Shown here in pieces: positions 1 to 64,000 of a stretch of DNA of 64,000 bases. Source of the stretch: Picocystis sp. L7 (Eukaryota > Chlorophyta > Picocystophyceae > Picocystales > Picocystaceae); the NCBI GenBank assembly GCA_020975725.1, contig QXJR01000011.1, positions 620,001 to 684,000 on the forward strand, given 5' to 3'. The notes under the pieces were generated by a model. It worked only from the letters and a program-made list of their open reading frames with translations. It did no database searches and was not told the DNA's origin. A program made the position numbers and the translations under genes. Numbering within the stretch: the first letter of the stretch is position 1; every line of letters starts with the position of its first letter.

Positions 1-1479
1 CGCGTCGCGATAGTGCCACTCGTCCTCCTCCGGGTGCCAGAAGGTCTCAAACGGCTCGCCCGTGATGGCACAGTGCTTCTGGTCGTCATCTGCTGGCACG
101 CTGTGTATCATGCGCAGGGCTTCAGCTGCCGTGGGAGCTGCTGAAACCACAGGGGGCGCGTCCTCCTCTTCAGCCACTGCACTCCCAGCGCTCATCAACC
201 AGCCCGATTCCTTTGGATACCATTGCCTGCAGTTGGTGCCCCTGCTGGCCGCACGCCGGTTCTTCAAAAATAGCGCATCCAGGTGTTTGCTGTACTTCTC
301 TTGGCTGTGGAACCGACGCCCTGTGGTCTTGCATTGGTAAGGGATGCTGTCATACAAGGATTTGATCAGGACGTCCTTGAATTGGTTCCCACTGAGGTCC
401 TTGAACTCGGTCCCAATGATGGGCGCTCTCCCTGGTGCTTTGGCCGCTCCGCCAGTCTTTTTATCCTGCGATCGAGCAGACCCGCCTGCACCCAGCACCC
501 CCGAAGAAACCAGGGAATTCAGCACATCTTCAGGCACGTTGGGGCTGGCGCCCGGCCGCCCGCCATATCCTTGGCCAGCAACCGCCGGGACCCCACCAGC
601 CGCTTGACCGGGGTAACCTGCAGGATAATTGTACCCACCACCTCCGCCGGCGTATCCACCCATGGCGCCTTGATGCTGCATGGACACTGTTTGTCCCGCA
701 TACTGCGGCTGCATTGCCGTGGGCATCATTGCTTGTCCCTGCCGAAGGCTTTCTTCGTACCTGATCTGGGCCAATCGCTGTTCAATGGCTGCAAGCAGAG
801 GCGGCGGGAAGTACCCTTTCCAAGTTCTCATGAGGTGAAGCATTGGTTCCCTGCTGGGGGTAGGAGATGTGGCGTAGGTGCTGCAGAACAGAGCTAGTAT
901 TTTGGGAGCAAACATGCTCATGTAGGGTTGCCCCACGTTTTTTATGATGCTATCGATCAGGTACAACCTGGGCAATCGGTGAGGAGGCTGAGCATTGAGG
1001 ATGGCATGCTCTATCTTTTGCACAAAGAAGTGACCTAGGTTCCTAAACTTTCCAGCTGATGGTCGGGGCGCGTTCGCAACGGCAGGCAGCGGGGCATGCA
1101 TTAGTAAGAGGATCGCTTGGGCCACAGCAGGCGATTGAAAAATAAAACGGACAGGCGGCGTTTTCTATGCATTGTTCGAGGTAGCGATGCAGCAGTAGAG
1201 CTATCTCTTGGATCGATTGATTGGAATGCACGAGTTTGGTTGCGTTTCCTCGTCTTCCATGTCGATGGGAGGGGTCCAACGGCTTCGAGGACGACGACGG
1301 GTTGGTCTGAAGGTTCACGCGTGTTCGGTCGCATGGACGGTCGTTCGCGCTCGTTTCATACCTATCATGGTCAGCGTGGTGATGACCGGTTTGCTGTTGA
1401 AGGTGAGTGCTGCGAGGTTGCGGTCGAAGTCGCTCATCACTTTGGCGGTGATGGGGTCGAGCGGCTGCGTCCCCATCAT
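1..1479 (-). CDS. PCF11: Pcf11-like pre-mRNA cleavage complex subunit (3' end beyond the window)
   Basis: Pcf11 belongs to cleavage factor IA/CFIIm, binds the RNA polymerase II C-terminal domain and couples 3'-end cleavage to termination. Two exons are visible: 1479-1362, starting at MMGTQPLDP, and 1034 down to the window edge. The 327-nt intron (1361-1035) has donor GTATGA and acceptor CCTAG. The joined frame gives a complete CTD-interacting domain with LTFNSKPVI, then LYLIDSIIKNVG, then RTWKGYFPPP. A Gly/Gln/Tyr-rich linker follows, then a degenerate first zinc finger (YQCKTTGRRFHS ... KHLDALF) and the second finger (CAITGEPFETFW). The family normally has CxxC in the first finger; here the second Cys is Thr. 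The C-terminus lies off the left edge. It is divergent from the ABC1 kinase gene. The family call is firm; the exact start is inferred. Confidence 0.9.
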
Positions 1480-2094
1480 CTCGACTTGGTGAACGCTTCA
1501 CCAACCCCTTCTTTCGACGCGGTGGGAATGGATCGGCTTGGAAGCTCGCACGTCGTCGTCGCCTCTTTCGTTCTTTCGGACTCGCGGTTGCAGTTTCTTT
1601 GTCCTTTATTTCGTCTTCCAGGTGCACTCGTTCCACGTGCAGATCGCCACGACCGATGGCACGCGGTCCGTTTCCTTTTCCCCGTCCTTTCGAAGCTCCC
1701 GGATCTCCCGTTCGGCCTGTCCGAACGCGAGGCGGCGCCTCACGTCGCACGTAGGCGTGCGCTCCACGTGCTCGCGTCCTGCACCTGCACGTGCCGTTCA
1801 GGGCCACCAACGGCTCCTTTTCCCGTGCTTCGAGCGGCGAACGACCGGCAGTTCGACGCAGGACCTCGTGGTACGCCTCCAGGTCCGATCTTGCGTCGAT
1901 CCACGTCCGCCTTTGCGGTGCGTTTCGCGCGTGCTTCGTGGCGAAATGCCGAGATCGGATCGAACGTCGGTGGGTGCCACCACCCTCCCAAAAGACCGTA
2001 TAAAGATCGCTGTCCATGCGGTCCCTGGAGCCACCCGAGCTGTCGCCCGGATCCGACACGGCACCGAAAGGGACGAACCCACTGGGGAAAGGAA
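1480..2094. promoter_or_regulatory. Spacer between divergent PCF11 and ABC1K genes
   Basis: This must hold both 5' regions. A TATAAA lies at 1999-2004 on the plus strand, about 300 bp before the kinase start codon, and a CGAAAGGGA motif at about 2069. Open frames here are Arg-rich and resemble nothing I know, so I read them as chance frames of GC-rich DNA. Confidence 0.4.
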
Positions 2095-2275
2095 AGTCGA
2101 TTGGAAGGTCGATTGGAAGGGTCGATTGGAAGGTCGATTGGAAGGTGGATTGGAAGGAAAGGAGAGGATAGAAGGTCGATTGGAAGGGTCGATTGGAAAG
2201 GAAAGGAGAGGATAGAAGGTCGATTGGAAGGGTCGATTGGAAGGGAGAAGGAGAGGATCGAAGGACGATTGGGAG
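2095..2275. repeat. Minisatellite built on GTCGATTGGAAGG
   Basis: About ten imperfect copies of a 10-13 bp motif (GATTGGAAGG with GTC or GG spacers) run in tandem, with a larger AGGAGAGGATAGAAG block recurring three times. It ends just before the ABC1 kinase start codon, so it probably lies in that gene's 5' leader. Confidence 0.85.
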
Positions 2276-2302
2276 AAGGAAGGAGACGGTGTGGCGTCGG
2301 CG

Positions 2303-4015
2303 ATGGCCAGCAAGCTATGGCCGATTTCGCCGCCGAAGCGGGCGCCTTTGCTGAGCTACGAGGCCCTGGAAGCCGAACGTGGGATCTGCAAAGTGGCACC
2401 GCGGTCGCCCAGGAGAATCCTAGACGTGGTCCGACAGGATCCGCTGGGTGTGGTGTGTCGTGCCGGTGTTATTGCCAACCAAGCCGTGCGACTGGCCGTC
2501 GCCACACGAGACGTGGAAGACGAACGAACCAAAGCAGCCATGCTGAGAGATGCACTCGCACAATTGGGTCCCTGCTTCGTCAAAGTGGGACAAGCACTTG
2601 CCAATCGACCAGACGTCCTTCCACCCGTGGCCATGGAAGAACTCACCAGGCTCATGGACCAAGCCGAACCTTTCCATAGAGAAACAGCCAGGAACATCGT
2701 GCTGCACGAGCTCGGAAGACCGCTCGAAGAAGTGTTCGAGCAGTTCCCAGATGCACCCGTGGCATCGGCCAGCATCGGACAAGTCTATCGCGCCAAGCTC
2801 ATCGGTGGAGCAGAAGTGGCCGTCAAAGTGCAGAGACCTGGAGCCAAAGATCTAGTGGAGAAAGATCTTGCATTGCTACGATGGATGGCCGGATCTCCTC
2901 CCGCCAAAAAATACGGAAGGGAAAACCTGGGATGCGACCTGCAGGTCATCGTGGACGAGTTCGGAGAAACACTCCTGGAAGAACTGGATTACAAGCAAGA
3001 AGCAAACAACATGAGGGATTTCGGCAATAATTTCAAGGGGGACCCAAACGTCGCCGTCCCCTTCCCCTACCCCGAGTACACGACCGAAAAATTGCTCGTC
3101 ATGAGCTGGTTGGATGGCGTGAGGTGCACAGACCTGGATGCCATGCGAGGATTTCAGATCGACATCGATGGATTCATCCAACGGGGGGTGGCCAGTGGGC
3201 TGAGGCAGCTGCTAGAGTTCGGTCTTTTCCACGGCGATCCTCATCCAGGAAACGTGTTTGCGATGCCGGATGGACGAATCGGTTACGTGGACTTTGGGAA
3301 TGTGGTCGAGATCAGCCAAACCAACAAGGAGGCCCTTCTGGACGCGGTCATCCACGCGATGAACGAAGACTACGAAGAGATGGCACGGGACTTTGTGAGG
3401 TTGGGATTCATAGCAGAAGGCACCGACATAGGACCGTTGGTGCCGGCGCTGCAGAGCACGTGGCGGGAGTCTGTGGGGAGCGGGATGGCAGACTTCAGTT
3501 TTCGGGACGTGACCAACAAGTTCAGCACGTTGGTGTACTTGTTTCCGATCCGCATTCCTGCCCGGTTTGCATTGGTGATCCGCACGCTTCTCACACAGGA
3601 AGGCATTTGTTTGACGTTGAATCCACAGTTCCGTTTCTTGGAGGCAGCGTATCCGTACACGGCCAAGCGTTTGCTGAGCGATCCGTTGTACAGCTCTCGT
3701 TTGTGCCAGGTACTGATCAAGGGCGATGTCTTTGATTGGGAGCGTTTGCACATGTTGGTGCTTCTTTCCATGCAGGGGGCAAGAAGGAGCGGTTTTTGGG
3801 TGTGGGCATCCACCATGGTGGATGGGGTAAAGGTGGTGTTTTCCAATCCACGCACCGTGCGTGACATTGCATTGGCGATGTTGCGTAGCTTGCGATTGGC
3901 GTTCCGTGGGATGGCGTCCACTTGGTGGGCCTTTCTTCGTGGCAGATGGTTCCGTTCCCGGCCTTCTGGAGGTCCAGGCATGGGTGCATCCCCATCCACC
4001 GTCTCTTTGGCTTGA
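2303..4015 (+). CDS. ABC1/ADCK (UbiB-like) atypical kinase
   Basis: ABC1-family kinases act in mitochondria or plastids and support ubiquinone or prenylquinone metabolism. The 570-residue product has the family order: the KxGQ motif (FVKVGQALANRPD, residues about 92-104), the Ala-rich loop (ASASIGQV, about 154-161), a VAVK lysine (about 175), the catalytic HGDPHPGN and the metal-binding VDFG. The Ser in ASASIGQV is usual for this family. I chose the ATG at 2303 (MASKLWP) rather than the in-frame ATG at 2237, because the extra residues are repeat-encoded and charged. The N-terminus lacks a clear Ser/Arg-rich transit peptide. The RPD after KVGQ and the overall pattern are closest to plastid-type ABC1K proteins, which is a hint rather than proof. 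Confidence 0.9.
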   Translation: MASKLWPISPPKRAPLLSYEALEAERGICKVAPRSPRRILDVVRQDPLGVVCRAGVIANQAVRLAVATRDVEDERTKAAMLRDALAQLGPCFVKVGQALANRPDVLPPVAMEELTRLMDQAEPFHRETARNIVLHELGRPLEEVFEQFPDAPVASASIGQVYRAKLIGGAEVAVKVQRPGAKDLVEKDLALLRWMAGSPPAKKYGRENLGCDLQVIVDEFGETLLEELDYKQEANNMRDFGNNFKGDPNVAVPFPYPEYTTEKLLVMSWLDGVRCTDLDAMRGFQIDIDGFIQRGVASGLRQLLEFGLFHGDPHPGNVFAMPDGRIGYVDFGNVVEISQTNKEALLDAVIHAMNEDYEEMARDFVRLGFIAEGTDIGPLVPALQSTWRESVGSGMADFSFRDVTNKFSTLVYLFPIRIPARFALVIRTLLTQEGICLTLNPQFRFLEAAYPYTAKRLLSDPLYSSRLCQVLIKGDVFDWERLHMLVLLSMQGARRSGFWVWASTMVDGVKVVFSNPRTVRDIALAMLRSLRLAFRGMASTWWAFLRGRWFRSRPSGGPGMGASPSTVSLA

Positions 4016-4395
4016 TGCATGGCCTTGTGGTCCCACATGGACACCTGCAACACCTGGTGGGTTTCAAATCTCCTATCCCCTTTCCTGCCACGCCTCCCAT
4101 CCAAAAAGGGCGCGAAATCCCTTCCTTCCTTTCTCTCCCCCCGATCGACCCGGGTCTGTCCCGGGTTCCCTTCGGGTTCGAAAGGGAGAGCCAACCCGGT
4201 CCATCCGGGACGGTCCGAAAGGGACGGTCCTCGGGTCTGTCCTCCTCGATCGAAAGGGAGAGCCTTCGGGTCTGTGTCCGGTTCGATCGATCCGATCCGA
4301 AAGGAGGGGACCTCCCCCTGCAAGACCCCGGTTGGGTCGGTGGGAGACAAGGGGAGCGAGACGAAGTTAAGCACAAAGTTAACACGAGGGACGCG
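4016..4395. promoter_or_regulatory. Spacer with repeated CGAAAGGGA motifs
   Basis: Between the ABC1 kinase stop and the HAD gene start, CGAAAGGG(A) occurs four times in about 150 bp (near 4178, 4217, 4250 and 4300). The same word recurs in other spacers of this window, so it may be a promoter element. No gene is seen. Confidence 0.4.
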
Positions 4396-5169
4396 ATGGT
4401 GGCGATGCGCACGCGCGCCTCCTCGACCTTCCATGGCGAACGCCGACGTTCGCGCGCGGTCCGTGGACGGAGGAGGGCGGCAGAAGCACCCTGGAGACAT
4501 CCCACGACGAAGGACCTCGAGGCGGGACGACGCCTGCGCGTGGCGGTGGACGTGGACGAAGTGCTGGGACGTTTCGTGCACTCCTTGAATGCGTTCGTGC
4601 TGGAAGCTTTCGGAGAGAGCTACGACGAGAGCGATTATCACATCTACAGGTTCGCAGACGTGTGGAACTGCTCCGCAGAAGAGTCCAACCATCGAGTGCA
4701 CGCTTTCTTCGCCTCCAAGCACTTCTGCGAAGGCGTGCCTCCCATACCAGGAGCCAAAGAAGCACTCGCCAGGATCGGAAGAGAATGCGAGCTGCTCGTC
4801 GTCACCTCCAGGCAGCACGTCATACAACAACAGACAATCCATTGGATCGACACGCACTATCCAGGCATCTTTCGAGAAATCCACTTTGGAAACCACTACG
4901 CCCTGGAAGGCACCTCCAAGTCCAAGTCACAAATGTGCAAGGAACTGGGCGCGCACGTGCTCGTCGACGATAACCCTTCCTATGCCGTGGAATGCGCCCA
5001 CGAAGGGATCGACGTGCTGCTCTTCGATTGGAATGACCACTATCCGTGGTGCAAAGTCCAAGAAGGGATCGATCATCCCAGAATCACCAAAGTCACCTGC
5101 TGGGATACTGCGGAAGCAGCCATCCGAACCCTCTCCAGGAACGGAGACGCACTGAATGAACTCCTATGA
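4396..5169 (+). CDS. HAD-superfamily 5'-nucleotidase-like hydrolase
   Basis: This 257-residue protein has the HAD nucleophile motif AVDVDEVLGRF (about residues 50-60), where the two Asp residues would form the phospho-Asp and act as acid. It also has the Thr motif LVVTSRQ and the metal-binding LVDDNPSYA. The closest pattern I know is the 5'(3')-deoxyribonucleotidase-like group found in fungi, plants and algae; the substrate cannot be told from sequence. The first 45 residues are rich in Arg, Ser and Ala with almost no acidic residues, as in a mitochondrial or plastid targeting peptide, and this supports the ATG at 4396. The open frame extends upstream to 3922, but that part is low-complexity spacer. 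Confidence 0.8.
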   Translation: MVAMRTRASSTFHGERRRSRAVRGRRRAAEAPWRHPTTKDLEAGRRLRVAVDVDEVLGRFVHSLNAFVLEAFGESYDESDYHIYRFADVWNCSAEESNHRVHAFFASKHFCEGVPPIPGAKEALARIGRECELLVVTSRQHVIQQQTIHWIDTHYPGIFREIHFGNHYALEGTSKSKSQMCKELGAHVLVDDNPSYAVECAHEGIDVLLFDWNDHYPWCKVQEGIDHPRITKVTCWDTAEAAIRTLSRNGDALNELL

Positions 5170-5755
5170 AAGACAAGGGACATCATAGCCGGATCCGCAT
5201 GAAACTTTTGCCAACCGACAAACGGCCGTCGAAGCATGGCCAAAGCCCTGAACGTCGCCTCTTGCCACCGGGTTGCGGGCTAAACTCTCTTAAGTAGGAA
5301 AAAAATAGGACCAATGCAAGTATATCGTGACAGAGGTAAGAAGTTGGACAAATCATGAAACAGAGCGAAAGGGGCTGATGCCCTTAGCAGGCCCAAAGCT
5401 TCTTGTACCGCTTGCCTTGGCTATACTGGCCGAGTAGCAAGGACGAACGAAGCGAAAGAAAAAAACCTTGATCCCTGAAACGGTGAAAGGCATGCCGGTG
5501 AGGACTGCAGCTCGCAGTCAAACCCCAGACAGGAGCCCTGGGTTGTTGCCCAGAAAAGATGGGAAGGTACCATCTGTTATTGTTGCATGCTTGCAACTCG
5601 GATCGCTGCGGCTGGTGGCCTACGTACAAAGCCGTCCACGGATTGACTGTAAAAAGATTTTGTTGGAGGCAAATCGTCCCCCTTCCAACCAGAGATGCCG
5701 TGGCTTCACAGGGATATTGCAGTGGAAGGGCAGGAAGCGCTGGCAAAGTATCCAG
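5170..5755. other. Convergent 3' region
   Basis: 586 bp between two convergent genes. It looks less GC-rich than the genes around it and has no frame that resembles a protein. It presumably holds both 3' UTRs. Confidence 0.5.
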
Positions 5756-8453
5756 TTACTTGTTCTTTCGACCTTGTTTGGGTTGAGCCATGCGTTTGAC
5801 GGCGAGGGCTTCGGCCACATCACGCATCAAATCTTCCTCGCTTTCCAGCAGAGAATCCCCAAGGGCCTTTCCTATGTCTCTCCCCAGCGTCTGGTAGTCC
5901 TGCCTAGTAAAGTGGTATCCAGCAGTAGACCCGGCCATAGAAGCTTCCAACGTGTACGAGTTGGAGACACCCAACTCAGTTGCAGCGGTCACTCGGGCTG
6001 CACCCTCCTTTGCCTGCAACACCTTGTAAGTGCAAGCTCCCAAATTGAAGGCCTGATTTCGCTTTGACAAGAGCAAGGGGAAAATACGAACCCGTTCTCT
6101 TGAGAAGGGAAGGTAGTTTCTCTGTTGCTGCGATGGCTCGCAGGCGAAAGTGAAGGCATCCATTTTCCTCGAATGTCCGTGCAAATCCACATACAGAGCC
6201 ACTGGTCCCCTCTCCTTTAGTTGCTGTAGAAGCGACCTCGTACGAAAAATGGTTGGGTGTCTTGCATTAGGAGTGGACCACTGCCGGTTCAGATCCACCC
6301 CCGCCAGGTTGCAACGATAGCACCCGTTGATGACACCATCTGGATTGAGCATGGGGACGACCTTGAAAACAAAGGATCTACGAAGAAGCACTGCAAGCGG
6401 ATCCACAGATGTCATAAAGTCTAAGAAACCCTTCATCAGCCAACTCGAGTTGGTTTCTCCTGGGTGAACTCTGGCGGTCATGAGCACAAAAGGGCGCTCG
6501 TTGATGAGGGTGCAGTCTTCCTCCATCTCTGTGATTGTGACGAGATCGCAAACCTGGCCAGATAGAGTCTTGCAGAGCACCGTGCGACACATGGACTTTG
6601 AAGGTCCAGAAAGTGTTCTTTCCAATTTACCAAGGTGGTGCTGCAAATCGGAGTATGTGAACGGATAGCACATGCTAAAGAAGTGAGGACCTTCGTGTTC
6701 AAAGGTGAATGTGAAAGTAAGCATGTGCAGACCTTCGTCAACGTTGTGTTTCTGGCGAGTCCCAGCACCTCTCGTCTTTTCTGCAGTGTTAGACAGGCAT
6801 TGCTGTGCCCACCTGCAGTATGGAGAAGGATAGTATGCAATATTGCTTCCCACCCTCTTCCAAACTCCACCCTCCCCGTTGTTCGCTGTGAAGCACAGAG
6901 GCTTCAAACCCTGATTGTATACCGAGGTAGATTTCTTGAAGTTGACAATGTTGAGCTTGTAAGCCGTACCAGGAGATGCTCCACTGATGCAAAAATAGTA
7001 CCATTGACTTCGACTCTTGAGATCGTTGATGTCTTCGGACAAAAACAGATCATACTCGTTTCCTGATACCTTGATGCTTCTTCGCAAATTTCCAGATTCA
7101 AATCGCGACTCAAAACGCAAAGAACCATCCCCACCGCCCCCTCCAAGATCACTGGCAAATGCATCGAACACAACACTGTAGTTCAAAGGGCATCTTAGTC
7201 TATCTAATTCTTCTTTCATCAAGGTCTTCCGAATGGTAAACCCCTCCTTGTGGAACGGTGCAGGCGGCGTCTCCGATTCTTCAGCATTTAGGTTGGGTAG
7301 GTCGGAACAAGCTAAATCGATAGGCCTGTCGTGCTGGACAAGTGAAGGAGGAAGATCTGTTGTGGCCATCTGGATGCGCTCAACCTTGCACGTCTCTGGG
7401 AAGAATGCTTCAGCATCAGGATCCACTTCGATTGTCGAAGCATCCAAGCATGCTACCTTCGGAGCCCGAGGAGGGATTGTTGGCATCTTGCCGGCTGCAA
7501 GCAACCAGCAGACCTTGTATGCCAATTCAAAAGTATTTTCTTTGCCAGGTTTCGCAAACAAATGCTGGCATATATGAAGCATCATGCTCGTCGTCCCTGA
7601 ATGAGCTGCCAAAGCAACTAGCATTTCTGGGTATTGCACTAGATTTCCCATGATCAAAGCAACGCTCTCCAGTACAAGAGCATCCCTTTTATGGTTCGAA
7701 TAGACGACATCCAGAAGTTCGATCAACCGGTGTGTTTGCAAGGCTGGAATGCAGGAATCGTACCTCGATACACGAGAGAAGAAGCTTAAGACCTCCCTGA
7801 TGATTGATTTGCTTTCGGGGAGGGATTGGACCACGAGGAACACCCTGGATAGGGCGTCGGAATTGGTGACCACCAGGCGAGCAACGAAAGGGTTCCTGCA
7901 GAGCCCGGACAACAGCCTCAAGGAAGTCAACGTGATGGCCTCGTCCTTGCCGTGGTGCCTCAGGGCAATGTCACACGCCTCGGCGCTCCATTGGACCTTG
8001 CTGTTCAAAGGACGCGAAAGGGACAGGTTCTCGATTTCTTGCAGGCACGAGAGCGCTTGTAGCACAATCTCTTGGGATGTGTGATGCTGTTGTATCAGTT
8101 CCCGAGTGGTTTGCATCCCTTCCCGACAGATATTCGCGACTTGCTCCCGAACCAGGTTTCCTTCCGCTTTGATCTTCTTCAAGCTCTCCAAGATTTCCAC
8201 GCACTTGCTCTGTGCATCCTGCTGCACCTCGCGTCAGTATCTCCTGCATTCCAAACGTCACCTTCGCCTGTGCTTGGCCTCGATATCATCCGACACCCGC
8301 TCGATTTCCATCCTTTCCATCGACGCGTATCCTTCCTTCGCGCGTGGTTCGTCGAAACCTCCTTCGACACGTCCTTTTATCGCTCCTTTCGCTCGTTGCT
8401 TCGTCGATGCGCACCTCGCTTCGTGCGCCTTCGTCGTCCATGGCCATGGCCAT
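5756..8453 (-). CDS. Cytosolic carboxypeptidase, M14B (CCP/Nna1) family
   Basis: CCPs remove glutamates from polyglutamylated or detyrosinated tubulin. The main exon (8227-5756, about 823 codons) has an alpha-helical, armadillo-like N-terminal half, then the CCP-specific N-domain, then the M14 fold with the zinc ligands HPGE and H of DLHGHS, the substrate residues NPDG and DLNRQW, and the catalytic Glu in YTLEASM. The frame opens with GTG just after an in-frame TGA, so a 5' exon is needed. A 13-codon candidate (8453-8415, MAMAMDDEGARSE) ends at a GTGCGC donor in the right phase, and CTGAC lies just before the main exon. The exact acceptor is ambiguous between several AGs near 8228-8200. Finding a CCP suggests glutamylated microtubules such as a flagellum. 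Confidence 0.9.
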
Positions 8454-8806
8454 GAAACCTGGATCCCGTCTGGTTGAACCCGGGATCCAACCGGGTTCGT
8501 CGAGGAATTCGAAAGGAAGACGTCCCCGATGGAAACCGAAACGCATCCCTGGTTTCGAGAGGAAGAGGGAAGAGGGGATGAGGGAAGGACACAACAGTGG
8601 CACCACAGGAAAGATGCCAAAATGAGGATGAAAGTTGGCCAAGCAGGAGTGGCAAACGGACAGATTGCGGATGGAGGTTGAGATTCCTGCGTGGGCTGGT
8701 AGACAGGAACCAACGGACGATGTGGGCGTCCCGGACGTCGATGAAACGTGCATCCTTACATGTTCATGCAATCTTCTCTCCGCAGGATAGGATACAGAAT
8801 GCCACC
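8454..8806. other. Spacer upstream of carboxypeptidase gene
   Basis: Holds the promoter of the carboxypeptidase gene and the 3' UTR of the neighbouring protease-like gene. It contains a near-palindromic CCGGGATCCAACCGGGTT stretch and one CGAAAGG motif near 8509. No gene is seen. Confidence 0.4.
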
Positions 8807-10033
8807 TTATTCCACCACCAATCGCATGTTTCGCCGAAGGCCGGCTATGAGCACGTGCGGGTCGAATCCAAGACCTTCGTCGTTCAGCACGGCGCGAGCA
8901 AAGGCCACGGACGACGTATTCTCCTCGTCGCAAGCGTTGGAAAAACTGGAGAGGACACCCACCACCACATCGAGCCCTCCAAAATTGGTGAACAGGGGAG
9001 ATCCGCTCATGCGCGGGCATGCCGAGCCCGCGAATATCATGGGTTGCGAGCCTCTCATGGCCCACTGGCAGTTCAGCATGTTCCTTGCACTGGAGGCATA
9101 AAAGTACTCCGGCACGAGATTCCTTCGCGAGCATCCTTGAAAGTGACGGGATGGTACAGGATATCCAGTGTACTCGTACTCTCTGTCGTCGCACAGCTGG
9201 AGGGTTGGAACGGTGCCCCATCCGAAAGGAGTAGGATCTCGCAACGTAGACGGATACGGGCGCACAGAGAGCACCGCCGCATCGTCGATGGCCACGGGGA
9301 CTTTACGAGCGTGATAAGTGCTGGGGACCGTGACGCCACGCACCCTCCAGCGGTATCCTCTCGGGCAAATCTGATCGATGGAGGTGGCTCCGTTGCTCAA
9401 CGGAGCGCTGCAGCAGACGAAGCTTGGGTAATCGCCCAAGTCTTGCACGGAAAACGTCCAATCGTCCTCGACGTTCAGCACGCAATTGCCGGAGGTCACG
9501 AATGTCCTTTCTTCGGTGATTCCCAGGTTCGCCACGAACGCACCCGTACATGTGCTGTACTTGTTTTCACCCAGGTTGAAGTACACCCTGCATATGTCCC
9601 TTGCAGAAGGAAAGAGGGGGTTGAAGGCAGGGTTGTTGTAGCAGATGGATCTTCCTGCCGCACCTCCAGGTTCCTGCAGATCTCCTTCTTCTCCTTCTGC
9701 GGATCTGGCCTCTTCCAGAGGGAAGACTTGCACGACGTCGAACGAGCTTCCGTCCTCGGACAGCACCGAGCTGTAGAACCGTGCGGTTTCGAAGGGATCT
9801 TCCGTTTCTTCCAGCTCCACCTCGAACGCTTCGGGATGCTCTTGGTACCTTCGGACATCCACGCTGGGTTGGAGAGACAATTGGGAAGCGTTCTGTTCCC
9901 TCACCACACCTTCGGCCGTGTCGTATCCTTGCACGCGAAACGGATGGATTGTGTGTCTGCCGGCCGCGCCTTTCGCCACCAGACCACCCCATGCGATGGC
10001 CATCGACCATCTGCAGCACGTGCTCCTTCCCAT
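8807..10033 (-). CDS. Secreted S1-like protease homologue, predicted inactive (His to Asn)
   Basis: This 408-residue protein is a trypsin-fold paralogue of the next gene. It has conserved blocks ARDICRVYFN, STCTGAF, IDDAAVL (Asp about 251) and GSACPRMSGSPLF (Ser about 343), plus many Cys pairs. Where the paralogue has TSGHC, this protein has TSGNC (Asn at about 183, codon 9487-9485). The general-base His of the triad is therefore replaced by Asn, a one-base change from CAT to AAT. The remaining frame is intact and well conserved, so it may be a pseudo-protease with a binding or regulatory role. I chose the ATG at 10033 because MGRSTCCRWSMAIAWGG begins a short hydrophobic stretch that could be a signal peptide; the longer frame upstream is low-complexity. 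Confidence 0.8.
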   Translation of the reverse strand: MGRSTCCRWSMAIAWGGLVAKGAAGRHTIHPFRVQGYDTAEGVVREQNASQLSLQPSVDVRRYQEHPEAFEVELEETEDPFETARFYSSVLSEDGSSFDVVQVFPLEEARSAEGEEGDLQEPGGAAGRSICYNNPAFNPLFPSARDICRVYFNLGENKYSTCTGAFVANLGITEERTFVTSGNCVLNVEDDWTFSVQDLGDYPSFVCCSAPLSNGATSIDQICPRGYRWRVRGVTVPSTYHARKVPVAIDDAAVLSVRPYPSTLRDPTPFGWGTVPTLQLCDDREYEYTGYPVPSRHFQGCSRRNLVPEYFYASSARNMLNCQWAMRGSQPMIFAGSACPRMSGSPLFTNFGGLDVVVGVLSSFSNACDEENTSSVAFARAVLNDEGLGFDPHVLIAGLRRNMRLVVE

Positions 10034-11101
10034 CTCCGCGATTTCGAAACGCGAAAGACGCGCCTCGCGATGGCGTCGACCGACGTCGACTGGATTCGAA
10101 TCGCTACAGCCGATCCGCTGCCCCCCCCCTTCCCACCCTCGGGAACGCCGACGAAAAGAAACTGGGGCGTGGAGGCCCGTCCGTACGAGGTTGTTGTGTT
10201 CCCCCCCCCCCGGCACGGCACGCCCCGGGGCGGGTGGGGATCCCTTCCATGGGACCAGGGCAGCTGTCCACCGGGATGGATGTGGGACAAGGAAAGCAAA
10301 GCGGAGGACGTGCAGATGGGGTCGAACGTTCGCGCATCGAAGAAAGATGCATGGAACGTCCAGGAACGCAAACGAAACGCCGGCGGAGCGTCGCCCGATG
10401 AGAAGGAGAGAAAGGCATGTGCGGGCATGGGCAGACCGAGATAGCCGACGCTCCCATCAAACAGCAAGACCTTGCTTGCGGTCCCAACGCTCTCCACGGA
10501 CGGAACGCCCTGGGTGGTGCACGTGCACAGAGGTACGGACCCGGAAAACAATGTGCCTGCTGGAGGAAAGGGCCCATCAAAAGCATGCAGAGGCCGATCC
10601 CCAATCCCTTGCAGATAGCGCGGTCTCTTCCACTCGATTCTGCAGCCGATGGGGAAGCATCCCCTGCGATGCCGCCACCTTCCTTGTTGTGCGCCGTCGT
10701 ACGCTGAAGGAAGGCTGGCAGTGCATGGTGGCAGTCAGGTAAGGTCTTTTACCGGACCGGCAGACCGAATTTAGGATGGAGAAGCAGTCAGGTTCGAAGC
10801 GTCAGTGCTGAGGAGGCTTTCTCGATGTTTCTAGCTCACAAGGATACTCGTCATCCTCAGCACAAGGCGGACATCGCCCTCTCCGCGTCGACAAAGACAA
10901 TGTGTTTCGTGCCCTGCTGTTTGCTGCTGATGAAGGCATCGAAAACAGCGCCGCACTTCGCTGACCGCTTGAGTTTGCTCCGGAAGCTGTCGATGGATCT
11001 GCGGAAGGAACGGTGCCCCGGTGCTCCTCATCGACCAAATGTCCACACAAATATATTCACGCAAGGCGTACTCGTATCTTTCGCACTTTAATTCACTTGC
11101 T
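10034..11101. other. Spacer between the two protease paralogues
   Basis: About 1.07 kb with poly-C runs (10123-10130, 10200-10210). A minus-strand frame ending near 10836 reads FDAFISSKQQGTKHIVFVD, but it has no convincing start or partner exon. I see no gene I can support. Confidence 0.4.
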
Positions 11102-12337
11102 TCAAGAAACTGATAATCTCATGTTGCGTCGAAGCCCACGAATCAAGACCTCCGGACGATACCCAGCACCCTGGCCCGTGAGCACGGTTCTCGCAAAGGC
11201 AGCGATCGAAGTGCCAATTGAGGAGCACAAGTCGGTTCCACCGGATAAAATACCCACAAGGAAATCATTGTCTTCGTGCCGGAACAACAGGGGACCGCCA
11301 CTCATCCGCGGGCATGACGATCCTGTGTAAAACAATGCCTGCGAACCCTGAATGGCATTGTCACAGTTCAGAATGCGTGCGGTGGCTGACCCGTGCAGGA
11401 AACCATCTTTGACATTGTCGGCGGTACAACCAAAGGATCTTGGGTTGATGGAAGGATAGCCAAAGTACTGGTACAGAAAGCTTCCCTCACAAATGCCTTC
11501 ATCGGAGATGCTTGCCCATGCATACGAAACTGGATCTTGTATCGTCGATCTGTAAGGCGACAGTGCAAAGATCGCAGCATCGTCGATTGCTACGCCTTCT
11601 CGGCGTGATACATAGGAGCTTGGAACGGTGACGCCACGAATTCTCCATCGGTGGCTGATCGGGCACACGCGATCGAGACTGGTAGAACCATTGGCTTCCG
11701 GAGCACTGCAGCACACGAAACTGGGATTCTCTTCCAAGGGTTGAATGAACCAGTTCCACGAGTCCAAGGTGTCGACCACGCAATGCCCGGAAGTTGCAAA
11801 GGTGCGCACGCCACTCACTGCACCCAGCTCGGAAACAAACGACCCTGTGCACACAAAAAACAGTCCTGGCCCTGCGTTGATGTACACTCGGCAGATATCC
11901 CTTGCGCTTGCAAACAGGGCCTGGAAGGGTGGATTGTTGGGACAGACCGCTCGTCCGTCCTGCGGAGAGAATGCTTCCTCGTCCTCTTGCATTGGAATCT
12001 CTTCGTCGGGGAAGGTTTCCACGGTGGTCAAGGAGTTGTCTAGGGAGGAGATTTGCAGGGTGTAGAACCTGGCATTTTGGAAGGGATCCTCTTGTGGTGA
12101 CAAGTCTGGTTCGTACCTCCCCTCTGGCACCACCGTGTATGGGCTCGTGGATGCAGGCAGATGGCCGAGTCCGGTTCCGTTTCTTCCCATCCCTCTCCAT
12201 GGGTGTGCGTTCGTGCCTTTCACCATCACGACTTCCTCCTGTCGGCCATCACCTAGCTTTGCCAGTACGCAAGCCAGCAGGAGCACCTTGGCGGTTCCGC
12301 ATCCGTTGTACGTCGGGCGTTTCCTCGTCTTCTCCAT
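11102..12337 (-). CDS. Secreted S1-like serine protease, complete triad
   Basis: This 411-residue paralogue of the gene at 8807-10033 keeps all three triad residues in order: ATSGHC (His about 185), AIDDAAI (Asp about 252) and SSCPRMSGGPLL (Ser about 346). The GMSGGP-type serine box differs from the usual GDSGGP. Residues about 17-30 (AKVLLLACVLAKLG) form a likely signal peptide, so the protein is probably secreted or lumenal, with an N-terminal pro-region of about 130 residues. The tandem arrangement with its paralogue indicates local duplication, although the two now differ at most positions. The natural substrate is unknown. Confidence 0.85.
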   Translation of the reverse strand: MEKTRKRPTYNGCGTAKVLLLACVLAKLGDGRQEEVVMVKGTNAHPWRGMGRNGTGLGHLPASTSPYTVVPEGRYEPDLSPQEDPFQNARFYTLQISSLDNSLTTVETFPDEEIPMQEDEEAFSPQDGRAVCPNNPPFQALFASARDICRVYINAGPGLFFVCTGSFVSELGAVSGVRTFATSGHCVVDTLDSWNWFIQPLEENPSFVCCSAPEANGSTSLDRVCPISHRWRIRGVTVPSSYVSRREGVAIDDAAIFALSPYRSTIQDPVSYAWASISDEGICEGSFLYQYFGYPSINPRSFGCTADNVKDGFLHGSATARILNCDNAIQGSQALFYTGSSCPRMSGGPLLFRHEDNDFLVGILSGGTDLCSSIGTSIAAFARTVLTGQGAGYRPEVLIRGLRRNMRLSVS

Positions 12338-12898
12338 GGTTGGGTCTTTCGTTGTGATGGATTCGATCGATGTGCTGGATGTCTTTCACGATTCGAATCC
12401 ATCGCATCCACTCGACGCGAGGACGAGGAACGTTTGGCGGGAAGCGTTACGTCCCACCCCCCCTCGAAGGTGTCGATCCCGACCGTTGGAAGTCGATCGC
12501 CACGTGGCATCGACGTTCCCGATGGTCCGGGGGGCGGGGCGAGATTCCACGTGGACCGTGCCGATCCGACGTGGATCCACGTGGCGATCGGGTTCCCCCC
12601 CCGGGGAGGAGGGGGTTCCTCCCGATCCGCCCCGAAACCCGGGGATCCGTCCACGTGGATCCCGCGGTCCCCATCCTGCCACGTGGCACTCCCCGATCGG
12701 GGGGTGGGCGTCCCCCGCCCTCGGATGCGGATCCGACGGCTCGCGTGTGCCGTGCGGGTCCCCTCCGATGCGAGGGGGATCTCCCGCCATCCTCCCGTCC
12801 GTACGCGTGCCAGATCCGCCGCCGTCGCCGAGCACGTGCGTTCGCCGAACCCTCCCCCCGCCTCCGCCTCCGCCAGCACGAGCCACGTGGACCGGGAC
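12338..12898 (+). promoter_or_regulatory. Promoter spacer with many CACGTG (G-box) sites
   Basis: Between the divergent protease and TauE/SafE genes there are at least six CACGTG cores, several within CCACGTGG. One site, GCCACGTGGCATCGAC (about 12499-12514), is repeated exactly upstream of the SulP transporter gene at about 16579-16594. Confidence 0.55.
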
Positions 12899-14044
12899 AT
12901 GGCCTGGGTGGCCGCCACCAAGAGGATCGCAAAAGAGGCCTTCGCACGTGGGAAACGAGTGCAAAGAGAGCAAGTGCGCGTGCTGCATCGTGGTGGAACC
13001 GATGCCAACGAGTCGAAGTGGAAGGAGTGGATCCGGAGCAAAGGAGGCGTGTCCACGCCATGGATGTCCGTGCCGCTCGGATTCTTCGCCGGCGCATTCG
13101 GTAGCGTTGTGGGCGTGGGTGGTGGCGTGTTCTTGGCACCTGCGCTCTGCCAAGCTTGCTCCTTGCCACCACGTGTTTCCAGCGGGACCTCCTTGGCCGC
13201 AGTAGTGGCCACTGGACTCTGTGCCGGCGCACATTACGCAAGGGAAGGGTGCCTAGACACCACCGCAGCGGCCACCGTAGCCGTGGCCGCGGTGGCCACA
13301 TCACCGCTAGGAGCCATGTGCACCGCCAGGGTCGGCGCCAAGGACTTGCGTCGGGTACTGGGAATCTTCCTCATGGGCGTGGCACCCACCGTGCCCATCA
13401 AGAGGTACCTGCAACGCCACACGAGGATGAAAGGGGATGAGCAAGGGGAAGGCGACCATGCAAGCAACCACGATGCAAAAGGGAAAAGGAAAGCCAGGGA
13501 ACCGGCCAACCTCGCAGAACCACGGGTCGCGAATCACAGCAGCCTGACGGTGGGCAGCGAGAATACAAGACAAGTTGAACGGACCGTTGTTGAAAGTTCG
13601 AACATACCAAAGGAGGATCCTAGCCTTGAACGAAGCACCAGAGGTCTGCTCAAGAGCTTTTTTTCGTCCCCGGACCATCCACCCCAGCAACTTGCGCTCA
13701 TGGCTAGCACTGGCGCCCTGGCCGGATTCGCATCTGGCCTGTTAGGTGTTGGAGGTGGGGTCATCGTCACGCCGGCTCTCTCCTTGGCGACTGCCCTGCC
13801 CCAAGCCGCGGTCCTTGGAACTGCACTGGTGGCCATGGTGCCACCAAGTCTGGCGGCGCTTGGGCAGCATGCACGCATGGGCAATGTGCGCTGGAAGGTC
13901 GCTGCAGGGCTCGCATTAGGAACCGCATTAGGAGGGACAGCAGGGAGCAGATTGGCGACACGGGCGGAGGATGGCATTCTTGAAGCTCTCTTCTGCTTAG
14001 GCATGACCGCCATGGGCTGGAGAACGTTTCGAGCGGCCAGGTAA
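12899..14044 (+). CDS. TauE/SafE-family membrane transporter
   Basis: TauE/SafE proteins are about eight-helix anion exporters, mostly linked with sulfite, sulfonates or sulfoacetate. The 381-residue product has the two-repeat build: each half opens with a glycine-rich helix pair (GSVVGVGGGVFLAPAL and SGLLGVGGGVIVTPAL). A hydrophilic loop of about 100 residues (about 180-280) with Lys, Glu and Asn separates the halves, longer than in bacteria. The start at 12899 (MAWVAATKR) follows the long G-box spacer and gives a basic N-terminus. It sits near a SulP sulfate transporter (16.9 kb) that shares an upstream sequence element, so a common sulfur response is possible. Confidence 0.85.
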   Translation: MAWVAATKRIAKEAFARGKRVQREQVRVLHRGGTDANESKWKEWIRSKGGVSTPWMSVPLGFFAGAFGSVVGVGGGVFLAPALCQACSLPPRVSSGTSLAAVVATGLCAGAHYAREGCLDTTAAATVAVAAVATSPLGAMCTARVGAKDLRRVLGIFLMGVAPTVPIKRYLQRHTRMKGDEQGEGDHASNHDAKGKRKAREPANLAEPRVANHSSLTVGSENTRQVERTVVESSNIPKEDPSLERSTRGLLKSFFSSPDHPPQQLALMASTGALAGFASGLLGVGGGVIVTPALSLATALPQAAVLGTALVAMVPPSLAALGQHARMGNVRWKVAAGLALGTALGGTAGSRLATRAEDGILEALFCLGMTAMGWRTFRAAR

Positions 14045-14594
14045 CACGTTCTAACGCTTGTTGGGGAAAGCAAACAAGGGGTATTTTTGAAAGAAAGCGG
14101 GGCACCATGGTCCGAACGCGGGCATTGTCTTTCTTTCAACGAACATGTTCCAGCCCGTCGAGAGCGATAGGCGGATTCCTGGATGCGAAAGTTTCTTTGC
14201 GATATTTTTCAAGGACAGACCTTCGCGCCAAAAAGAGCAGTGAATGGAAAGAGGTGTGAACTGGAAGTTCGCATGCGTTGACCATTGGTGCGCGTCTGTG
14301 TTTTACGTTGATGCTCTTCGTTCCTGTTTGATGATGTCGATCCGAAGCGGCACGTTTGGTGTGCCTCCGCGCAATGGTCACGAGGCCCTGGCCTTTGAAA
14401 TCATTCCGATGGGTTTGCAAAGGGTCCCACATCTTTCTCCATTTCATCGCTTGGGGCAGTGCCTGTGGATCGGTGAGTGGCCCTCGCATTCATTCACACA
14501 GGAACCTGTTTGCACTCCTCCACCGCGGCGGTTGGGTTGTCTATCGGTGCGTTGTCGTGTTGGAACGCGTCCGACCGGATTGTATTCGATTGCA
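14045..14594. other. Spacer downstream of TauE/SafE gene
   Basis: Frames on both strands are short and unlike known proteins. It presumably holds the TauE/SafE 3' UTR. Nothing else is supported. Confidence 0.35.
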
Positions 14595-14759
14595 TCATCC
14601 TTTCATTGCATCTCTCACGCTTTTGCGCTTCTGTGGCTCGTGTTCGATCTTCTTCTTGGGTGCCTGTTGCGTGGACATGGCCAGGAGCGCAGTCATGCCA
14701 CCGATGCCCATCACCAACGTGGCGGCCTGTCCAGCCACGAACACCTTCGTCAGACACAT
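14595..14759 (-). CDS. Possible small single-pass membrane protein, 54 residues
   Basis: A short frame starts MCLTKVFVAGQAATLVMG and continues as one hydrophobic helix of about 22 residues, then a basic, charged tail (APKKKIEHEPQKRKS). The layout resembles small mitochondrial inner-membrane proteins. A CAG directly precedes the ATG, so this could instead be the last exon of a spliced gene. I do not recognise the family; size alone makes chance possible. Confidence 0.3.
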   Translation of the reverse strand: MCLTKVFVAGQAATLVMGIGGMTALLAMSTQQAPKKKIEHEPQKRKSVRDAMKG

Positions 14760-15015
14760 CTGCAATCGCTACGCCAATCCTGAGCACGTACGTTTGCTTG
14801 CCGCGTGGCCGGAGACGCGCCATGCACTGGCTTGTTCGTTTCACGCTCCTGGCCGAACCACCGACGGCGCGTCTGCTTCGTGCACCAACGAAGACGACCC
14901 GTGCACGCGGTCCACGCCTCGTTCTCGACGCACCAAGAGCTTTCCCGTCGTGCGCGACATGTGGCGTCGCGAACACCCGACACGTGCGCAAGGCCACGTC
15001 TCGTTGCGACGAAGA

Positions 15016-15079
15016 AATGGAATTGGATCAACCTTGGATAACTTTGGAATGGAACTGGATCAACCTTGGATACCTTTGG
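15016..15079. repeat. Two tandem copies of a 32-bp sequence
   Basis: AATGGAAYTGGATCAACCTT and the following 12 bases occur twice in direct succession with only a couple of mismatches, and a third copy begins (AATGATGG). It is in the spacer beyond the FAM98 3' end. Confidence 0.8.
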
Positions 15080-15209
15080 AATGATGGTGGGAAGACCTCA
15101 ACATGTCGGGATGAGAAAGGATGGGTCATGGACAGGCCACCACCACATGAAGGAGAGGGGAAAGGAAGGAAGAGACAGTTTGATGAGACAGATGCCAGGT
15201 GGACTCGGT

Positions 15210-16469
15210 TCAACCACGGGTGGATTTCTTCTTGCTGCGGGGGTGCCACCTGCCATGCCGTTTGCGACCAGGATCGGCGTCTTCCTCCCGTGGTTGGAAA
15301 GAAGGCATCCGTGCCGCGCGTCGATCGCCGGGGCGACCGCCACGATCCGGCACCGCACCCATCAAGACACTCTTCACCGAAGAAGCGAAGGAATTTCGAC
15401 TTCCAAAGCTCGTCTTCTGTCCCATCATGATGAGGTCGTAATGAGTGACTTTGTAAATGCCATCCAAAGAAACCGATGGGGCAACGTCCATTTCGTCCAT
15501 GGCTTTGTCTACGGCAGCTTCAACCTCGGCTTTATTCTCCACAACACGGCTGGATCGGATGAAACTTTGAAGGGTCACGCCCACGCGCTTGATCAGCATT
15601 TGTCGACGCACGCGGTACTCCTGCTGGAAGGTGTCTTCGAGCATCTCGAGCATCTCCAGCTGCGACGAGTTCAGCTGTCCGGCGCCGAGAACGGGATCGA
15701 AGAGATTGATTCCGTCGTGCCAGGACAGGTCGGCTGCGCGTGCCAGTGCAGATTCTAGGACTCTCACTGCGTGCTTGCGGGACACTGCATGGAGGGAGAG
15801 GGCCCTCACCATGCTGCTCACTTGACGTTTCACGTCCAGCTTCTTCATTTCCTCACCATCTGCCTCCATGGAGTCGTCCTCCTGGATTCCCGCATCCATG
15901 AGTTCCGTTCCCAGGGAATCTGCTGAAGCCTGTCGGGCCAGCATCTGCGCTGCTTGGAGGTGCGTGCAAAGTGCATCCACGACCTCGGTGCGGTTTACCC
16001 GCGTGCTCCCTGGTTCGATGCCGCGCAGCATGCGTGTCATGGATCGATCCAGAGCTCCTACATCCTGATCCCTAGGTTTCGACGCCTCTCGTACCACTGC
16101 TTCTTGGGCGTGTTCCAGTACCTTTGGGTTCCCGGTGGGTAGGTAGGCGGAGAATTCTTGGAGTTTCCTGGACAGCTGCAGGCACAGTACCTTGTAGGCA
16201 TCCTTTGGGTTGTCCTGGACAAGATCATCGGCGTGGAAACGTTCCACCAGCCTGGTCCCCGTTCGCCCGTGGGCGTGTCGTTGCAGGTCAGCCTCGTGTT
16301 AGGGACGTTCGGAGGTGTCGGGCACGCTCCTGTGCTTTGGTTTGTGTTTGTGTTGGTTCGATTTCGTCCTACTCGTGGGCATGTGGGACCTGCCTTTCCC
16401 CCTCGCCTCCAAACTCGATGGCGAGAGGGCGTTTTGCGCCTGGGTCCTCGGAAGCATGGCGACGTCCAT
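15210..16469 (-). CDS. FAM98-family protein (tRNA-ligase complex / RNA-binding)
   Basis: Animal FAM98B is part of the RTCB tRNA-splicing ligase complex, and FAM98A/B bind RNA. The main exon (16251-15210) has the family hallmarks: EYRVRRQMLIKRVGVTLQSF, and near the end VLMGAVPDRGGRPGDRR followed by a basic tail that is shorter than the Gly/Arg-rich tail of animal proteins. The frame opens into a stop upstream, but CTGAC lies about 40 nt before an AG acceptor at 16252, so a 5' exon is expected. One that fits in phase is 16469-16390, starting MDVAMLPRTQAQ, with donor GTCCCA; this exon is tentative. It would give 373 residues. Its presence fits a genome with intron-bearing tRNAs, such as the tRNA-Leu at 20.9 kb. 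Confidence 0.8.
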
Positions 16470-16933
16470 GGGCGCTTTCCTGGAGCGTCGTTCGACGTGC
16501 ACCATCACCTTCCACGGGGAGGCAGGTGCGCCGTCGTTCCTCTCTTCTGCTGTGCGTCCGACGTGTCGGACGTCTCGATGCCACGTGGCATCGACACGGG
16601 ACCCGGGTCCGATCGGACGGTGCCCTCCCCCCCGTTTCGGATCACGTGATCCTTCTTTTGTGGTCCAGATCCCATTCGCTTCGCTGCCACCTACCCCAGG
16701 TCTTGGATCCGCTCCCATCCATCGTCTCCCACCGACGCCATCCTTCGTCCCACTGCTCGAACCCTCCCTCCCTGGTGAGAGGGAGAAGGGGGGGAGGCTT
16801 GCCCTGGACAGGGGAAAGGCATCCGGACCCCCCTCCCACTGGGGGGAGGAAACCGGGGTGGACAGATGCACCCTCGAGGGGCAGATGCACCCCCTCGAGG
16901 GGGCAGATGCACGCAACCGACCCTGGGCAGAGG
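16470..16933 (+). promoter_or_regulatory. Upstream region of SulP gene with G-box and CTCGAG repeats
   Basis: It holds GCCACGTGGCATCGAC (about 16579-16594), identical to a 16-mer upstream of the TauE/SafE gene. GCAGATGCACCC with CCCTCGAGGGG palindromes is repeated about three times at 16862-16910, immediately before the likely start codon. Confidence 0.5.
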
Positions 16934-18664
16934 ATGGCAGGCGGGAGTGGAAGAGCGTCGGAACGGACGGCAGAAGGACGGTGGGAGGGGACGAGCCGAT
17001 GGAAGAGAGGGTGGGAACAATACAAAACCAACGTGGCAGAAGACGTGTGGGCAGGAGCGAGCGTGGGGGTGCTCCTGGTGCCCCAAGCCATGGCCTATGC
17101 CACATTGGCCCAACTGCCCCCAAGGATGGGACTGTGCACCGGATGCGTGCCACCCCTGGCTTATGCCGTACTGGGAACCTCCAAAGACGTGGCGGTTGGA
17201 CCCGTGGCCGTGATGAGCCTACTCACCGCCCACACAATGAAGAAATACGCAGACCCCGTGCTGGAAGGAGAAAACTACCAAGCATATGCCATCAACTTGG
17301 CCATGGCCGTAGGCGCCCTCCAAATCGGTATGGGATGGGTGCGAACGGGAACGCTCTTCGAATGGGTCAAACAGGCTTTGCTTTCGGGATTCACCACCGG
17401 TGCTGCCATCACCGTGGCCGCTTCGCAGCTACCAAGCTTGCTGGGATACCCCGCCGGAAAAGGGGATCACGTGGTGGGAATGATAACGTCCGCCTTTCAA
17501 GGATGGAAGAACGTGCGGTGGTGGACTGTGGTTCAAAGCGCGTCCTGGATGATCATGCTCCTCGGATGCAGAAGCCTGGCCACCAAATGGAAGAGAGCCA
17601 AAAGGTTGCGCTCCGCAGGACCCCTGCTCCTGTGCATGGTGGCGACCCTGTGGATTTGGGGCTCGGGAACCCCGGCAAATTCACCATCGATCGTGGGGAA
17701 GATCGACGCTGGGATTCCAGATCTCACCGTCGCCCGAATCAGCCTCGAAAGGCTCGCAAAAGTGGCCCCTCATGCCTTTGGGATGTCCTTGGTAGGCTTC
17801 CTGGAGTCCATGGCTGTGGCCAAAATCCTGGTCAAGGGGTCGGACACCCAGCTCGATAGCAATCGAGAGCTGATGGCACTGGGATCTTCGAACGTACTGG
17901 GGTCGATCTTCAGTTCTTTTCCTGCCACAGGTTCTTTCTCGCGCAGCGTTCTGAACCATCAGGCAGGGGCCAAGACACGGGCCGCGGGCCTGTTTTCTGC
18001 TCTATTTGTCCTGTTGGTCATGAGCGCGTTCGCCCCTTTGCTTCACTTTCTCCCCAAGAACGCATTGGCTGCCATCATCGCGGTGGCCGTTTCCAAGCTT
18101 ATTGATTTTCGCGAGCCTTATACTTTGTGGTTGACCAATCGGACGGATCTGAGCATGTGGGCGGTCACCTTTGCCGCTGTGGTTTTCCTTGGAACAGAGT
18201 ATGGAATGGGAGTGCTCGTGTTGTCTTCCTTATGCATCGGTCTCTACGAACTTGTACGACCTCCTGTGTATAGATTGGAGGGACTGTTGAACGAGCAGGC
18301 CCTCCGGATGGTGAATGGGGAAGATGACGAAAAACTAGACGAGCGAGTCACCGTGGTCAAGTGCGATGGGCCTCTGATCTTTCTGAACGCCACATTCGTA
18401 AGCAAGCAGCTCGTTCGCCTTGTGGCAGAGAAGGCAGCTGCGGATGATGCCACCCATGGCAGAGCAAGGTGCGAATTTGTTTTGTTAGACATGTCTGCCA
18501 TCTTTGCAGTTGATGCTTGCGGGGCAGAGGTGCTTGGTAGAGTTCTTGACCATTACAGTAGACAACGGGTGCGATTTGGGATCTTACGTCCCAGGACGAG
18601 GGTAAAAAAACTCTTGCAAGACAGTGGATTCCTCAGTCGACTGGGCGAAGACAGCTGTTTCTAA
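16934..18664 (+). CDS. SulP/SLC26 anion (sulfate) transporter with STAS domain
   Basis: SulP proteins move sulfate or related anions across membranes. The 576-residue product begins after a short basic N-terminus with VWAGASVGVLLVPQAMAYA, the family's first-helix signature. It continues through about 10-12 hydrophobic helices (for example FSSFPATGSFSRSVLN) and ends with a STAS domain (about residues 430-570), including the nucleotide-binding-like LLDMSAIFAVDACG. I prefer the ATG at 16934; one at 16907 lies inside the CTCGAG repeat. Length is at the short end for the family. It is convergent with the SET/MYND gene, with only 117 bp between stops. Substrate is inferred from family only. Confidence 0.9.
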   Translation: MAGGSGRASERTAEGRWEGTSRWKRGWEQYKTNVAEDVWAGASVGVLLVPQAMAYATLAQLPPRMGLCTGCVPPLAYAVLGTSKDVAVGPVAVMSLLTAHTMKKYADPVLEGENYQAYAINLAMAVGALQIGMGWVRTGTLFEWVKQALLSGFTTGAAITVAASQLPSLLGYPAGKGDHVVGMITSAFQGWKNVRWWTVVQSASWMIMLLGCRSLATKWKRAKRLRSAGPLLLCMVATLWIWGSGTPANSPSIVGKIDAGIPDLTVARISLERLAKVAPHAFGMSLVGFLESMAVAKILVKGSDTQLDSNRELMALGSSNVLGSIFSSFPATGSFSRSVLNHQAGAKTRAAGLFSALFVLLVMSAFAPLLHFLPKNALAAIIAVAVSKLIDFREPYTLWLTNRTDLSMWAVTFAAVVFLGTEYGMGVLVLSSLCIGLYELVRPPVYRLEGLLNEQALRMVNGEDDEKLDERVTVVKCDGPLIFLNATFVSKQLVRLVAEKAAADDATHGRARCEFVLLDMSAIFAVDACGAEVLGRVLDHYSRQRVRFGILRPRTRVKKLLQDSGFLSRLGEDSCF

Positions 18665-18781
18665 AGGAACCCGTGAGTCTGCTGGAGCACACATGAATGC
18701 AACCTGAAGGTAGCTTGGCGCAAGACCAGGGGGGGCAGTTTTCCGGAACGGTTCGGGCAGTCTGTGCTGTCGTTAGGGAGC

Positions 18782-19930
18782 TCATTCCATGTCTATTTCT
18801 TCCTCTTCTGATACGTCTTCAGACTCTTCGTCCTCTTCAGCTTCCAGGGAGGCCAGAAACTGGTCTTCCGACCTCTGGATCCCGCAGATGTTGCACTGGG
18901 ACACTTGGTCGCCAGAGAGGGGGATGAAAGTGCCGCCACACTCTCCGTTCGTACAGACATACTTCAAAATAAACATGCGCACATACGCATCCATGTCATT
19001 GTCTTCCTTTATTTGGTGTGAATCGTCTTCCTCTTCGTCGTCTTCCCCCACCCCCCAGGTGCTTTCAACCTGGCATCGGGTACAGCTGCACGCGAACTTG
19101 TATCCTTCCCAGAGGTACTCTTGCCTTTCCAACAGCCCCCATTCCAGTGGCGTGTAGGATATTTCTAGCTCTTCTCCCCGTGGTATGTCATGGAGGGCAA
19201 CGTAGGCCATTTGCACCCCAAGGTGCGTGGGTCCGTCAAAGTGATCGACGCGTGCCAGGTTTGGCAAGCAGCTGTGGTTGAAGAGCGCGGCGTTCGGGTA
19301 GATGGCGGATCCCCTCACGTTCCTCTCTTGGACGCGTTGGAGATCGAGCACGCCCATAGAATTCTTTTCCTCCTTGGCCACCCATTCCAGCACTTCGTGT
19401 GCCATCGCTTGGTATTCCTCTTGGTTCTTGGGCTGGAGGAGGTGTGCGAAGACGTCGACGACTCCTTTCGGTTCTTGCACTTCGTCGGCCGATCCACAGA
19501 GTCCCATGAAGCTTCGGTAGAGGTGCGGATGCGATCCTTTGATGGCCCAGACGCCAGCGACGGCACGCACTCGATCTTTGGTTTCGGTGTCTGCATCACA
19601 GGCTTCTGCCGCTTGGATCAACGCACACACGGCGGGTGCGTGCGTGGTTCCGTCGATGGCTCCTTCCATGCACGATTGGCTGCAGAACTTCGCCATTCCT
19701 GCACATGCGGCGCAGCTCCAGCTCGTTTTTTTCTCCTCCAGGGTTCGCAAGCAGCCGGCACAGCACCTTTCCTTGGCGTGGTGATGCACGGTCCTGGCGA
19801 TGGGTTCTTCCACCAGCACGCATTCTCCTGCTTTCACGTCTCTCGTGGCCACCGCACCCCTTCCTTTCCCGCGGATCCATTCCACGTTCCATGCCGCATC
19901 GTGCGTCGGTGGTGGCCACGCCGACGCCAT
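18782..19930 (-). CDS. SET/MYND (SMYD-like) protein methyltransferase
   Basis: SMYD proteins methylate lysines on histones and other proteins. The 382-residue product has a split SET domain: the N-terminal GKGRGAVATRDVKAGE, an inserted MYND-like zinc finger (CCAGCLRTLEEK ... CAACAGMAKFCSQSC), and the core FNHSCLPNLARV with SAM-binding NHSC. The catalytic-region Tyr is in LEISYTP and a post-SET cluster reads FACSCTRC. A second Cys cluster (CTNGECGG ... CNICG) and a strongly acidic tail follow. The last MYND ligands (usually HxxxC) are only partly kept. Start at 19930 (MASAWPP) is chosen because the upstream frame is spacer. TRAPPC1 lies 110 bp upstream on the same strand. Confidence 0.85.
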   Translation of the reverse strand: MASAWPPPTHDAAWNVEWIRGKGRGAVATRDVKAGECVLVEEPIARTVHHHAKERCCAGCLRTLEEKKTSWSCAACAGMAKFCSQSCMEGAIDGTTHAPAVCALIQAAEACDADTETKDRVRAVAGVWAIKGSHPHLYRSFMGLCGSADEVQEPKGVVDVFAHLLQPKNQEEYQAMAHEVLEWVAKEEKNSMGVLDLQRVQERNVRGSAIYPNAALFNHSCLPNLARVDHFDGPTHLGVQMAYVALHDIPRGEELEISYTPLEWGLLERQEYLWEGYKFACSCTRCQVESTWGVGEDDEEEDDSHQIKEDNDMDAYVRMFILKYVCTNGECGGTFIPLSGDQVSQCNICGIQRSEDQFLASLEAEEDEESEDVSEEEEIDME

Positions 19931-20040
19931 GTCCACCAGTTGCACCCCCTTTTCGGATCCCCCACACCCCCTCTCCTGGTCCCGATCGAGGGGGAAGGAG
20001 GGAGGGGGGTGCAACTGCCCCACCGATGGGGACACGGGGT

Positions 20041-20526
20041 TCATCGCACTCCCATCATGGCATGCGCGTATTTTTCCAAGGCAGCCACGAAGTAAGGACA
20101 ATCCACGGGGGTTCCTATTTCGTAGAGCGGGTTCTTGACCGCGTACTCGAGGTAGATGGCACGGTAGATGTAACGCAAGGTGTCCCCGTAATCACCTGCG
20201 GTGGGATCCGTCACCAGCACGATGCGCACGCCGGTGGGACTCTCCAAGTAATGCAATTTGTAGGTGTTGGTGCGAAAGCTTCGGAACGAGGAGGTCGTTC
20301 CCGTGCTCTCGGATCGATCCTTGCCTTGCGTTCGCCTCTCGATCGGTTCCAACGCGCTCACGAACGACTTGAGCGAAAAGAGGAGTCCGTAGATCATCTT
20401 CTTGTCGTCCAACGGTCCCGTTGCACCTTCCTTCTCTCCTTCCTGGGTCCAATCCCGATGGTACAAGCACGTCCCCTGTCGATTGAAGAGGTGCAGGCTG
20501 TACCACGCGGAAGGTGCGTCCGCCAT
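20041..20526 (-). CDS. TRAPPC1: TRAPP complex subunit 1 (Bet5)
   Basis: TRAPPC1/Bet5 is a longin-like core subunit of the TRAPP complexes that activate Rab1 and Rab11 at the Golgi. The 161-residue product (human about 145) matches along its length: SLHLFNRQGTCLYHRDW at the start, KKMIYGLLFSLKSFVSAL, then YKLHYLESPTGVRIVLVTD, and the C-terminal YIYRAIYLEYAVKNPLY. A short Ser/Thr-rich insertion (about residues 70-85) accounts for the extra length. It is a single uninterrupted frame, with the ATG at 20526. Confidence 0.95.
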   Translation of the reverse strand: MADAPSAWYSLHLFNRQGTCLYHRDWTQEGEKEGATGPLDDKKMIYGLLFSLKSFVSALEPIERRTQGKDRSESTGTTSSFRSFRTNTYKLHYLESPTGVRIVLVTDPTAGDYGDTLRYIYRAIYLEYAVKNPLYEIGTPVDCPYFVAALEKYAHAMMGVR

Positions 20527-20889
20527 CCTTCCCGAGCCGAGTCGTTGCGGTGGATCCCGCACGTGCGCGCGCTCCACGTGCCACGATGGAAAAGGAAAGG
20601 TGGAACCATGGCCGCGCTCCCCTCCCCCATCCGACACGAACGCATCCGAAACCGTGGAAAGGGAACGGGAAAGGGACAGACCCGCACCCGATCCCTTTCG
20701 ATCGGGGGAAACAACCCGGATGGAACCGCCCTTTCGATTCCCCCCCCGCTTCGACCCCGTGCGAGGGAGAGAGGACCCAGAGAACGGGGAGGAGGTGGGA
20801 GAGAGAGAAAAAAAACGAAAGGAGAGGTCGGGTGGGGGGGATCGATCGGACCCACCCCAACTGTTGCCCCCCCCCCCGTCGGCGAACCG
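20527..20889. promoter_or_regulatory. TRAPPC1 upstream region
   Basis: GC-rich spacer with a CACGTG core near 20575, CCCTTTCGATCGGGG near 20693 and CCCTTTCGATTCC near 20730, plus poly-C and poly-G runs. It also abuts the 3' end of the tRNA gene. Confidence 0.4.
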
Positions 20890-21100
20890 TGGTGACGCAG
20901 GGATTCGAACCCTGGCAGACAGAAGTCTATCAGAAGACCCAGAAGGAGGTCGGTTTCCGATTCCCCGGTCGTCTCTCCCTTCCGTCCTCCCTTCTACGAG
21001 GACGGACGAAAGGGGATCGAAACCGAAGACGTTGCATCGGAAGAGCCGTACCAAATCGGCTCTTGAGTCTGACCCCTTGGACCAACTCGGGCACGTCACC
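20890..21100 (-). tRNA. tRNA-Leu(CAA) with a 126-nt intron
   Basis: Exon 1 (21100-21062) and exon 2 (20935-20890) form a class II tRNA. The acceptor pairs GGTGACG with CGTCACC and the discriminator is A. The anticodon stem pairs TCAGA with TCTGA around the loop CTCAAG/T, giving anticodon CAA. The variable arm can pair AGAC with GTCT, and the T arm is CAGGG-TTCGAAT-CCCTG. The intron (21061-20936) sits at the canonical place one base after the anticodon. No CCA is encoded. At 126 nt the intron is much longer than the usual 10-60 nt and contains strong nested hairpins. Confidence 0.92.
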
Positions 21101-21413
21101 GCCCGTTCGTTCACGTAACACGTGCCGACAGTGTCACACAGATGTGGACCGGAAGGCTTTATTCGTTCGAGCGGGAGCGCATTCGTGCACCTGGGCACGC
21201 GTCCGTCCCTTCCGAACCCCGCCTTCGTGGAGGGAAACGCGGCGGGACGTCGGACGGCTCGGAACACGCGAGGGTCGGCGTGTGGATCCACGCGTCGGAT
21301 CCACGCGGTTCGTCGTCCCACGCCCTCCACCGGATGGATTCCCTTTCCCGCTTCCCAAAGTCCGTTGGTTTCCTGGATGGGCATGTGTCCCGGGATAGGG
21401 TTCCACGTCCCCC

Positions 21414-21439
21414 TTCATCCATCCATCCATCCATCCATC
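21414..21439. repeat. CATC tetranucleotide microsatellite
   Basis: About six tandem copies of CATC. Confidence 0.9.
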
Positions 21440-21654
21440 TTTCCGCCTCGTGCATGGCCTGGACCCGTTCCCGCCGTGGTCGTGTGTTTTTCGTTCCTGG
21501 ATCGTCCATCCCGTCCATCCAACCTTCGTATGCCGACCTTGGTGGGGGGATCCCTTCCCATCGATCCAGACAGGACCTTCCCCCCCCCTCCCACTTCGAC
21601 CGTTCCACCCTCCCTCGATCCATCGTGTGCCGCAGAGGAAGGACCCCCCCCTTT

Positions 21655-21850
21655 TCCACCCATTCCCATTCAACCCTTTCCATCCATTCCCATTCATCCC
21701 ATTCCCTTTCATCCCATTCCCAATCAACCCTTTCCACCCATTCCCTTTCATCCCATTCCCATTCAACCCTTTCCACCCATTCCCAATCCACCCTTTCGAA
21801 TTCCCATTCCCTTTCCCATTCAATCCTTTCCACCCATTCCCTTTGAACCC
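21655..21850. repeat. Minisatellite of CCCATTCCCATTCAACCCTT type
   Basis: About 200 bp of imperfect tandem units alternating CCCATTCC, CCATTCAACC and CTTTCCACC, strongly asymmetric (pyrimidine-rich on the plus strand). It lies about 130 bp upstream of the likely ribophorin II start and may be in its promoter or leader. Confidence 0.85.
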
Positions 21851-21983
21851 ATCGATCTTTCCTTTGGGTAGAGGGGGAATCGACCCCGTCTCCGATCGAG
21901 GAGAGGAAGGATTCGAAGCCGACGGCATGGACGCGCATGGACGCGTCTGCGACGATGCACGGTGCCGAAAGGGGAAGGCGTGG

Positions 21984-24344
21984 ATGGTCCTGGGATGGAT
22001 GCTGATCTCATGGATGGGAAAGACCCACGCCAAAGGAGACCAACCCCGCGATTTTCTCCGAGAGGTGCGACACGACGAATGCACGCGCGGGACGAGAAGG
22101 ACGGGAACGTACACCACGAACCGCGCGAGAAGGAGGAAAGGAGAGGTCGGATCCGAACCACCTGCACGCGTGGAAGATGCCGCGGAACCGAAGGATGGAA
22201 CGCTGACGGCGTGGAGAGACGCCACGCGCACGTGGTGCCGAACGCCGACGCAGGGATGGACCCAAGCGTGGAACGTAGACCTGATCGAAGACGTCCTGCT
22301 CGATGCACGTGGAAACACCCGAGACTTCGCAGGAAGGTGAGGCGAGAAAACACACACGAGACACGAATGGATGCGATCCGCGCGACCGATCGGATCGAAT
22401 CGAATCGAATCGAATCGAAGGTGGAAAGAGGAGAGAAGGGGGGGACCTGACACGAACCACCGACGTCCACGCAACAGGACCAAAGACGCGTTCTACACCG
22501 TGCTCGCCAACGAAAGGTTCGAATTCGAAGATCTGGAGGTGATCAACGACGTGGTCTGCACGCAAGTCCGGCAGCTGGTGGACGTCGAGAACGTAGAAGT
22601 GCTGCACCGAGCCCTGGTCCTCGATCGTATGCTGGCCTGTGGAGCGCAAGTGGACGTCGCCCACCTCGCCAACAGGGCCCTCGATCAGCTGGAAGGCAGG
22701 AAAACGAACCTCAGGTGGCTCAGACCCACCATGGACGTGCTGTTGGAACTGCACCAGAAAGCAGGCGAGCTGCCCCAAGACGTGGTAAACGGATTCGCGG
22801 ACACGGTCGCTGGATTGATCGACCTCCTGGACAGCAAAGAAGGGACCTTCCAAAACGGCGTCAACAACGCTGGACTGGCGTATCACATCTTCGCCGATGC
22901 CGTCGACATGAAATTCCCATCCATGAAGTCGGTCGTGCGGAAGATCGCCAAAAGCATCCCCCAGCTGTTCCAGCACCTCGCCGCCACGTCCAAGACGTTC
23001 ACCATCGTGCCTCCCGGGGATGCCAGGGACGGTGAGCTGGGAAACTTGATCGCCGCCGCCAACCTTCTTTCCGGTGCGAGCAGGCTCCTGGCCATCGATG
23101 GCAAAGGAGACCCCCTGGACTTGGAAATCATGACCGCCATGGCAGGATACCTGCTGGGGGAGAAGAACGTGGGGACCCCCGAGGCTGCGTACTACCTCGG
23201 AGAAGCCATCCAAGCGATGAAGGCCGGCGTCCTGCCGAAGCCGCTGCTCGTCTTCTTGGAACTGGAACCGGAGGATGGGGCGGATGCACGGACGGTGTAC
23301 GTTGCCTCTCTGACGGGTAGATTGGAGGAGGACTGCAAGGTCACCGTGGAGTCGATCTCTCGAGACGGTAAGGTCTTGCCCAAGTTCAAAGCCATGACTC
23401 TGTCCAGATCGGAGGAGGGAGGATACCCACTGCGAATGCCAGTCGCCGCCGGTACCATGGGACTGTACGAGGTCGCCATCAAAGTGGAATCCACCGCACG
23501 CAAGGGCAAAGCGGCCAGGAATGCTGTTTTCAACACTTGCGTGCGCGGAGGATTGAAGGCGGATGGACTGTCCGTGCAGGTGATCCCCGCCAAGAAGGAG
23601 TCGCTGGATTATCCACCCGCGAACTTGGAATGGATGCAGGCCCCCGAGGACGTGGAGCTTTTGAACGGACAAGGCCTCGCGATCAGAACCACCGTGGTCG
23701 ATGCAGAGACCGGCAAGCCCTTCAGCCCCAAGCAGGTCCTCCTGGCCTTGACAGATAGCGTTTCCGGCCGTTCAACTCACCACGCCTTGGAAAAGAAGGA
23801 ACACGGGAAGTACGAAGTGAGCATCTCACATGCTCTCCTGGACAAGGACAAGCCAGGGTCTTCCGGGCGTTTGACGGCAGATCTGATCGTTGGGGACCTC
23901 TGCGCCTTCGAAACGGTTCGCTGGAACTTTGCCACCATTCGAATGGGCGAGGTTACGGCAGAGAAGCCCGTGGGAAAGGCAGGGTGGGACCACTCCAAGA
24001 AGCCCGACATCGTTCACATGGAACGTCCGGCCGAGAAGATCCCACCCAGCATCCTGCCAGCCGTCTTTGTCGGCCTTGCACTGGCCCCCATGCTCGGGCT
24101 TGCTGTACTTCTCTCCAAGCTGGGGCTGGAGTACAGCGGCCTGCCCAAGGACTTCAAGGCGAAGATGTTGGCCGCGGGTTTCCACGGTGGGGTCCTGAGC
24201 ATCCTCCTCCTCTACGTGGTGTTTTGGCTCGTGCTGGACCTGAAGCAGACGATGCCTGTCCTTCTTTTGCTCCTTGCTTGGACCGTCCTCTTTGGCAAGC
24301 TTTACCTGAAGGGCAAGGGACCGAATAAAGAGAAGACCGCGTGA
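21984..24344 (+). CDS. RPN2: Ribophorin II / Swp1, oligosaccharyltransferase subunit
   Basis: Ribophorin II is an ER membrane subunit of the N-glycosylation complex. The long exon 22478-24344 starts at TKDAFYTVLANERFEFED and has the family's helical N-domain, a beta-rich middle and a C-terminal part with the hallmark ERPAEKIPPSILP before three or four membrane helices and a lysine-rich tail. A 141-nt intron (22337-22477, donor GTGAGG, branch CTGAC, acceptor AACAG) joins it in phase to the upstream exon ending LLDARGNTRDFAG. A signal peptide (MVLGWMLISWMGKTHA) starts at 21984. Between them, 22065-22253 is open but very basic; a GTGCGA donor and GCAG acceptor in phase 0 suggest it is an intron. 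If so, the exons are 21984-22064, 22254-22336 and 22478-24344, giving 676 residues. The first intron is inferred. Confidence 0.88.
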
Positions 24345-24383
24345 GGTGCAGGGGATACAGCACGCGCGGGGGGAGGATTTATT

Positions 24384-25541
24384 TCAACGGACAGTGAGAA
24401 TGATTGCAATGGCGATCGCTGCGATGATGGCCACGACGATTAATGCAAGGCACAGCTGCTTTCGTTTGATCTTCTTATGAAGGGTCTTCGTGTCCCGAAG
24501 GACTTCCGTGCCCTGGGCAGTGAAGGTGGAAGCCCTCGCAACCTGGCTTTCAATGTTGTCTATCATTTCTCCTTGCTGTTCGACCAGGGTCGCCATGTCG
24601 AGGAATATCTGATGGAGCTCCAGCAGCCCCCTCTCCACTTCGACCACGGCATCGTGTCTCTCTTTGATTTCGTTGATGGTTTCCGAAAAGTTGCCCCCCT
24701 GATCGAGGATGGCCTTTTGGAAGATGCTTTCGCTTTCCCCCGTCTCGATCATGTGTTCGAGCATGGCATCGCTCGCCTTTTCTCCCGTGATGGTCTCGTA
24801 CCTTCTGTCCACCACCTCCCGGTAGTCTTCGCTCATCTGCGTCCGTAGGTTTGAGAATTCCCTCAGCGTCACTTTGAGCTTCTTTCTCATGGCAGCGACC
24901 ATGCTTGTTCGCATCCGTTGCTTGGCGGGTCCTTTCCCTTCCTCTTCCTCTTTGGCCATTATTGCGAGTCCGTCCAGCATCTTTTTGACTTGGGCGGCTG
25001 TTTGGCTCACCGTGGCCACTTCCACCCTCATGTTGTCTCTGAGCCCTTTGACCTGTTCCGTGCTAGTGGCCATCTTGATTTCCCGGTGCGTTTGTTTCAG
25101 GACGTCCAGCTTCTGCCGGATGGTTCGTATCTTCTTTTGGGCCTCGTTGATGGTGGAGAAGAACGCATCTTCTTCTTCTTCGACTAGTTCTTCTTTTGAG
25201 TCTCCTTCCATGCCATGGAACGGATCGGTTCCCATTTCCAGGTCTTTCTCTTCCTTGGTTTCACCCTTGGTCTGTCCTTTGGCAGGTTTGCGGAAGGGAT
25301 TGACTTCCTGCGACGTTTTTTTTTCCCCCCACGGTCGTGGTTCATTCGTTTATTTTCGTTCCCGTCAGCGCCTCTTGTTTCCGTTGTCTCTTCTCGCGTC
25401 CTTCTTCGCATTTCGTCCTCCATCTATGGATCAGGAGCTTCGTCGACCCAGCGTTTCACGTCTGGATGCCTGTCTTCCCTCTTCCTTCTCTTCCACACGC
25501 ACCTCTTGTTTCGCGTCCACTTGTTCCATGAGGTCTTCCAT
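24384..25541 (-). CDS. Syntaxin-type Qa-SNARE
   Basis: This is a target-membrane SNARE for vesicle fusion. The product has an N-terminal three-helix Habc-like region, a SNARE helix (GGNFSETINEIKERHDAVVE through the central-Gln segment LVEQQGEMIDNIE), and a C-terminal membrane anchor (LALIVVAIIAAIAIAIILT) that ends the protein. The pattern fits plasma-membrane syntaxins (SSO/SYP1-like). The shortest model starts at 25235 (283 residues). A better one uses exon 2 from 25307 and a 13-codon exon 1 (25541-25503, MEDLMEQVDAKQE) separated by a 195-nt intron with donor GTGCGT and acceptor CGCAG, both phase 0; this adds EVNPFRKPAKG and gives 320 residues. It is convergent with ribophorin II, with 38 bp between stops. 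Confidence 0.88.
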
Positions 25542-26160
25542 CTTCCCGTCTCGTCCCTCCTCCGCCGCCTCTTCGACCTTCGTGAAAGCGGCGACGAAGA
25601 GGCGCGACGCGCTTCCAAGGCGAAAGGAACGTCCACACCGACGTTTGGACTCGACTGGGACCCAACAACCCCACCCCCCCGAAAGGGAAGTGGGGGGGGG
25701 TCCACCCTTTCTGTCCCTTTCAACCCCCTTTTCAACGAACGGGGGAGAAGGGGAGGGTCCATGGGGATGCGAACCGACCCACCCCGATCCCAGGTCCGGC
25801 GTAGACCCGGAAGGCGTCCGGTTCGAGAAGGGGTTGGAACCCGGTTCTGTCCGACGTACAGAAGGGACCCGAACCTGGCTTTCTTGGATCCAAGGTCGAC
25901 ATCTCGCCACATGTCCGATGCGAAGGAACCCATCGCCTTGGCTCTTCCCTTCGATGGCTTCGGGACTCCATCCGATGGAACCATCCACGACTCCCACGCG
26001 GTGGCGTGCGTCCAATGCGCCACATACCCAAGAGGAAACAACCAGCATAGGCGCGGACGGACGGACGGAAGGTGGTGGGGGTGGTGCCGACGCATCCCAC
26101 ATCCAGGGTCGAGTGGGACGATGGACGGGACCCGTTGCGTGCCATGGATGGAGATGCACG
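25542..26160. other. Spacer between ATG12 and syntaxin genes
   Basis: GC-rich, with poly-C/poly-G runs and CGAAAGGG near 25680. It presumably holds the ATG12 3' UTR and the syntaxin promoter. No further gene is supported. Confidence 0.4.
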
Positions 26161-26586
26161 TCAACCCCATGCAGGCGTGAGGGAATAGTGCAAGACCAAC
26201 GTGCCCTGAGAACCGTAAACCTGCGTTTGTTGCGTCCGATGAAGGCGTCAGAAGGGACGGACACGGGTTCGAGACCTGGGAGGGAAGAGGGAGGCGAGCG
26301 AGACGCGTGCGAAGCGCACCTCCACGAGGTCTGCGATGTTGTCTTCCAGGCTGGGCATGAACGAGCTGTCCAAGTACACCAGCACGCTTTCTTTCTGGAT
26401 CTGCTTGCACAGAAGCTGGACGATCCTGGCGAAGGTCCCACGCACCCCCACCTTGAACCGGTTCTGCCTGAGGACGGGTGCGTCTCCCGCGGATCGAAAC
26501 ACCACCACCACCTTCTTCTCCTCCTCCTCTTCCATTTCGCTTCGCACGTCCGCGGAGGTCCTCGTTTCCTGGCCGTCTTCGTCCAT
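26161..26586 (-). CDS. ATG12: Ubiquitin-like autophagy protein ATG12
   Basis: ATG12 is conjugated to ATG5 and forms part of the E3-like complex for ATG8 lipidation. Exon 1 (26586-26320) encodes an acidic N-terminus, then KKVVVVFRSAGDAPVLRQ and VLVYLDSSFMPSLEDNI, which match the beta-grasp fold of ATG12. A 99-nt intron (26319-26221; donor GTGCGC, branch TTCTGAC, acceptor CGCAG) leads to exon 2 (26220-26161), which reads VYGSQGTLVLHYSLTPAWG. This ends in the essential C-terminal glycine with no extension, as expected because ATG12 is made ready for conjugation. Total length is 108 residues. Upstream in-frame ATGs exist, but MDEDGQETR is the simplest start. It is divergent from the aldo-keto reductase gene. 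Confidence 0.93.
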
Positions 26587-26899
26587 CGCGTCGGCGTCCC
26601 CTTCCCTCTGTCCTTCCCTTTTCCCAACCGTCCCATCCGGTGGGTCTCCCCTTTCCATCCGTCCCTTTCGAACCCGACATCCCTCCCTCTCGAAACCCCG
26701 GTCTCTTTCCCCCTCCCCTTCGACAGACAGACCGGCAAGGGTTGTGAGATCCAGAGGGAGAGAGAGAGATAGGTTGTGAGAGAGAGGGGTTGTGAGATCG
26801 AGAGGGAGAGAGGGAGAGAGAGGGAGGGAGAGGGGTTGTGAGAGGGAGAGAGGGCGGTGGCATTTCGTTTCGACTCTGGACGTCGGATGGCGAGGTGGA
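26587..26899. promoter_or_regulatory. Divergent ATG12 / aldo-keto reductase promoter with GA-rich microsatellite
   Basis: A 313-bp shared spacer. From about 26748 to 26853 it is an almost pure GAGAGG/GAGAGA tract interrupted by repeats of GGTTGTGAGA. CCCTTTCGAACCC lies near 26660. GA tracts can exclude nucleosomes, so a role in opening the shared promoter is possible, but this is an inference. Confidence 0.6.
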
Positions 26900-27961
26900 A
26901 TGCGCGGAAAGAAACGGCGTGAACGAGGGAAGGAGGCGCGAAAAGGGACGTGGAAGGTGGTGGTGGGAGTGACGACGGTGGTGGGTGCAACGTACGCACT
27001 CGCCATCGCGCGGAACGGGAGGGAGAAGACGACGAAACCGCCGATGGTGGAACGCCAAGGCAGGTGTCGATGGAACGAACGAGCGAGGATCGAGGGAAGA
27101 GACCTGGCGGATCTGGACACAAACAGGCTGTCCAACGGATGGAAGATGCCCATCGTGGGGTTCGGAACCGCTGGACTCGGCGAACACACCCAGCAGGCGG
27201 TGGAATGGGCGCTGGATGAAGGGTACCGACACGTCGACAGCGCACAAGCGCGCGCCTGGTATCGAGAGGACCTGGTGGGAAAAGCCTTGCGGGAACGGCG
27301 GGGACGAGTCCCGAGAGAAGATGTCTTCCTCACGTCCAAACTGCATCCCATCCACTTTGGATTCAACCGGACCCTCGCCCAATTCCAACAGTCCCTCCAC
27401 GACCTGAACACCGCCTACTTGGATCTGTTCCTCTTGCACTATCCAAGCTGCACGCAGAAGCTGTGCGGGGATGAATTGCCCCAAGGCACGTGGAAGGACG
27501 CCTGGAGAGCGCTCGAACTCCTGCATCGACGGGGCGTGGTCCGTTCCTTGGGCGTCAGCAACTTCCAACCGCACCAAGTGGAGGAACTCCTACGCTTTGC
27601 CGAGGTCTGTCCCATCGTCCTGCAGGCCTATTCGGATCCATTGAGCAACAACGTGGAGATCCAGGAGCTCTGCGCGCGCGAAGGAATCCAGTTCGTGGCG
27701 TACAGCTCGTTGGGGATCCAATGGATCCTGCGTGGGGCCAAAGCCAACCCCGTGCTGGAGAACCCGGTCATCCGCGGTATCGCCGCAGAGAGGAACTGCA
27801 CCGTCGGGGGTGCGGTCATTGCATGGGCGCATCGCCATGGACAGGTGGTCATCCCACGCTCTTCCAAGAGGGAACGCATCCGGGCGAACCTCCATGAAAG
27901 ATGCAAGCTCACCGACCGGGACGTGGTCGAGATCGATGCCCTTAATAAACGGGGGACGTAG
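26900..27961 (+). CDS. Aldo-keto reductase, membrane-anchored
   Basis: AKRs reduce carbonyls with NADPH. The 353-residue product has the (beta/alpha)8 pattern: MPIVGFGTAGLG, the catalytic tetrad Asp (YRHVDSAQ), Tyr (RAWYRED, where most AKRs have YGNE), Lys (FLTSKLHP) and His (LFLLHYPS), and the cofactor loop VVIPRSSKRERI. Residues about 15-35 (TWKVVVGVTTVVGATYALAI) form one hydrophobic helix before the enzyme, so it is probably anchored in a membrane or targeted to an organelle; this is uncommon for AKRs. The start at 26900 (MRGKKRRER) follows the GA-rich tract. It is convergent with prohibitin, with 42 bp between stops. Confidence 0.88.
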   Translation: MRGKKRRERGKEARKGTWKVVVGVTTVVGATYALAIARNGREKTTKPPMVERQGRCRWNERARIEGRDLADLDTNRLSNGWKMPIVGFGTAGLGEHTQQAVEWALDEGYRHVDSAQARAWYREDLVGKALRERRGRVPREDVFLTSKLHPIHFGFNRTLAQFQQSLHDLNTAYLDLFLLHYPSCTQKLCGDELPQGTWKDAWRALELLHRRGVVRSLGVSNFQPHQVEELLRFAEVCPIVLQAYSDPLSNNVEIQELCAREGIQFVAYSSLGIQWILRGAKANPVLENPVIRGIAAERNCTVGGAVIAWAHRHGQVVIPRSSKRERIRANLHERCKLTDRDVVEIDALNKRGT

Positions 27962-28003
27962 CGACCCAATGCCGTCCCATACCATTACAAATCGTTCCAC
28001 CCA

Positions 28004-29141
28004 TCAGTTTTTTTTGTTGGGATCGATGTCCTTCACGTTCAGGAGCAGGGAGTTCGCGTTGAGGTAGACCTTGTTGGAAGAGTTGGCGATCGTGGTGGCG
28101 ATATCCCTGGCCGCCTCCACCTTCTTCAACGCGATGTAGGCGGGATTGTTCTGGATGGCCTGTCCGATCAAGATGGCGCTTTGTGCTTCTCCCTGCGCCC
28201 GTACGATGTACTGCCTCTTTTCTTGCTCCGCGCGTTCCACGACGTACTTGGCCCTCTCTGCATCCTGCTGGGCCACCTGCTTGGCTTCCACGGCGGTGGT
28301 GTATTCCCTCCCGAACGAGAGCTGCGTGATGGAGACATCGTCCAGGACCACGTTGAAGAGGGCGGCTCTCCGGGTCAGTGTCCTCATGATGTCCTTGCTC
28401 ACCATCTCTCGCTGCGTGATGAGCTGGCTGGCGTTGTATTGGGCGACCACGCTCTTCAGCGTCTCTTGGATGATGGATGGCAGGACGCGTTCGGCCCAGT
28501 CCATGCCCAAGGTCCGGTAGATTTCCGGCAGCTTCTCCGACTTGGGTCGCGTGAGGACACGCAATCCGATGTTCACCTGTGCAGGTTCGGGTTTGGCATA
28601 TCCGTCCCGTCAGCTCCACTTCGTCGATTCTTCGCTTGCTACGTGGGACGTCGTGCGCCTTTCGGTGGGCTTCTCGTGTTCCACTGGCGCACCATCTGCA
28701 GGTCTCTGCTTCCCGACGTGCTGGTGATGACGTTGGGTCTCGCACGTATGTCGTAGATGATGGGTCGTTCGAACCACGGGATCATGACGTGCGTTCCTTC
28801 CGAGTAGATCTGCACGCGAATCCGTCGTCCAGGTCAGCGTCTTTGGGTTCTCCCTTTCCCTGGGACGGCGTCGCGGATCCGCGTCCTTCCTCTTCGTCCC
28901 GACCTTCCTTTCGAAGGGACGGAGGGTTCGTTTCCCAGCTCCACGGACGCGTCTCTCGCACCGTGTCTTTGATGCCGACCAGTCGGTTGAAGACGACGGC
29001 GCGGTGTCCACCTTCCACGTTGAAGAGTGCGTTGTTGAAGGCGTAGGCCGCCGCGCCACCGGCCAGCAGCACCTTGGCGATCCCGGCTGCGGGTCCCGTG
29101 GGCGGCATCTTCATCCCTTTGACGCGTTGGAAGGCATCCAT
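28004..29141 (-). CDS. PHB2: Prohibitin-2
   Basis: PHB2 forms ring complexes with PHB1 in the mitochondrial inner membrane and stabilises respiratory and protease complexes. Three exons join in phase: 29141-28962 (60 codons, with an N-terminal membrane helix [20 protein letters not shown]), 28809-28693 ([20 protein letters not shown]) and 28576-28004 ([20 protein letters not shown] to the end). Introns are 152 and 116 nt, with donors GTGCGA and GTGCGC and CTGAC branch points about 28-36 nt before the acceptors. The 289-residue product matches human PHB2 closely in length and order, including the coiled coil [13 protein letters not shown] near the C-terminus. Confidence 0.96.
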
Positions 29142-29516
29142 GGTCCTTCCAATGCGCCACCAAGATGGCGGATGATGTGTCGGTCGGGAAATGCGCGATG
29201 GGACTCGTCCACCCTTCGCTCACACCTGGGAGGGAGGGGAGGGCCCACCTCCCTCCTCCTCGATCCACGTCCGAAGGTGCCCCCCGAGCGAGCCACAGGG
29301 AAGGGGGGAAGGGGGTCCCTTTCGGGGCGGAACGAACGCGTGCCGCGGAGGAAGGAGGGGGAACGAGGCGATTCGATTCGATTCGACCCCACCGATAGAA
29401 GGGAAGGGTTCCGATCGATCGGGAACGGATCTCCCTTTCGAACCCGGAAGGGCGTCCCTTTCGATAAGAAGGAGGGGAGTCCCCCCCATCCCCTTGGATC
29501 CCAGTGGGGACGCATC
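29142..29516. promoter_or_regulatory. PHB2 / START-copy-1 divergent spacer
   Basis: This holds the PHB2 promoter and the sequence upstream of the first START gene. CCCTTTCGGGG (29319), CCCTTTCGAACCCGG (29435) and CCCTTTCGATAAG (29456) repeat the motif seen in other spacers. It is not part of the 8.55-kb repeat, so the first START copy has a different upstream region from copies 2 and 3. Confidence 0.5.
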
Positions 29517-29531
29517 GGAGAACGACACATC

Positions 29532-31145
29532 ATGGTGGTGTCGGAAGGGACCTTGGGCGCGGTGGAGGACCCCTCACTCACGTGCCACGTGGGGATGGTG
29601 GGGGTGGTGCTGGAAGGGATGCACGTGGTCGGGGCGGATCCCCTGGAGGGGAGGGGGAACCGTATCCGGTACGCACACGTGGAAGGAACCGGGATCCACA
29701 AGGGCACCCATCCCCGAAGGTGCAGGATGGTGCCCCGAACGATCCCCTCCGAATCCACAGGGATCGAGTATCGCATCCAACATTGGAAAAAACAACAACC
29801 GGTGGTGTGCTGGATCGCCCACACCCAACCACAACCCTGGGAGGGACGGATGGAAGTGATACTGAGGTCCGGATGGTCCTGGGAACCCATGGTCCTGGTC
29901 GGACAGCTGTCCTGGAAAGAGGTCCGTCAAGCCCATCCGGGTGCCAAGGTCACCGTGCCCATGGAACGGCAAAGAACGGACGGGACCCAACAACCGCTGG
30001 CAGGGTGCCATCTCCGGGTCCAGCTGGTGGTCACGGACCGCCCTCTGACCTCCTCCCACCCAACGCAGGGACGCCAAGGGGACCCCATCCCGGACGGAGA
30101 GGTAGGGGAGGGAGAAGAAGTCTATCACGATGCGAGGGAAGCAGATCTACCGCTCAAGGGAGGACCGCAGGCCTCCGTGGAAGGGGTCCTGCTCGGGCTG
30201 TTGAATTGGTTGCTGGACCTCTTCCTGCAAGGGTGGACGCTTTTGTCCGCCGGACTTTCCTGGGAATCTCTTTCTTCGAGAGGAAGCGCACGCCCGGCAA
30301 ACCAGCACAACGACGGGGACCAAGGGATCAACAGGGGAACGCACGATGACAGGGGCCGCTCGACTCGGGGAGAGCCCTCGTCCGTCCCTCGATCGAAGGA
30401 CCCTACGATGGACGCGGAGACCGAGAATTCTGCAAACAAACAGGACTGGCAAGTGAATCGGGGCGGGGGTTTGTGGAAGCTGAACCTGCCGCAAGCAGCG
30501 CACCAGGAGGTTTCGACCGCCCTGTGGAAGAGTCAAAAAGCCCTTGGGGAGTGCGAGGGATGGGAGGGTCAGTTCCGCATCAAGGACACGGTGGTTTCGT
30601 ACAGCAAAGGCCTGACCGCCAACGGCGGGTCCGGACACTCCCTGTTGTATGGACGGGGCACCCTGGAAATCGCAGACTGCACGCCCGACGAGCTGGCAGG
30701 TGTCATCATGCGTGCAAACTGTCGACTCATGTTGAAGGCCTTCATGGATGCACACAAAAGCAAAGGTTTGCTGCACACGTTCAACGATCATTGCCAGTTC
30801 TGTCACCTCCACATCAAGCCGCCTTGGCCAGTGGAGCAGCGCTCGATCTTCTTTCTTCTGGCCAGGATGAACCAGCCCGATGGTTCCGTGCTGGTGGTGG
30901 GACGGGGCTTGGGACCGCAAGACCTGGGTCTGGAAGTGGACACTGGAGGAGCTGTTCAGGCCGAGCTCGTGCACGGTTGTTACAGGGTGGAACGCGGCGC
31001 GGGCGGTTCGCGGGTGTCCCTGGTCTTGCAGGTCAACGCAAAGATGAGCTTGCCGCATTTCGCACAAGTGCTGCTACTCCGCGACCTCATGGGTTGCTTG
31101 AAGAGGCTGAAGGCCGAGCTTGGCAAGAGTAGGATGCATGAGTGA
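29532..31145 (+). CDS. START-domain lipid-binding membrane protein, copy 1
   Basis: START domains bind and move lipids, sterols or aromatic polyketides. In this 537-residue protein the C-terminal part (about 325-530) has the START pattern with the strong signature HIKPPWPVEQRSIFFLLAR and VVSYSKGL near its start. An N-terminal beta-rich region (about 1-175; GRMEVILRSGWSWEPMVLVG) might be C2-like, but I cannot confirm that. Between them lies a hydrophobic segment (about 217-243, VLLGLLNWLLDLFLQGWTLL) that could be a membrane hairpin, and a Ser/Asp-rich linker. The frame is open in all three copies. Location beside a type III PKS and an ABCG exporter suggests it carries the product or a lipid precursor; this is inference. 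Confidence 0.75.
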   Translation: MVVSEGTLGAVEDPSLTCHVGMVGVVLEGMHVVGADPLEGRGNRIRYAHVEGTGIHKGTHPRRCRMVPRTIPSESTGIEYRIQHWKKQQPVVCWIAHTQPQPWEGRMEVILRSGWSWEPMVLVGQLSWKEVRQAHPGAKVTVPMERQRTDGTQQPLAGCHLRVQLVVTDRPLTSSHPTQGRQGDPIPDGEVGEGEEVYHDAREADLPLKGGPQASVEGVLLGLLNWLLDLFLQGWTLLSAGLSWESLSSRGSARPANQHNDGDQGINRGTHDDRGRSTRGEPSSVPRSKDPTMDAETENSANKQDWQVNRGGGLWKLNLPQAAHQEVSTALWKSQKALGECEGWEGQFRIKDTVVSYSKGLTANGGSGHSLLYGRGTLEIADCTPDELAGVIMRANCRLMLKAFMDAHKSKGLLHTFNDHCQFCHLHIKPPWPVEQRSIFFLLARMNQPDGSVLVVGRGLGPQDLGLEVDTGGAVQAELVHGCYRVERGAGGSRVSLVLQVNAKMSLPHFAQVLLLRDLMGCLKRLKAELGKSRMHE

Positions 31146-32652
31146 AATCCACCCCATGAATCTGGCTGGCCCTTCCCCTGGTCCTCGAGGTTTGCTCTGG
31201 GAAGGGCGCGCTGGGGAGCTGGATCGGCGGGTGGTGCGCTCGGAGTGTTTTCCCCCCCGGTGATCCACTGTATCTTTACCACGTGGATGCGCCCGACCGT
31301 GGGATGCGCGGCCTGCCTGCCCCCCGGAGGGCATACGTTCCGTACCGGACCTGGAAGGGAGCTGGCAGTCATCGATCCGGCAACACCAAGAGGCTGCACA
31401 CAAGGGGACGGAATCCTCAATCCGACATGTCGGTGGCAGGTGGAACCTTAGTCGGAGGCGGCCGTCACTCGCGATGAACTTCGGCGTGGTTCGGTGATGC
31501 CGTACTGAAGCAATTGCGAGGAAGACCGCGAGCACGAGATCGTGCACGCTGTTGAGATTGCGCAAGCTCGCATAGGCATCCCTTGCGTGGGGAGGGGAGA
31601 GGCAGGATCTTTGAAATCAAAGGCCATGAATCGATGCAGGCGCAAAAGTTGCCCTGTGTTTTTGGGTCGTCTCCTTGGGGGATCCATCCTCTTCCCTGCG
31701 TTGAAGGGGCCACGGCAGATGCCTCGGCATCCGCCTGGTTCCGCCCTGCCCAGTCCTCCCTGCCCTCGAAGTGCATTCCCTGGGCTTCTGGGGAGCGAAG
31801 CTGCATCCGCAAGGCCAGCTCGTGCTTGATCGCACGATGCGTAGGCTAGAGCACAGATCAAGGCGAGCGAGGCAGAGCAACATGAGAACGACCGCAGTCG
31901 CCATGTGCGATGCGTGTTCCATCCTCCGTACCATTCCCTCCCTCGTTTCGAACCCTCGAGGCTGGGCCATCCCTGCAAAGCCAGGAGAAGGGCGACCGAG
32001 GCGGGCTTCCCGGGTCCACGGTCTGGAAGGACGAACTTGGGAGCTTCCACCAGAGCCCGCGACCATTCCTCCGTACCTGGCCGTGCAACATGGAGCTGGA
32101 GAAGTGTTGGGACCCTGGCGTCGGGCGGTCAAACGAGAAAAGGTGCAGAGGTTCAAGCTCACCGCTGGGCTGTACAAGCGTGGAAGGAGGATGGATCCCA
32201 CGTTGGCGTTCCAGTTCAAGCGCTACCCAACGTTGATCTCCGGTGGACATCCCCAGCGGTAGCTAAGGATTCGGTCCAGCCAACCCGGGGAACAAGAGCC
32301 TCTCCGTGGACGACCTCTTGCTCGGATGCACCGCGGTTTGGGCCACCTGCCAAGCAGGGCTCTCCTCTCGCCTGTTACACAAAGAGGGGCAAAAAGCCCG
32401 CCAAACCGGGGCAGTGGAATGCGGGGGATGGAAGCAGCAAGAGCGCGCCAAAATCGCCGGCTCCTTTCCCTCGGAAAGGCTAGGCAGCGGATCGATCGTG
32501 CCCCTTGCTGTCGGGCACCGTTGTGGAGGTTTCTTGTGCACCCGTGGCGGCCGTTCTGTTTGCTGGTAGATGCGGGAGACCACGGATGGGCAATCCAAGG
32601 AAAGGAGCATCCCCAATGCCGGACCACAAGCAACCGTGCGCATCCACGCTGC
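31146..32652 (-). other. Unresolved interval with possible small secreted-protein gene, copy 1
   Basis: About 1.5 kb between the 3' ends of START and ABCG, conserved in all three units. On the minus strand an ATG at 31904 starts MATAVVLMLLCLARLDLC, a good signal peptide, and after 23 codons (31836) meets a GTGCGA donor in phase 0, the same donor type as verified introns here. I could not settle downstream exons: frames 31812-31465 and 31565-31074 are both open but neither resembles a known family. It could be a spliced secreted protein, a decayed gene or untranslated spacer. Confidence 0.3.
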
Positions 32653-34755
32653 TCAGCGGAGTTCCCTGGTAAAAAGGCGCAAGGAAACGTAGGAAAGCGC
32701 ATTCAAAACGACGCCCATCACCAGAAGTCCGGCGATGTTGGAGGCATAGCTCCAACCAAACCCGCCGTTGGAAAGTATGTCGCTCGAGTTTATATCCAGG
32801 CCAACGGCACTCACCTCCAAGTCTCCTACGGAGAGCAGGCCGTTCAAATCCGCATTGGAGGTGAACGCCTCCTCACAGGCCGCCAAGATGGATGCAGATT
32901 CATCCATGCCCTGAACCTCCACGTTGCGATACACCACATCCGAATCAAACTGGTTCACCACCAGAGCCTCAAAAGCGTACCGCGCGGTGCACAAATACTG
33001 CAGCCAGGACACGTACTGGGATACCATGGAAAGGGGCACGACGTGGTTGGAGTAGATCACGTTGATCATCACCACCCCCCCTGCGGCCACAATAGCCGTC
33101 GTAACGTTTGGAAGCGCCAGCGAAGCAAGCACCACCGCAAGCGCGCTGTTCCAATGGTTCAGCCAAAGGGCCACAAAAGCCTTGAAGAAGGGCCCCGCGC
33201 CAGACCGGTAACCCATCCAGAAGTACGTAGGGGCCAAGAGTGCCACGGCAGAAAAGAAAACCACCACCGCTTCACAGAACGTGTTTGCAACGTAGTACGC
33301 AAGCGCCCCGTACATACGACTCTTGGACTCCTTGACGAAAAACTGCCGGTCCGAAACAAAGATGTTGATGGCCACAAAAGGAAGGATGAGCGAAACAATG
33401 GTCAGTGTGAAAAGACCGTTGAGAAGCTGGAACGGTCCATTGCCGGACTCCATGAACGCCAATCCAAGCAAAGCCGCCAACAGCAGCATGCATCCGATCC
33501 GCCCCAAGATGCTGAAGAGGTCCCTGTAGTACTTCTGGATGGCACGGGCGGTGAGGACTCGCAGCTGGACCCGAAAGCCCGCCGGAATGGGGAGGTCCGA
33601 AGACGCGTATGGTTTTTTGTCCGAAGACGCGTATGGTTTTTTGTCCAAACCCGCTGGGGAGTGGACCGTCCTGTTTCGTTCAAAAGACGCTTTGGCTTGT
33701 AGCAGGTCGGCCAATTCTTTCATGGTGTTGCCCTGCATTTGTTCTTTCCCCTTCCAATCGCTGATGCTGATCACTTCCAGTATGAAATCGCATTCGTTGA
33801 AGCCGGGTACATCTTTGTGGGGCATGTACCCCAAGTCGGCGAACCAGGAACAGGCCGCACGCGGGTCACCCGCATAGAGCATGTGACCGCAACTTAAAAT
33901 GAAAACGTTGTCCAGCATATCCCAGATCCTCTGTTGGGGCTGGTGGATGGTTGCCACCACGGTCACCATTCTTTCTGTTGCTTCCTTGCGCAGGATGGAC
34001 ATCATGTGCAAAGCATTGAAACTGTCCAGGCCGGTCGTAAACTCATCCAAGAGCAGGACGCTGGGGGCGCTGACCAGCCCCGCTCCCAGAGAAAGCCTGC
34101 GTCGCTCTCCTCCGCTGATGCCTCTTGTCAGGAACCCGCTGAAGTTGTATCCCCCGATGCGATGTCCGCCGATGCTGTCTAGCCCCGTGTCAAACAGGAC
34201 TTGGCTCACCTTCTCCATTTGTTGCGCCGTGCTCAGGTGCGGTGCCCGGAGCTGCACGGTGAAAGCCAGTGCTTCGTGCACGGTCATGATGGGAATGAAG
34301 GAGTCCTCTTGCTGCACGTAGCTGAGGCGCCTCCCCAGGTCGGGGATCTCTGTGGGATCCCTGTCCTCGAAGCGCACTTCTCCGGTGATGCGTCCCAGTG
34401 TCTTCCTCCCCGCCAAGATGTCCAGCAGGCTGGTCTTTCCTGCGCCCGAGGGTCCAACGATGGCCGAGATTTGCCCCGGAAGGAAGGAGCCTGCACATTC
34501 GTGCAGCACGTGCTGTTCATCTCCTTCCTTGTCGCGATAGGCGCAGGAAACCCCTCCGAAGGACACCGGCATCCCTGGTTCGCGAACTCGTTCGGTGGCT
34601 TTCGGTGTCCATTCGAGCGAACCGTCACCCACTTCGACGTCGTTTCGCATCTCGGAACCGTTCGGATGGGTCTTCTCCCCGTTGGATGGCTTGCCTTCGT
34701 CTGGTGTGGATTGCCCCTCCCTCGGTCCCCTCCTGGCATCGGTTCTTTCTTCCAT
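32653..34755 (-). CDS. ABCG half-transporter, copy 1
   Basis: ABCG half-transporters dimerise and export lipids, waxes or secondary metabolites. The 700-residue product has the reverse (ABC first) layout: Walker A GPSGAGKTS (about 101-109), signature ISGGERRR (about 213), Walker B VLLLDEFTTGLDS (about 233), the H-loop HQPQQ, then six membrane helices with a long loop before the last. The linker holds a coding repeat, KKPYASSD twice (24-bp DNA units). I chose the ATG at 34755 (MEERTDARR); an in-frame ATG at 34866 adds 37 spacer-like residues. CACGTG cores lie upstream near 34800, 34925 and 35010. The frame is intact. Confidence 0.92.
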   Translation of the reverse strand: MEERTDARRGPREGQSTPDEGKPSNGEKTHPNGSEMRNDVEVGDGSLEWTPKATERVREPGMPVSFGGVSCAYRDKEGDEQHVLHECAGSFLPGQISAIVGPSGAGKTSLLDILAGRKTLGRITGEVRFEDRDPTEIPDLGRRLSYVQQEDSFIPIMTVHEALAFTVQLRAPHLSTAQQMEKVSQVLFDTGLDSIGGHRIGGYNFSGFLTRGISGGERRRLSLGAGLVSAPSVLLLDEFTTGLDSFNALHMMSILRKEATERMVTVVATIHQPQQRIWDMLDNVFILSCGHMLYAGDPRAACSWFADLGYMPHKDVPGFNECDFILEVISISDWKGKEQMQGNTMKELADLLQAKASFERNRTVHSPAGLDKKPYASSDKKPYASSDLPIPAGFRVQLRVLTARAIQKYYRDLFSILGRIGCMLLLAALLGLAFMESGNGPFQLLNGLFTLTIVSLILPFVAINIFVSDRQFFVKESKSRMYGALAYYVANTFCEAVVVFFSAVALLAPTYFWMGYRSGAGPFFKAFVALWLNHWNSALAVVLASLALPNVTTAIVAAGGVVMINVIYSNHVVPLSMVSQYVSWLQYLCTARYAFEALVVNQFDSDVVYRNVEVQGMDESASILAACEEAFTSNADLNGLLSVGDLEVSAVGLDINSSDILSNGGFGWSYASNIAGLLVMGVVLNALSYVSLRLFTRELR

Positions 34756-35676
34756 GTCCTTTTGAACACCCCTTCCATCCCCACCCGTCCTGGGGATGAT
34801 CACGTGGGGTCGATGGAAGGGGGATGGAGACGTCTTTCCCCTCCCCCCATCCGGCACCCAAGCCACCGTACCCTCGTTCCCCTACGGATCCAGTGGGGCT
34901 GGAGCTACGGTGGAGGAATGGGATCACGTGGGTGCGATCCGAGGGAATCCACCGGGATCCCATCCCCCGCCCCCACACCATGGTGTCCCCACTCCGGGGA
35001 CGGTGAAGGACACGTGGTCGGGGATGGACCAGGATCCGCCCCAGATCCCACACAATGGATGCGGGGGATCGGATCGAATCCAGAAGAAGACCCAGAAGAA
35101 GACCCAGACATCCCCCTCCAAACGACCGTACAGGGGACCGGACAGCGAGGGGGGATGGAAAGGGATCTGCATGGCCCGAAGGTGCAGGAGATGAAAAACA
35201 TGTCGATGGATCCCCCTCCATCATGGACACAACACGGTCCTGCTTGGCAGAGGGGAAGGACGGTTCCAACCATGGGAATCTCCAGGCCCAACGCGGGGTC
35301 TCCCGGGAAGAAGGCCGGTGGGAACAAGACCGGTGGCATTCGAGTTGGACATCGACCAGTGCGAACCAGGCGAACAAGCCACCCCCCAAAACTCGTGGGG
35401 CAGAGCTCCGATGCACGGCCTCTGACATGTAAAGATGTGCCTCCATTCCCATCCTGCGTCCGAACGAGCCTGGATGTGAAGATCCACGCAAGGCCTCTCT
35501 TGAGAGGGAGAAACATGCGAACCACCGGGGACCTATCGAAACGGAGGCACGTGGACAAACAAAACACAGGGGATATATCCTACATAGGGGAAACATGCAG
35601 CGAAGCTGTTTGCCGTGCGACTTGCAACCCTCGCGGTACATGGACGGCACATCCGCATGCAAACGCCGTCGTGGCC
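34756..35676. promoter_or_regulatory. ABCG upstream / PKS downstream spacer, copy 1
   Basis: About 920 bp between the PKS stop and the ABCG start on the same strand. It has CACGTG cores near the ABCG gene and a short AGAAGACCC tandem repeat at about 35082-35106, which is the left breakpoint of the deletion seen in copy 3. No gene is seen. Confidence 0.5.
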
Positions 35677-37107
35677 CTACGGAGCCGCTGGAGCGCTTTC
35701 TTCGCGGCGAGCGATGCGGTGCAGGCCCAGCACCTCGACCGTAAGACCCGGCCCAAAACCCAAACAAAAGGCGCGATCCTTGCGAGCGTCCTTCATCATG
35801 CGGTCCATCACAAACAGGATCGTGGGAGAGGACATGTTGCCGTGGTTCCTCAAAACACCGTAGGAATGCCGGAGCACGCCCTTGTCCAGGTTCAGTCCGA
35901 ACTTGGGGTCACGGAACACGTCCAGTATCTTCACCCCCCCGGGATGGACACACCACTCCACGTCGGTCGTCTTGTCAACATGACACACGCTGGGCACATG
36001 GGAGAGAAACAGCACCGGTCAGCCATCTGCATCGCAAACCACACGCACCAAGCCGCCTATGGTCCCTCGCGGCACGACCTGTCCTCGCCCCCTTCCCGCG
36101 TACCTCCTCATAAACTTCTTTACATTCCGGAACAGACAGAACCCCAGGCTGGTCGATATGCTCTTGTCCAGGTACATGCAGTAGCCGAAGTTGGACGGCG
36201 CCCAAGTCATGTGGGAGCGGGTGCTCTTCCCCAACAGATGGCTGTAGTTTGTGCCCAAGGCCCAGTCCCCGTGGGACCCTGCGCCCACAATGGCGGCGGC
36301 TCCCCCGTCCGCAAACACGGTGTTTCCGATGAACTCGCTCCGGTTGCTGCTGAGAGAAAAGTGAATGCTGCAAATCTCAACGCACACAAGAAGGACAATG
36401 GCATCGGGCTCGGCTTCCACGATGCTTTTGGCGGCCGCCAGCCCCGTGAAGGCCCCGAAGCAGCCCATGTAATTGATTCCGAACCGACGCCGGACGTTCT
36501 GCAGACCCAGGGCGTCCAGGATGTCCAGCTCCACCCCTGGGGCTTTGAATCCCGTGCAGCTGTGAAAGATCAGGTGGGTGATTTCCTGCTTGTCTCCTCC
36601 CCACTGCTCCACTGCTTTGTTTGCGGCCGCGATCCCCAGTCGCGGGGCCCAGGTCGCCCACAGGGCCTGGCGCTCCTCCGCGGTTGGGTTGTAATCCAGT
36701 TCTGCAGAGGGAAAGAGTCCCATCCTCTCCGACTTCGGTTTGGACAGGTTATTGTCCTCAAAGTCCTCGTGTGGATGCACGCAGTAGCGCTGGTCGATGC
36801 CTGAATTCTGGCAGCGGGGTAGGAAGAAGTCGATCCATCGTTCGGAGACGATGCCTTTTCCTCGCAGACAGAGCCCGAGGATTTCCATGTAGTAGTCGTT
36901 GGAGAAGCAGTAGGGTGGGTTTTCGGTTCCAATGGCCAGGATGGCCGGTGCACCTTCGCCTGGACCCTTCGCTTTGAGGGCCCTTTCCCTCCGGGCTTTC
37001 GCTCGAGAGGCCAGCAGGCTCCGCAGCGAGTACAGGGCCCATGTGCTCACCAGCACGAGTTCCACCATCTGGTAGATGTCCAGGCGAGGCAGCATGCTTT
37101 GGAACAT
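35677..37107 (-). CDS. Type III polyketide synthase (chalcone-synthase family), copy 1
   Basis: Type III PKSs condense malonyl-CoA onto acyl-CoA starters to give phenols, pyrones or alkylresorcinols. Exons 37107-36104 and 35989-35677 join across a 114-nt intron (donor GTACGC, branch CTGAC, pyrimidine tract, acceptor CCCAG) to 438 residues. The triad is intact: Cys about 216 (YMGCFGAF), His about 350 (WCVHPGG) and Asn about 386 (HGNMSS). The gatekeeper-region Phe (SIHF, about 250) and the C-terminal GFGPGLTVE are also present. An added N-terminus has one hydrophobic helix (YQMVELVLVSTWALYSL), suggesting membrane attachment. The ATG at 37107 (MFQSML) is chosen; in-frame ATGs at 37230 and 37368 are possible. 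I first considered 3-ketoacyl-CoA synthase, but GFGPGLTVE and GNMSS fit the CHS family. Confidence 0.9.
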
Positions 37108-38081
37108 CTTCCGTTCCTCTAGCTGGCGATGTCGGATGGGCGTGGGCAGAGGCGGTCGGTGGAAGTGTTTTCCATTGGGCAGTCTCACGTGGGGTCGTTC
37201 CCCCCATACTTGACCCAGCCACCCACACATGGTGTCGGTTCGGAACTGGGGTTCGAGGAGCGGTTGAGGGGGATGGGTCTCGAACCCGATGAAGATCCCC
37301 GTTTCGGGGGCGAATCTCCCCCAATGGAGAGCCCTGCTGGGTCCTGTCACCCCGGGGCGGTGAGGCACGTGGACGGTGGATCGATTGCTGCAGATCCGGT
37401 GGTCCGGGTCCGGTCACGATGGAACGATACGGTTCGTGCGGGTGCGGATTTCTCGGAGGGTTCAGACGTGGAGGAGCGGATGGGAATGATGCGAAGAATT
37501 GCACGGGTACGAGGGGGAGGAAACGCGCGTCCAACCTCCATGGCCCGTGGAGGAAGAAAACGAGCGGAGGACATGCACGGGGGAAAGATCGCGGGTATCT
37601 AGGGTTCGGATACGCACATGTGCTGGGGGACAGGGTGACGTATCCAAGGACAACACATTCCGCCCCTTCTCGCCTTGGAAGCGACGGGGATCCGTCGAAT
37701 TCGCTCGGGTTGCAGCTAACCGTTCGTGGTGGATCTGGAGGGGGGCCCTTTTCCCGCGGGTGTAGTGGATGTCCTTTCGTAAACATCGACGAAGTTAACG
37801 AGAGGGGGAGAAGGGGGTCAAAACCAAGCCAGCCCAAGTTTGGCCTGGGCCCTCGGCGCCCCCGAGGGTCGAAACTCCCTGGGAAGGATCCCTGCTCTCC
37901 CCACTGGGGCGAACGTGCCAGACTCGTCCGATTGCCAATCCGGCACACCTCCAGGGGCCGACAACACCTCCCCACCCACCACAGCCATACAAGCACTTCA
38001 TGGATCACCGAGACGGATGCCACAGATCGAAAGAAGCCCGTGGAAGATAGGGCGGTGGCGTAGCAGGGAGAACAACACATC
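37108..38081. promoter_or_regulatory. Divergent PKS / START spacer, unit 1 to 2 junction
   Basis: About 970 bp between the PKS (-) start and the second START (+) start. Because units abut here, START copies 2 and 3 share a divergent upstream region with a PKS gene, while START copy 1 does not. The unit boundary is at about 38066/38067. No gene is seen. Confidence 0.55.
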
Positions 38082-39695
38082 ATGGTGGTGTCGGAAGGGA
38101 CCTTGGGCGCGGTGGAGGACCCCTCACTCACGTGCCACGTGGGGATGGTGGGGGTGGTGCTGGAAGGGATGCACGTGGTCGGGGCGGATCCCCTGGAGGG
38201 GAGGGGGAACCGTATCCGGTACGCACACGTGGAAGGAACCGGGATCCACAAGGGCACCCATCCCCGAAGGTGCAGGATGGTGCCCCGAACGATCCCCTCC
38301 GAATCCACAGGGATCGAGTATCGCATCCAACATTGGAAAAAACAACAACCGGTGGTGTGCTGGATCGCCCACACCCAACCACAACCCTGGGAGGGACGGA
38401 TGGAAGTGATACTGAGGTCCGGATGGTCCTGGGAACCCATGGTCCTGGTCGGACAGCTGTCCTGGAAAGAGGTCCGTCAAGCCCATCCGGGTGCCAAGGT
38501 CACCGTGCCCATGGAACGGCAAAGAACGGACGGGACCCAACAACCGCTGGCAGGGTGCCATCTCCGGGTCCAGCTGGTGGTCACGGACCGCCCTCTGACC
38601 TCCTCCCACCCAACGCAGGGACGCCAAGGGGACCCCATCCCGGACGGAGAGGTAGGGGAGGGAGAAGAAGTCTATCACGATGCGAGGGAAGCAGATCTAC
38701 CGCTCAAGGGAGGACCGCAGGCCTCCGTGGAAGGGGTCCTGCTCGGGCTGTTGAATTGGTTGCTGGACCTCTTCCTGCAAGGGTGGACGCTTTTGTCCGC
38801 CGGACTTTCCTGGGAATCTCTTTCTTCGAGAGGAAGCGCACGCCCGGCAAACCAGCACAACGACGGGGACCAAGGGATCAACAGGGGAACGCACGATGAC
38901 AGGGGCCGCTCGACTCGGGGAGAGCCCTCGTCCGTCCCTCGATCGAAGGACCCTACGATGGACGCGGAGACCGAGAATTCTGCAAACAAACAGGACTGGC
39001 AAGTGAATCGGGGCGGGGGTTTGTGGAAGCTGAACCTGCCGCAAGCAGCGCACCAGGAGGTTTCGACCGCCCTGTGGAAGAGTCAAAAAGCCCTTGGGGA
39101 GTGCGAGGGATGGGAGGGTCAGTTCCGCATCAAGGACACGGTGGTTTCGTACAGCAAAGGCCTGACCGCCAACGACGGGTCCGGACACTCCCTGTTGTAT
39201 GGACGGGGCACCCTGGAAATCGCAGACTGCACGCCCGACGAGCTGGCAGGTGTCATCATGCGTGCAAACTGTCGACTCATGTTGAAGGCCTTCATGGATG
39301 CACACAAAAGCAAAGGTTTGCTGCACACGTTCAACGATCATTGCCAGTTCTGTCACCTCCACATCAAGCCGCCTTGGCCAGTGGAGCAGCGCTCGATCTT
39401 CTTTCTTCTGGCCAGGATGAACCAGCCCGATGGTTCCGTGCTGGTGGTGGGACGGGGCTTGGGACCGCAAGACCTGGGTCTGGAAGTGGACACTGGAGGA
39501 GCTGTTCAGGCCGAGCTCGTGCACGGTTGTTACAGGGTGGAACGCGGCGCGGGCGGTTCGCGGGTGTCCCTGGTCTTGCAGGTCAACGCAAAGATGAGCT
39601 TGCCGCATTTCGCACAAGTGCTGCTACTCCGCGACCTCATGGGTTGCTTGAAGAGGCTGAAGGCCGAGCTTGGCAAGAGTAGGATGCATGAGTGA
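38082..39695 (+). CDS. START-domain lipid-binding membrane protein, copy 2
   Basis: 537 residues, same domain layout as copy 1 (N-terminal beta-rich region, hydrophobic segment at about 217-243, C-terminal START with KPPWPVEQRS). I see one residue difference from copy 1 (Gly to Asp in TANDGSG). Unlike copy 1, it lies divergent to a PKS gene and so has a different upstream region. Confidence 0.75.
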   Translation: MVVSEGTLGAVEDPSLTCHVGMVGVVLEGMHVVGADPLEGRGNRIRYAHVEGTGIHKGTHPRRCRMVPRTIPSESTGIEYRIQHWKKQQPVVCWIAHTQPQPWEGRMEVILRSGWSWEPMVLVGQLSWKEVRQAHPGAKVTVPMERQRTDGTQQPLAGCHLRVQLVVTDRPLTSSHPTQGRQGDPIPDGEVGEGEEVYHDAREADLPLKGGPQASVEGVLLGLLNWLLDLFLQGWTLLSAGLSWESLSSRGSARPANQHNDGDQGINRGTHDDRGRSTRGEPSSVPRSKDPTMDAETENSANKQDWQVNRGGGLWKLNLPQAAHQEVSTALWKSQKALGECEGWEGQFRIKDTVVSYSKGLTANDGSGHSLLYGRGTLEIADCTPDELAGVIMRANCRLMLKAFMDAHKSKGLLHTFNDHCQFCHLHIKPPWPVEQRSIFFLLARMNQPDGSVLVVGRGLGPQDLGLEVDTGGAVQAELVHGCYRVERGAGGSRVSLVLQVNAKMSLPHFAQVLLLRDLMGCLKRLKAELGKSRMHE

Positions 39696-41202
39696 AATCC
39701 ACCCCATGAATCTGGCTGGCCCTTCCCCTGGTCCTGGAGGTTTGCTCTGGGAAGGGCGCGCTGGGGAGCTGGATCGGCGGGTGGTGCGCTCGGAGTGTTT
39801 TCCCCCCCGGTGATCCACTGTATCTTTACCACGTGGATGCGCCCGACCGTGGGATGCGCGGCCTGCCTGCCCCCCGGAGGGCATACGTTCCGTACCGGAC
39901 CTGGAAGGGAGCTGGCAGTCATCGATCCGGCAACACCAAGAGGCTGCACACAAGGGGACGGAATCCTCAATCCGACATGTCGGTGGCAGGTGGAACCTTA
40001 GTCGGAGGCGGCCGTCACTCGCGATGAACTTCGGCGTGGTTCGGTGATGCCGTACTGAAGCAATTGCGAGGAAGACCGCGAGCACGAGATCGTGCACGCT
40101 GTTGAGATTGCGCAAGCTCGCATAGGCATCCCTTGCGTGGGGAGGGGAGAGGCAGGATCTTTGAAATCAAAGGCCATGAATCGATGCAGGCGCAAAAGTT
40201 GCCCTGTGTTTTTGGGTCGTCTCCTTGGGGGATCCATCCTCTTCCCTGCGTTGAAGGGGCCACGGCAGATGCCTCGGCATCCGCCTGGTTCCGCCCTGCC
40301 CAGTCCTCCCTGCCCTCGAAGTGCATTCCCTGGGCTTCTGGGGAGCGAAGCTGCATCCGCAAGGCCAGCTCGTGCTTGATCGCACGATGCGTTGGCTAGA
40401 GCACAGATCAAGGCGAGCGAGGCAGAGCAACATGAGAACGACCGCAGTCGCCATGTGCGATGCGTGTTCCATCCTCCGTACCATTCCCTCCCTCGTTTCG
40501 AACCCTCGAGGCTGGGCCATCCCTGCAAAGCCAGGAGAAGGGCGACCGAGGCGGGCTTCTCGGGTCCACGGTCTGGAAGGACGAACTTGGGAGCTTCCAC
40601 CAGAGCCCGCGACCATTCCTCCGTACCTGGCCGTGCAACATGGAGCTGGAGAAGTGTTGGGACCCTGGCGTCGGGCGGTCAAACGAGAAAAGGTGCAGAG
40701 GTTCAAGCTCACCGCTGGGCTGTACAAGCGTGGAAGGAGGATGGATCCCACGTTGGCGTTCCAGTTCAAGCGCTACCCAACGTTGATCTTCCGTGGACAT
40801 CCCCAGCGGTAGCTAAGGATTCGGTCCAGCCAACCCGGGGAACAAGAGCCTCTCCGTGGACGACCTCTTGCTCGGATGCACCGCGGTTTGGGCCACCTGC
40901 CAAGCAGGGCTCTCCTCTCGCCTGTCACACAAAGAGGGGCAAAAAGCCCGCCAAACCGGGGCAGTGGACTGCGGGGGATGGAAGCAGCAAGAGCGCGCCA
41001 AAATCGCCGCCTCCTTTCCCTGGGAAAGGCGAGGCAGCGGATCGATCGTGCCCCTTGCTGTCGGGCACCGTTGTGGAGGTTTCTTGTGCACCCGTGGCGG
41101 CCGTTCTGTTTGCTGGTAGATGCGGGAGACCACGGATGGGCAATCCAAGGAAAGGAGCATCCCCAATGCCGGACCACAAGCAACCGTGCGCATCCACGCT
41201 GC
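39696..41202 (-). other. Unresolved interval with possible small secreted-protein gene, copy 2
   Basis: Counterpart of 31146-32652. The signal-peptide start is at 40454 and its GTGCGA donor follows 40386. One base difference in this exon changes Leu to Gln (CSSQRI). Downstream exons are unresolved, as in copy 1. Confidence 0.3.
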
Positions 41203-43305
41203 TCAGCGGAGTTCCCTGGTAAAAAGGCGCAAGGAAACGTAGGAAAGCGCATTCAAAACGACGCCCATCACCAGAAGTCCGGCGATGTTGGAGGCATAGC
41301 TCCAACCAAACCCGCCGTTGGAAAGTATGTCGCTCGAGTTTATATCCAGGCCAACGGCACTCACCTCCAAGTCTCCTACGGAGAGCAGGCCGTTCAAATC
41401 CGCATTGGAGGTGAACGCCTCCTCACAGGCCGCCAAGATGGATGCAGATTCATCCATGCCCTGAACCTCCACGTTGCGATACACCACATCCGAATCAAAC
41501 TGGTTCACCACCAGAGCCTCAAAAGCGTACCGCGCGGTGCACAAATACTGCAGCCAGGACACGTACTGGGATACCATGGAAAGGGGCACGACGTGGTTGG
41601 AGTAGATCACGTTGATCATCACCACCCCCCCTGCGGCCACAATAGCCGTCGTAACGTTTGGAAGCGCCAGCGAAGCAAGCACCACCGCAAGCGCGCTGTT
41701 CCAATGGTTCAGCCAAAGGGCCACAAAAGCCTTGAAGAAGGGCCCCGCGCCAGACCGGTAACCCATCCAGAAGTACGTAGGGGCCAAGAGTGCCACGGCA
41801 GAAAAGAAAACCACCACCGCTTCACAGAACGTGTTTGCAACGTAGTACGCAAGCGCCCCGTACATACGACTCTTGGACTCCTTGACGAAAAACTGCCGGT
41901 CCGAAACAAAGATGTTGATGGCCACGAAAGGAAGGATGAGCGAAACAATGGTCAGTGTGAAAAGACCGTTGAGAAGCTGGAACGGTCCATTGCCGGGCTC
42001 CATGAACGCCAATCCAAGCAAAGCCGCCAACAGCAGCATGCATCCGATCCGCCCCAAGATGCTGAAGAGGTCCCTGTAGTACTTCTGGATGGCACGGGCG
42101 GTGAGGACTCGCAGCTGGACCCGAAAGCCCGCCGGAATGGGGAGGTCCGAAGACGCGTATGGTTTTTTGTCCGAAGACGCGTATGGTTTTTTGTCCAAAC
42201 CCGCTGGGGAGTGGACCGTCCTGTTTCGTTCAAAAGACGCTTTGGCTTGTAGCAGGTCGGCCAATTCTTTCATGGTGTTGCCCTGCATTTGTTCTTTCCC
42301 CTTCCAATCGCTGATGCTGATCACTTCCAGTATGAAATCGCATTCGTTGAAGCCGGGTACATCTTTGTGGGGCATGTACCCCAAGTCGGCGAACCAGGAA
42401 CAGGCCGCACGCGGGTCACCCGCATAGAGCATGTGACCGCAACTTAAAATGAAAACGTTGTCCAGCATATCCCAGATCCTCTGTTGGGGCTGGTGGATGG
42501 TTGCCACCACGGTCACCATTCTTTCTGTTGCTTCCTTGCGCAGGATGGACATCATGTGCAAAGCATTGAAACTGTCCAGGCCGGTCGTAAACTCATCCAA
42601 GAGCAGGACGCTGGGGGCGCTGACCAGCCCCGCTCCCAGAGAAAGCCTGCGTCGCTCTCCTCCGCTGATGCCTCTTGTCAGGAACCCGCTGAAGTTGTAT
42701 CCCCCGATGCGATGTCCGCCGATGCTGTCTAGCCCCGTGTCAAACAGGACTTGGCTCACCTTCTCCATTTGTTGCGCCGTGCTCAGGTGCGGTGCCCGGA
42801 GCTGCACGGTGAAAGCCAGTGCTTCGTGCACGGTCATGATGGGAATGAAGGAGTCCTCTTGCTGCACGTAGCTGAGGCGCCTCCCCAGGTCGTGGATCTC
42901 TGTGGGATCCCTGTCCTCGAAGCGCACTTCTCCGGTGATGCGTCCCAGTGTCTTCCTCCCCGCCAAGATGTCCAGCAGGCTGGTCTTTCCTGCGCCCGAG
43001 GGTCCAACGATGGCCGAGATTTGCCCCGGAAGGAAGGAGCCTGCACATTCGTGCAGCACGTGCTGTTCATCTCCTTCCTTGTCGCGATAGGCGCAGGAAA
43101 CCCCTCCGAAGGACACCGGCATCCCTGGTTCGCGAACTCGTTCGGTGGCTTTCGGTGTCCATTCGAGCGAACCGTCACCCACTTCGACGTCGTTTCGCAT
43201 CTCGGAACCGTTCGGATGGGTCTTCTCCCCGTTGGATGGCTTGCCTTCGTCTGGTGTGGATTGCCCCTCCCTCGGTCCCCTCCTGGCATCGGTTCCTTCT
43301 TCCAT
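41203..43305 (-). CDS. ABCG half-transporter, copy 2
   Basis: 700 residues with the same Walker A, signature and Walker B motifs and the double KKPYASSD repeat as copy 1. Differences I can see are Arg to Gly near the start (MEEGTD), Pro to His after Walker A (TEIHDLG) and Ser to Pro in a membrane region (FMEPGNG). None hits a catalytic motif. The frame is intact. Confidence 0.92.
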   Translation of the reverse strand: MEEGTDARRGPREGQSTPDEGKPSNGEKTHPNGSEMRNDVEVGDGSLEWTPKATERVREPGMPVSFGGVSCAYRDKEGDEQHVLHECAGSFLPGQISAIVGPSGAGKTSLLDILAGRKTLGRITGEVRFEDRDPTEIHDLGRRLSYVQQEDSFIPIMTVHEALAFTVQLRAPHLSTAQQMEKVSQVLFDTGLDSIGGHRIGGYNFSGFLTRGISGGERRRLSLGAGLVSAPSVLLLDEFTTGLDSFNALHMMSILRKEATERMVTVVATIHQPQQRIWDMLDNVFILSCGHMLYAGDPRAACSWFADLGYMPHKDVPGFNECDFILEVISISDWKGKEQMQGNTMKELADLLQAKASFERNRTVHSPAGLDKKPYASSDKKPYASSDLPIPAGFRVQLRVLTARAIQKYYRDLFSILGRIGCMLLLAALLGLAFMEPGNGPFQLLNGLFTLTIVSLILPFVAINIFVSDRQFFVKESKSRMYGALAYYVANTFCEAVVVFFSAVALLAPTYFWMGYRSGAGPFFKAFVALWLNHWNSALAVVLASLALPNVTTAIVAAGGVVMINVIYSNHVVPLSMVSQYVSWLQYLCTARYAFEALVVNQFDSDVVYRNVEVQGMDESASILAACEEAFTSNADLNGLLSVGDLEVSAVGLDINSSDILSNGGFGWSYASNIAGLLVMGVVLNALSYVSLRLFTRELR

Positions 43306-44226
43306 GTCCTTTTGAACACCCCTTCCATCCCCACCCGTCCTGGGGATGATCACGTGGGGTCGATGGAAGGGGGATGGAGACGTCTTTCCCCTCCCCCCAT
43401 CCGGCACCCAAGCCACCGTACCCTCGTTCCCCTACGGATCCAGTGGGGCTGGAGCTACGGTGGAGGAATGGGATCACGTGGGTGCGATCCGAGGGAATCC
43501 ACCGGGATCCCATCCCCCGCCCCCACACCATGGTGTCCCCACTCCGGGGACGGTGAAGGACACGTGGTCGGGGATGGACCAGGATCCGCCCCAGATCCCA
43601 CACAATGGATGCGGGGGATCGGATCGAATCCAGAAGCAGACCCAGAAGAAGACCCAGACATCCCCCTCCAAACGACCGTACAGGGGACCGGACAGCGAGG
43701 GGGGATGGAAAGGGATCTGCATGGCCCGAAGGTGCAGGAGATGAAAAACATGTCGATGGATCCCCCTCCATCATGGACACAACACGGTCCTGCTTGGCAG
43801 AGGGGAAGGACGGTTCCAGCCATGGGAATCTCCAGGCCCAACGCGGGGTCTCCCGGGAAGAAGGCCGGTGGGAACAAGACCGGTGGCATTCGAGTTGGAC
43901 ATCGACCAGTGCGAACCAGGCGAACAAGCCACCCCCCAAAACTCGTGGGGCAGAGCTCCGATGCACGGCCTCTGACATGTAAAGATGTGCCTCCATTCCC
44001 ATCCTGCGTCCGAACGAGCCTGGATGTGAAGATCCACGCAAGGCCTCTCTTGAGAGGGAGAAACATGCGAACCACCGGGGACCTATCGAAACGGAGGCAC
44101 GTGGACAAACAAAACACAGGGGATATATCCTACATAGGGGAAACATGCAGCGAAGCTGTTTGCCGTGCGACTTGCAACCCTCGCGGTACATGGACGGCAC
44201 ATCCGCATGCAAACGCCGTCGTGGCC
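43306..44226. promoter_or_regulatory. ABCG upstream / PKS downstream spacer, copy 2
   Basis: Counterpart of 34756-35676, with the same CACGTG cores. The AGAAGACCC repeat has one base change (GAAGCAGACCC). Confidence 0.5.
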
Positions 44227-45657
44227 CTACGGAGCCGCTGGAGCGCTTTCTTCGCGGCGAGCGATGCGGTGCAGGCCCAGCACCTCGACCGTAAGACCCG
44301 GCCCAAAACCCAAACAAAAGGCGCGATCCTTGCGAGCGTCCTTCATCATGCGGTCCATCACAAACAGGATCGTGGGAGAGGACATGTTGCCGTGGTTCCT
44401 CAAAACACCGTAGGAATGCCGGAGCACGCCCTTGTCCAGGTTCAGTCCGAACTTGGGGTCACGGAACACGTCCAGTATCTTCACCCCCCCGGGATGGACA
44501 CACCACTCCACGTCGGTCGTCTTGTCAACATGACACACGCTGGGCACATGGGAGAGAAACAGCACCGGTCAGCCATCTGCATCGCAAACCACACGCACCA
44601 AGCCGCCTATGGTCCCTCGCGGCACGACCTGTCCTCGCCCCCTTCCCGCGTACCTCCTCATAAACTTCTTTACATTCCGGAACAGACAGAACCCCAGGCT
44701 GGTCGATATGCTCTTGTCCAGGTACATGCAGTAGCCGAAGTTGGACGGCGCCCAAGTCATGTGGGAGCGGGTGCTCTTCCCCAACAGATGGCTGTAGTTT
44801 GTGCCCAAGGCCCAGTCCCCGTGGGACCCTGCGCCCACAATGGCGGCGGCTCCCCCGTCCGCAAACACGGTGTTTCCGATGAACTCGCTCCGGTTGCTGC
44901 TGAGAGAAAAGTGAATGCTGCAAATCTCAACGCACACAAGAAGGACAATGGCATCGGGCTCGGCTTCCACGATGCTTTTGGCGGCCGCCAGCCCCGTGAA
45001 GGCCCCGAAGCAGCCCATGTAGTTGATTCCGAACCGACGCCGGACGTTCTGCAGACCCAGGGCGTCCAGGATGTCCAGCTCCACCCCTGGGGCTTTGAAT
45101 CCCGTGCAGCTGTGAAAGATCAGGTGGGTGATTTCCTGCTTGTCTCCTCCCCACTGCTCCACTGCTTTGTTTGCGGCCGCGATCCCCAGTCGCGGGGCCC
45201 AGGTCGCCCACAGGGCCTGGCGCTCCTCCGCGGTTGGGTTGTAATCCAGTTCTGCAGAGGGAAAGAGTCCCATCCTCTCCGACTTCGGTTTGGACAGGTT
45301 CTTGTCCTCAAAGTCCTCGTGTGGGTGCACGCAGTAGCGCTGGTCGATGCCTGAATTCTGGCAGCGGGGTAGGAAGAAGTCGATCCATCGTTCGGAGACG
45401 ATGCCTTTTCCTCGCAGACAGAGCCCGAGGATTTCCATGTAGTAGTCGTTGGAGAAGCAGTAGGGTGGGTTTTCGGTTCCAATGGCCAGGATGGCCGGTG
45501 CACCTTCGCCTGGACCCTTCGCTTTGAGGGCCCTTTCCCTCCGGGCTTTCGCTCGAGAGGCCAGCAGGCTCCGCAGCGAGTACAGGGCCCATGTGCTCAC
45601 CAGCACGAGTTCCACCATCTGGTAGATGTCCAGGCGAGGCAGCATGCTTTGGAACAT
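44227..45657 (-). CDS. Type III polyketide synthase, copy 2
   Basis: Exons 45657-44654 and 44539-44227, the same 114-nt intron, 438 residues, all triad residues present. I see one residue difference from copy 1 (Asn to Lys in FEDKNLSK). It is the last intact PKS in the array. Confidence 0.9.
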
Positions 45658-46631
45658 CTTCCGTTCCTCTAGCTGGCGATGTCGGACGGGCGTGGGCAGA
45701 GGCGGTCGGTGGAAGTGTTTTCCATTGGGCAGTCTCACGTGGGGTCGTTCCCCCCATACTTGACCCAGCCACCCACACATGGTGTCGGTTCGGAACTGGG
45801 GTTCGAGGAGCGGTTGAGGGGGATGGGTCTCGAACCCGATGAAGATCCCCGTTTCGGGGGCGAATCTCCCCCAATGGAGAGCCCTGCTGGGTCCTGTCAC
45901 CCCGGGGCGGTGAGGCACGTGGACGGTGGATCGATTGCTGCAGATCCGGTGGTCCGGGTCCGGTCACGATGGAACGATACGGTTCGTGCGGGTGCGGATT
46001 TCTCGGAGGGTTCAGACGTGGAGGAACGGATGGGAATGATGCGAAGAATTGCACGGGTACGAGGGGGAGGACACGCGCGTCCAACCTCCATGGCCCGTGG
46101 AGGAAGAAAACGAGCGGAGGACATGCACGGGGGAAAGATCGCGGGTATCTAGGGTTCGGATACGCACATGTGCTGGGGGACAGGGTGACGTATCCAAGGA
46201 CAACACATTCCGCCCCTTCTCGCCTTGGAAGCGACGGGGATCCGTCGAATTCGCTCGGGTTGCAGCTAACCGTTCGTGGTGGATCTGGAGGGGGGCCCTT
46301 TTCCCGCGGGTGTAGTGGATGTCCTTTCGTAAACATCGACGAAGTTAACGAGAGGGGGAGAAGGGGGTCAAAACCAAGCCAGCACACGTTTGGCCTGGGC
46401 CCTCGGCGCCCCCGAGGGTCGAAACTCCCTGGGAAGGATCCATGCTCTCCCCACTGGGGCGAACGTGCCAGACTCGTCCGATTGCCAATCCGGCACACCT
46501 CCAGGGGCCGACAACACCTCCCCACCCACCACAGCCATACAAGCACTTCATGGATCACCGAGACGGATGCCACAGATCGAAGGAAGCCCGTGGAAGATAG
46601 GGCGGTGGCGTAGCAGGGAGAACAACACATC
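45658..46631. promoter_or_regulatory. Divergent PKS / START spacer, unit 2 to 3 junction
   Basis: Counterpart of 37108-38081, with a few base changes. It is the upstream region of both PKS copy 2 and START copy 3. Confidence 0.55.
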
Positions 46632-48245
46632 ATGGTGGTGTCGGAAGGGACCTTGGGCGCGGTGGAGGACCCCTCACTCACGTGCCACGTGGGGATGGTG
46701 GGGGTGGTGCTGGAAGGGATGCACGTGGTCGGGGCGGATCCCCTGGAGGGGAGGGGGAACCGTATCCGGTACGCACACGTGGAAGGAACCGGGATCCACA
46801 AGGGCACCCATCCCCGAAGGTGCAGGATGGTGCCCCGAACGATCCCCTCCGAATCCACAGGGATCGAGTATCGCATCCAACACCGGAAAAAACAACAACC
46901 GGTGGTGTGCTGGATCGCCCACACCCAACCACACCCCTGGGAGGGAAGGATGGAAGTGATACTGAGGTCCGGATGGTCCTGGGAACCCATGGTCCTGGTC
47001 GGACAGCTGTCCTGGAAAGAGGTCCATCAAGCCCATCCGGGTGCCAAGGTCACCGTGCCCATGGAACGGCAAAGAACGGACGGGACCCAACAACCGCTGG
47101 CAGGGTGCCATCTCCGGGTCCAGCTGGTGGTCACGGGCCGCCCTCTGACCTCCTCCCACCCAACGCAGGGACGCCAAGGGGACCCCATCCCGGACGGAGA
47201 GGTAGGGGAGGGAGAAGAAGTCTATCACGATGCGAGGGAAGCAGATCTACCGCTCAAGGGGGGACCGCAGGCCTCCGTGGAAGGGGTCCTGCTCGGGCTG
47301 TTGAATTGGTTGCTGGACCTCTTCCTGCAAGGGTGGACGCTTTTGTCCGCCGGGCTTTCCTGGGAATCCCCTTCTTCGAGAGGAAGCGCACGCCCGGCAA
47401 ACCAGCACAACGACGGGGACCAAGGGATCAACAGGGGAACGCACGATGACAGGGGCCGCTCGACTCGGGGAGAATCCTCGTCCGTCCCTCGATCGAAGGA
47501 CCCTACGATGGACGCGGAGACCGAGAATTCTGCAAACAAACAGGACTGGCAAGTGAATCGGGGCGGGGGTTTGTGGAAGCTGAATCTGCCGCAAGCAGCG
47601 CACCAGGAGGTTTCGACCGCCCTGTGGAAGAGTCAAAAAGCCCTTGGGGAGTGCGAGGGATGGGAGGGTCAGTTCCGCATCAAGGACACGGTGGTTTCGT
47701 ACAGCAAAGGCCTGACCGCCAACGACGGGTCCGGACACTCCCTGTTGTACGGACGGGGCACCCTGGAAATCGCAGACTGCACGCCCGACGAGCTGGCAGA
47801 TGTCACCATGCGTGCAAACTGTCGACTCATGTTGAAGGCCTTCATGGATGCACACAAAAGCAAAGGTTTGCTGCACACGTTCAACGATCATTGCCAGCTC
47901 TGTCACCTCCACATCAAGCCGCCTTGGCCAGTGGAGCAGCGCTCGATCTTCTTTCTTCTGGCCAGGATGAACCAGCCCGATGGTTCCGTGCTGGTGGTGG
48001 GACGGGGCTTGGGACCGCAAGACCTGGGTCTGGAAGTGGACACTGGAGGAGCTGTTCAGGCCGAGCTCGTGCACGGTTGTTACAGGGTGGAACGCGGCGC
48101 GGGCGGTTCGCGGGTGTCCCTGGTCTTGCAGGTCAACGCAAAGATGAGCTTGCCGCATTTCGCACAAGTGTTGCTACTCCGCGACCTCATGGGTTGCTTG
48201 AAGAGGCTGAAGGCCGAGCTTGGCAAGAGTAGGATGCATGAGTGA
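46632..48245 (+). CDS. START-domain lipid-binding membrane protein, copy 3
   Basis: 537 residues, open frame. It is the most diverged of the three: changes I can see include Arg to His (EVHQ), Asp to Gly (VVTGRP), Leu to Pro (SWESP), Pro to Ser (RGESSS), Gly-Val-Ile to Asp-Val-Thr (LADVTMR) and Phe to Leu (HCQLCHLH). The KPPWPV signature is kept. Confidence 0.73.
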   Translation: MVVSEGTLGAVEDPSLTCHVGMVGVVLEGMHVVGADPLEGRGNRIRYAHVEGTGIHKGTHPRRCRMVPRTIPSESTGIEYRIQHRKKQQPVVCWIAHTQPHPWEGRMEVILRSGWSWEPMVLVGQLSWKEVHQAHPGAKVTVPMERQRTDGTQQPLAGCHLRVQLVVTGRPLTSSHPTQGRQGDPIPDGEVGEGEEVYHDAREADLPLKGGPQASVEGVLLGLLNWLLDLFLQGWTLLSAGLSWESPSSRGSARPANQHNDGDQGINRGTHDDRGRSTRGESSSVPRSKDPTMDAETENSANKQDWQVNRGGGLWKLNLPQAAHQEVSTALWKSQKALGECEGWEGQFRIKDTVVSYSKGLTANDGSGHSLLYGRGTLEIADCTPDELADVTMRANCRLMLKAFMDAHKSKGLLHTFNDHCQLCHLHIKPPWPVEQRSIFFLLARMNQPDGSVLVVGRGLGPQDLGLEVDTGGAVQAELVHGCYRVERGAGGSRVSLVLQVNAKMSLPHFAQVLLLRDLMGCLKRLKAELGKSRMHE

Positions 48246-49752
48246 AATCCACCCCATGAATCTGGCTGGCCCTTCCCCTGGTCCTCGAGGTTTGCTCTGG
48301 GAAGGGAGCGCTGGGGAGCTGGATCAACGGGTGGTGCGCTCGGAGTGTTTTCCCCCCCGGTGATCCACTGTATCTTTACCACGTGGATGCGCCCGACCGT
48401 GGGATGCGCGGCCTGCCTGCCCCCCGGAGGGCATACGTTCCGTACCGGACCTGGAAGGGAGCTGGCAGCCATCGATCGGGCAACACCAAGAGGCTGCACA
48501 CAAGGGGACGGAATCCTCAATCCGACATGTCGGTGGCAGGTGGAACCTTTGTCAGAGGCGGCCGTCACTCGCGATGAACTTCGGTGTGGTTCGGTGATGC
48601 CGTACTGAAGCAATTGCGAGGAAGACCGCGAGCACGAGATCGTGCACGCTGTCGAGGTTGCGCAAGCTCGCATAGGCATCCCTTGCGTGGGGAGGGGAGA
48701 GGCAGGATCTTTGAAATCAAAGGCCATGAATCGATGCAGGCGCAAAAGTTGCCCTGTGTTTTTGGGTCGTCTCCTTGGGGGATCCATCCTCTTCCCTGCG
48801 TTGAAGGGGCCACGGCAGATGCCTCGGCATCCGCCTGGTTCCGCCCTGCCCAGTCCTCCCTGCCCTCGAAGTGCATTCCCTGGGCTTCTGGGGAGCGAAG
48901 CTGCATCCGCAAGGCCAGCTCGTGCTTGATCGCACGATGCGTAGGCTAGAGCACAGATCAAGGCGAGCGAGGCAGAGCAACATGAGAACGACCGCAGTCG
49001 CCATGTGCGATGCGTGTTCCATCCTCCGTACCATTCCCTCCCTCGTTTCGAACCCTCGAGGCTGGGCCATCCCTGCAAAGCCAGGAGAAGGGCGACCGAG
49101 GCGGGCTTCCCGGGTCCACGGTCTGGAAGGACGAACTTGGGAGCTTCAACCAGAGCCCGCGACCATTCCTCCGTACCTGGCCGTGCAACATGGAGCTGGA
49201 GAAGTGTTGGGACCCTGGCGTCGGGCGGTCAAACGAGAAAAGGTGCAGAGGTTCAAGCTCACCGCTGGGCTGTACAAGCGTGGAAGGAGGATGAATCCCA
49301 CGTTGGCGTTCCAGTTCAAGCGCTACCCAACGTTGATCTCCGGTGGACATCCCCAGCGGTAGCTAAGGAGTCGGTCCAGCCAACCCGGGGAACAAGAGCC
49401 TCTCCGTGGACGACCTCTTGCTCGGATGCACCGCGGTTTGGGCCACCTGCCAAGCAGGGCTCTCCTCTCGCCTGTTACACAAAGAGGGGCAAAAAGCCCG
49501 CCAAACCGGGGCAGTGGAATGCGGGGGATGGAAGCAGCAAGAGCGCGCCGAAATCGCCGCCTCCTTTCCCTGGGAAAGGCGAGGCAGCGGATGGATCGTG
49601 CCCCTTGCTGTCGGGCACCGTTGTGGAGGTTTCTTGTGCACCCGTGGCGGCCGTTCTGTTTGCTGGTAGATGCGGGAGACCACGGATGGGCAACCCAAGG
49701 AAAGGAGGATCCCCCGTGCCGGACCACAAGCAACCGTGCGCATCCACGCTGC
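48246..49752 (-). other. Unresolved interval with possible small secreted-protein gene, copy 3
   Basis: Counterpart of 31146-32652. The signal-peptide start is at 49004 and its GTGCGA donor follows 48936, unchanged from copy 1. A change near 48551 removes a stop, so a minus-strand frame runs 49078-48080 here but not in the other copies; that argues against that frame being the real product. Confidence 0.3.
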
Positions 49753-51831
49753 TCAGCGGAGTTCCCTGGTAAAAAGGCGCAAGGAAACGTAGGAAAGCGC
49801 ATTCAAAACGACGCCCATCACCAGAAGTCCGGCGATGTTGGAGGCATAGCTCCAACCAAACCCGCCGTTGGAAAGTATGTCGCTCGAGTTTATATCCAGG
49901 CCAACGGCACTCACCTCCAAGTCTCCTACGGAGAGCAGGCCGTTCAAATCCGCATTGGAGGTGAACGCCTCCTCACAGGCCGCCAAGATGGATGCAGATT
50001 CATCCATGCCCTGAACCTCCACGTTGCGATACACCACATCCGAATCAAACTGGTTCACCACCAGAGCCTCAAAAGCGTACCGCGCGGTGCACAAATACTG
50101 CAGCCAGGACACGTACTGGGATACCATGGAAAGGGGCACGACGTGGTTGGAGTAGATCACGTTGATCATCACCACCCCCCCTGCGGCCACAATAGCCGTC
50201 GTAACGTTTGGAAGCGCCAGCGAAGCAAGCACCACCGCAAGCGCGCTGTTCCAATGGTTCAGCCAAAGGGCCACAAAAGCCTTGAAGAAGGGCCCCGCGC
50301 CAGACCGGTAACCCATCCAGAAGTACGTAGGGGCCAAGAGTGCCACGGCAGAAAAGAAAACCACCACCGCTTCACAGAACGTGTTTGCAACGTAGTACGC
50401 AAGCGCCCCGTACATACGACTCTTGGACTCCTTGACGAAAAACTGCCGGTCCGAAACAAAGATGTTGATGGCCACGAAAGGAAGGATGAGCGAAACAATG
50501 GTCAGTGTGAAAAGACCGTTGAGAAGCTGGAACGGTCCATTGCCGGGCTCCATGAACGCCAATCCAAGCAAAGCCGCCAACAGCAGCATGCATCCGATCC
50601 GCCCCAAGATGCTGAAGAGGTCCCTGTAGTACTTCTGGATGGCACGGGCGGTGAGGACTCGCAGCTGGACCCGAAAGCCCGCCGGAATGGGGAGGTCCGA
50701 AGACGCGTATGGTTTTTTGTCCGAAGACGCTGGGGAGTGAACCGTCCTGTTTCGTTCAAAAGACGCTTTGGCTTGTAGCAGGTCGGCCAATTCTTTCATG
50801 GTGTTGCCCTGCATTTGTTCTTTCCCCTTCCAGTCGCTGATGCTGATCACTTCCAGTATGAAATCGCATTCGTTGAAGCCGGGTACATCTTTGTGGGGCG
50901 TGTACCCCAAGTCGGCGAACCAGGAACAGGCCGCACGCGGGTCACCCGCATAGAGCATGTGACCGCAACTTAAAATGAAAACGTTGTCCAGCATATCCCA
51001 GATCCTCTGTTGGGGCTGGTGGATGGTTGCCACCACGGTCACCATTCTTTCTGTTGCTTCCTTGCGCAGGATGGACATCATGTGCAAAGCATTGAAACTG
51101 TCCAGGCCGGTCGTAAACTCATCCAAGAGCAGGACGCTGGGGGCGCTGACCAGCCCCGCTCCCAGAGAAAGCCTGCGTCGCTCTCCTCCGCTGATGCCTC
51201 TTGTCAGGAACCCGCTGAAGTTGTATCCCCCGATGCGATGTCCGCCGATGCTGTCTAGCCCCGTGTCAAACAGGACTTGGCTCACCTTCTCCATTTGTTG
51301 CGCCGTGCTCAGGTGCGGTGCCCGGAGCTGCACGGTGAAAGCCAGTGCTTCGTGCACGGTCATGATGGGAATGAAGGAGTCCTCTTGCTGCACGTAGCTG
51401 AGGCGCCTCCCCAGGTCGGGGATCTCTGTGGGATCCCTGTCCTCGAAGCGCACTTCTCCGGTGATGCGTCCCAGTGTCTTCCTCCCCGCCAAGATGTCCA
51501 GCAGGCTGGTCTTTCCTGCGCCCGAGGGTCCAACGATGGCCGAGATTTGCCCCGGAAGGAAGGAGCCTGCACATTCGTGCAGCACGTGCTGTTCATCTCC
51601 TTCCTTGTCGCGATAGGCGCAGGAAACCCCTCCGAAGGACACCGGCATCCCTGGTTCGCGAACTCGTTCGGTGGCTTTCGGTGTCCATTCGAGCGAACCG
51701 TCACCCACTTCGACGTCGTTTCGCATCTCGGAACCGTTCGGATGGGTCTTCTCCCCGTTGGATGGCTTGCCTTCGTCTGGTGTGGATTGCCCCTCCCTCG
51801 GTCCCCTCCTGGCATCGGTTCTTTCTTCCAT
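49753..51831 (-). CDS. ABCG half-transporter, copy 3
   Basis: 692 residues. All nucleotide-binding motifs are kept. One 24-bp unit of the linker repeat is missing, so KKPYASSD occurs once, in frame. Met to Thr (LGYTPHKD) is another difference. Although its partner PKS is gone, the ABCG frame remains open. Confidence 0.92.
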   Translation of the reverse strand: MEERTDARRGPREGQSTPDEGKPSNGEKTHPNGSEMRNDVEVGDGSLEWTPKATERVREPGMPVSFGGVSCAYRDKEGDEQHVLHECAGSFLPGQISAIVGPSGAGKTSLLDILAGRKTLGRITGEVRFEDRDPTEIPDLGRRLSYVQQEDSFIPIMTVHEALAFTVQLRAPHLSTAQQMEKVSQVLFDTGLDSIGGHRIGGYNFSGFLTRGISGGERRRLSLGAGLVSAPSVLLLDEFTTGLDSFNALHMMSILRKEATERMVTVVATIHQPQQRIWDMLDNVFILSCGHMLYAGDPRAACSWFADLGYTPHKDVPGFNECDFILEVISISDWKGKEQMQGNTMKELADLLQAKASFERNRTVHSPASSDKKPYASSDLPIPAGFRVQLRVLTARAIQKYYRDLFSILGRIGCMLLLAALLGLAFMEPGNGPFQLLNGLFTLTIVSLILPFVAINIFVSDRQFFVKESKSRMYGALAYYVANTFCEAVVVFFSAVALLAPTYFWMGYRSGAGPFFKAFVALWLNHWNSALAVVLASLALPNVTTAIVAAGGVVMINVIYSNHVVPLSMVSQYVSWLQYLCTARYAFEALVVNQFDSDVVYRNVEVQGMDESASILAACEEAFTSNADLNGLLSVGDLEVSAVGLDINSSDILSNGGFGWSYASNIAGLLVMGVVLNALSYVSLRLFTRELR

Positions 51832-52201
51832 GTCCTTTTGAACACCCCTTCCATCCCCACCCGTCCTGGGGATGATCACGTGGGGTCGATGGAAGGGGGA
51901 TGGAGACGTCTTTCCCCTCCCCCCATCCGGCACCCAAGCCACCGTACCCTCGTTCCCCTACGGATCCAGTGGGGCTGGAGCTACGGTGGAGGAATGGGAT
52001 CACGTGGGTGCGATCCGAGGGAATCCACCGGGATCCCATCCCCCGCCCCCACACCATGGTGTCCCCACTCCGGGGACGGTGAAGGACACGTGGTCGGGGA
52101 TGGACCAGGATCCGCCCCAGATCCCACACAATGGATGCGGGGGATCGGATCGAATCCAGAAGAAGACCCAGAAGAAGACCCCCGTTTCGGGGGCGAAGCT
52201 C
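51832..52201. promoter_or_regulatory. ABCG copy 3 upstream region and deletion scar
   Basis: Carries the same CACGTG cores as the other copies up to the AGAAGACCC repeat. At about 52178 it joins directly to CCCCGTTTCGGGGGCGAA, which in copies 1 and 2 lies upstream of the PKS start. The flanks share GAAGA and CCC at the join. Confidence 0.6.
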
Positions 52202-52652
52202 TGTTGACCGAATAGTCTTTCTCAGTGGGTTTTGCGTGAGAGAGATCGATGATTATCACCACTAATTCACTACCTAGTATTACAGTTCCACCCACGAGCG
52301 TGCGAATCACCAAACACCAGGTTCCAAGTTTGACCGTACGTGTGTTCCAACGGTTCCAGTTGCCATGCCCTTCAGTTCTTCTCGTAGGCTCACGAGTCCA
52401 ACACAGCAGCAAGCGTCCACACTTCTCTCTACCAGTCCCTTCTGACACTCCACTGGAGTATATCAGGTGGGGGGCAGTGCTACAATCCCATGCAGTTCAG
52501 GATACCTACCACTGCAGACTTCGGTGATGGGGTGACCCAGTCCCTTCGATCCCTTCCGAGACTCGAAACCACTGGGGGTGGGAGTATCTTCGAACTGGGG
52601 TGACTCGAGTGAACCATCATGATTGTACCCAGGTACAGCCAATTGACTAACA
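52202..52652. mobile_element. Solo LTR of a retrotransposon
   Basis: A 451-bp insertion relative to the other units, beginning TGTTGACC and ending GACTAACA (TG...CA ends, imperfect inverted TGTT/AACA). It is flanked by a perfect 5-bp duplication AGCTC at 52197-52201 and 52653-52657. The undisturbed site in copies 1 and 2 lacks it. It has no coding capacity. The family is not identified; it does not resemble the Ty3-type element further right. It is younger than the PKS deletion, since it sits beside the scar. Confidence 0.88.
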
Positions 52653-53572
52653 AGCTCCCCCATTGGAGAGCCCTACTGGGTCCTGTCACCCCGGAGCGGT
52701 GAGGCATGTGGACGGTGGATCGATTCCTGCAGATCCGGTGGTCCGGGTCCGGTCACGATGGAACGATACGGTTCGTGCGGGTGCGGATTTCTCGGAGGGG
52801 TCAGACGAGGGAGGGGGGAAGAGGATAGGAATGGTCCGAGGAAATGCACGGGTCCGCGAGGGAGGACACGCGCGTCCAACCTCCATGGCCCGTGGAGGAA
52901 GAAAACGAGCGGAGGACGTGCAAGGGGGAAAGATCGCGGGTATCTGGGGTTCGGATACGCACATGTGCTGGGGGACAGGGTGACGTAGCCAAGTACAACA
53001 CGGTTCGGCCGATCTGCCCGGCTTTCGTACGACTTACCCCACATGGTCCCTTCGCCCCAAAGCGTTGTGTGGGTTGTTTCTGCTGCTATACAGATCGGGT
53101 CGATCGCCCCACTTGGATGGGTCGACACCCTAGGCTTATGGGAGTGGCCCGAATGCGTTTTGCAAGGGGGTGGCTCGTGCGCTAGGATGTCTAGTCAAAG
53201 TGCGCGGCCGCTTACTCGACCCACACCTGCATTAAAGTGCTTCGGTACCTTGGGACGGTACCTGAACGCGGGCCAAAGAAAACTACGGGCAGTCACGGCC
53301 TCCACACTGTGCAGCACTCACGTGCAGCTGCTATACGACGAACACCTAGCGCAACAACTGTCCGTCGCATCTTTTCTGCGTCGTGGAAGGAAAGGCTTGA
53401 AAGCACGATATCGGGACGACTGGACAACTGCACTTCTATTTCCCACACCTGATCATCAAGTTTCAGCTGTAGAAGACTACGGAAAGAAAGGAAGTCGACT
53501 GGTGGCTGTGTCAAGCTTTTCTGTGAGAGAGCATCCAAAACAATTCGCAGCTTGTCTTGATTTTCGACAACT
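52653..53572. other. Remnant of repeat unit and spacer before FG-GAP gene
   Basis: 52658-53003 matches the PKS upstream region of the other units, with many differences and short indels. From 53004 the sequence is unique and looks less GC-rich. A plus-strand frame 53043-53585 does not resemble a known protein. This presumably includes the promoter of the FG-GAP gene. Confidence 0.5.
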
Positions 53573-54991
53573 ATGCACTTCATAGCCTGCCTCTTGTTTG
53601 CTGCGTCTGCATGGTCCTGCCTGTTGCTTCAAGGAGTGACCAGCACAGATGCTAATGAGGATTCGTCGGCAACGACACAAGAGGTCCTCTGCTTGCCTCA
53701 CGCAAGCTTTAACGAAGGTCAATACCTCCTTGCTAGCGATGCAAGGCTTCGACGACGACCAAGGCCTCTTCTGATGACCATCGGTACGCAGTTTGGGACT
53801 AGATTTCCCTACTCTGCAGAAGCTCTACGGCGCTGGCGACCCTTTGCCTTAGGGGATGAACTTGGCAGTGCAGTCGCAGTGGATGGACCCATCATGGCTG
53901 CTTCAGCCTTTGCAGACACGAGTAGACAAGGACTACAGATCGGAGCGGTCTACACGTATGTTTCAGATGACGATGGAAAGACGTGGCAAGAGACGAGCAA
54001 GATTGTTCCAAGCGATTTCTCCAGATTTATGTTTTTTGGGCACAGAATTGGCATTTCTGGGAATGAACTTTTCGTCACCACAAGGACATCAAATGGGGGT
54101 CGAGACCTCACGGGAGCACTTTATGTCTTCCAGACTAATGACGGAGGGTACAACTGGGAAGAGACCCAGAAATTGACACCCAACGGGGGCGATGGTTTGT
54201 TCTTCGGTGAGAGCCTCTCTGTATCTGAAGAGTTCGTGGTGGTTGGGGCTCCACTGGCCAGTACCAGAACAAATTCTCTAGTAGGGCAAGCTTTTGTTTT
54301 TGCCAAAAGAGAAGGCAAGTGGGTCCAGACCGCACTCCTTGAAGCCAAGAACACTAAGAAATACTCCAGCTTTGGCTGGTCTGTAGCAGTGCATGGTACC
54401 ACCGTGGTTGTAGGGGCGACTGGGGAGAATCCAGAGGGTGTCTTTGATGCAGGATCTGTGTATGTCTTTAAAACTGAGGATCAAGGAAACACGTGGAGCG
54501 AAGTTCAGAAACTTACTGCTCCAGACAAGCAAAAGAGTGACTGGTTTGGTTATGCGTTGGCAATGGAGGAGGGCATCCTAATGATTGGGATGATCAACAA
54601 TCATGAACCCAAGGACCGAGAAGGTGTCTTTGTCTTTTGTTCGAGCAACAATGGGTATGTCTGGCGTCTCATTCAGAGATTGCGCCCTCATGATGCTACC
54701 CGTGGTCAAGGCTTTGGTCGAGCAGTTTCCCTCTCTGGAAAAACAGCAGTAATGGCTGCTGTTGATGATGGATACTACAGTCCAGGCGCTGCTTATGTGT
54801 ACTCAACCTGCAGCAACAACTGTAGCTCTTGGTGGTCAGAGACCCAGAAGCTGGTATCGCCAAAGCCTTCCATCAACCAGCAGTTTGGTCACTCAGTCTC
54901 CGTCCAACACGACAATCTGATTGTGGGTGCCCTTGCCGATGGAGTTCCTGGCAACTACTGGGGAGCACTCTTCACCTATGTACGCCATTGA
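53573..54991 (+). CDS. Secreted FG-GAP / beta-propeller repeat protein
   Basis: This 472-residue protein starts with a clear signal peptide (MHFIACLLFAASAWSCLLL). It then has about six to seven repeats of about 50-55 residues of FG-GAP type, for example FGWSVAVHGTTVVVGATGEN followed by GSVYVFKT, and FGHSVSVQHDNLIVGA. The repeats alternate hydrophobic strands with Gly/Asp-rich turns and W-E-Q-KL segments (TWSEVQKLTAP), as in integrin-alpha-like propellers. No membrane anchor follows, so it is probably secreted or lumenal. Such proteins are common in algae and often serve adhesion or binding roles. Its codons look less GC-rich than those of the genes left of 53 kb. Confidence 0.85.
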   Translation: MHFIACLLFAASAWSCLLLQGVTSTDANEDSSATTQEVLCLPHASFNEGQYLLASDARLRRRPRPLLMTIGTQFGTRFPYSAEALRRWRPFALGDELGSAVAVDGPIMAASAFADTSRQGLQIGAVYTYVSDDDGKTWQETSKIVPSDFSRFMFFGHRIGISGNELFVTTRTSNGGRDLTGALYVFQTNDGGYNWEETQKLTPNGGDGLFFGESLSVSEEFVVVGAPLASTRTNSLVGQAFVFAKREGKWVQTALLEAKNTKKYSSFGWSVAVHGTTVVVGATGENPEGVFDAGSVYVFKTEDQGNTWSEVQKLTAPDKQKSDWFGYALAMEEGILMIGMINNHEPKDREGVFVFCSSNNGYVWRLIQRLRPHDATRGQGFGRAVSLSGKTAVMAAVDDGYYSPGAAYVYSTCSNNCSSWWSETQKLVSPKPSINQQFGHSVSVQHDNLIVGALADGVPGNYWGALFTYVRH

Positions 54992-56429
54992 GATGCCGTG
55001 TGTTTGCAAGCAGGTCCTGAAAGCTATTTTCTTCAGGAGAAGTTGCCTTGCATCTAGCTTCGTCTGTGAGTGCATAGCTCTGCAATGTTTAAAACAAGTG
55101 CCTCACATATCGGTCATTGTATGCATACAATATGCAGTGTGTAAGTCAATCTATCACTTCCTTACATATCAAGCAAATCAGATCCAAAAGACTTCTCTCT
55201 TGGCTTTTCCGGAGTATCGGGCCGCGTCATGATGTTGGATTTATTTACTTGTCCAAAGTGAAATGCTGCTCTCCGTCGTGCTCCTCTAACGTGTGATTGG
55301 CACAGACTCGTGGGCCTACCGTCAAGTTCAAATTCAGCAAAGAGAAGCCACAAGGACATTGTGCTGAAGATCAGATAGCTTCTCCTCGGTTTTCCTTGGC
55401 CTGTGGCTTTTCGCTCTTCTGGGCCATGCACATATGCATACTTGTAAAGCGAATGGTTCGACTAGCGGCTGATCCCTAGTTGACACTAATGGCAAAGTAT
55501 CAATGTCGTACAATGACCTCCATCCATCATTGATCTAGTACATCAAGCATTGTTTGCTTTCCGAGCAGCCCATGGTTGAGTTCTGCTTCGTCCAAGTTGT
55601 TCATCTTGGATACTTTTGGTTGCATGCCTCAGCAGGAGTACAAAGCGGTGCATGTCGAGCTAGGCAAGGGGTGTGTATGCAAGGTGTTGAATACATGTGT
55701 ATGAATGAGCAAGAGAGTCAAGGTAGGCTGCTGTTAAGCCTAGCAATAGATGGCAAAGTAGACACTATTTGGGGGCCTTCTTCATGAAGGTCTTCCCAAC
55801 CCCCAACCGCATTGCCGGTTGAGTTCATGCAGCGGTGGGGACCCTCACAAAGCATTGATCCGTGAAGCTCCATTGGCATTCCGCAACGGCATCTGTCTTG
55901 GAAGGGTTCCTGAGCACCCAGATTGTGCTGTGTTAGCAAGATCCACAGAGGCGCGCTCGTCAACTCTTTGACTTCCGCGAAGCTACACAGGGACACATAC
56001 TCCATCTTAACCATCTATAAGGAGTGGGACAACACAATTGGAGGAAAAGAGGTTTTGGGCTGCCTTTGACAAGCCAAAGGCTCAAACACTGGTGCAACGT
56101 CGGTATCCCACAATTGTGACTTACATAGGGATGCAAGGACCCAACACTAGGCTTTAAGCACTTCCTCATGAGGCACCTGTAATGCTGGACAGTGTGTAAG
56201 GACTATTTGCGGTGCAGAACCTGTCTTCTGAGATTTACATGGTGTAGAGTGGTCGTTGTTCGACAAATGTTTAAGGCTCCCTTGCCTTGGGTGGAACTGC
56301 ATGAGAAGCGATATTGGGGCAAAGAACTAGGTGGCATTGAGAATGAAAGTGAACAGACTTGCCAGAAAATTAAAAGGCCAAGATTGCTTAGCTTGAGCAA
56401 GTAGTCATCCTCACGACCATTTGGTTGAT
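54992..56429. other. Gene-poor spacer
   Basis: About 1.4 kb that looks less GC-rich than the left part of the window, with only short frames on both strands. I recognise nothing. It may hold decayed mobile-element sequence, but I cannot show that. Confidence 0.4.
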
Positions 56430-59400
56430 CGTGTTGCATAAGGCACTGGCCTCCTCCTATGAACGAGGCCCATTTGGGTCCATATGGGACCCTGGCTTAC
56501 GGGTCCGAACCACCAGGGCTGCCCACTAAGTAAGGGATATGATACCCCTTTGGAATACAACGGCCTTATCGTTCCGGGATCAAAGCCAGTTTTCCTCGAG
56601 TCGTATTGAAGCACAGTCACCCCGATCAGAACGGACTTCCTGTAAGGGGAACCGGGGACTTCGATCTAGACAGACCGAAGGGAACCAACCGACCCCGTCC
56701 CTATCCACGATCGTGAGGGATGGTACTGAGGGGCTGGGCGGTGTCGAACAAGTGACAGCTCATAGTCGCCCCGGGGCGAGCGAAATGGACGGGCAGGGTT
56801 GACTCGGAGGAGGACGATGGCGGCTAAGACACCCCCTTTGCTCTGACTCCAACTGCTAGTGAGAGGCGGTGAGAGAGGTAGACCTATCGTCCCTCTTTGT
56901 TTTGTGATACACGTCTTGACTTTGCCTACCACCAACGCACCTCCTCTCGTCCTCTCCACGACTTGCTGAGACCTACGCGCTTGCCCAACCACCAGGAGAC
57001 CAACCTCGCTAGGCACCAAGCCTCGAGTCGGCAAAAGGAGGACCTCATCCGCAGGTGAGAAGACCCCGTAAGGGACCGGAGGACCGTCCTCTTTCCGTCA
57101 ATTCGCTCTCGTCCAAGGCACGTGTGTGAGCGTTCTACGCTCACGGACGCTTTTTCAACACTCTCCACGTCCCACACCAAGGGGGGCGTCCTCGGGGGGC
57201 CATTCTGTAGCGCTTGGGCGCCCACCTCCTTTTCCCGTGGCGAGCCGGCGTCGCCGGTGGTGGCGTCGGCGTGCGTTCGCGCTCGTTCGCTCGTGCGTTC
57301 GTGTCGCCGCGGTGCTCGAGACCGTGGGGCGGAACGTTGAGGAACGTTGTTGTTGTGTTCTCGTTCCCCTCCGCCGCAATTAATATTACATCTTAACTCC
57401 ATTGGGGAATCCGCCCGTGGCTAAGCCACGTATTTATCCGGTTCATCGGCCACAGAGCCCTTATTAGAAAGGGGGACAAACCGGTCCCTATTCGGGTTAG
57501 TCCTGGCCCTGCATCCGCCTAGGGACATGGCTAAGGAGGACGTCCCAGTGGGGGGAAGGCAAGGGCCTTCCTTGGGCATCCGAGAATATTCCCTCATGCC
57601 TCCCTAGTACCTCCTGGTAGGTAGCGAGATGCTGCAAGCGAGGGAACCAGGGGGCCTTTGGCCAATGCGGAGTGATCATGGTCACAAGGGCTCTGGGTTC
57701 GGCCTCGAGCTTGCCTATCACGGAGTCAATGAGGCAACAGGGTGGGTGTGCCCATAGGTTGCCAAGACTAGCCCATTCTTGGGCGAGAGCATTGGTCTCC
57801 CGTGTAAAGAAGGCCGGACATTGGGCATTGTTAGGCGAGGCAAACAAGTCCCAAGTGAATGGCCCGAATATAATTGAGAACCTCTCAAAAGCCTCACGAT
57901 TGAGTGCATATTCCTCATCGTCGAAGGACAACCTCGGCAAGACAGGTGTCTCGAGAGGGCTGGGCGCAACACCCTCCCGGACCACCATTAAGCGCAACTC
58001 AGCCCGATCGTCGAGTGGCTCTGGCGAGACGAGGGAAGCTTGGCTGTACACGGCCGCCACAGGATCAAATAGGATCGTGTGTGCGTCATCGGGACGGTAG
58101 GAGGAAGTAGTCCCGTCCGTCCACCGGATGACGTAAGCAGCGGGAGAAGATTTCGCCGCTTTTCGAAAGCGTTCCACAAGGCCAGTCCAAAACTCTAGGC
58201 GAGTTGAGCCGTCCATGAGCTCGAGCAAGAACCTTGCTTGCACGACTTGCCCAACCAAGTTCGTACTTGGCGGTTTCGCAAAGCGCGGTTTCCTTAGGCT
58301 AGTGTATGGTAGAGCGTACGGCCACGTATCCTTTAGGATGGGCCTCTTCTGGTGATAAAATTTGGACTTGTAGCGAGACACGCGACTCTTGTTACGTGCG
58401 GTGATGCCTTGCTTAGGGAAGTGCCCGAGGAGTTCCTCGATCTCACAAACGTGGTCAATGAGATCCGACGTTTCCTCTACGAACCCGCGATGTTCGTGAA
58501 GAGGGGCATCGGCGCTACAAGCAAATTGGACATAGTACCTAGGTGGAAAAGTGGTCCAATCACGTATGTAGAAGCGCTCTACCTGGAAACGGGTTTCCTC
58601 TGATCCATTTGGGAGAGGAACCGTTTGAGGTTCAGGAGTAAGTTCGCGATGGGGGAACTTTGAATGGTCGCTCTCATGCCAGGGATGCAGTCGTTCGATA
58701 TTGACTGTGGCGGAATGTCGAGTGCCGTCGGGTAGAACCAAGCGGTAAGCTCCCTTTGGTAACACCTCCCCAATGGTGTACGGCCCTACAAAGTAGCTCT
58801 CGAGCTTTCCTTTGTCCCTAGAGGACTTCGGACTGCGTTGCAGTTTGACTTTATCCCCGACGCGAAAGCGTCAAACCTGCCTTTGGCGGTTCAATCTATC
58901 TTCAACTTGTTTTTGATAGAGGGCGTGTCGTTTTTGCACTTGAGCATAAAGCTCTCGGCGAGCGTCAAACAGCGAATGGAGTCGCTTGCACGCAGGGTCT
59001 GCATTCTTTCTTAGGAGGGAATATGTCCACGGCAAACTGGCGTTTGTACCGAAGAGAACGTAATGAGGAGAGTAGCTTGTGACTCTATGCACCGATGAAT
59101 TGTAGGAGAAGGACGCTGTTTGAAGCAGCTCGTCCCACTCTACATCTGGCCGTGATGTTGCCAATGCCCGAAGGGTGGACAAAAGGGTGCGGTGCTGCAC
59201 CTCCACTCCTCCTTGTGTCTGGCTATGGTAAGGCGCGCCGCTTTTATGCTTGGCCCCGAGCTCGATCAGGAATTGATCAAAGAGCTTGCGAAATCGGGGC
59301 CCGTTGTCGGTGAGGACAACTCGCGGACTTCCGAACTGATGGATTACTCGGTCCATGAGCACCTTGGCAACGTCGTGCGTTGTCCAATCAGTGTGCATCG

Positions 59401-62400
59401 GGAAGTAGAGAGCGTACTTGGAAAACCGGCATGTGACGGTTAGTACCGCGTTGTGACCTCTCGAAGTGGCGGGAAGCCCGACAACTTCGTCTACCGCAAT
59501 CGTGTGGAAAGGGTAGGGGAAGATCTCTTGCATGTGGACGAGATGCTTCGCGGGTCGATTGCTCGGCTTGAGGAGCTGGCAACGAGGACAAGTACGGACA
59601 AAGTCGATAATGTACGACTTCATACCTTGCCAAACAAAATGTTGTCGGCATTGCTCATAGGTGCGTTGGGCGCCAAAGTGGGCATCCGCGTGGACACGGT
59701 CCACAAGTCGTTGTCGCACGGCAACATCATTCGGCACCACCAGGCAAACACGATCCGTCTCGGGATCGATGCGCCACACGAGGTTGTCACGAACTTCGTG
59801 CTTCTTCGGTGGTGAAGCTACAAGAGCCTGGTAAGCTTTGTCTTTCTCACCTGCTCGTTGCACCAATGTATACAAATCTTCCTCCTGGGGGTCAACCGAT
59901 GGAATCTCAAGGGAACCACCCATAGCTCGAAGAGCTGGCCCGGGAGGCGGTTCAACGAGTGCTGGGATGGGGAGCAAAGGCATCGACCGCCGGAGGAGGT
60001 CTGCTAAGGTGATCAGCCTGAGATCAGTACCTGGGTTGACTTGCAACGTGGTGCGCACCGTGAGACCGGACGCAAGCATATAGGACTTGGTAGCACGGGC
60101 GCACGTTCCATTATACGTGGCCGAATGAATCACATGGGTAGAGGCAAGCAACCTACTAAGGAGTCGGTCGCAACCGGGAAGGTCAAGGTGCTTGTCATCG
60201 GCGAGGAGCACTACGTGAGCCTGCGGGAGCCGCTTGCGGTTGGCTACCTCCGCGAGGGATGTTGTCTCAAAGCGGAGGGGACGGCTTGTACGCCATCGAA
60301 CGGGGGCCTTAAGGCGTGCCCGATCATATTGCAGCATCCAACGTTCGCGAGCAGCTTTCGATCGAAAGGTACCAATGACCGCTAGATCGAGGGAGAGCAT
60401 AGGCTCGATCAACAAGATCTCTTCCAAGGAGGGAATCAAGTCTTCCGCGGGTGGCCCAACATGGAGGACACGAAAGACTTGGCCCCTGTCCAAATCGGTG
60501 CGACTGAGAGCGTCCGCTCCAGGGTTGGCGATGCCTTGACGGTACTGGACCTCGAAAGGGGTAAACTCAGCCAAGGCGTCTAGCCAGCGGATCTCCCGAG
60601 AGGAGAGTTGATCAGCATTCTTCGTTTGCAAGTATTTGGACGCGGTGTTGTCGGTTAAGACCGTGAAGGAGCGTCCTTGCAGAAGATGCTTCCACTTGAC
60701 GAGACTTTGCAAAATAGCAAGAGTCTCTTGCTCAGCTGTGGAGTAGTTGCGTTGGGCATCATTGAATTTTCTCCCATAGTAAGCAACCGGATGCCATTTG
60801 CCATCCTCATGTAGTTGAGAAAGGATCGCGCCGGTAGCGATCTTACTAGCATCTGTCTCTACGCGCGTCTCTCTGTTCGGATCGTATTGGACGAGGACGG
60901 GCTCTTGAACTAGAGCAGCCTTGAGGCGCTGGAACGCGTCCTCTTGAACCTCAGTCCAGGAGCCAACGAAGTCTCCTTTAAACGCCTTTCTATTGATGTC
61001 CGAAAGAGGAGCAGCAAGAGTGGGGAAGTCCTTAATGAAGGAGGAGTAGTAATTGCACAAGCCTAAGAAGCTTTGATTCTCCTTGATGCTAGTTGGCCGG
61101 GGAAAGTTCTCAATTTTCTCCACGAGACGCTTTTGCATCATCACTCGGCCATCGCCAATATGGAATCCGGCGTAGTCAAGGGCTTTCTTAAAGAGCGCCG
61201 TCTTCTCCTTGGCGAGCACGATATGCTCAGCCTTGCAGCGTTGGAAGAAAGCCTCGAGGTGATCCAAGTGATCAGCCTCTGACCCAGAGTGGATGAGGAT
61301 ATCATCCATGTACGCCTTGGTGTTCGTTAAGGGCGACACGATGCGGTTCATCATGCGCTGGAAGATAGAGGGGGCGTTTGCCAGGCCCATCGGCATGACA
61401 CGCCAAACGAATTGACCAAACGGCGTCACGCATGCTGTTTTGTATTGATCCTCGGGGGCCACAAGCATATTGTAAAACCCGTCTTTCACGTCAAAGGACG
61501 AGAAGAACGTCGAGGTGCTCAAGTCTAGGAGGAAGTCATCGATCAGAAGAAGAGGAAATTTGTCCTTGATCGTGAGGTTGTTCAGCATGCGGTAATCAAA
61601 GACAATACGGTATCGCCCATCCTTCTTCGGTATGAGGAGTACCGGGGCTCCAAATGGCGATCCGGGCGAATGCGCCATTTTGCCGTCTTTGAGTAACTGG
61701 TCGATGAGCTCTCGACATGCCTTGGTCTTCTCTGGGGAGAGACGGATAGGTGGCCGACTTTTGGGACCGTCTTTTGCGACGTCCAAGGGTATGCGACACA
61801 CCTCTCCCGACACTCGTTCGGGAGGCAAGGCAAAGCTTTCCTCTTTGCCTCGGAAGACCGATGCATATTTATGGAGGAGCTTGTCGAGCCGTTTCTTGCC
61901 TTGGGAGGTGAGAGAGTGAATTTCGGAGAGGGTAAGGCTAGCTATCCTTTTTCCGAGATCGTCCTCCTCACGTTCCAAGTCGGGTAGACGTTGGATGAGC
62001 ACGAAAAAGCTACCTTCACGAGCCTTGCAGCTGGAACGTAGGATTTGGGCGGCTTCTTGCATAGAGCAGAATGCATCCATCCCATGCTTCGAGGCGAAGT
62101 TCGAATCGCCGCGAAGCTCATGCTTTCTCCCTTGATGGCGAAACGTCAGAACGTTCCTTGGGAACTCTAAGCTCGCGTGGAACGAGACCAGGAAGTCCAT
62201 CCCCAACACCACGTCATAAGTATTGAGGGGACACACCGCAAAAGGCCTCTCGACCATCTCCTTATCGATGGTGAAGGTCAAGTTCACGACCGGTGCCTTG
62301 TGCAACGTCTCACCAACGCCTAAGCGGTACGTCAGATTTTCTCGCTTGGGGGTGGATGTACGACCACTTGGGTCGGCTTGGCACACACGATCGTGGAAGC

Positions 62401-64000
62401 TGCAGCTTATGAAGTTGTGGGTAGCACCTGTATCGACGAAGGCTTTTGCCGATAACCCTGCTATGGAAAGCATCACGACCATGCTCGTGCATAGTCCCGA
62501 GCTAAACTCACATAGCGTACCGATGGTAGACGGGAGGTTCGCGCTCAACGGAGTCGAGTGAAGGGGAGATTGAAACTCTCCCGGACTCAGTGGGAACTCT
62601 GGGGGTGCGTCCACCTTGGGAATTTCCACCGGGACCGAAATGTGCAATGGAGGAGGGCATGGATAGCGGTTTTCACAAGCACAATTATCCGAAGTCCTAT
62701 TACATAGTGCACACTTTGGTGCTTCACGATATGTCGCACGGCAAGGGGGACTTACATGCGTCCTTTTCCTTTGCCTTGGCACAGACATAGTGAGCAACTC
62801 ACCGTCAATCATCAGGTTCGAGTTGTCGAGGGCCTCATGGGTCTCCTCGGAAACTTCGCTGCTCCACAACCTACCTTTTTGTGCGGAGGTGCCTCGGCGG
62901 GTTTTCTTCTTGCCGCCGGGCTTGAAAGCTCGCTGATGCGGCGCCAGCGGAGCTTGAGGAGGCGCTCCTTGGGGCCTTGTCCAACCTTGGGCGGCTTGGA
63001 GCTGCCCGAAGGTCAATGCCGAGGCTGGGATTTGCACCATGGCCTCCTGTGGCAACCCTTGGGGAGCCGGGGACGGAGCGTAACGAGGTTGGCCGCTTCC
63101 AGACCCTGCCATTCGCGCATAGGTGGGACCCTTTGTGAGGGGTGGCATGAGAGGAGATTTTCCTTTGCCTTTACCACCTCCCTGATGCCCTTGGGGCTCG
63201 GAGGGGAGTTGCCCTTCGAAATGTTTCACCTCTCGGAGAAGTTGTTCCCCATTGACAATCTCCTGTCCCACTCTCTGAGCGTGACGGATATGATTGTCGA
63301 GGAGCCTCCCCAACTGTGGTCGGAGTTTGGCTCGAAACATAATCAAGAAGAATTGCTCCCAGAACCTCCTTTGGCCATCCGGGGTGCGCAAGGCACGGAG
63401 GAATGGATCGGTGGATTCCATGGCCCCTTCAACTTCCTTGCGCATGCGCAAGTAGAAGTCCTCCGCACTCTCGCCTTGGCGTTGGTAGCCGCGGGCGAGC
63501 TCAAGGACACACTCCCATCCGACATCGTCAGGGTAGTAGTGTCGTCGCAACACACTTGAAAATTGTTTCCAAGTGGTTGGCGGATGGGCTTGAGTGGCCA
63601 ATTTATAGAACCTTTGTGCGCTCCCTATGAGGTAGCGTGCGGCAAGCGCAACTTGCGCTTCTTCCTTGTCCGAATGACCGGAGGTGAAGTCTCGGACCGA
63701 TTGAAGCCAATCCCTCAAGGAATGGCGGTCGAGTTTCGTACCGTCAAAGGTCGGAGGCAAGGGGAGTGTGGCGCGCGTGATCCTTTCGGGATCAAGGGCG
63801 GTCGCCGTAAGGGGGCGCATCTCGTGCGGCTCCTCCACCACTCCAGCACGAACCAAGGTACGTCCAATGAACTTGTCGCGTGGTCCTTGGCTCTCCTCGT
63901 GGAGAGGATCTACCAAAAGATCGAGCGCAGATTCTTGGAATTCCGATCGAGCCAGATGAGTCAAGGACCCTTTCGGTTGCGACTCTCGTAGGAAGTCGAA
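56430..64000 (-). mobile_element. Ty3/gypsy-type LTR retrotransposon, runs past the right edge
   Basis: Read on the minus strand, the order is Gag with a Cys-rich segment, aspartic protease (FVDTGATHNF, near 62.4 kb), reverse transcriptase (YMDDILIHS, near 61.3 kb), RNase H (VETDASKIATGAIL) and integrase with HHCC zinc region (near 59.7 kb) and core (LTDNGPRF, near 59.3 kb). Protease-RT-RNaseH-integrase order marks Ty3/gypsy. A further C-terminal region (to about 57.5 kb) has a chromo-like stretch and then a domain resembling the one downstream of RNase H in DIRS elements (TWDLFASPNNAQCPAFFT). About 1 kb of non-coding sequence (about 56.43-57.39 kb) is the likely 3' LTR; its ends are not proven because the other LTR is outside. 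It looks nearly whole, with about one break, so probably young. Confidence 0.88.

Follow-up and report, generated by a model that had tools for sequence, protein, structure and literature searches.

Does a block of three neighbouring genes that has been multiplied in tandem encode one pathway for making and exporting a polyketide, or were the genes simply copied together? The question is raised by an array in the window, the whole stretch of 64,000 nucleotides analysed here, which combines genes for a type III polyketide synthase (PKS), an ABCG half-transporter and a START-like protein. An earlier note on this DNA had described it as an exact, triplicated 8,550-bp module that looks like a cluster for the synthesis, transport and export of a polyketide or phenolic lipid. 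To our knowledge, little is known about the export and the intracellular handling of type III polyketides beyond land plants.

The array sits in a eukaryotic nuclear genome and is a head-to-tail tandem repeat with a period of exactly 8,550 bp in 29517-53001 of the window (Table 1). Exactness holds for the period and not for the sequence, as units 1 and 2 differ by 28 mismatches in a gapless alignment of 8,684 bp (99.68% identity), a similarity that is far above chance. Similarly, the described triplication applies to two full units; the third is incomplete and lacks the PKS, and a clean triplication was rejected for this reason. The gene content is therefore three START-like genes, three ABCG genes and two PKS genes. 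The START-like gene and the ABCG gene are convergent, and a divergent PKS/START-like pair is formed at the duplication junctions only. The junction segment is present at the two internal joins and is absent before unit 1 and after unit 3.

Table 1. Positions in the window of the repeat units, their genes and the features peculiar to unit 3
Feature	Positions	Strand	Remarks
Repeat unit 1	29517..38066	no strand	8,550 bp; starts 15 bp 5' of the START-like gene ATG
Repeat unit 2	38067..46616	no strand	8,550 bp
Repeat unit 3	46617..53001	no strand	incomplete: PKS deleted, end truncated
Junction segment, PKS upstream region to next START-like gene	37651..38066	no strand	second copy 46201-46616
START-like gene copy 1	29532..31145	+	537 aa, single open frame; no Pfam match
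START-like gene copy 2	38082..39695	+	537 aa; 1 codon differs from copy 1
START-like gene copy 3	46632..48245	+	537 aa, frame open
ABCG half-transporter copy 1	32653..34866	-	open frame 737 aa; likely ATG 34755 (~700 aa)
ABCG half-transporter copy 2	41203..43416	-	copy in unit 2
ABCG half-transporter copy 3	49753..51942	-	8 codons shorter, in frame, inside short repeat
Type III PKS copy 1, exon 1	36104..37230	-	N-terminal extension, catalytic Cys257
PKS copy 1 intron, predicted	35990..36103	-	114 nt, GT-AG; raises PDB 7f0e score when removed
Type III PKS copy 1, exon 2	35677..35989	-	His391, Asn427, GFGPG loop
Type III PKS copy 2, exon 1	44654..45780	-	copy in unit 2
Type III PKS copy 2, exon 2	44227..44539	-	copy in unit 2
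Insertion adjoining PKS deletion, unit 3	52198..52651	no strand	~450 bp; left edge at 52198 (read by eye) or 52202 (BLAST)
PKS upstream remnant, unit 3	52652..53001	no strand	91.7% identity to unit 1

Unit 1 aligns to unit 3 at 46617-52181 and beyond that solely along one piece of 350 bp (52652-53001). The PKS coding region, equivalent to 35677-37230 of unit 1, is gone from unit 3 in a deletion of about 2.2 kb, and the insertion of about 450 bp has no further copy within the window. Since unit 3 lost the PKS and kept the ABCG and START-like genes, a strictly co-dosed trio is not favoured. Units 1 and 3 diverge unevenly along the sequence (0.2%, 1.3% and about 6.7%). This patchiness led us to reject a single recent triplication of uniform age and suggests that units 1 and 3 underwent gene conversion or go back to duplications that differ in age. 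At 57 sites a single copy departs from the other two, and this copy is unit 3 in 40 cases, unit 2 in 10 and unit 1 in 7. With one PKS copy lost and patchy divergence, the array is one that recombines.

A type III PKS is encoded in each full unit, as the earlier note had claimed: Pfam Chal_sti_synt_N (PF00195) matches exon 1 at 2.3e-31 and Chal_sti_synt_C (PF02797) matches exon 2 at 2.3e-17. With the predicted 114-nt intron taken out, PDB 7f0e is matched at 142.2 bits instead of 94.3 bits, and over both exons copies 1 and 2 differ in two synonymous and two non-synonymous codons. In the PDB, 86 distinct sequences match the spliced model at E <= 1e-20, with EnPKS2 at the top (1.9e-40). The best 60 of these 86 are by name mostly chalcone, stilbene, quinolone or pyrone synthases, and Steely1 ranks 14th among them. 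By PDB match scores, the predicted enzyme is most like the chalcone/stilbene-synthase type; DpgA was rejected, with a PKS score of 121.7 bits against the NCBIfam NF042429 cut-off of 425 bits. In an alignment of the PKS with two PDB chains from its matches (33% identity each), Cys257, His391, Asn427 and the GFGPG loop (G453-G457) are invariant in all three sequences. After removal of the predicted intron, the PKS is complete with an intact Cys-His-Asn triad, and a condensation activity is putative. In the same alignment, His290 and Met352 stand at the places of the CHS cavity and gate residues Thr197 and Phe265, as positioned at 33% identity without a reference-numbered CHS sequence; at this identity they argue tentatively against a chalcone synthase in the strict sense. 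The N-terminal extension of about 90 aa contains a hydrophobic stretch (55-73, score 1.36), with basic residues next to it on the C-terminal side, and may act as a membrane tether. This reading is weak, because a stretch of the enzyme core (264-282) reaches an almost equal score of 1.33.

The ABCG protein also agrees with its earlier description as a half-transporter, having one NBD and then one TMD per chain: in the single 737-aa frame, Pfam ABC_tran (1.8e-21, residues 126-277) is followed by ABC2_membrane (5.4e-29, 434-640). All three copies contain GPSGAGKT, ISGGERRR and LLLDEFTTGLD, which correspond to the Walker A, signature and Walker B motifs. Among the best 60 of 441 PDB matches are ABCG2, ABCG8, ABCG25, ABCG16, ABCG1 and ABCG5. 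The NCBIfam pigment precursor permease model matches residues 111-734 at 4.5e-96, and the score of 322.8 bits stays below the TIGR00955 (White/pigment precursor permease) cut-off of 736.35 bits. The ABCG and START-like frames are open in all three copies. Judged from its sequence, the ABCG protein is an intact half-transporter, which at half size would need to dimerise.

The third protein had been called a START-domain membrane protein, and neither part of this description was borne out. The whole 537-aa protein matches no Pfam family at E 0.01, the START profile PF01852 included, and no NCBIfam model at E 0.1; its C-terminal 241 aa and its N-terminal 253 aa each match no Pfam family even at E 10. 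Its lone START match in the PDB (phmmer) is 3qsz over residues 79-238, at rank 14 of 16 and with a non-significant E of 0.56. A 167-aa query found 3qsz at rank 7 of 7 (E 0.72), and a 131-aa piece had no PDB match. AlphaFold, run on single sequences, gave unusable models with a mean pLDDT of 35.4 for the C-terminal 241 aa and 35.8 for the N-terminal 211 aa. Fold searches with both models returned no match at E <= 0.001, a result that a pLDDT of about 35 makes too poor to count. At E <= 10 there were 82 matches for the C-terminal and 274 for the N-terminal model; the absence of a START protein from the best 50 of those 82 counts, at pLDDT 35, neither for nor against. To the eye, the last 180 aa seem to resemble START domains; the START identity of the protein is weak. 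Its hydrophobicity, by Kyte-Doolittle only, peaks in one stretch (214-232, score 1.6), with three others at 1.03-1.07. Copies 1 and 3 of the gene differ in nine synonymous and ten non-synonymous codons.

Searches for relatives gave little. None was found in viral contigs for the START-like protein, the PKS exon-1 frame or the ABCG protein, and plasmids contained no match to the START-like protein at E 0.1. PF01852 was present in 0 of 1 and 0 of 232 bacterial genomes and, each time, in none of the 14 controls, which has no bearing on the window. The scan of genome contigs yielded one relative among 145 pattern matches, a Pfam-confirmed type III PKS of 34% identity in a chlamydial MAG, which says little about the trio. 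Within the window there are no tRNA genes and no Rfam matches, and the scanned frames of the repeat unit, which are part of its frames, contain no CoA ligase, reductase or P450.

The most likely reading, although it falls somewhat short of probable, is that the genes form a unit which synthesises and exports a lipophilic polyketide. The PKS would condense malonyl-CoA onto an acyl-CoA, the product would be a lipophilic pyrone, resorcinol or phenolic, the START-like protein would pick it up or shuttle it, and an ABCG dimer would export it to the wall, the surface or the medium. Here we infer the START function, the membrane tether, the substrate and the joint action of the three genes. What endures of the shared pathway proposed earlier are the firm identities of PKS and ABCG and a functional precedent in plants, while its START component is weak and the genes are tied to one another by linkage only. 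A more elaborate version, in which the type III PKS is tethered to the membrane and physically linked to a divergent START carrier and the ABCG exporter, and in which the whole block was amplified and is homogenised by conversion, as a clustered counterpart of PKSA/B-ABCG26 with an independent origin, appears unlikely.

It is a serious possibility, if not a probable one, that a local tandem duplication caught three neighbours of which at most one matters, for example the ABCG protein as a general efflux pump. The region is gene-dense: 1-29 kb of the window contain 16 gene candidates (coding-score ORFs, overlapping antisense ORFs left out), 12 of them with a Pfam match. At about one candidate per 1.8 kb, a duplication of 8.5 kb must carry several neighbours anyway, and co-amplification is thus a weak argument for a shared pathway. 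The loss of the PKS from unit 3 and the mixed gene orientation within the unit point in the same direction; against it stand the functional precedent for a type III PKS with a half-size ABCG transporter and the frames, which have stayed open in the two full PKS copies as well as in every ABCG copy. Some copies might instead be alleles or mis-joined reads, so that the true copy number would be lower. The heterozygosity of some protists reaches the range of the difference between units 1 and 2, but unit 3 has its own 8-codon gap, deletion, insertion and right flank, the odd-copy sites are concentrated in unit 3, and the junction segment is common to both internal joins only, which makes such an artefact improbable. 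Finally, ochrophyte type III PKSs are known for phloroglucinol (available parts of PMC10366177 and PMC8133574), and the PKS could make a wall or storage phenolic of this brown-algal type independently of the ABCG and START-like genes. We consider this very improbable, as no brown-algal enzyme is named among the best 60 of its 86 PDB matches, a ranking that is not tree-based, and the Ectocarpus enzyme homolog falls in a bacterial clade according to the available part of PMC10366177.

In one pelagophyte, clustering reportedly plays no major part in secondary metabolism (available part of PMC10366177). If the linkage seen here were conserved, a synthesis-and-export unit would mean that a protist or alga clusters the genes of a polyketide pathway, contrary to that report. 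In addition, the array provides naturally differing copy numbers, with the PKS missing from one unit, by which dosage, product and export could be told apart.

The best precedent is a functional one, the plant type III PKS and half-size ABCG26 in pollen-wall formation, and we know of no linkage between the sporopollenin PKSA/B and ABCG26 genes in plants. In the land-plant pathway (PKSA/LAP6, PKSB/LAP5, ABCG26), as here, a type III PKS goes together with a half-size ABCG exporter tied to polyketide products: AtABCG26 is tabulated in PMC9409143 as a half-size transporter of the substrates 'Sporopollenin precursors; Polyketides', and the available part of PMC8446667 treats alpha-pyrones made by type III PKSs as precursors of sporopollenin and supports a role of ABC transporters and lipid transfer proteins in export. 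The array differs in its clustering, the term 'gene cluster' occurring 0 times in the available text of PMC8446667, in its tandem co-amplification and in having a START-like protein in place of lipid transfer proteins. The ochrophyte enzymes, Ectocarpus phloroglucinol synthase and its Chrysophaeum homolog, likewise represent type III PKSs of non-plant eukaryotes. However, the homolog from Chrysophaeum is grouped with bacterial sequences in a clade of theirs, whereas the PKS described here scores highest with chalcone/stilbene-synthase-type enzymes, and 'ABC transporter' occurs 0 times in the available text of PMC10366177. In fungi, type III PKS genes also adjoin other clustered genes, but these neighbours are P450s, aldo-keto reductases, dehydrogenases and other PKS or NRPS genes, unlike those of the array, and neither 'transporter' nor 'membrane' occurs in the text available from PMC12559476. 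Tandem-duplicated plant type III PKS genes, as far as PMC8133574 was available, share with the array the amplification of a type III PKS in tandem; in contrast to them, a multi-gene unit is repeated here and the PKS has been dropped from one unit.

The tandem array in this window is genuine and somewhat decayed, with two of its genes firmly identified and one uncertain. Self-comparison of the window with 31-mers revealed a single dominant period of 8,550 bp, with matches that start between 29525 and 42180. Where unit 3 is 24 bp short, the period shifts to 17,076 and 8,526. When positions 29001-38200 were searched against the window by BLAST, unit 2 was 99.678% identical to unit 1 over 8,684 bp (28 mismatches, 0 gaps), and unit 3 was 98.73% identical in an alignment of 5,589 columns that ends at 52181, with a second, detached match of 350 columns and 91.7% identity. 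The earlier note was right about the period but not about an exact repeat, and the triplication it described holds for the START-like and ABCG genes but not for the type III polyketide synthase (PKS), which unit 3 lost by a deletion whose ends correspond to about 35105 and 37298 in unit 1. Near this deletion lies an insertion of about 450 bp, single copy within the window. The DNA upstream of unit 1 is unlike that upstream of units 2 and 3.

Features of the tandem array and its surroundings, in window coordinates
Feature	Position	Strand	Description
Aldo/keto reductase	26792-27958	+	1.3e-39
Band_7 gene	28004-28573		prohibitin-like
Unit 1	29517-38066		starts 15 bp upstream of START-like ATG
Gene order in unit		+, -, -	START-like gene, ABCG, PKS
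PKS copy 1, exon 2	35677-35989	-	
PKS copy 1, intron	35990-36103	-	predicted, GT-AG, 114 nt
PKS copy 1, exon 1	36104-37230	-	
Unit 2	38067-46616		
Unit 3	46617-53001		incomplete
Insertion in unit 3	52198-52651		
Detached unit 3 match	52652-53001		
FG-GAP_2 protein	53573-54991	+	six repeats, 6.2e-63
Retrotransposon	57497-63964	-	Ty3/gypsy type

All three copies keep open frames for both the START-like protein (537 amino acids) and ABCG. The PKS frame is interrupted by an in-frame stop at about 36020, and removing the predicted intron restores a type III PKS of 479 amino acids in both full copies. This splice is supported because the score to PDB 7f0e rises from 94.3 bits for the exon-1 frame to 142.2 bits for the spliced protein, and because the C-terminal PKS domain is encoded in exon 2. 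The protein matches 86 distinct PDB sequences at E <= 1e-20, and most of the best 60 bear the names of chalcone, stilbene, quinolone or pyrone synthases, while Steely1 ranks 14th; presumably most are plant enzymes (the PDB table carries molecule names, not organisms). Together with the conserved catalytic triad and GFGPG loop, these matches confirm the enzyme class proposed earlier. His290 and Met352 occupy the positions that would correspond to Thr197 and Phe265 in CHS numbering; one set of printed residue labels runs one ahead of it. The region equivalent to CHS Gly256 adjoins an 8-residue insertion and is not placeable. About 90 N-terminal residues precede the PKS fold, and include a hydrophobic stretch at 55-73 (score 1.36) and, after it, the residues RAKARRER. 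As support for a putative membrane anchor this is weak, because the core stretch 264-282 scores nearly as high (1.33) in the same scan.

A type III PKS 34% identical to the window protein, with both Chal_sti_synt domains, is encoded in a chlamydial metagenome-assembled genome (L001:4001-5098). Concerning other eukaryotes, individual passages of the literature assign a Chrysophaeum homologue of the Ectocarpus enzyme to a bacterial clade (PMC10366177), suggest lateral transfer from an actinobacterium and describe two diatoms and oomycetes as lacking type III PKS (both PMC8133574), and mention a haptophyte type III PKS (PMC4580454).

By its length and single NBD (126-277), which precedes a TMD (434-640), the ABCG protein is a half-transporter, as previously assigned; five hydrophobic segments pass a simple scan. 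Among the best 60 of its 441 distinct PDB matches (E <= 0.001), full-size multidrug pumps (7p03, CDR1) rank on top, followed by ABCG2, ABCG8, ABCG25, ABCG16, ABCG1 and ABCG5. The START identity of the third protein was not borne out: no Pfam match was obtained at E 0.01 for the whole protein or at E 10 for its C-terminal and N-terminal parts, and no NCBIfam match at 0.1. Its 241-amino acid C-terminal part gave 16 PDB matches at E <= 10. Designed D12 constructs (0.0062) and NSF (0.18) ranked highest, and the START protein 3qsz came 14th with a weak E of 0.56, aligned 79-238 to 30-181 and thus over most of both sequences. Structure prediction returned no usable model. A divergent START domain would agree with these data but is not demonstrated by them.

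Between copies 1 and 2, synonymous plus non-synonymous codon differences amount to 2 + 2 in the PKS, 0 + 1 in the START-like gene and 1 + 3 in ABCG; between copies 1 and 3, they amount to 9 + 10 in the START-like gene and 3 + 2 in ABCG, with an 8-codon gap set aside. Units 1 and 3 differ at 42 of 3,136 sites (1.3%) in the block that runs from the start of the unit to the end of the spacer downstream of the START-like gene, and at 5 of 2,409 sites (0.2%) in ABCG and the following spacer (Fisher p 1.8e-6 between these blocks). Of the 350 columns in the terminal block upstream of the PKS, 23 are mismatches and about 6 are gaps, which gives about 6.7% divergence without gaps (p 1.7e-8 versus the START-like block and 4.4e-17 versus the ABCG block; these tests counted 23 versus 320 identical sites, and the BLAST figure implies 321). 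This uneven divergence does not agree with a single age for all parts of the unit. Either gene conversion that affected the ABCG part or repeated duplication and unequal crossing-over could account for the pattern, and unequal constraint is another possible source.

The window is eukaryotic, judging by the genes it carries (ribophorin II, syntaxin, SET, sybindin, cytosolic carboxypeptidase) and the predicted intron; its G+C content per 2-kb stretch ranges from 0.485 to 0.627. Directly to the right of the array lies the FG-GAP_2 protein. The retrotransposon encodes RT, RNase H, integrase H2C2 and rve, and an aspartyl protease; the stretch 54901-64000 showed no terminal repeats, and the element may extend past the window at its 5' end. 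By eye, the beginning of its next downstream frame resembles an integrase tail; the frame then continues into a Dam-like N6-adenine methyltransferase domain (PF05869, 3.1e-12). A PDB search yielded no match at E 1. A passage of PMC5890265 notes Dam-like enzymes for DIRS elements and, for a Gypsy element, a cytosine methyltransferase, and no title among the literature matches listed names a Dam-carrying Gypsy.

The earlier note had tentatively joined the three genes into one pathway of synthesis, carriage and export. A synthesis-and-export unit for the PKS product is plausible and testable, and rests on linkage. Against one pathway, neighbouring genes are expected to co-duplicate where genes lie densely (the 29 kb left of the array contain 16 gene candidates), the third unit does without the PKS, and the orientations of the trio are mixed. 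Nor did the scanned frames of the unit show any gene for a tailoring enzyme or a CoA ligase. The aldo/keto reductase lies one gene away from the array, separated from it by the Band_7 gene; its family includes polyketide reductases, and linking it to the PKS is speculation. Among the literature matches listed, which comprise open-licence PMC papers and do not prove absence, no title describes a PKS and ABCG gene cluster of this kind. According to a passage of PMC9409143, AtABCG26 is half-size and its substrates are sporopollenin precursors and polyketides. Thus, pollen wall formation, which involves a type III PKS and a half-size ABCG, provides a precedent for the pair in this window.
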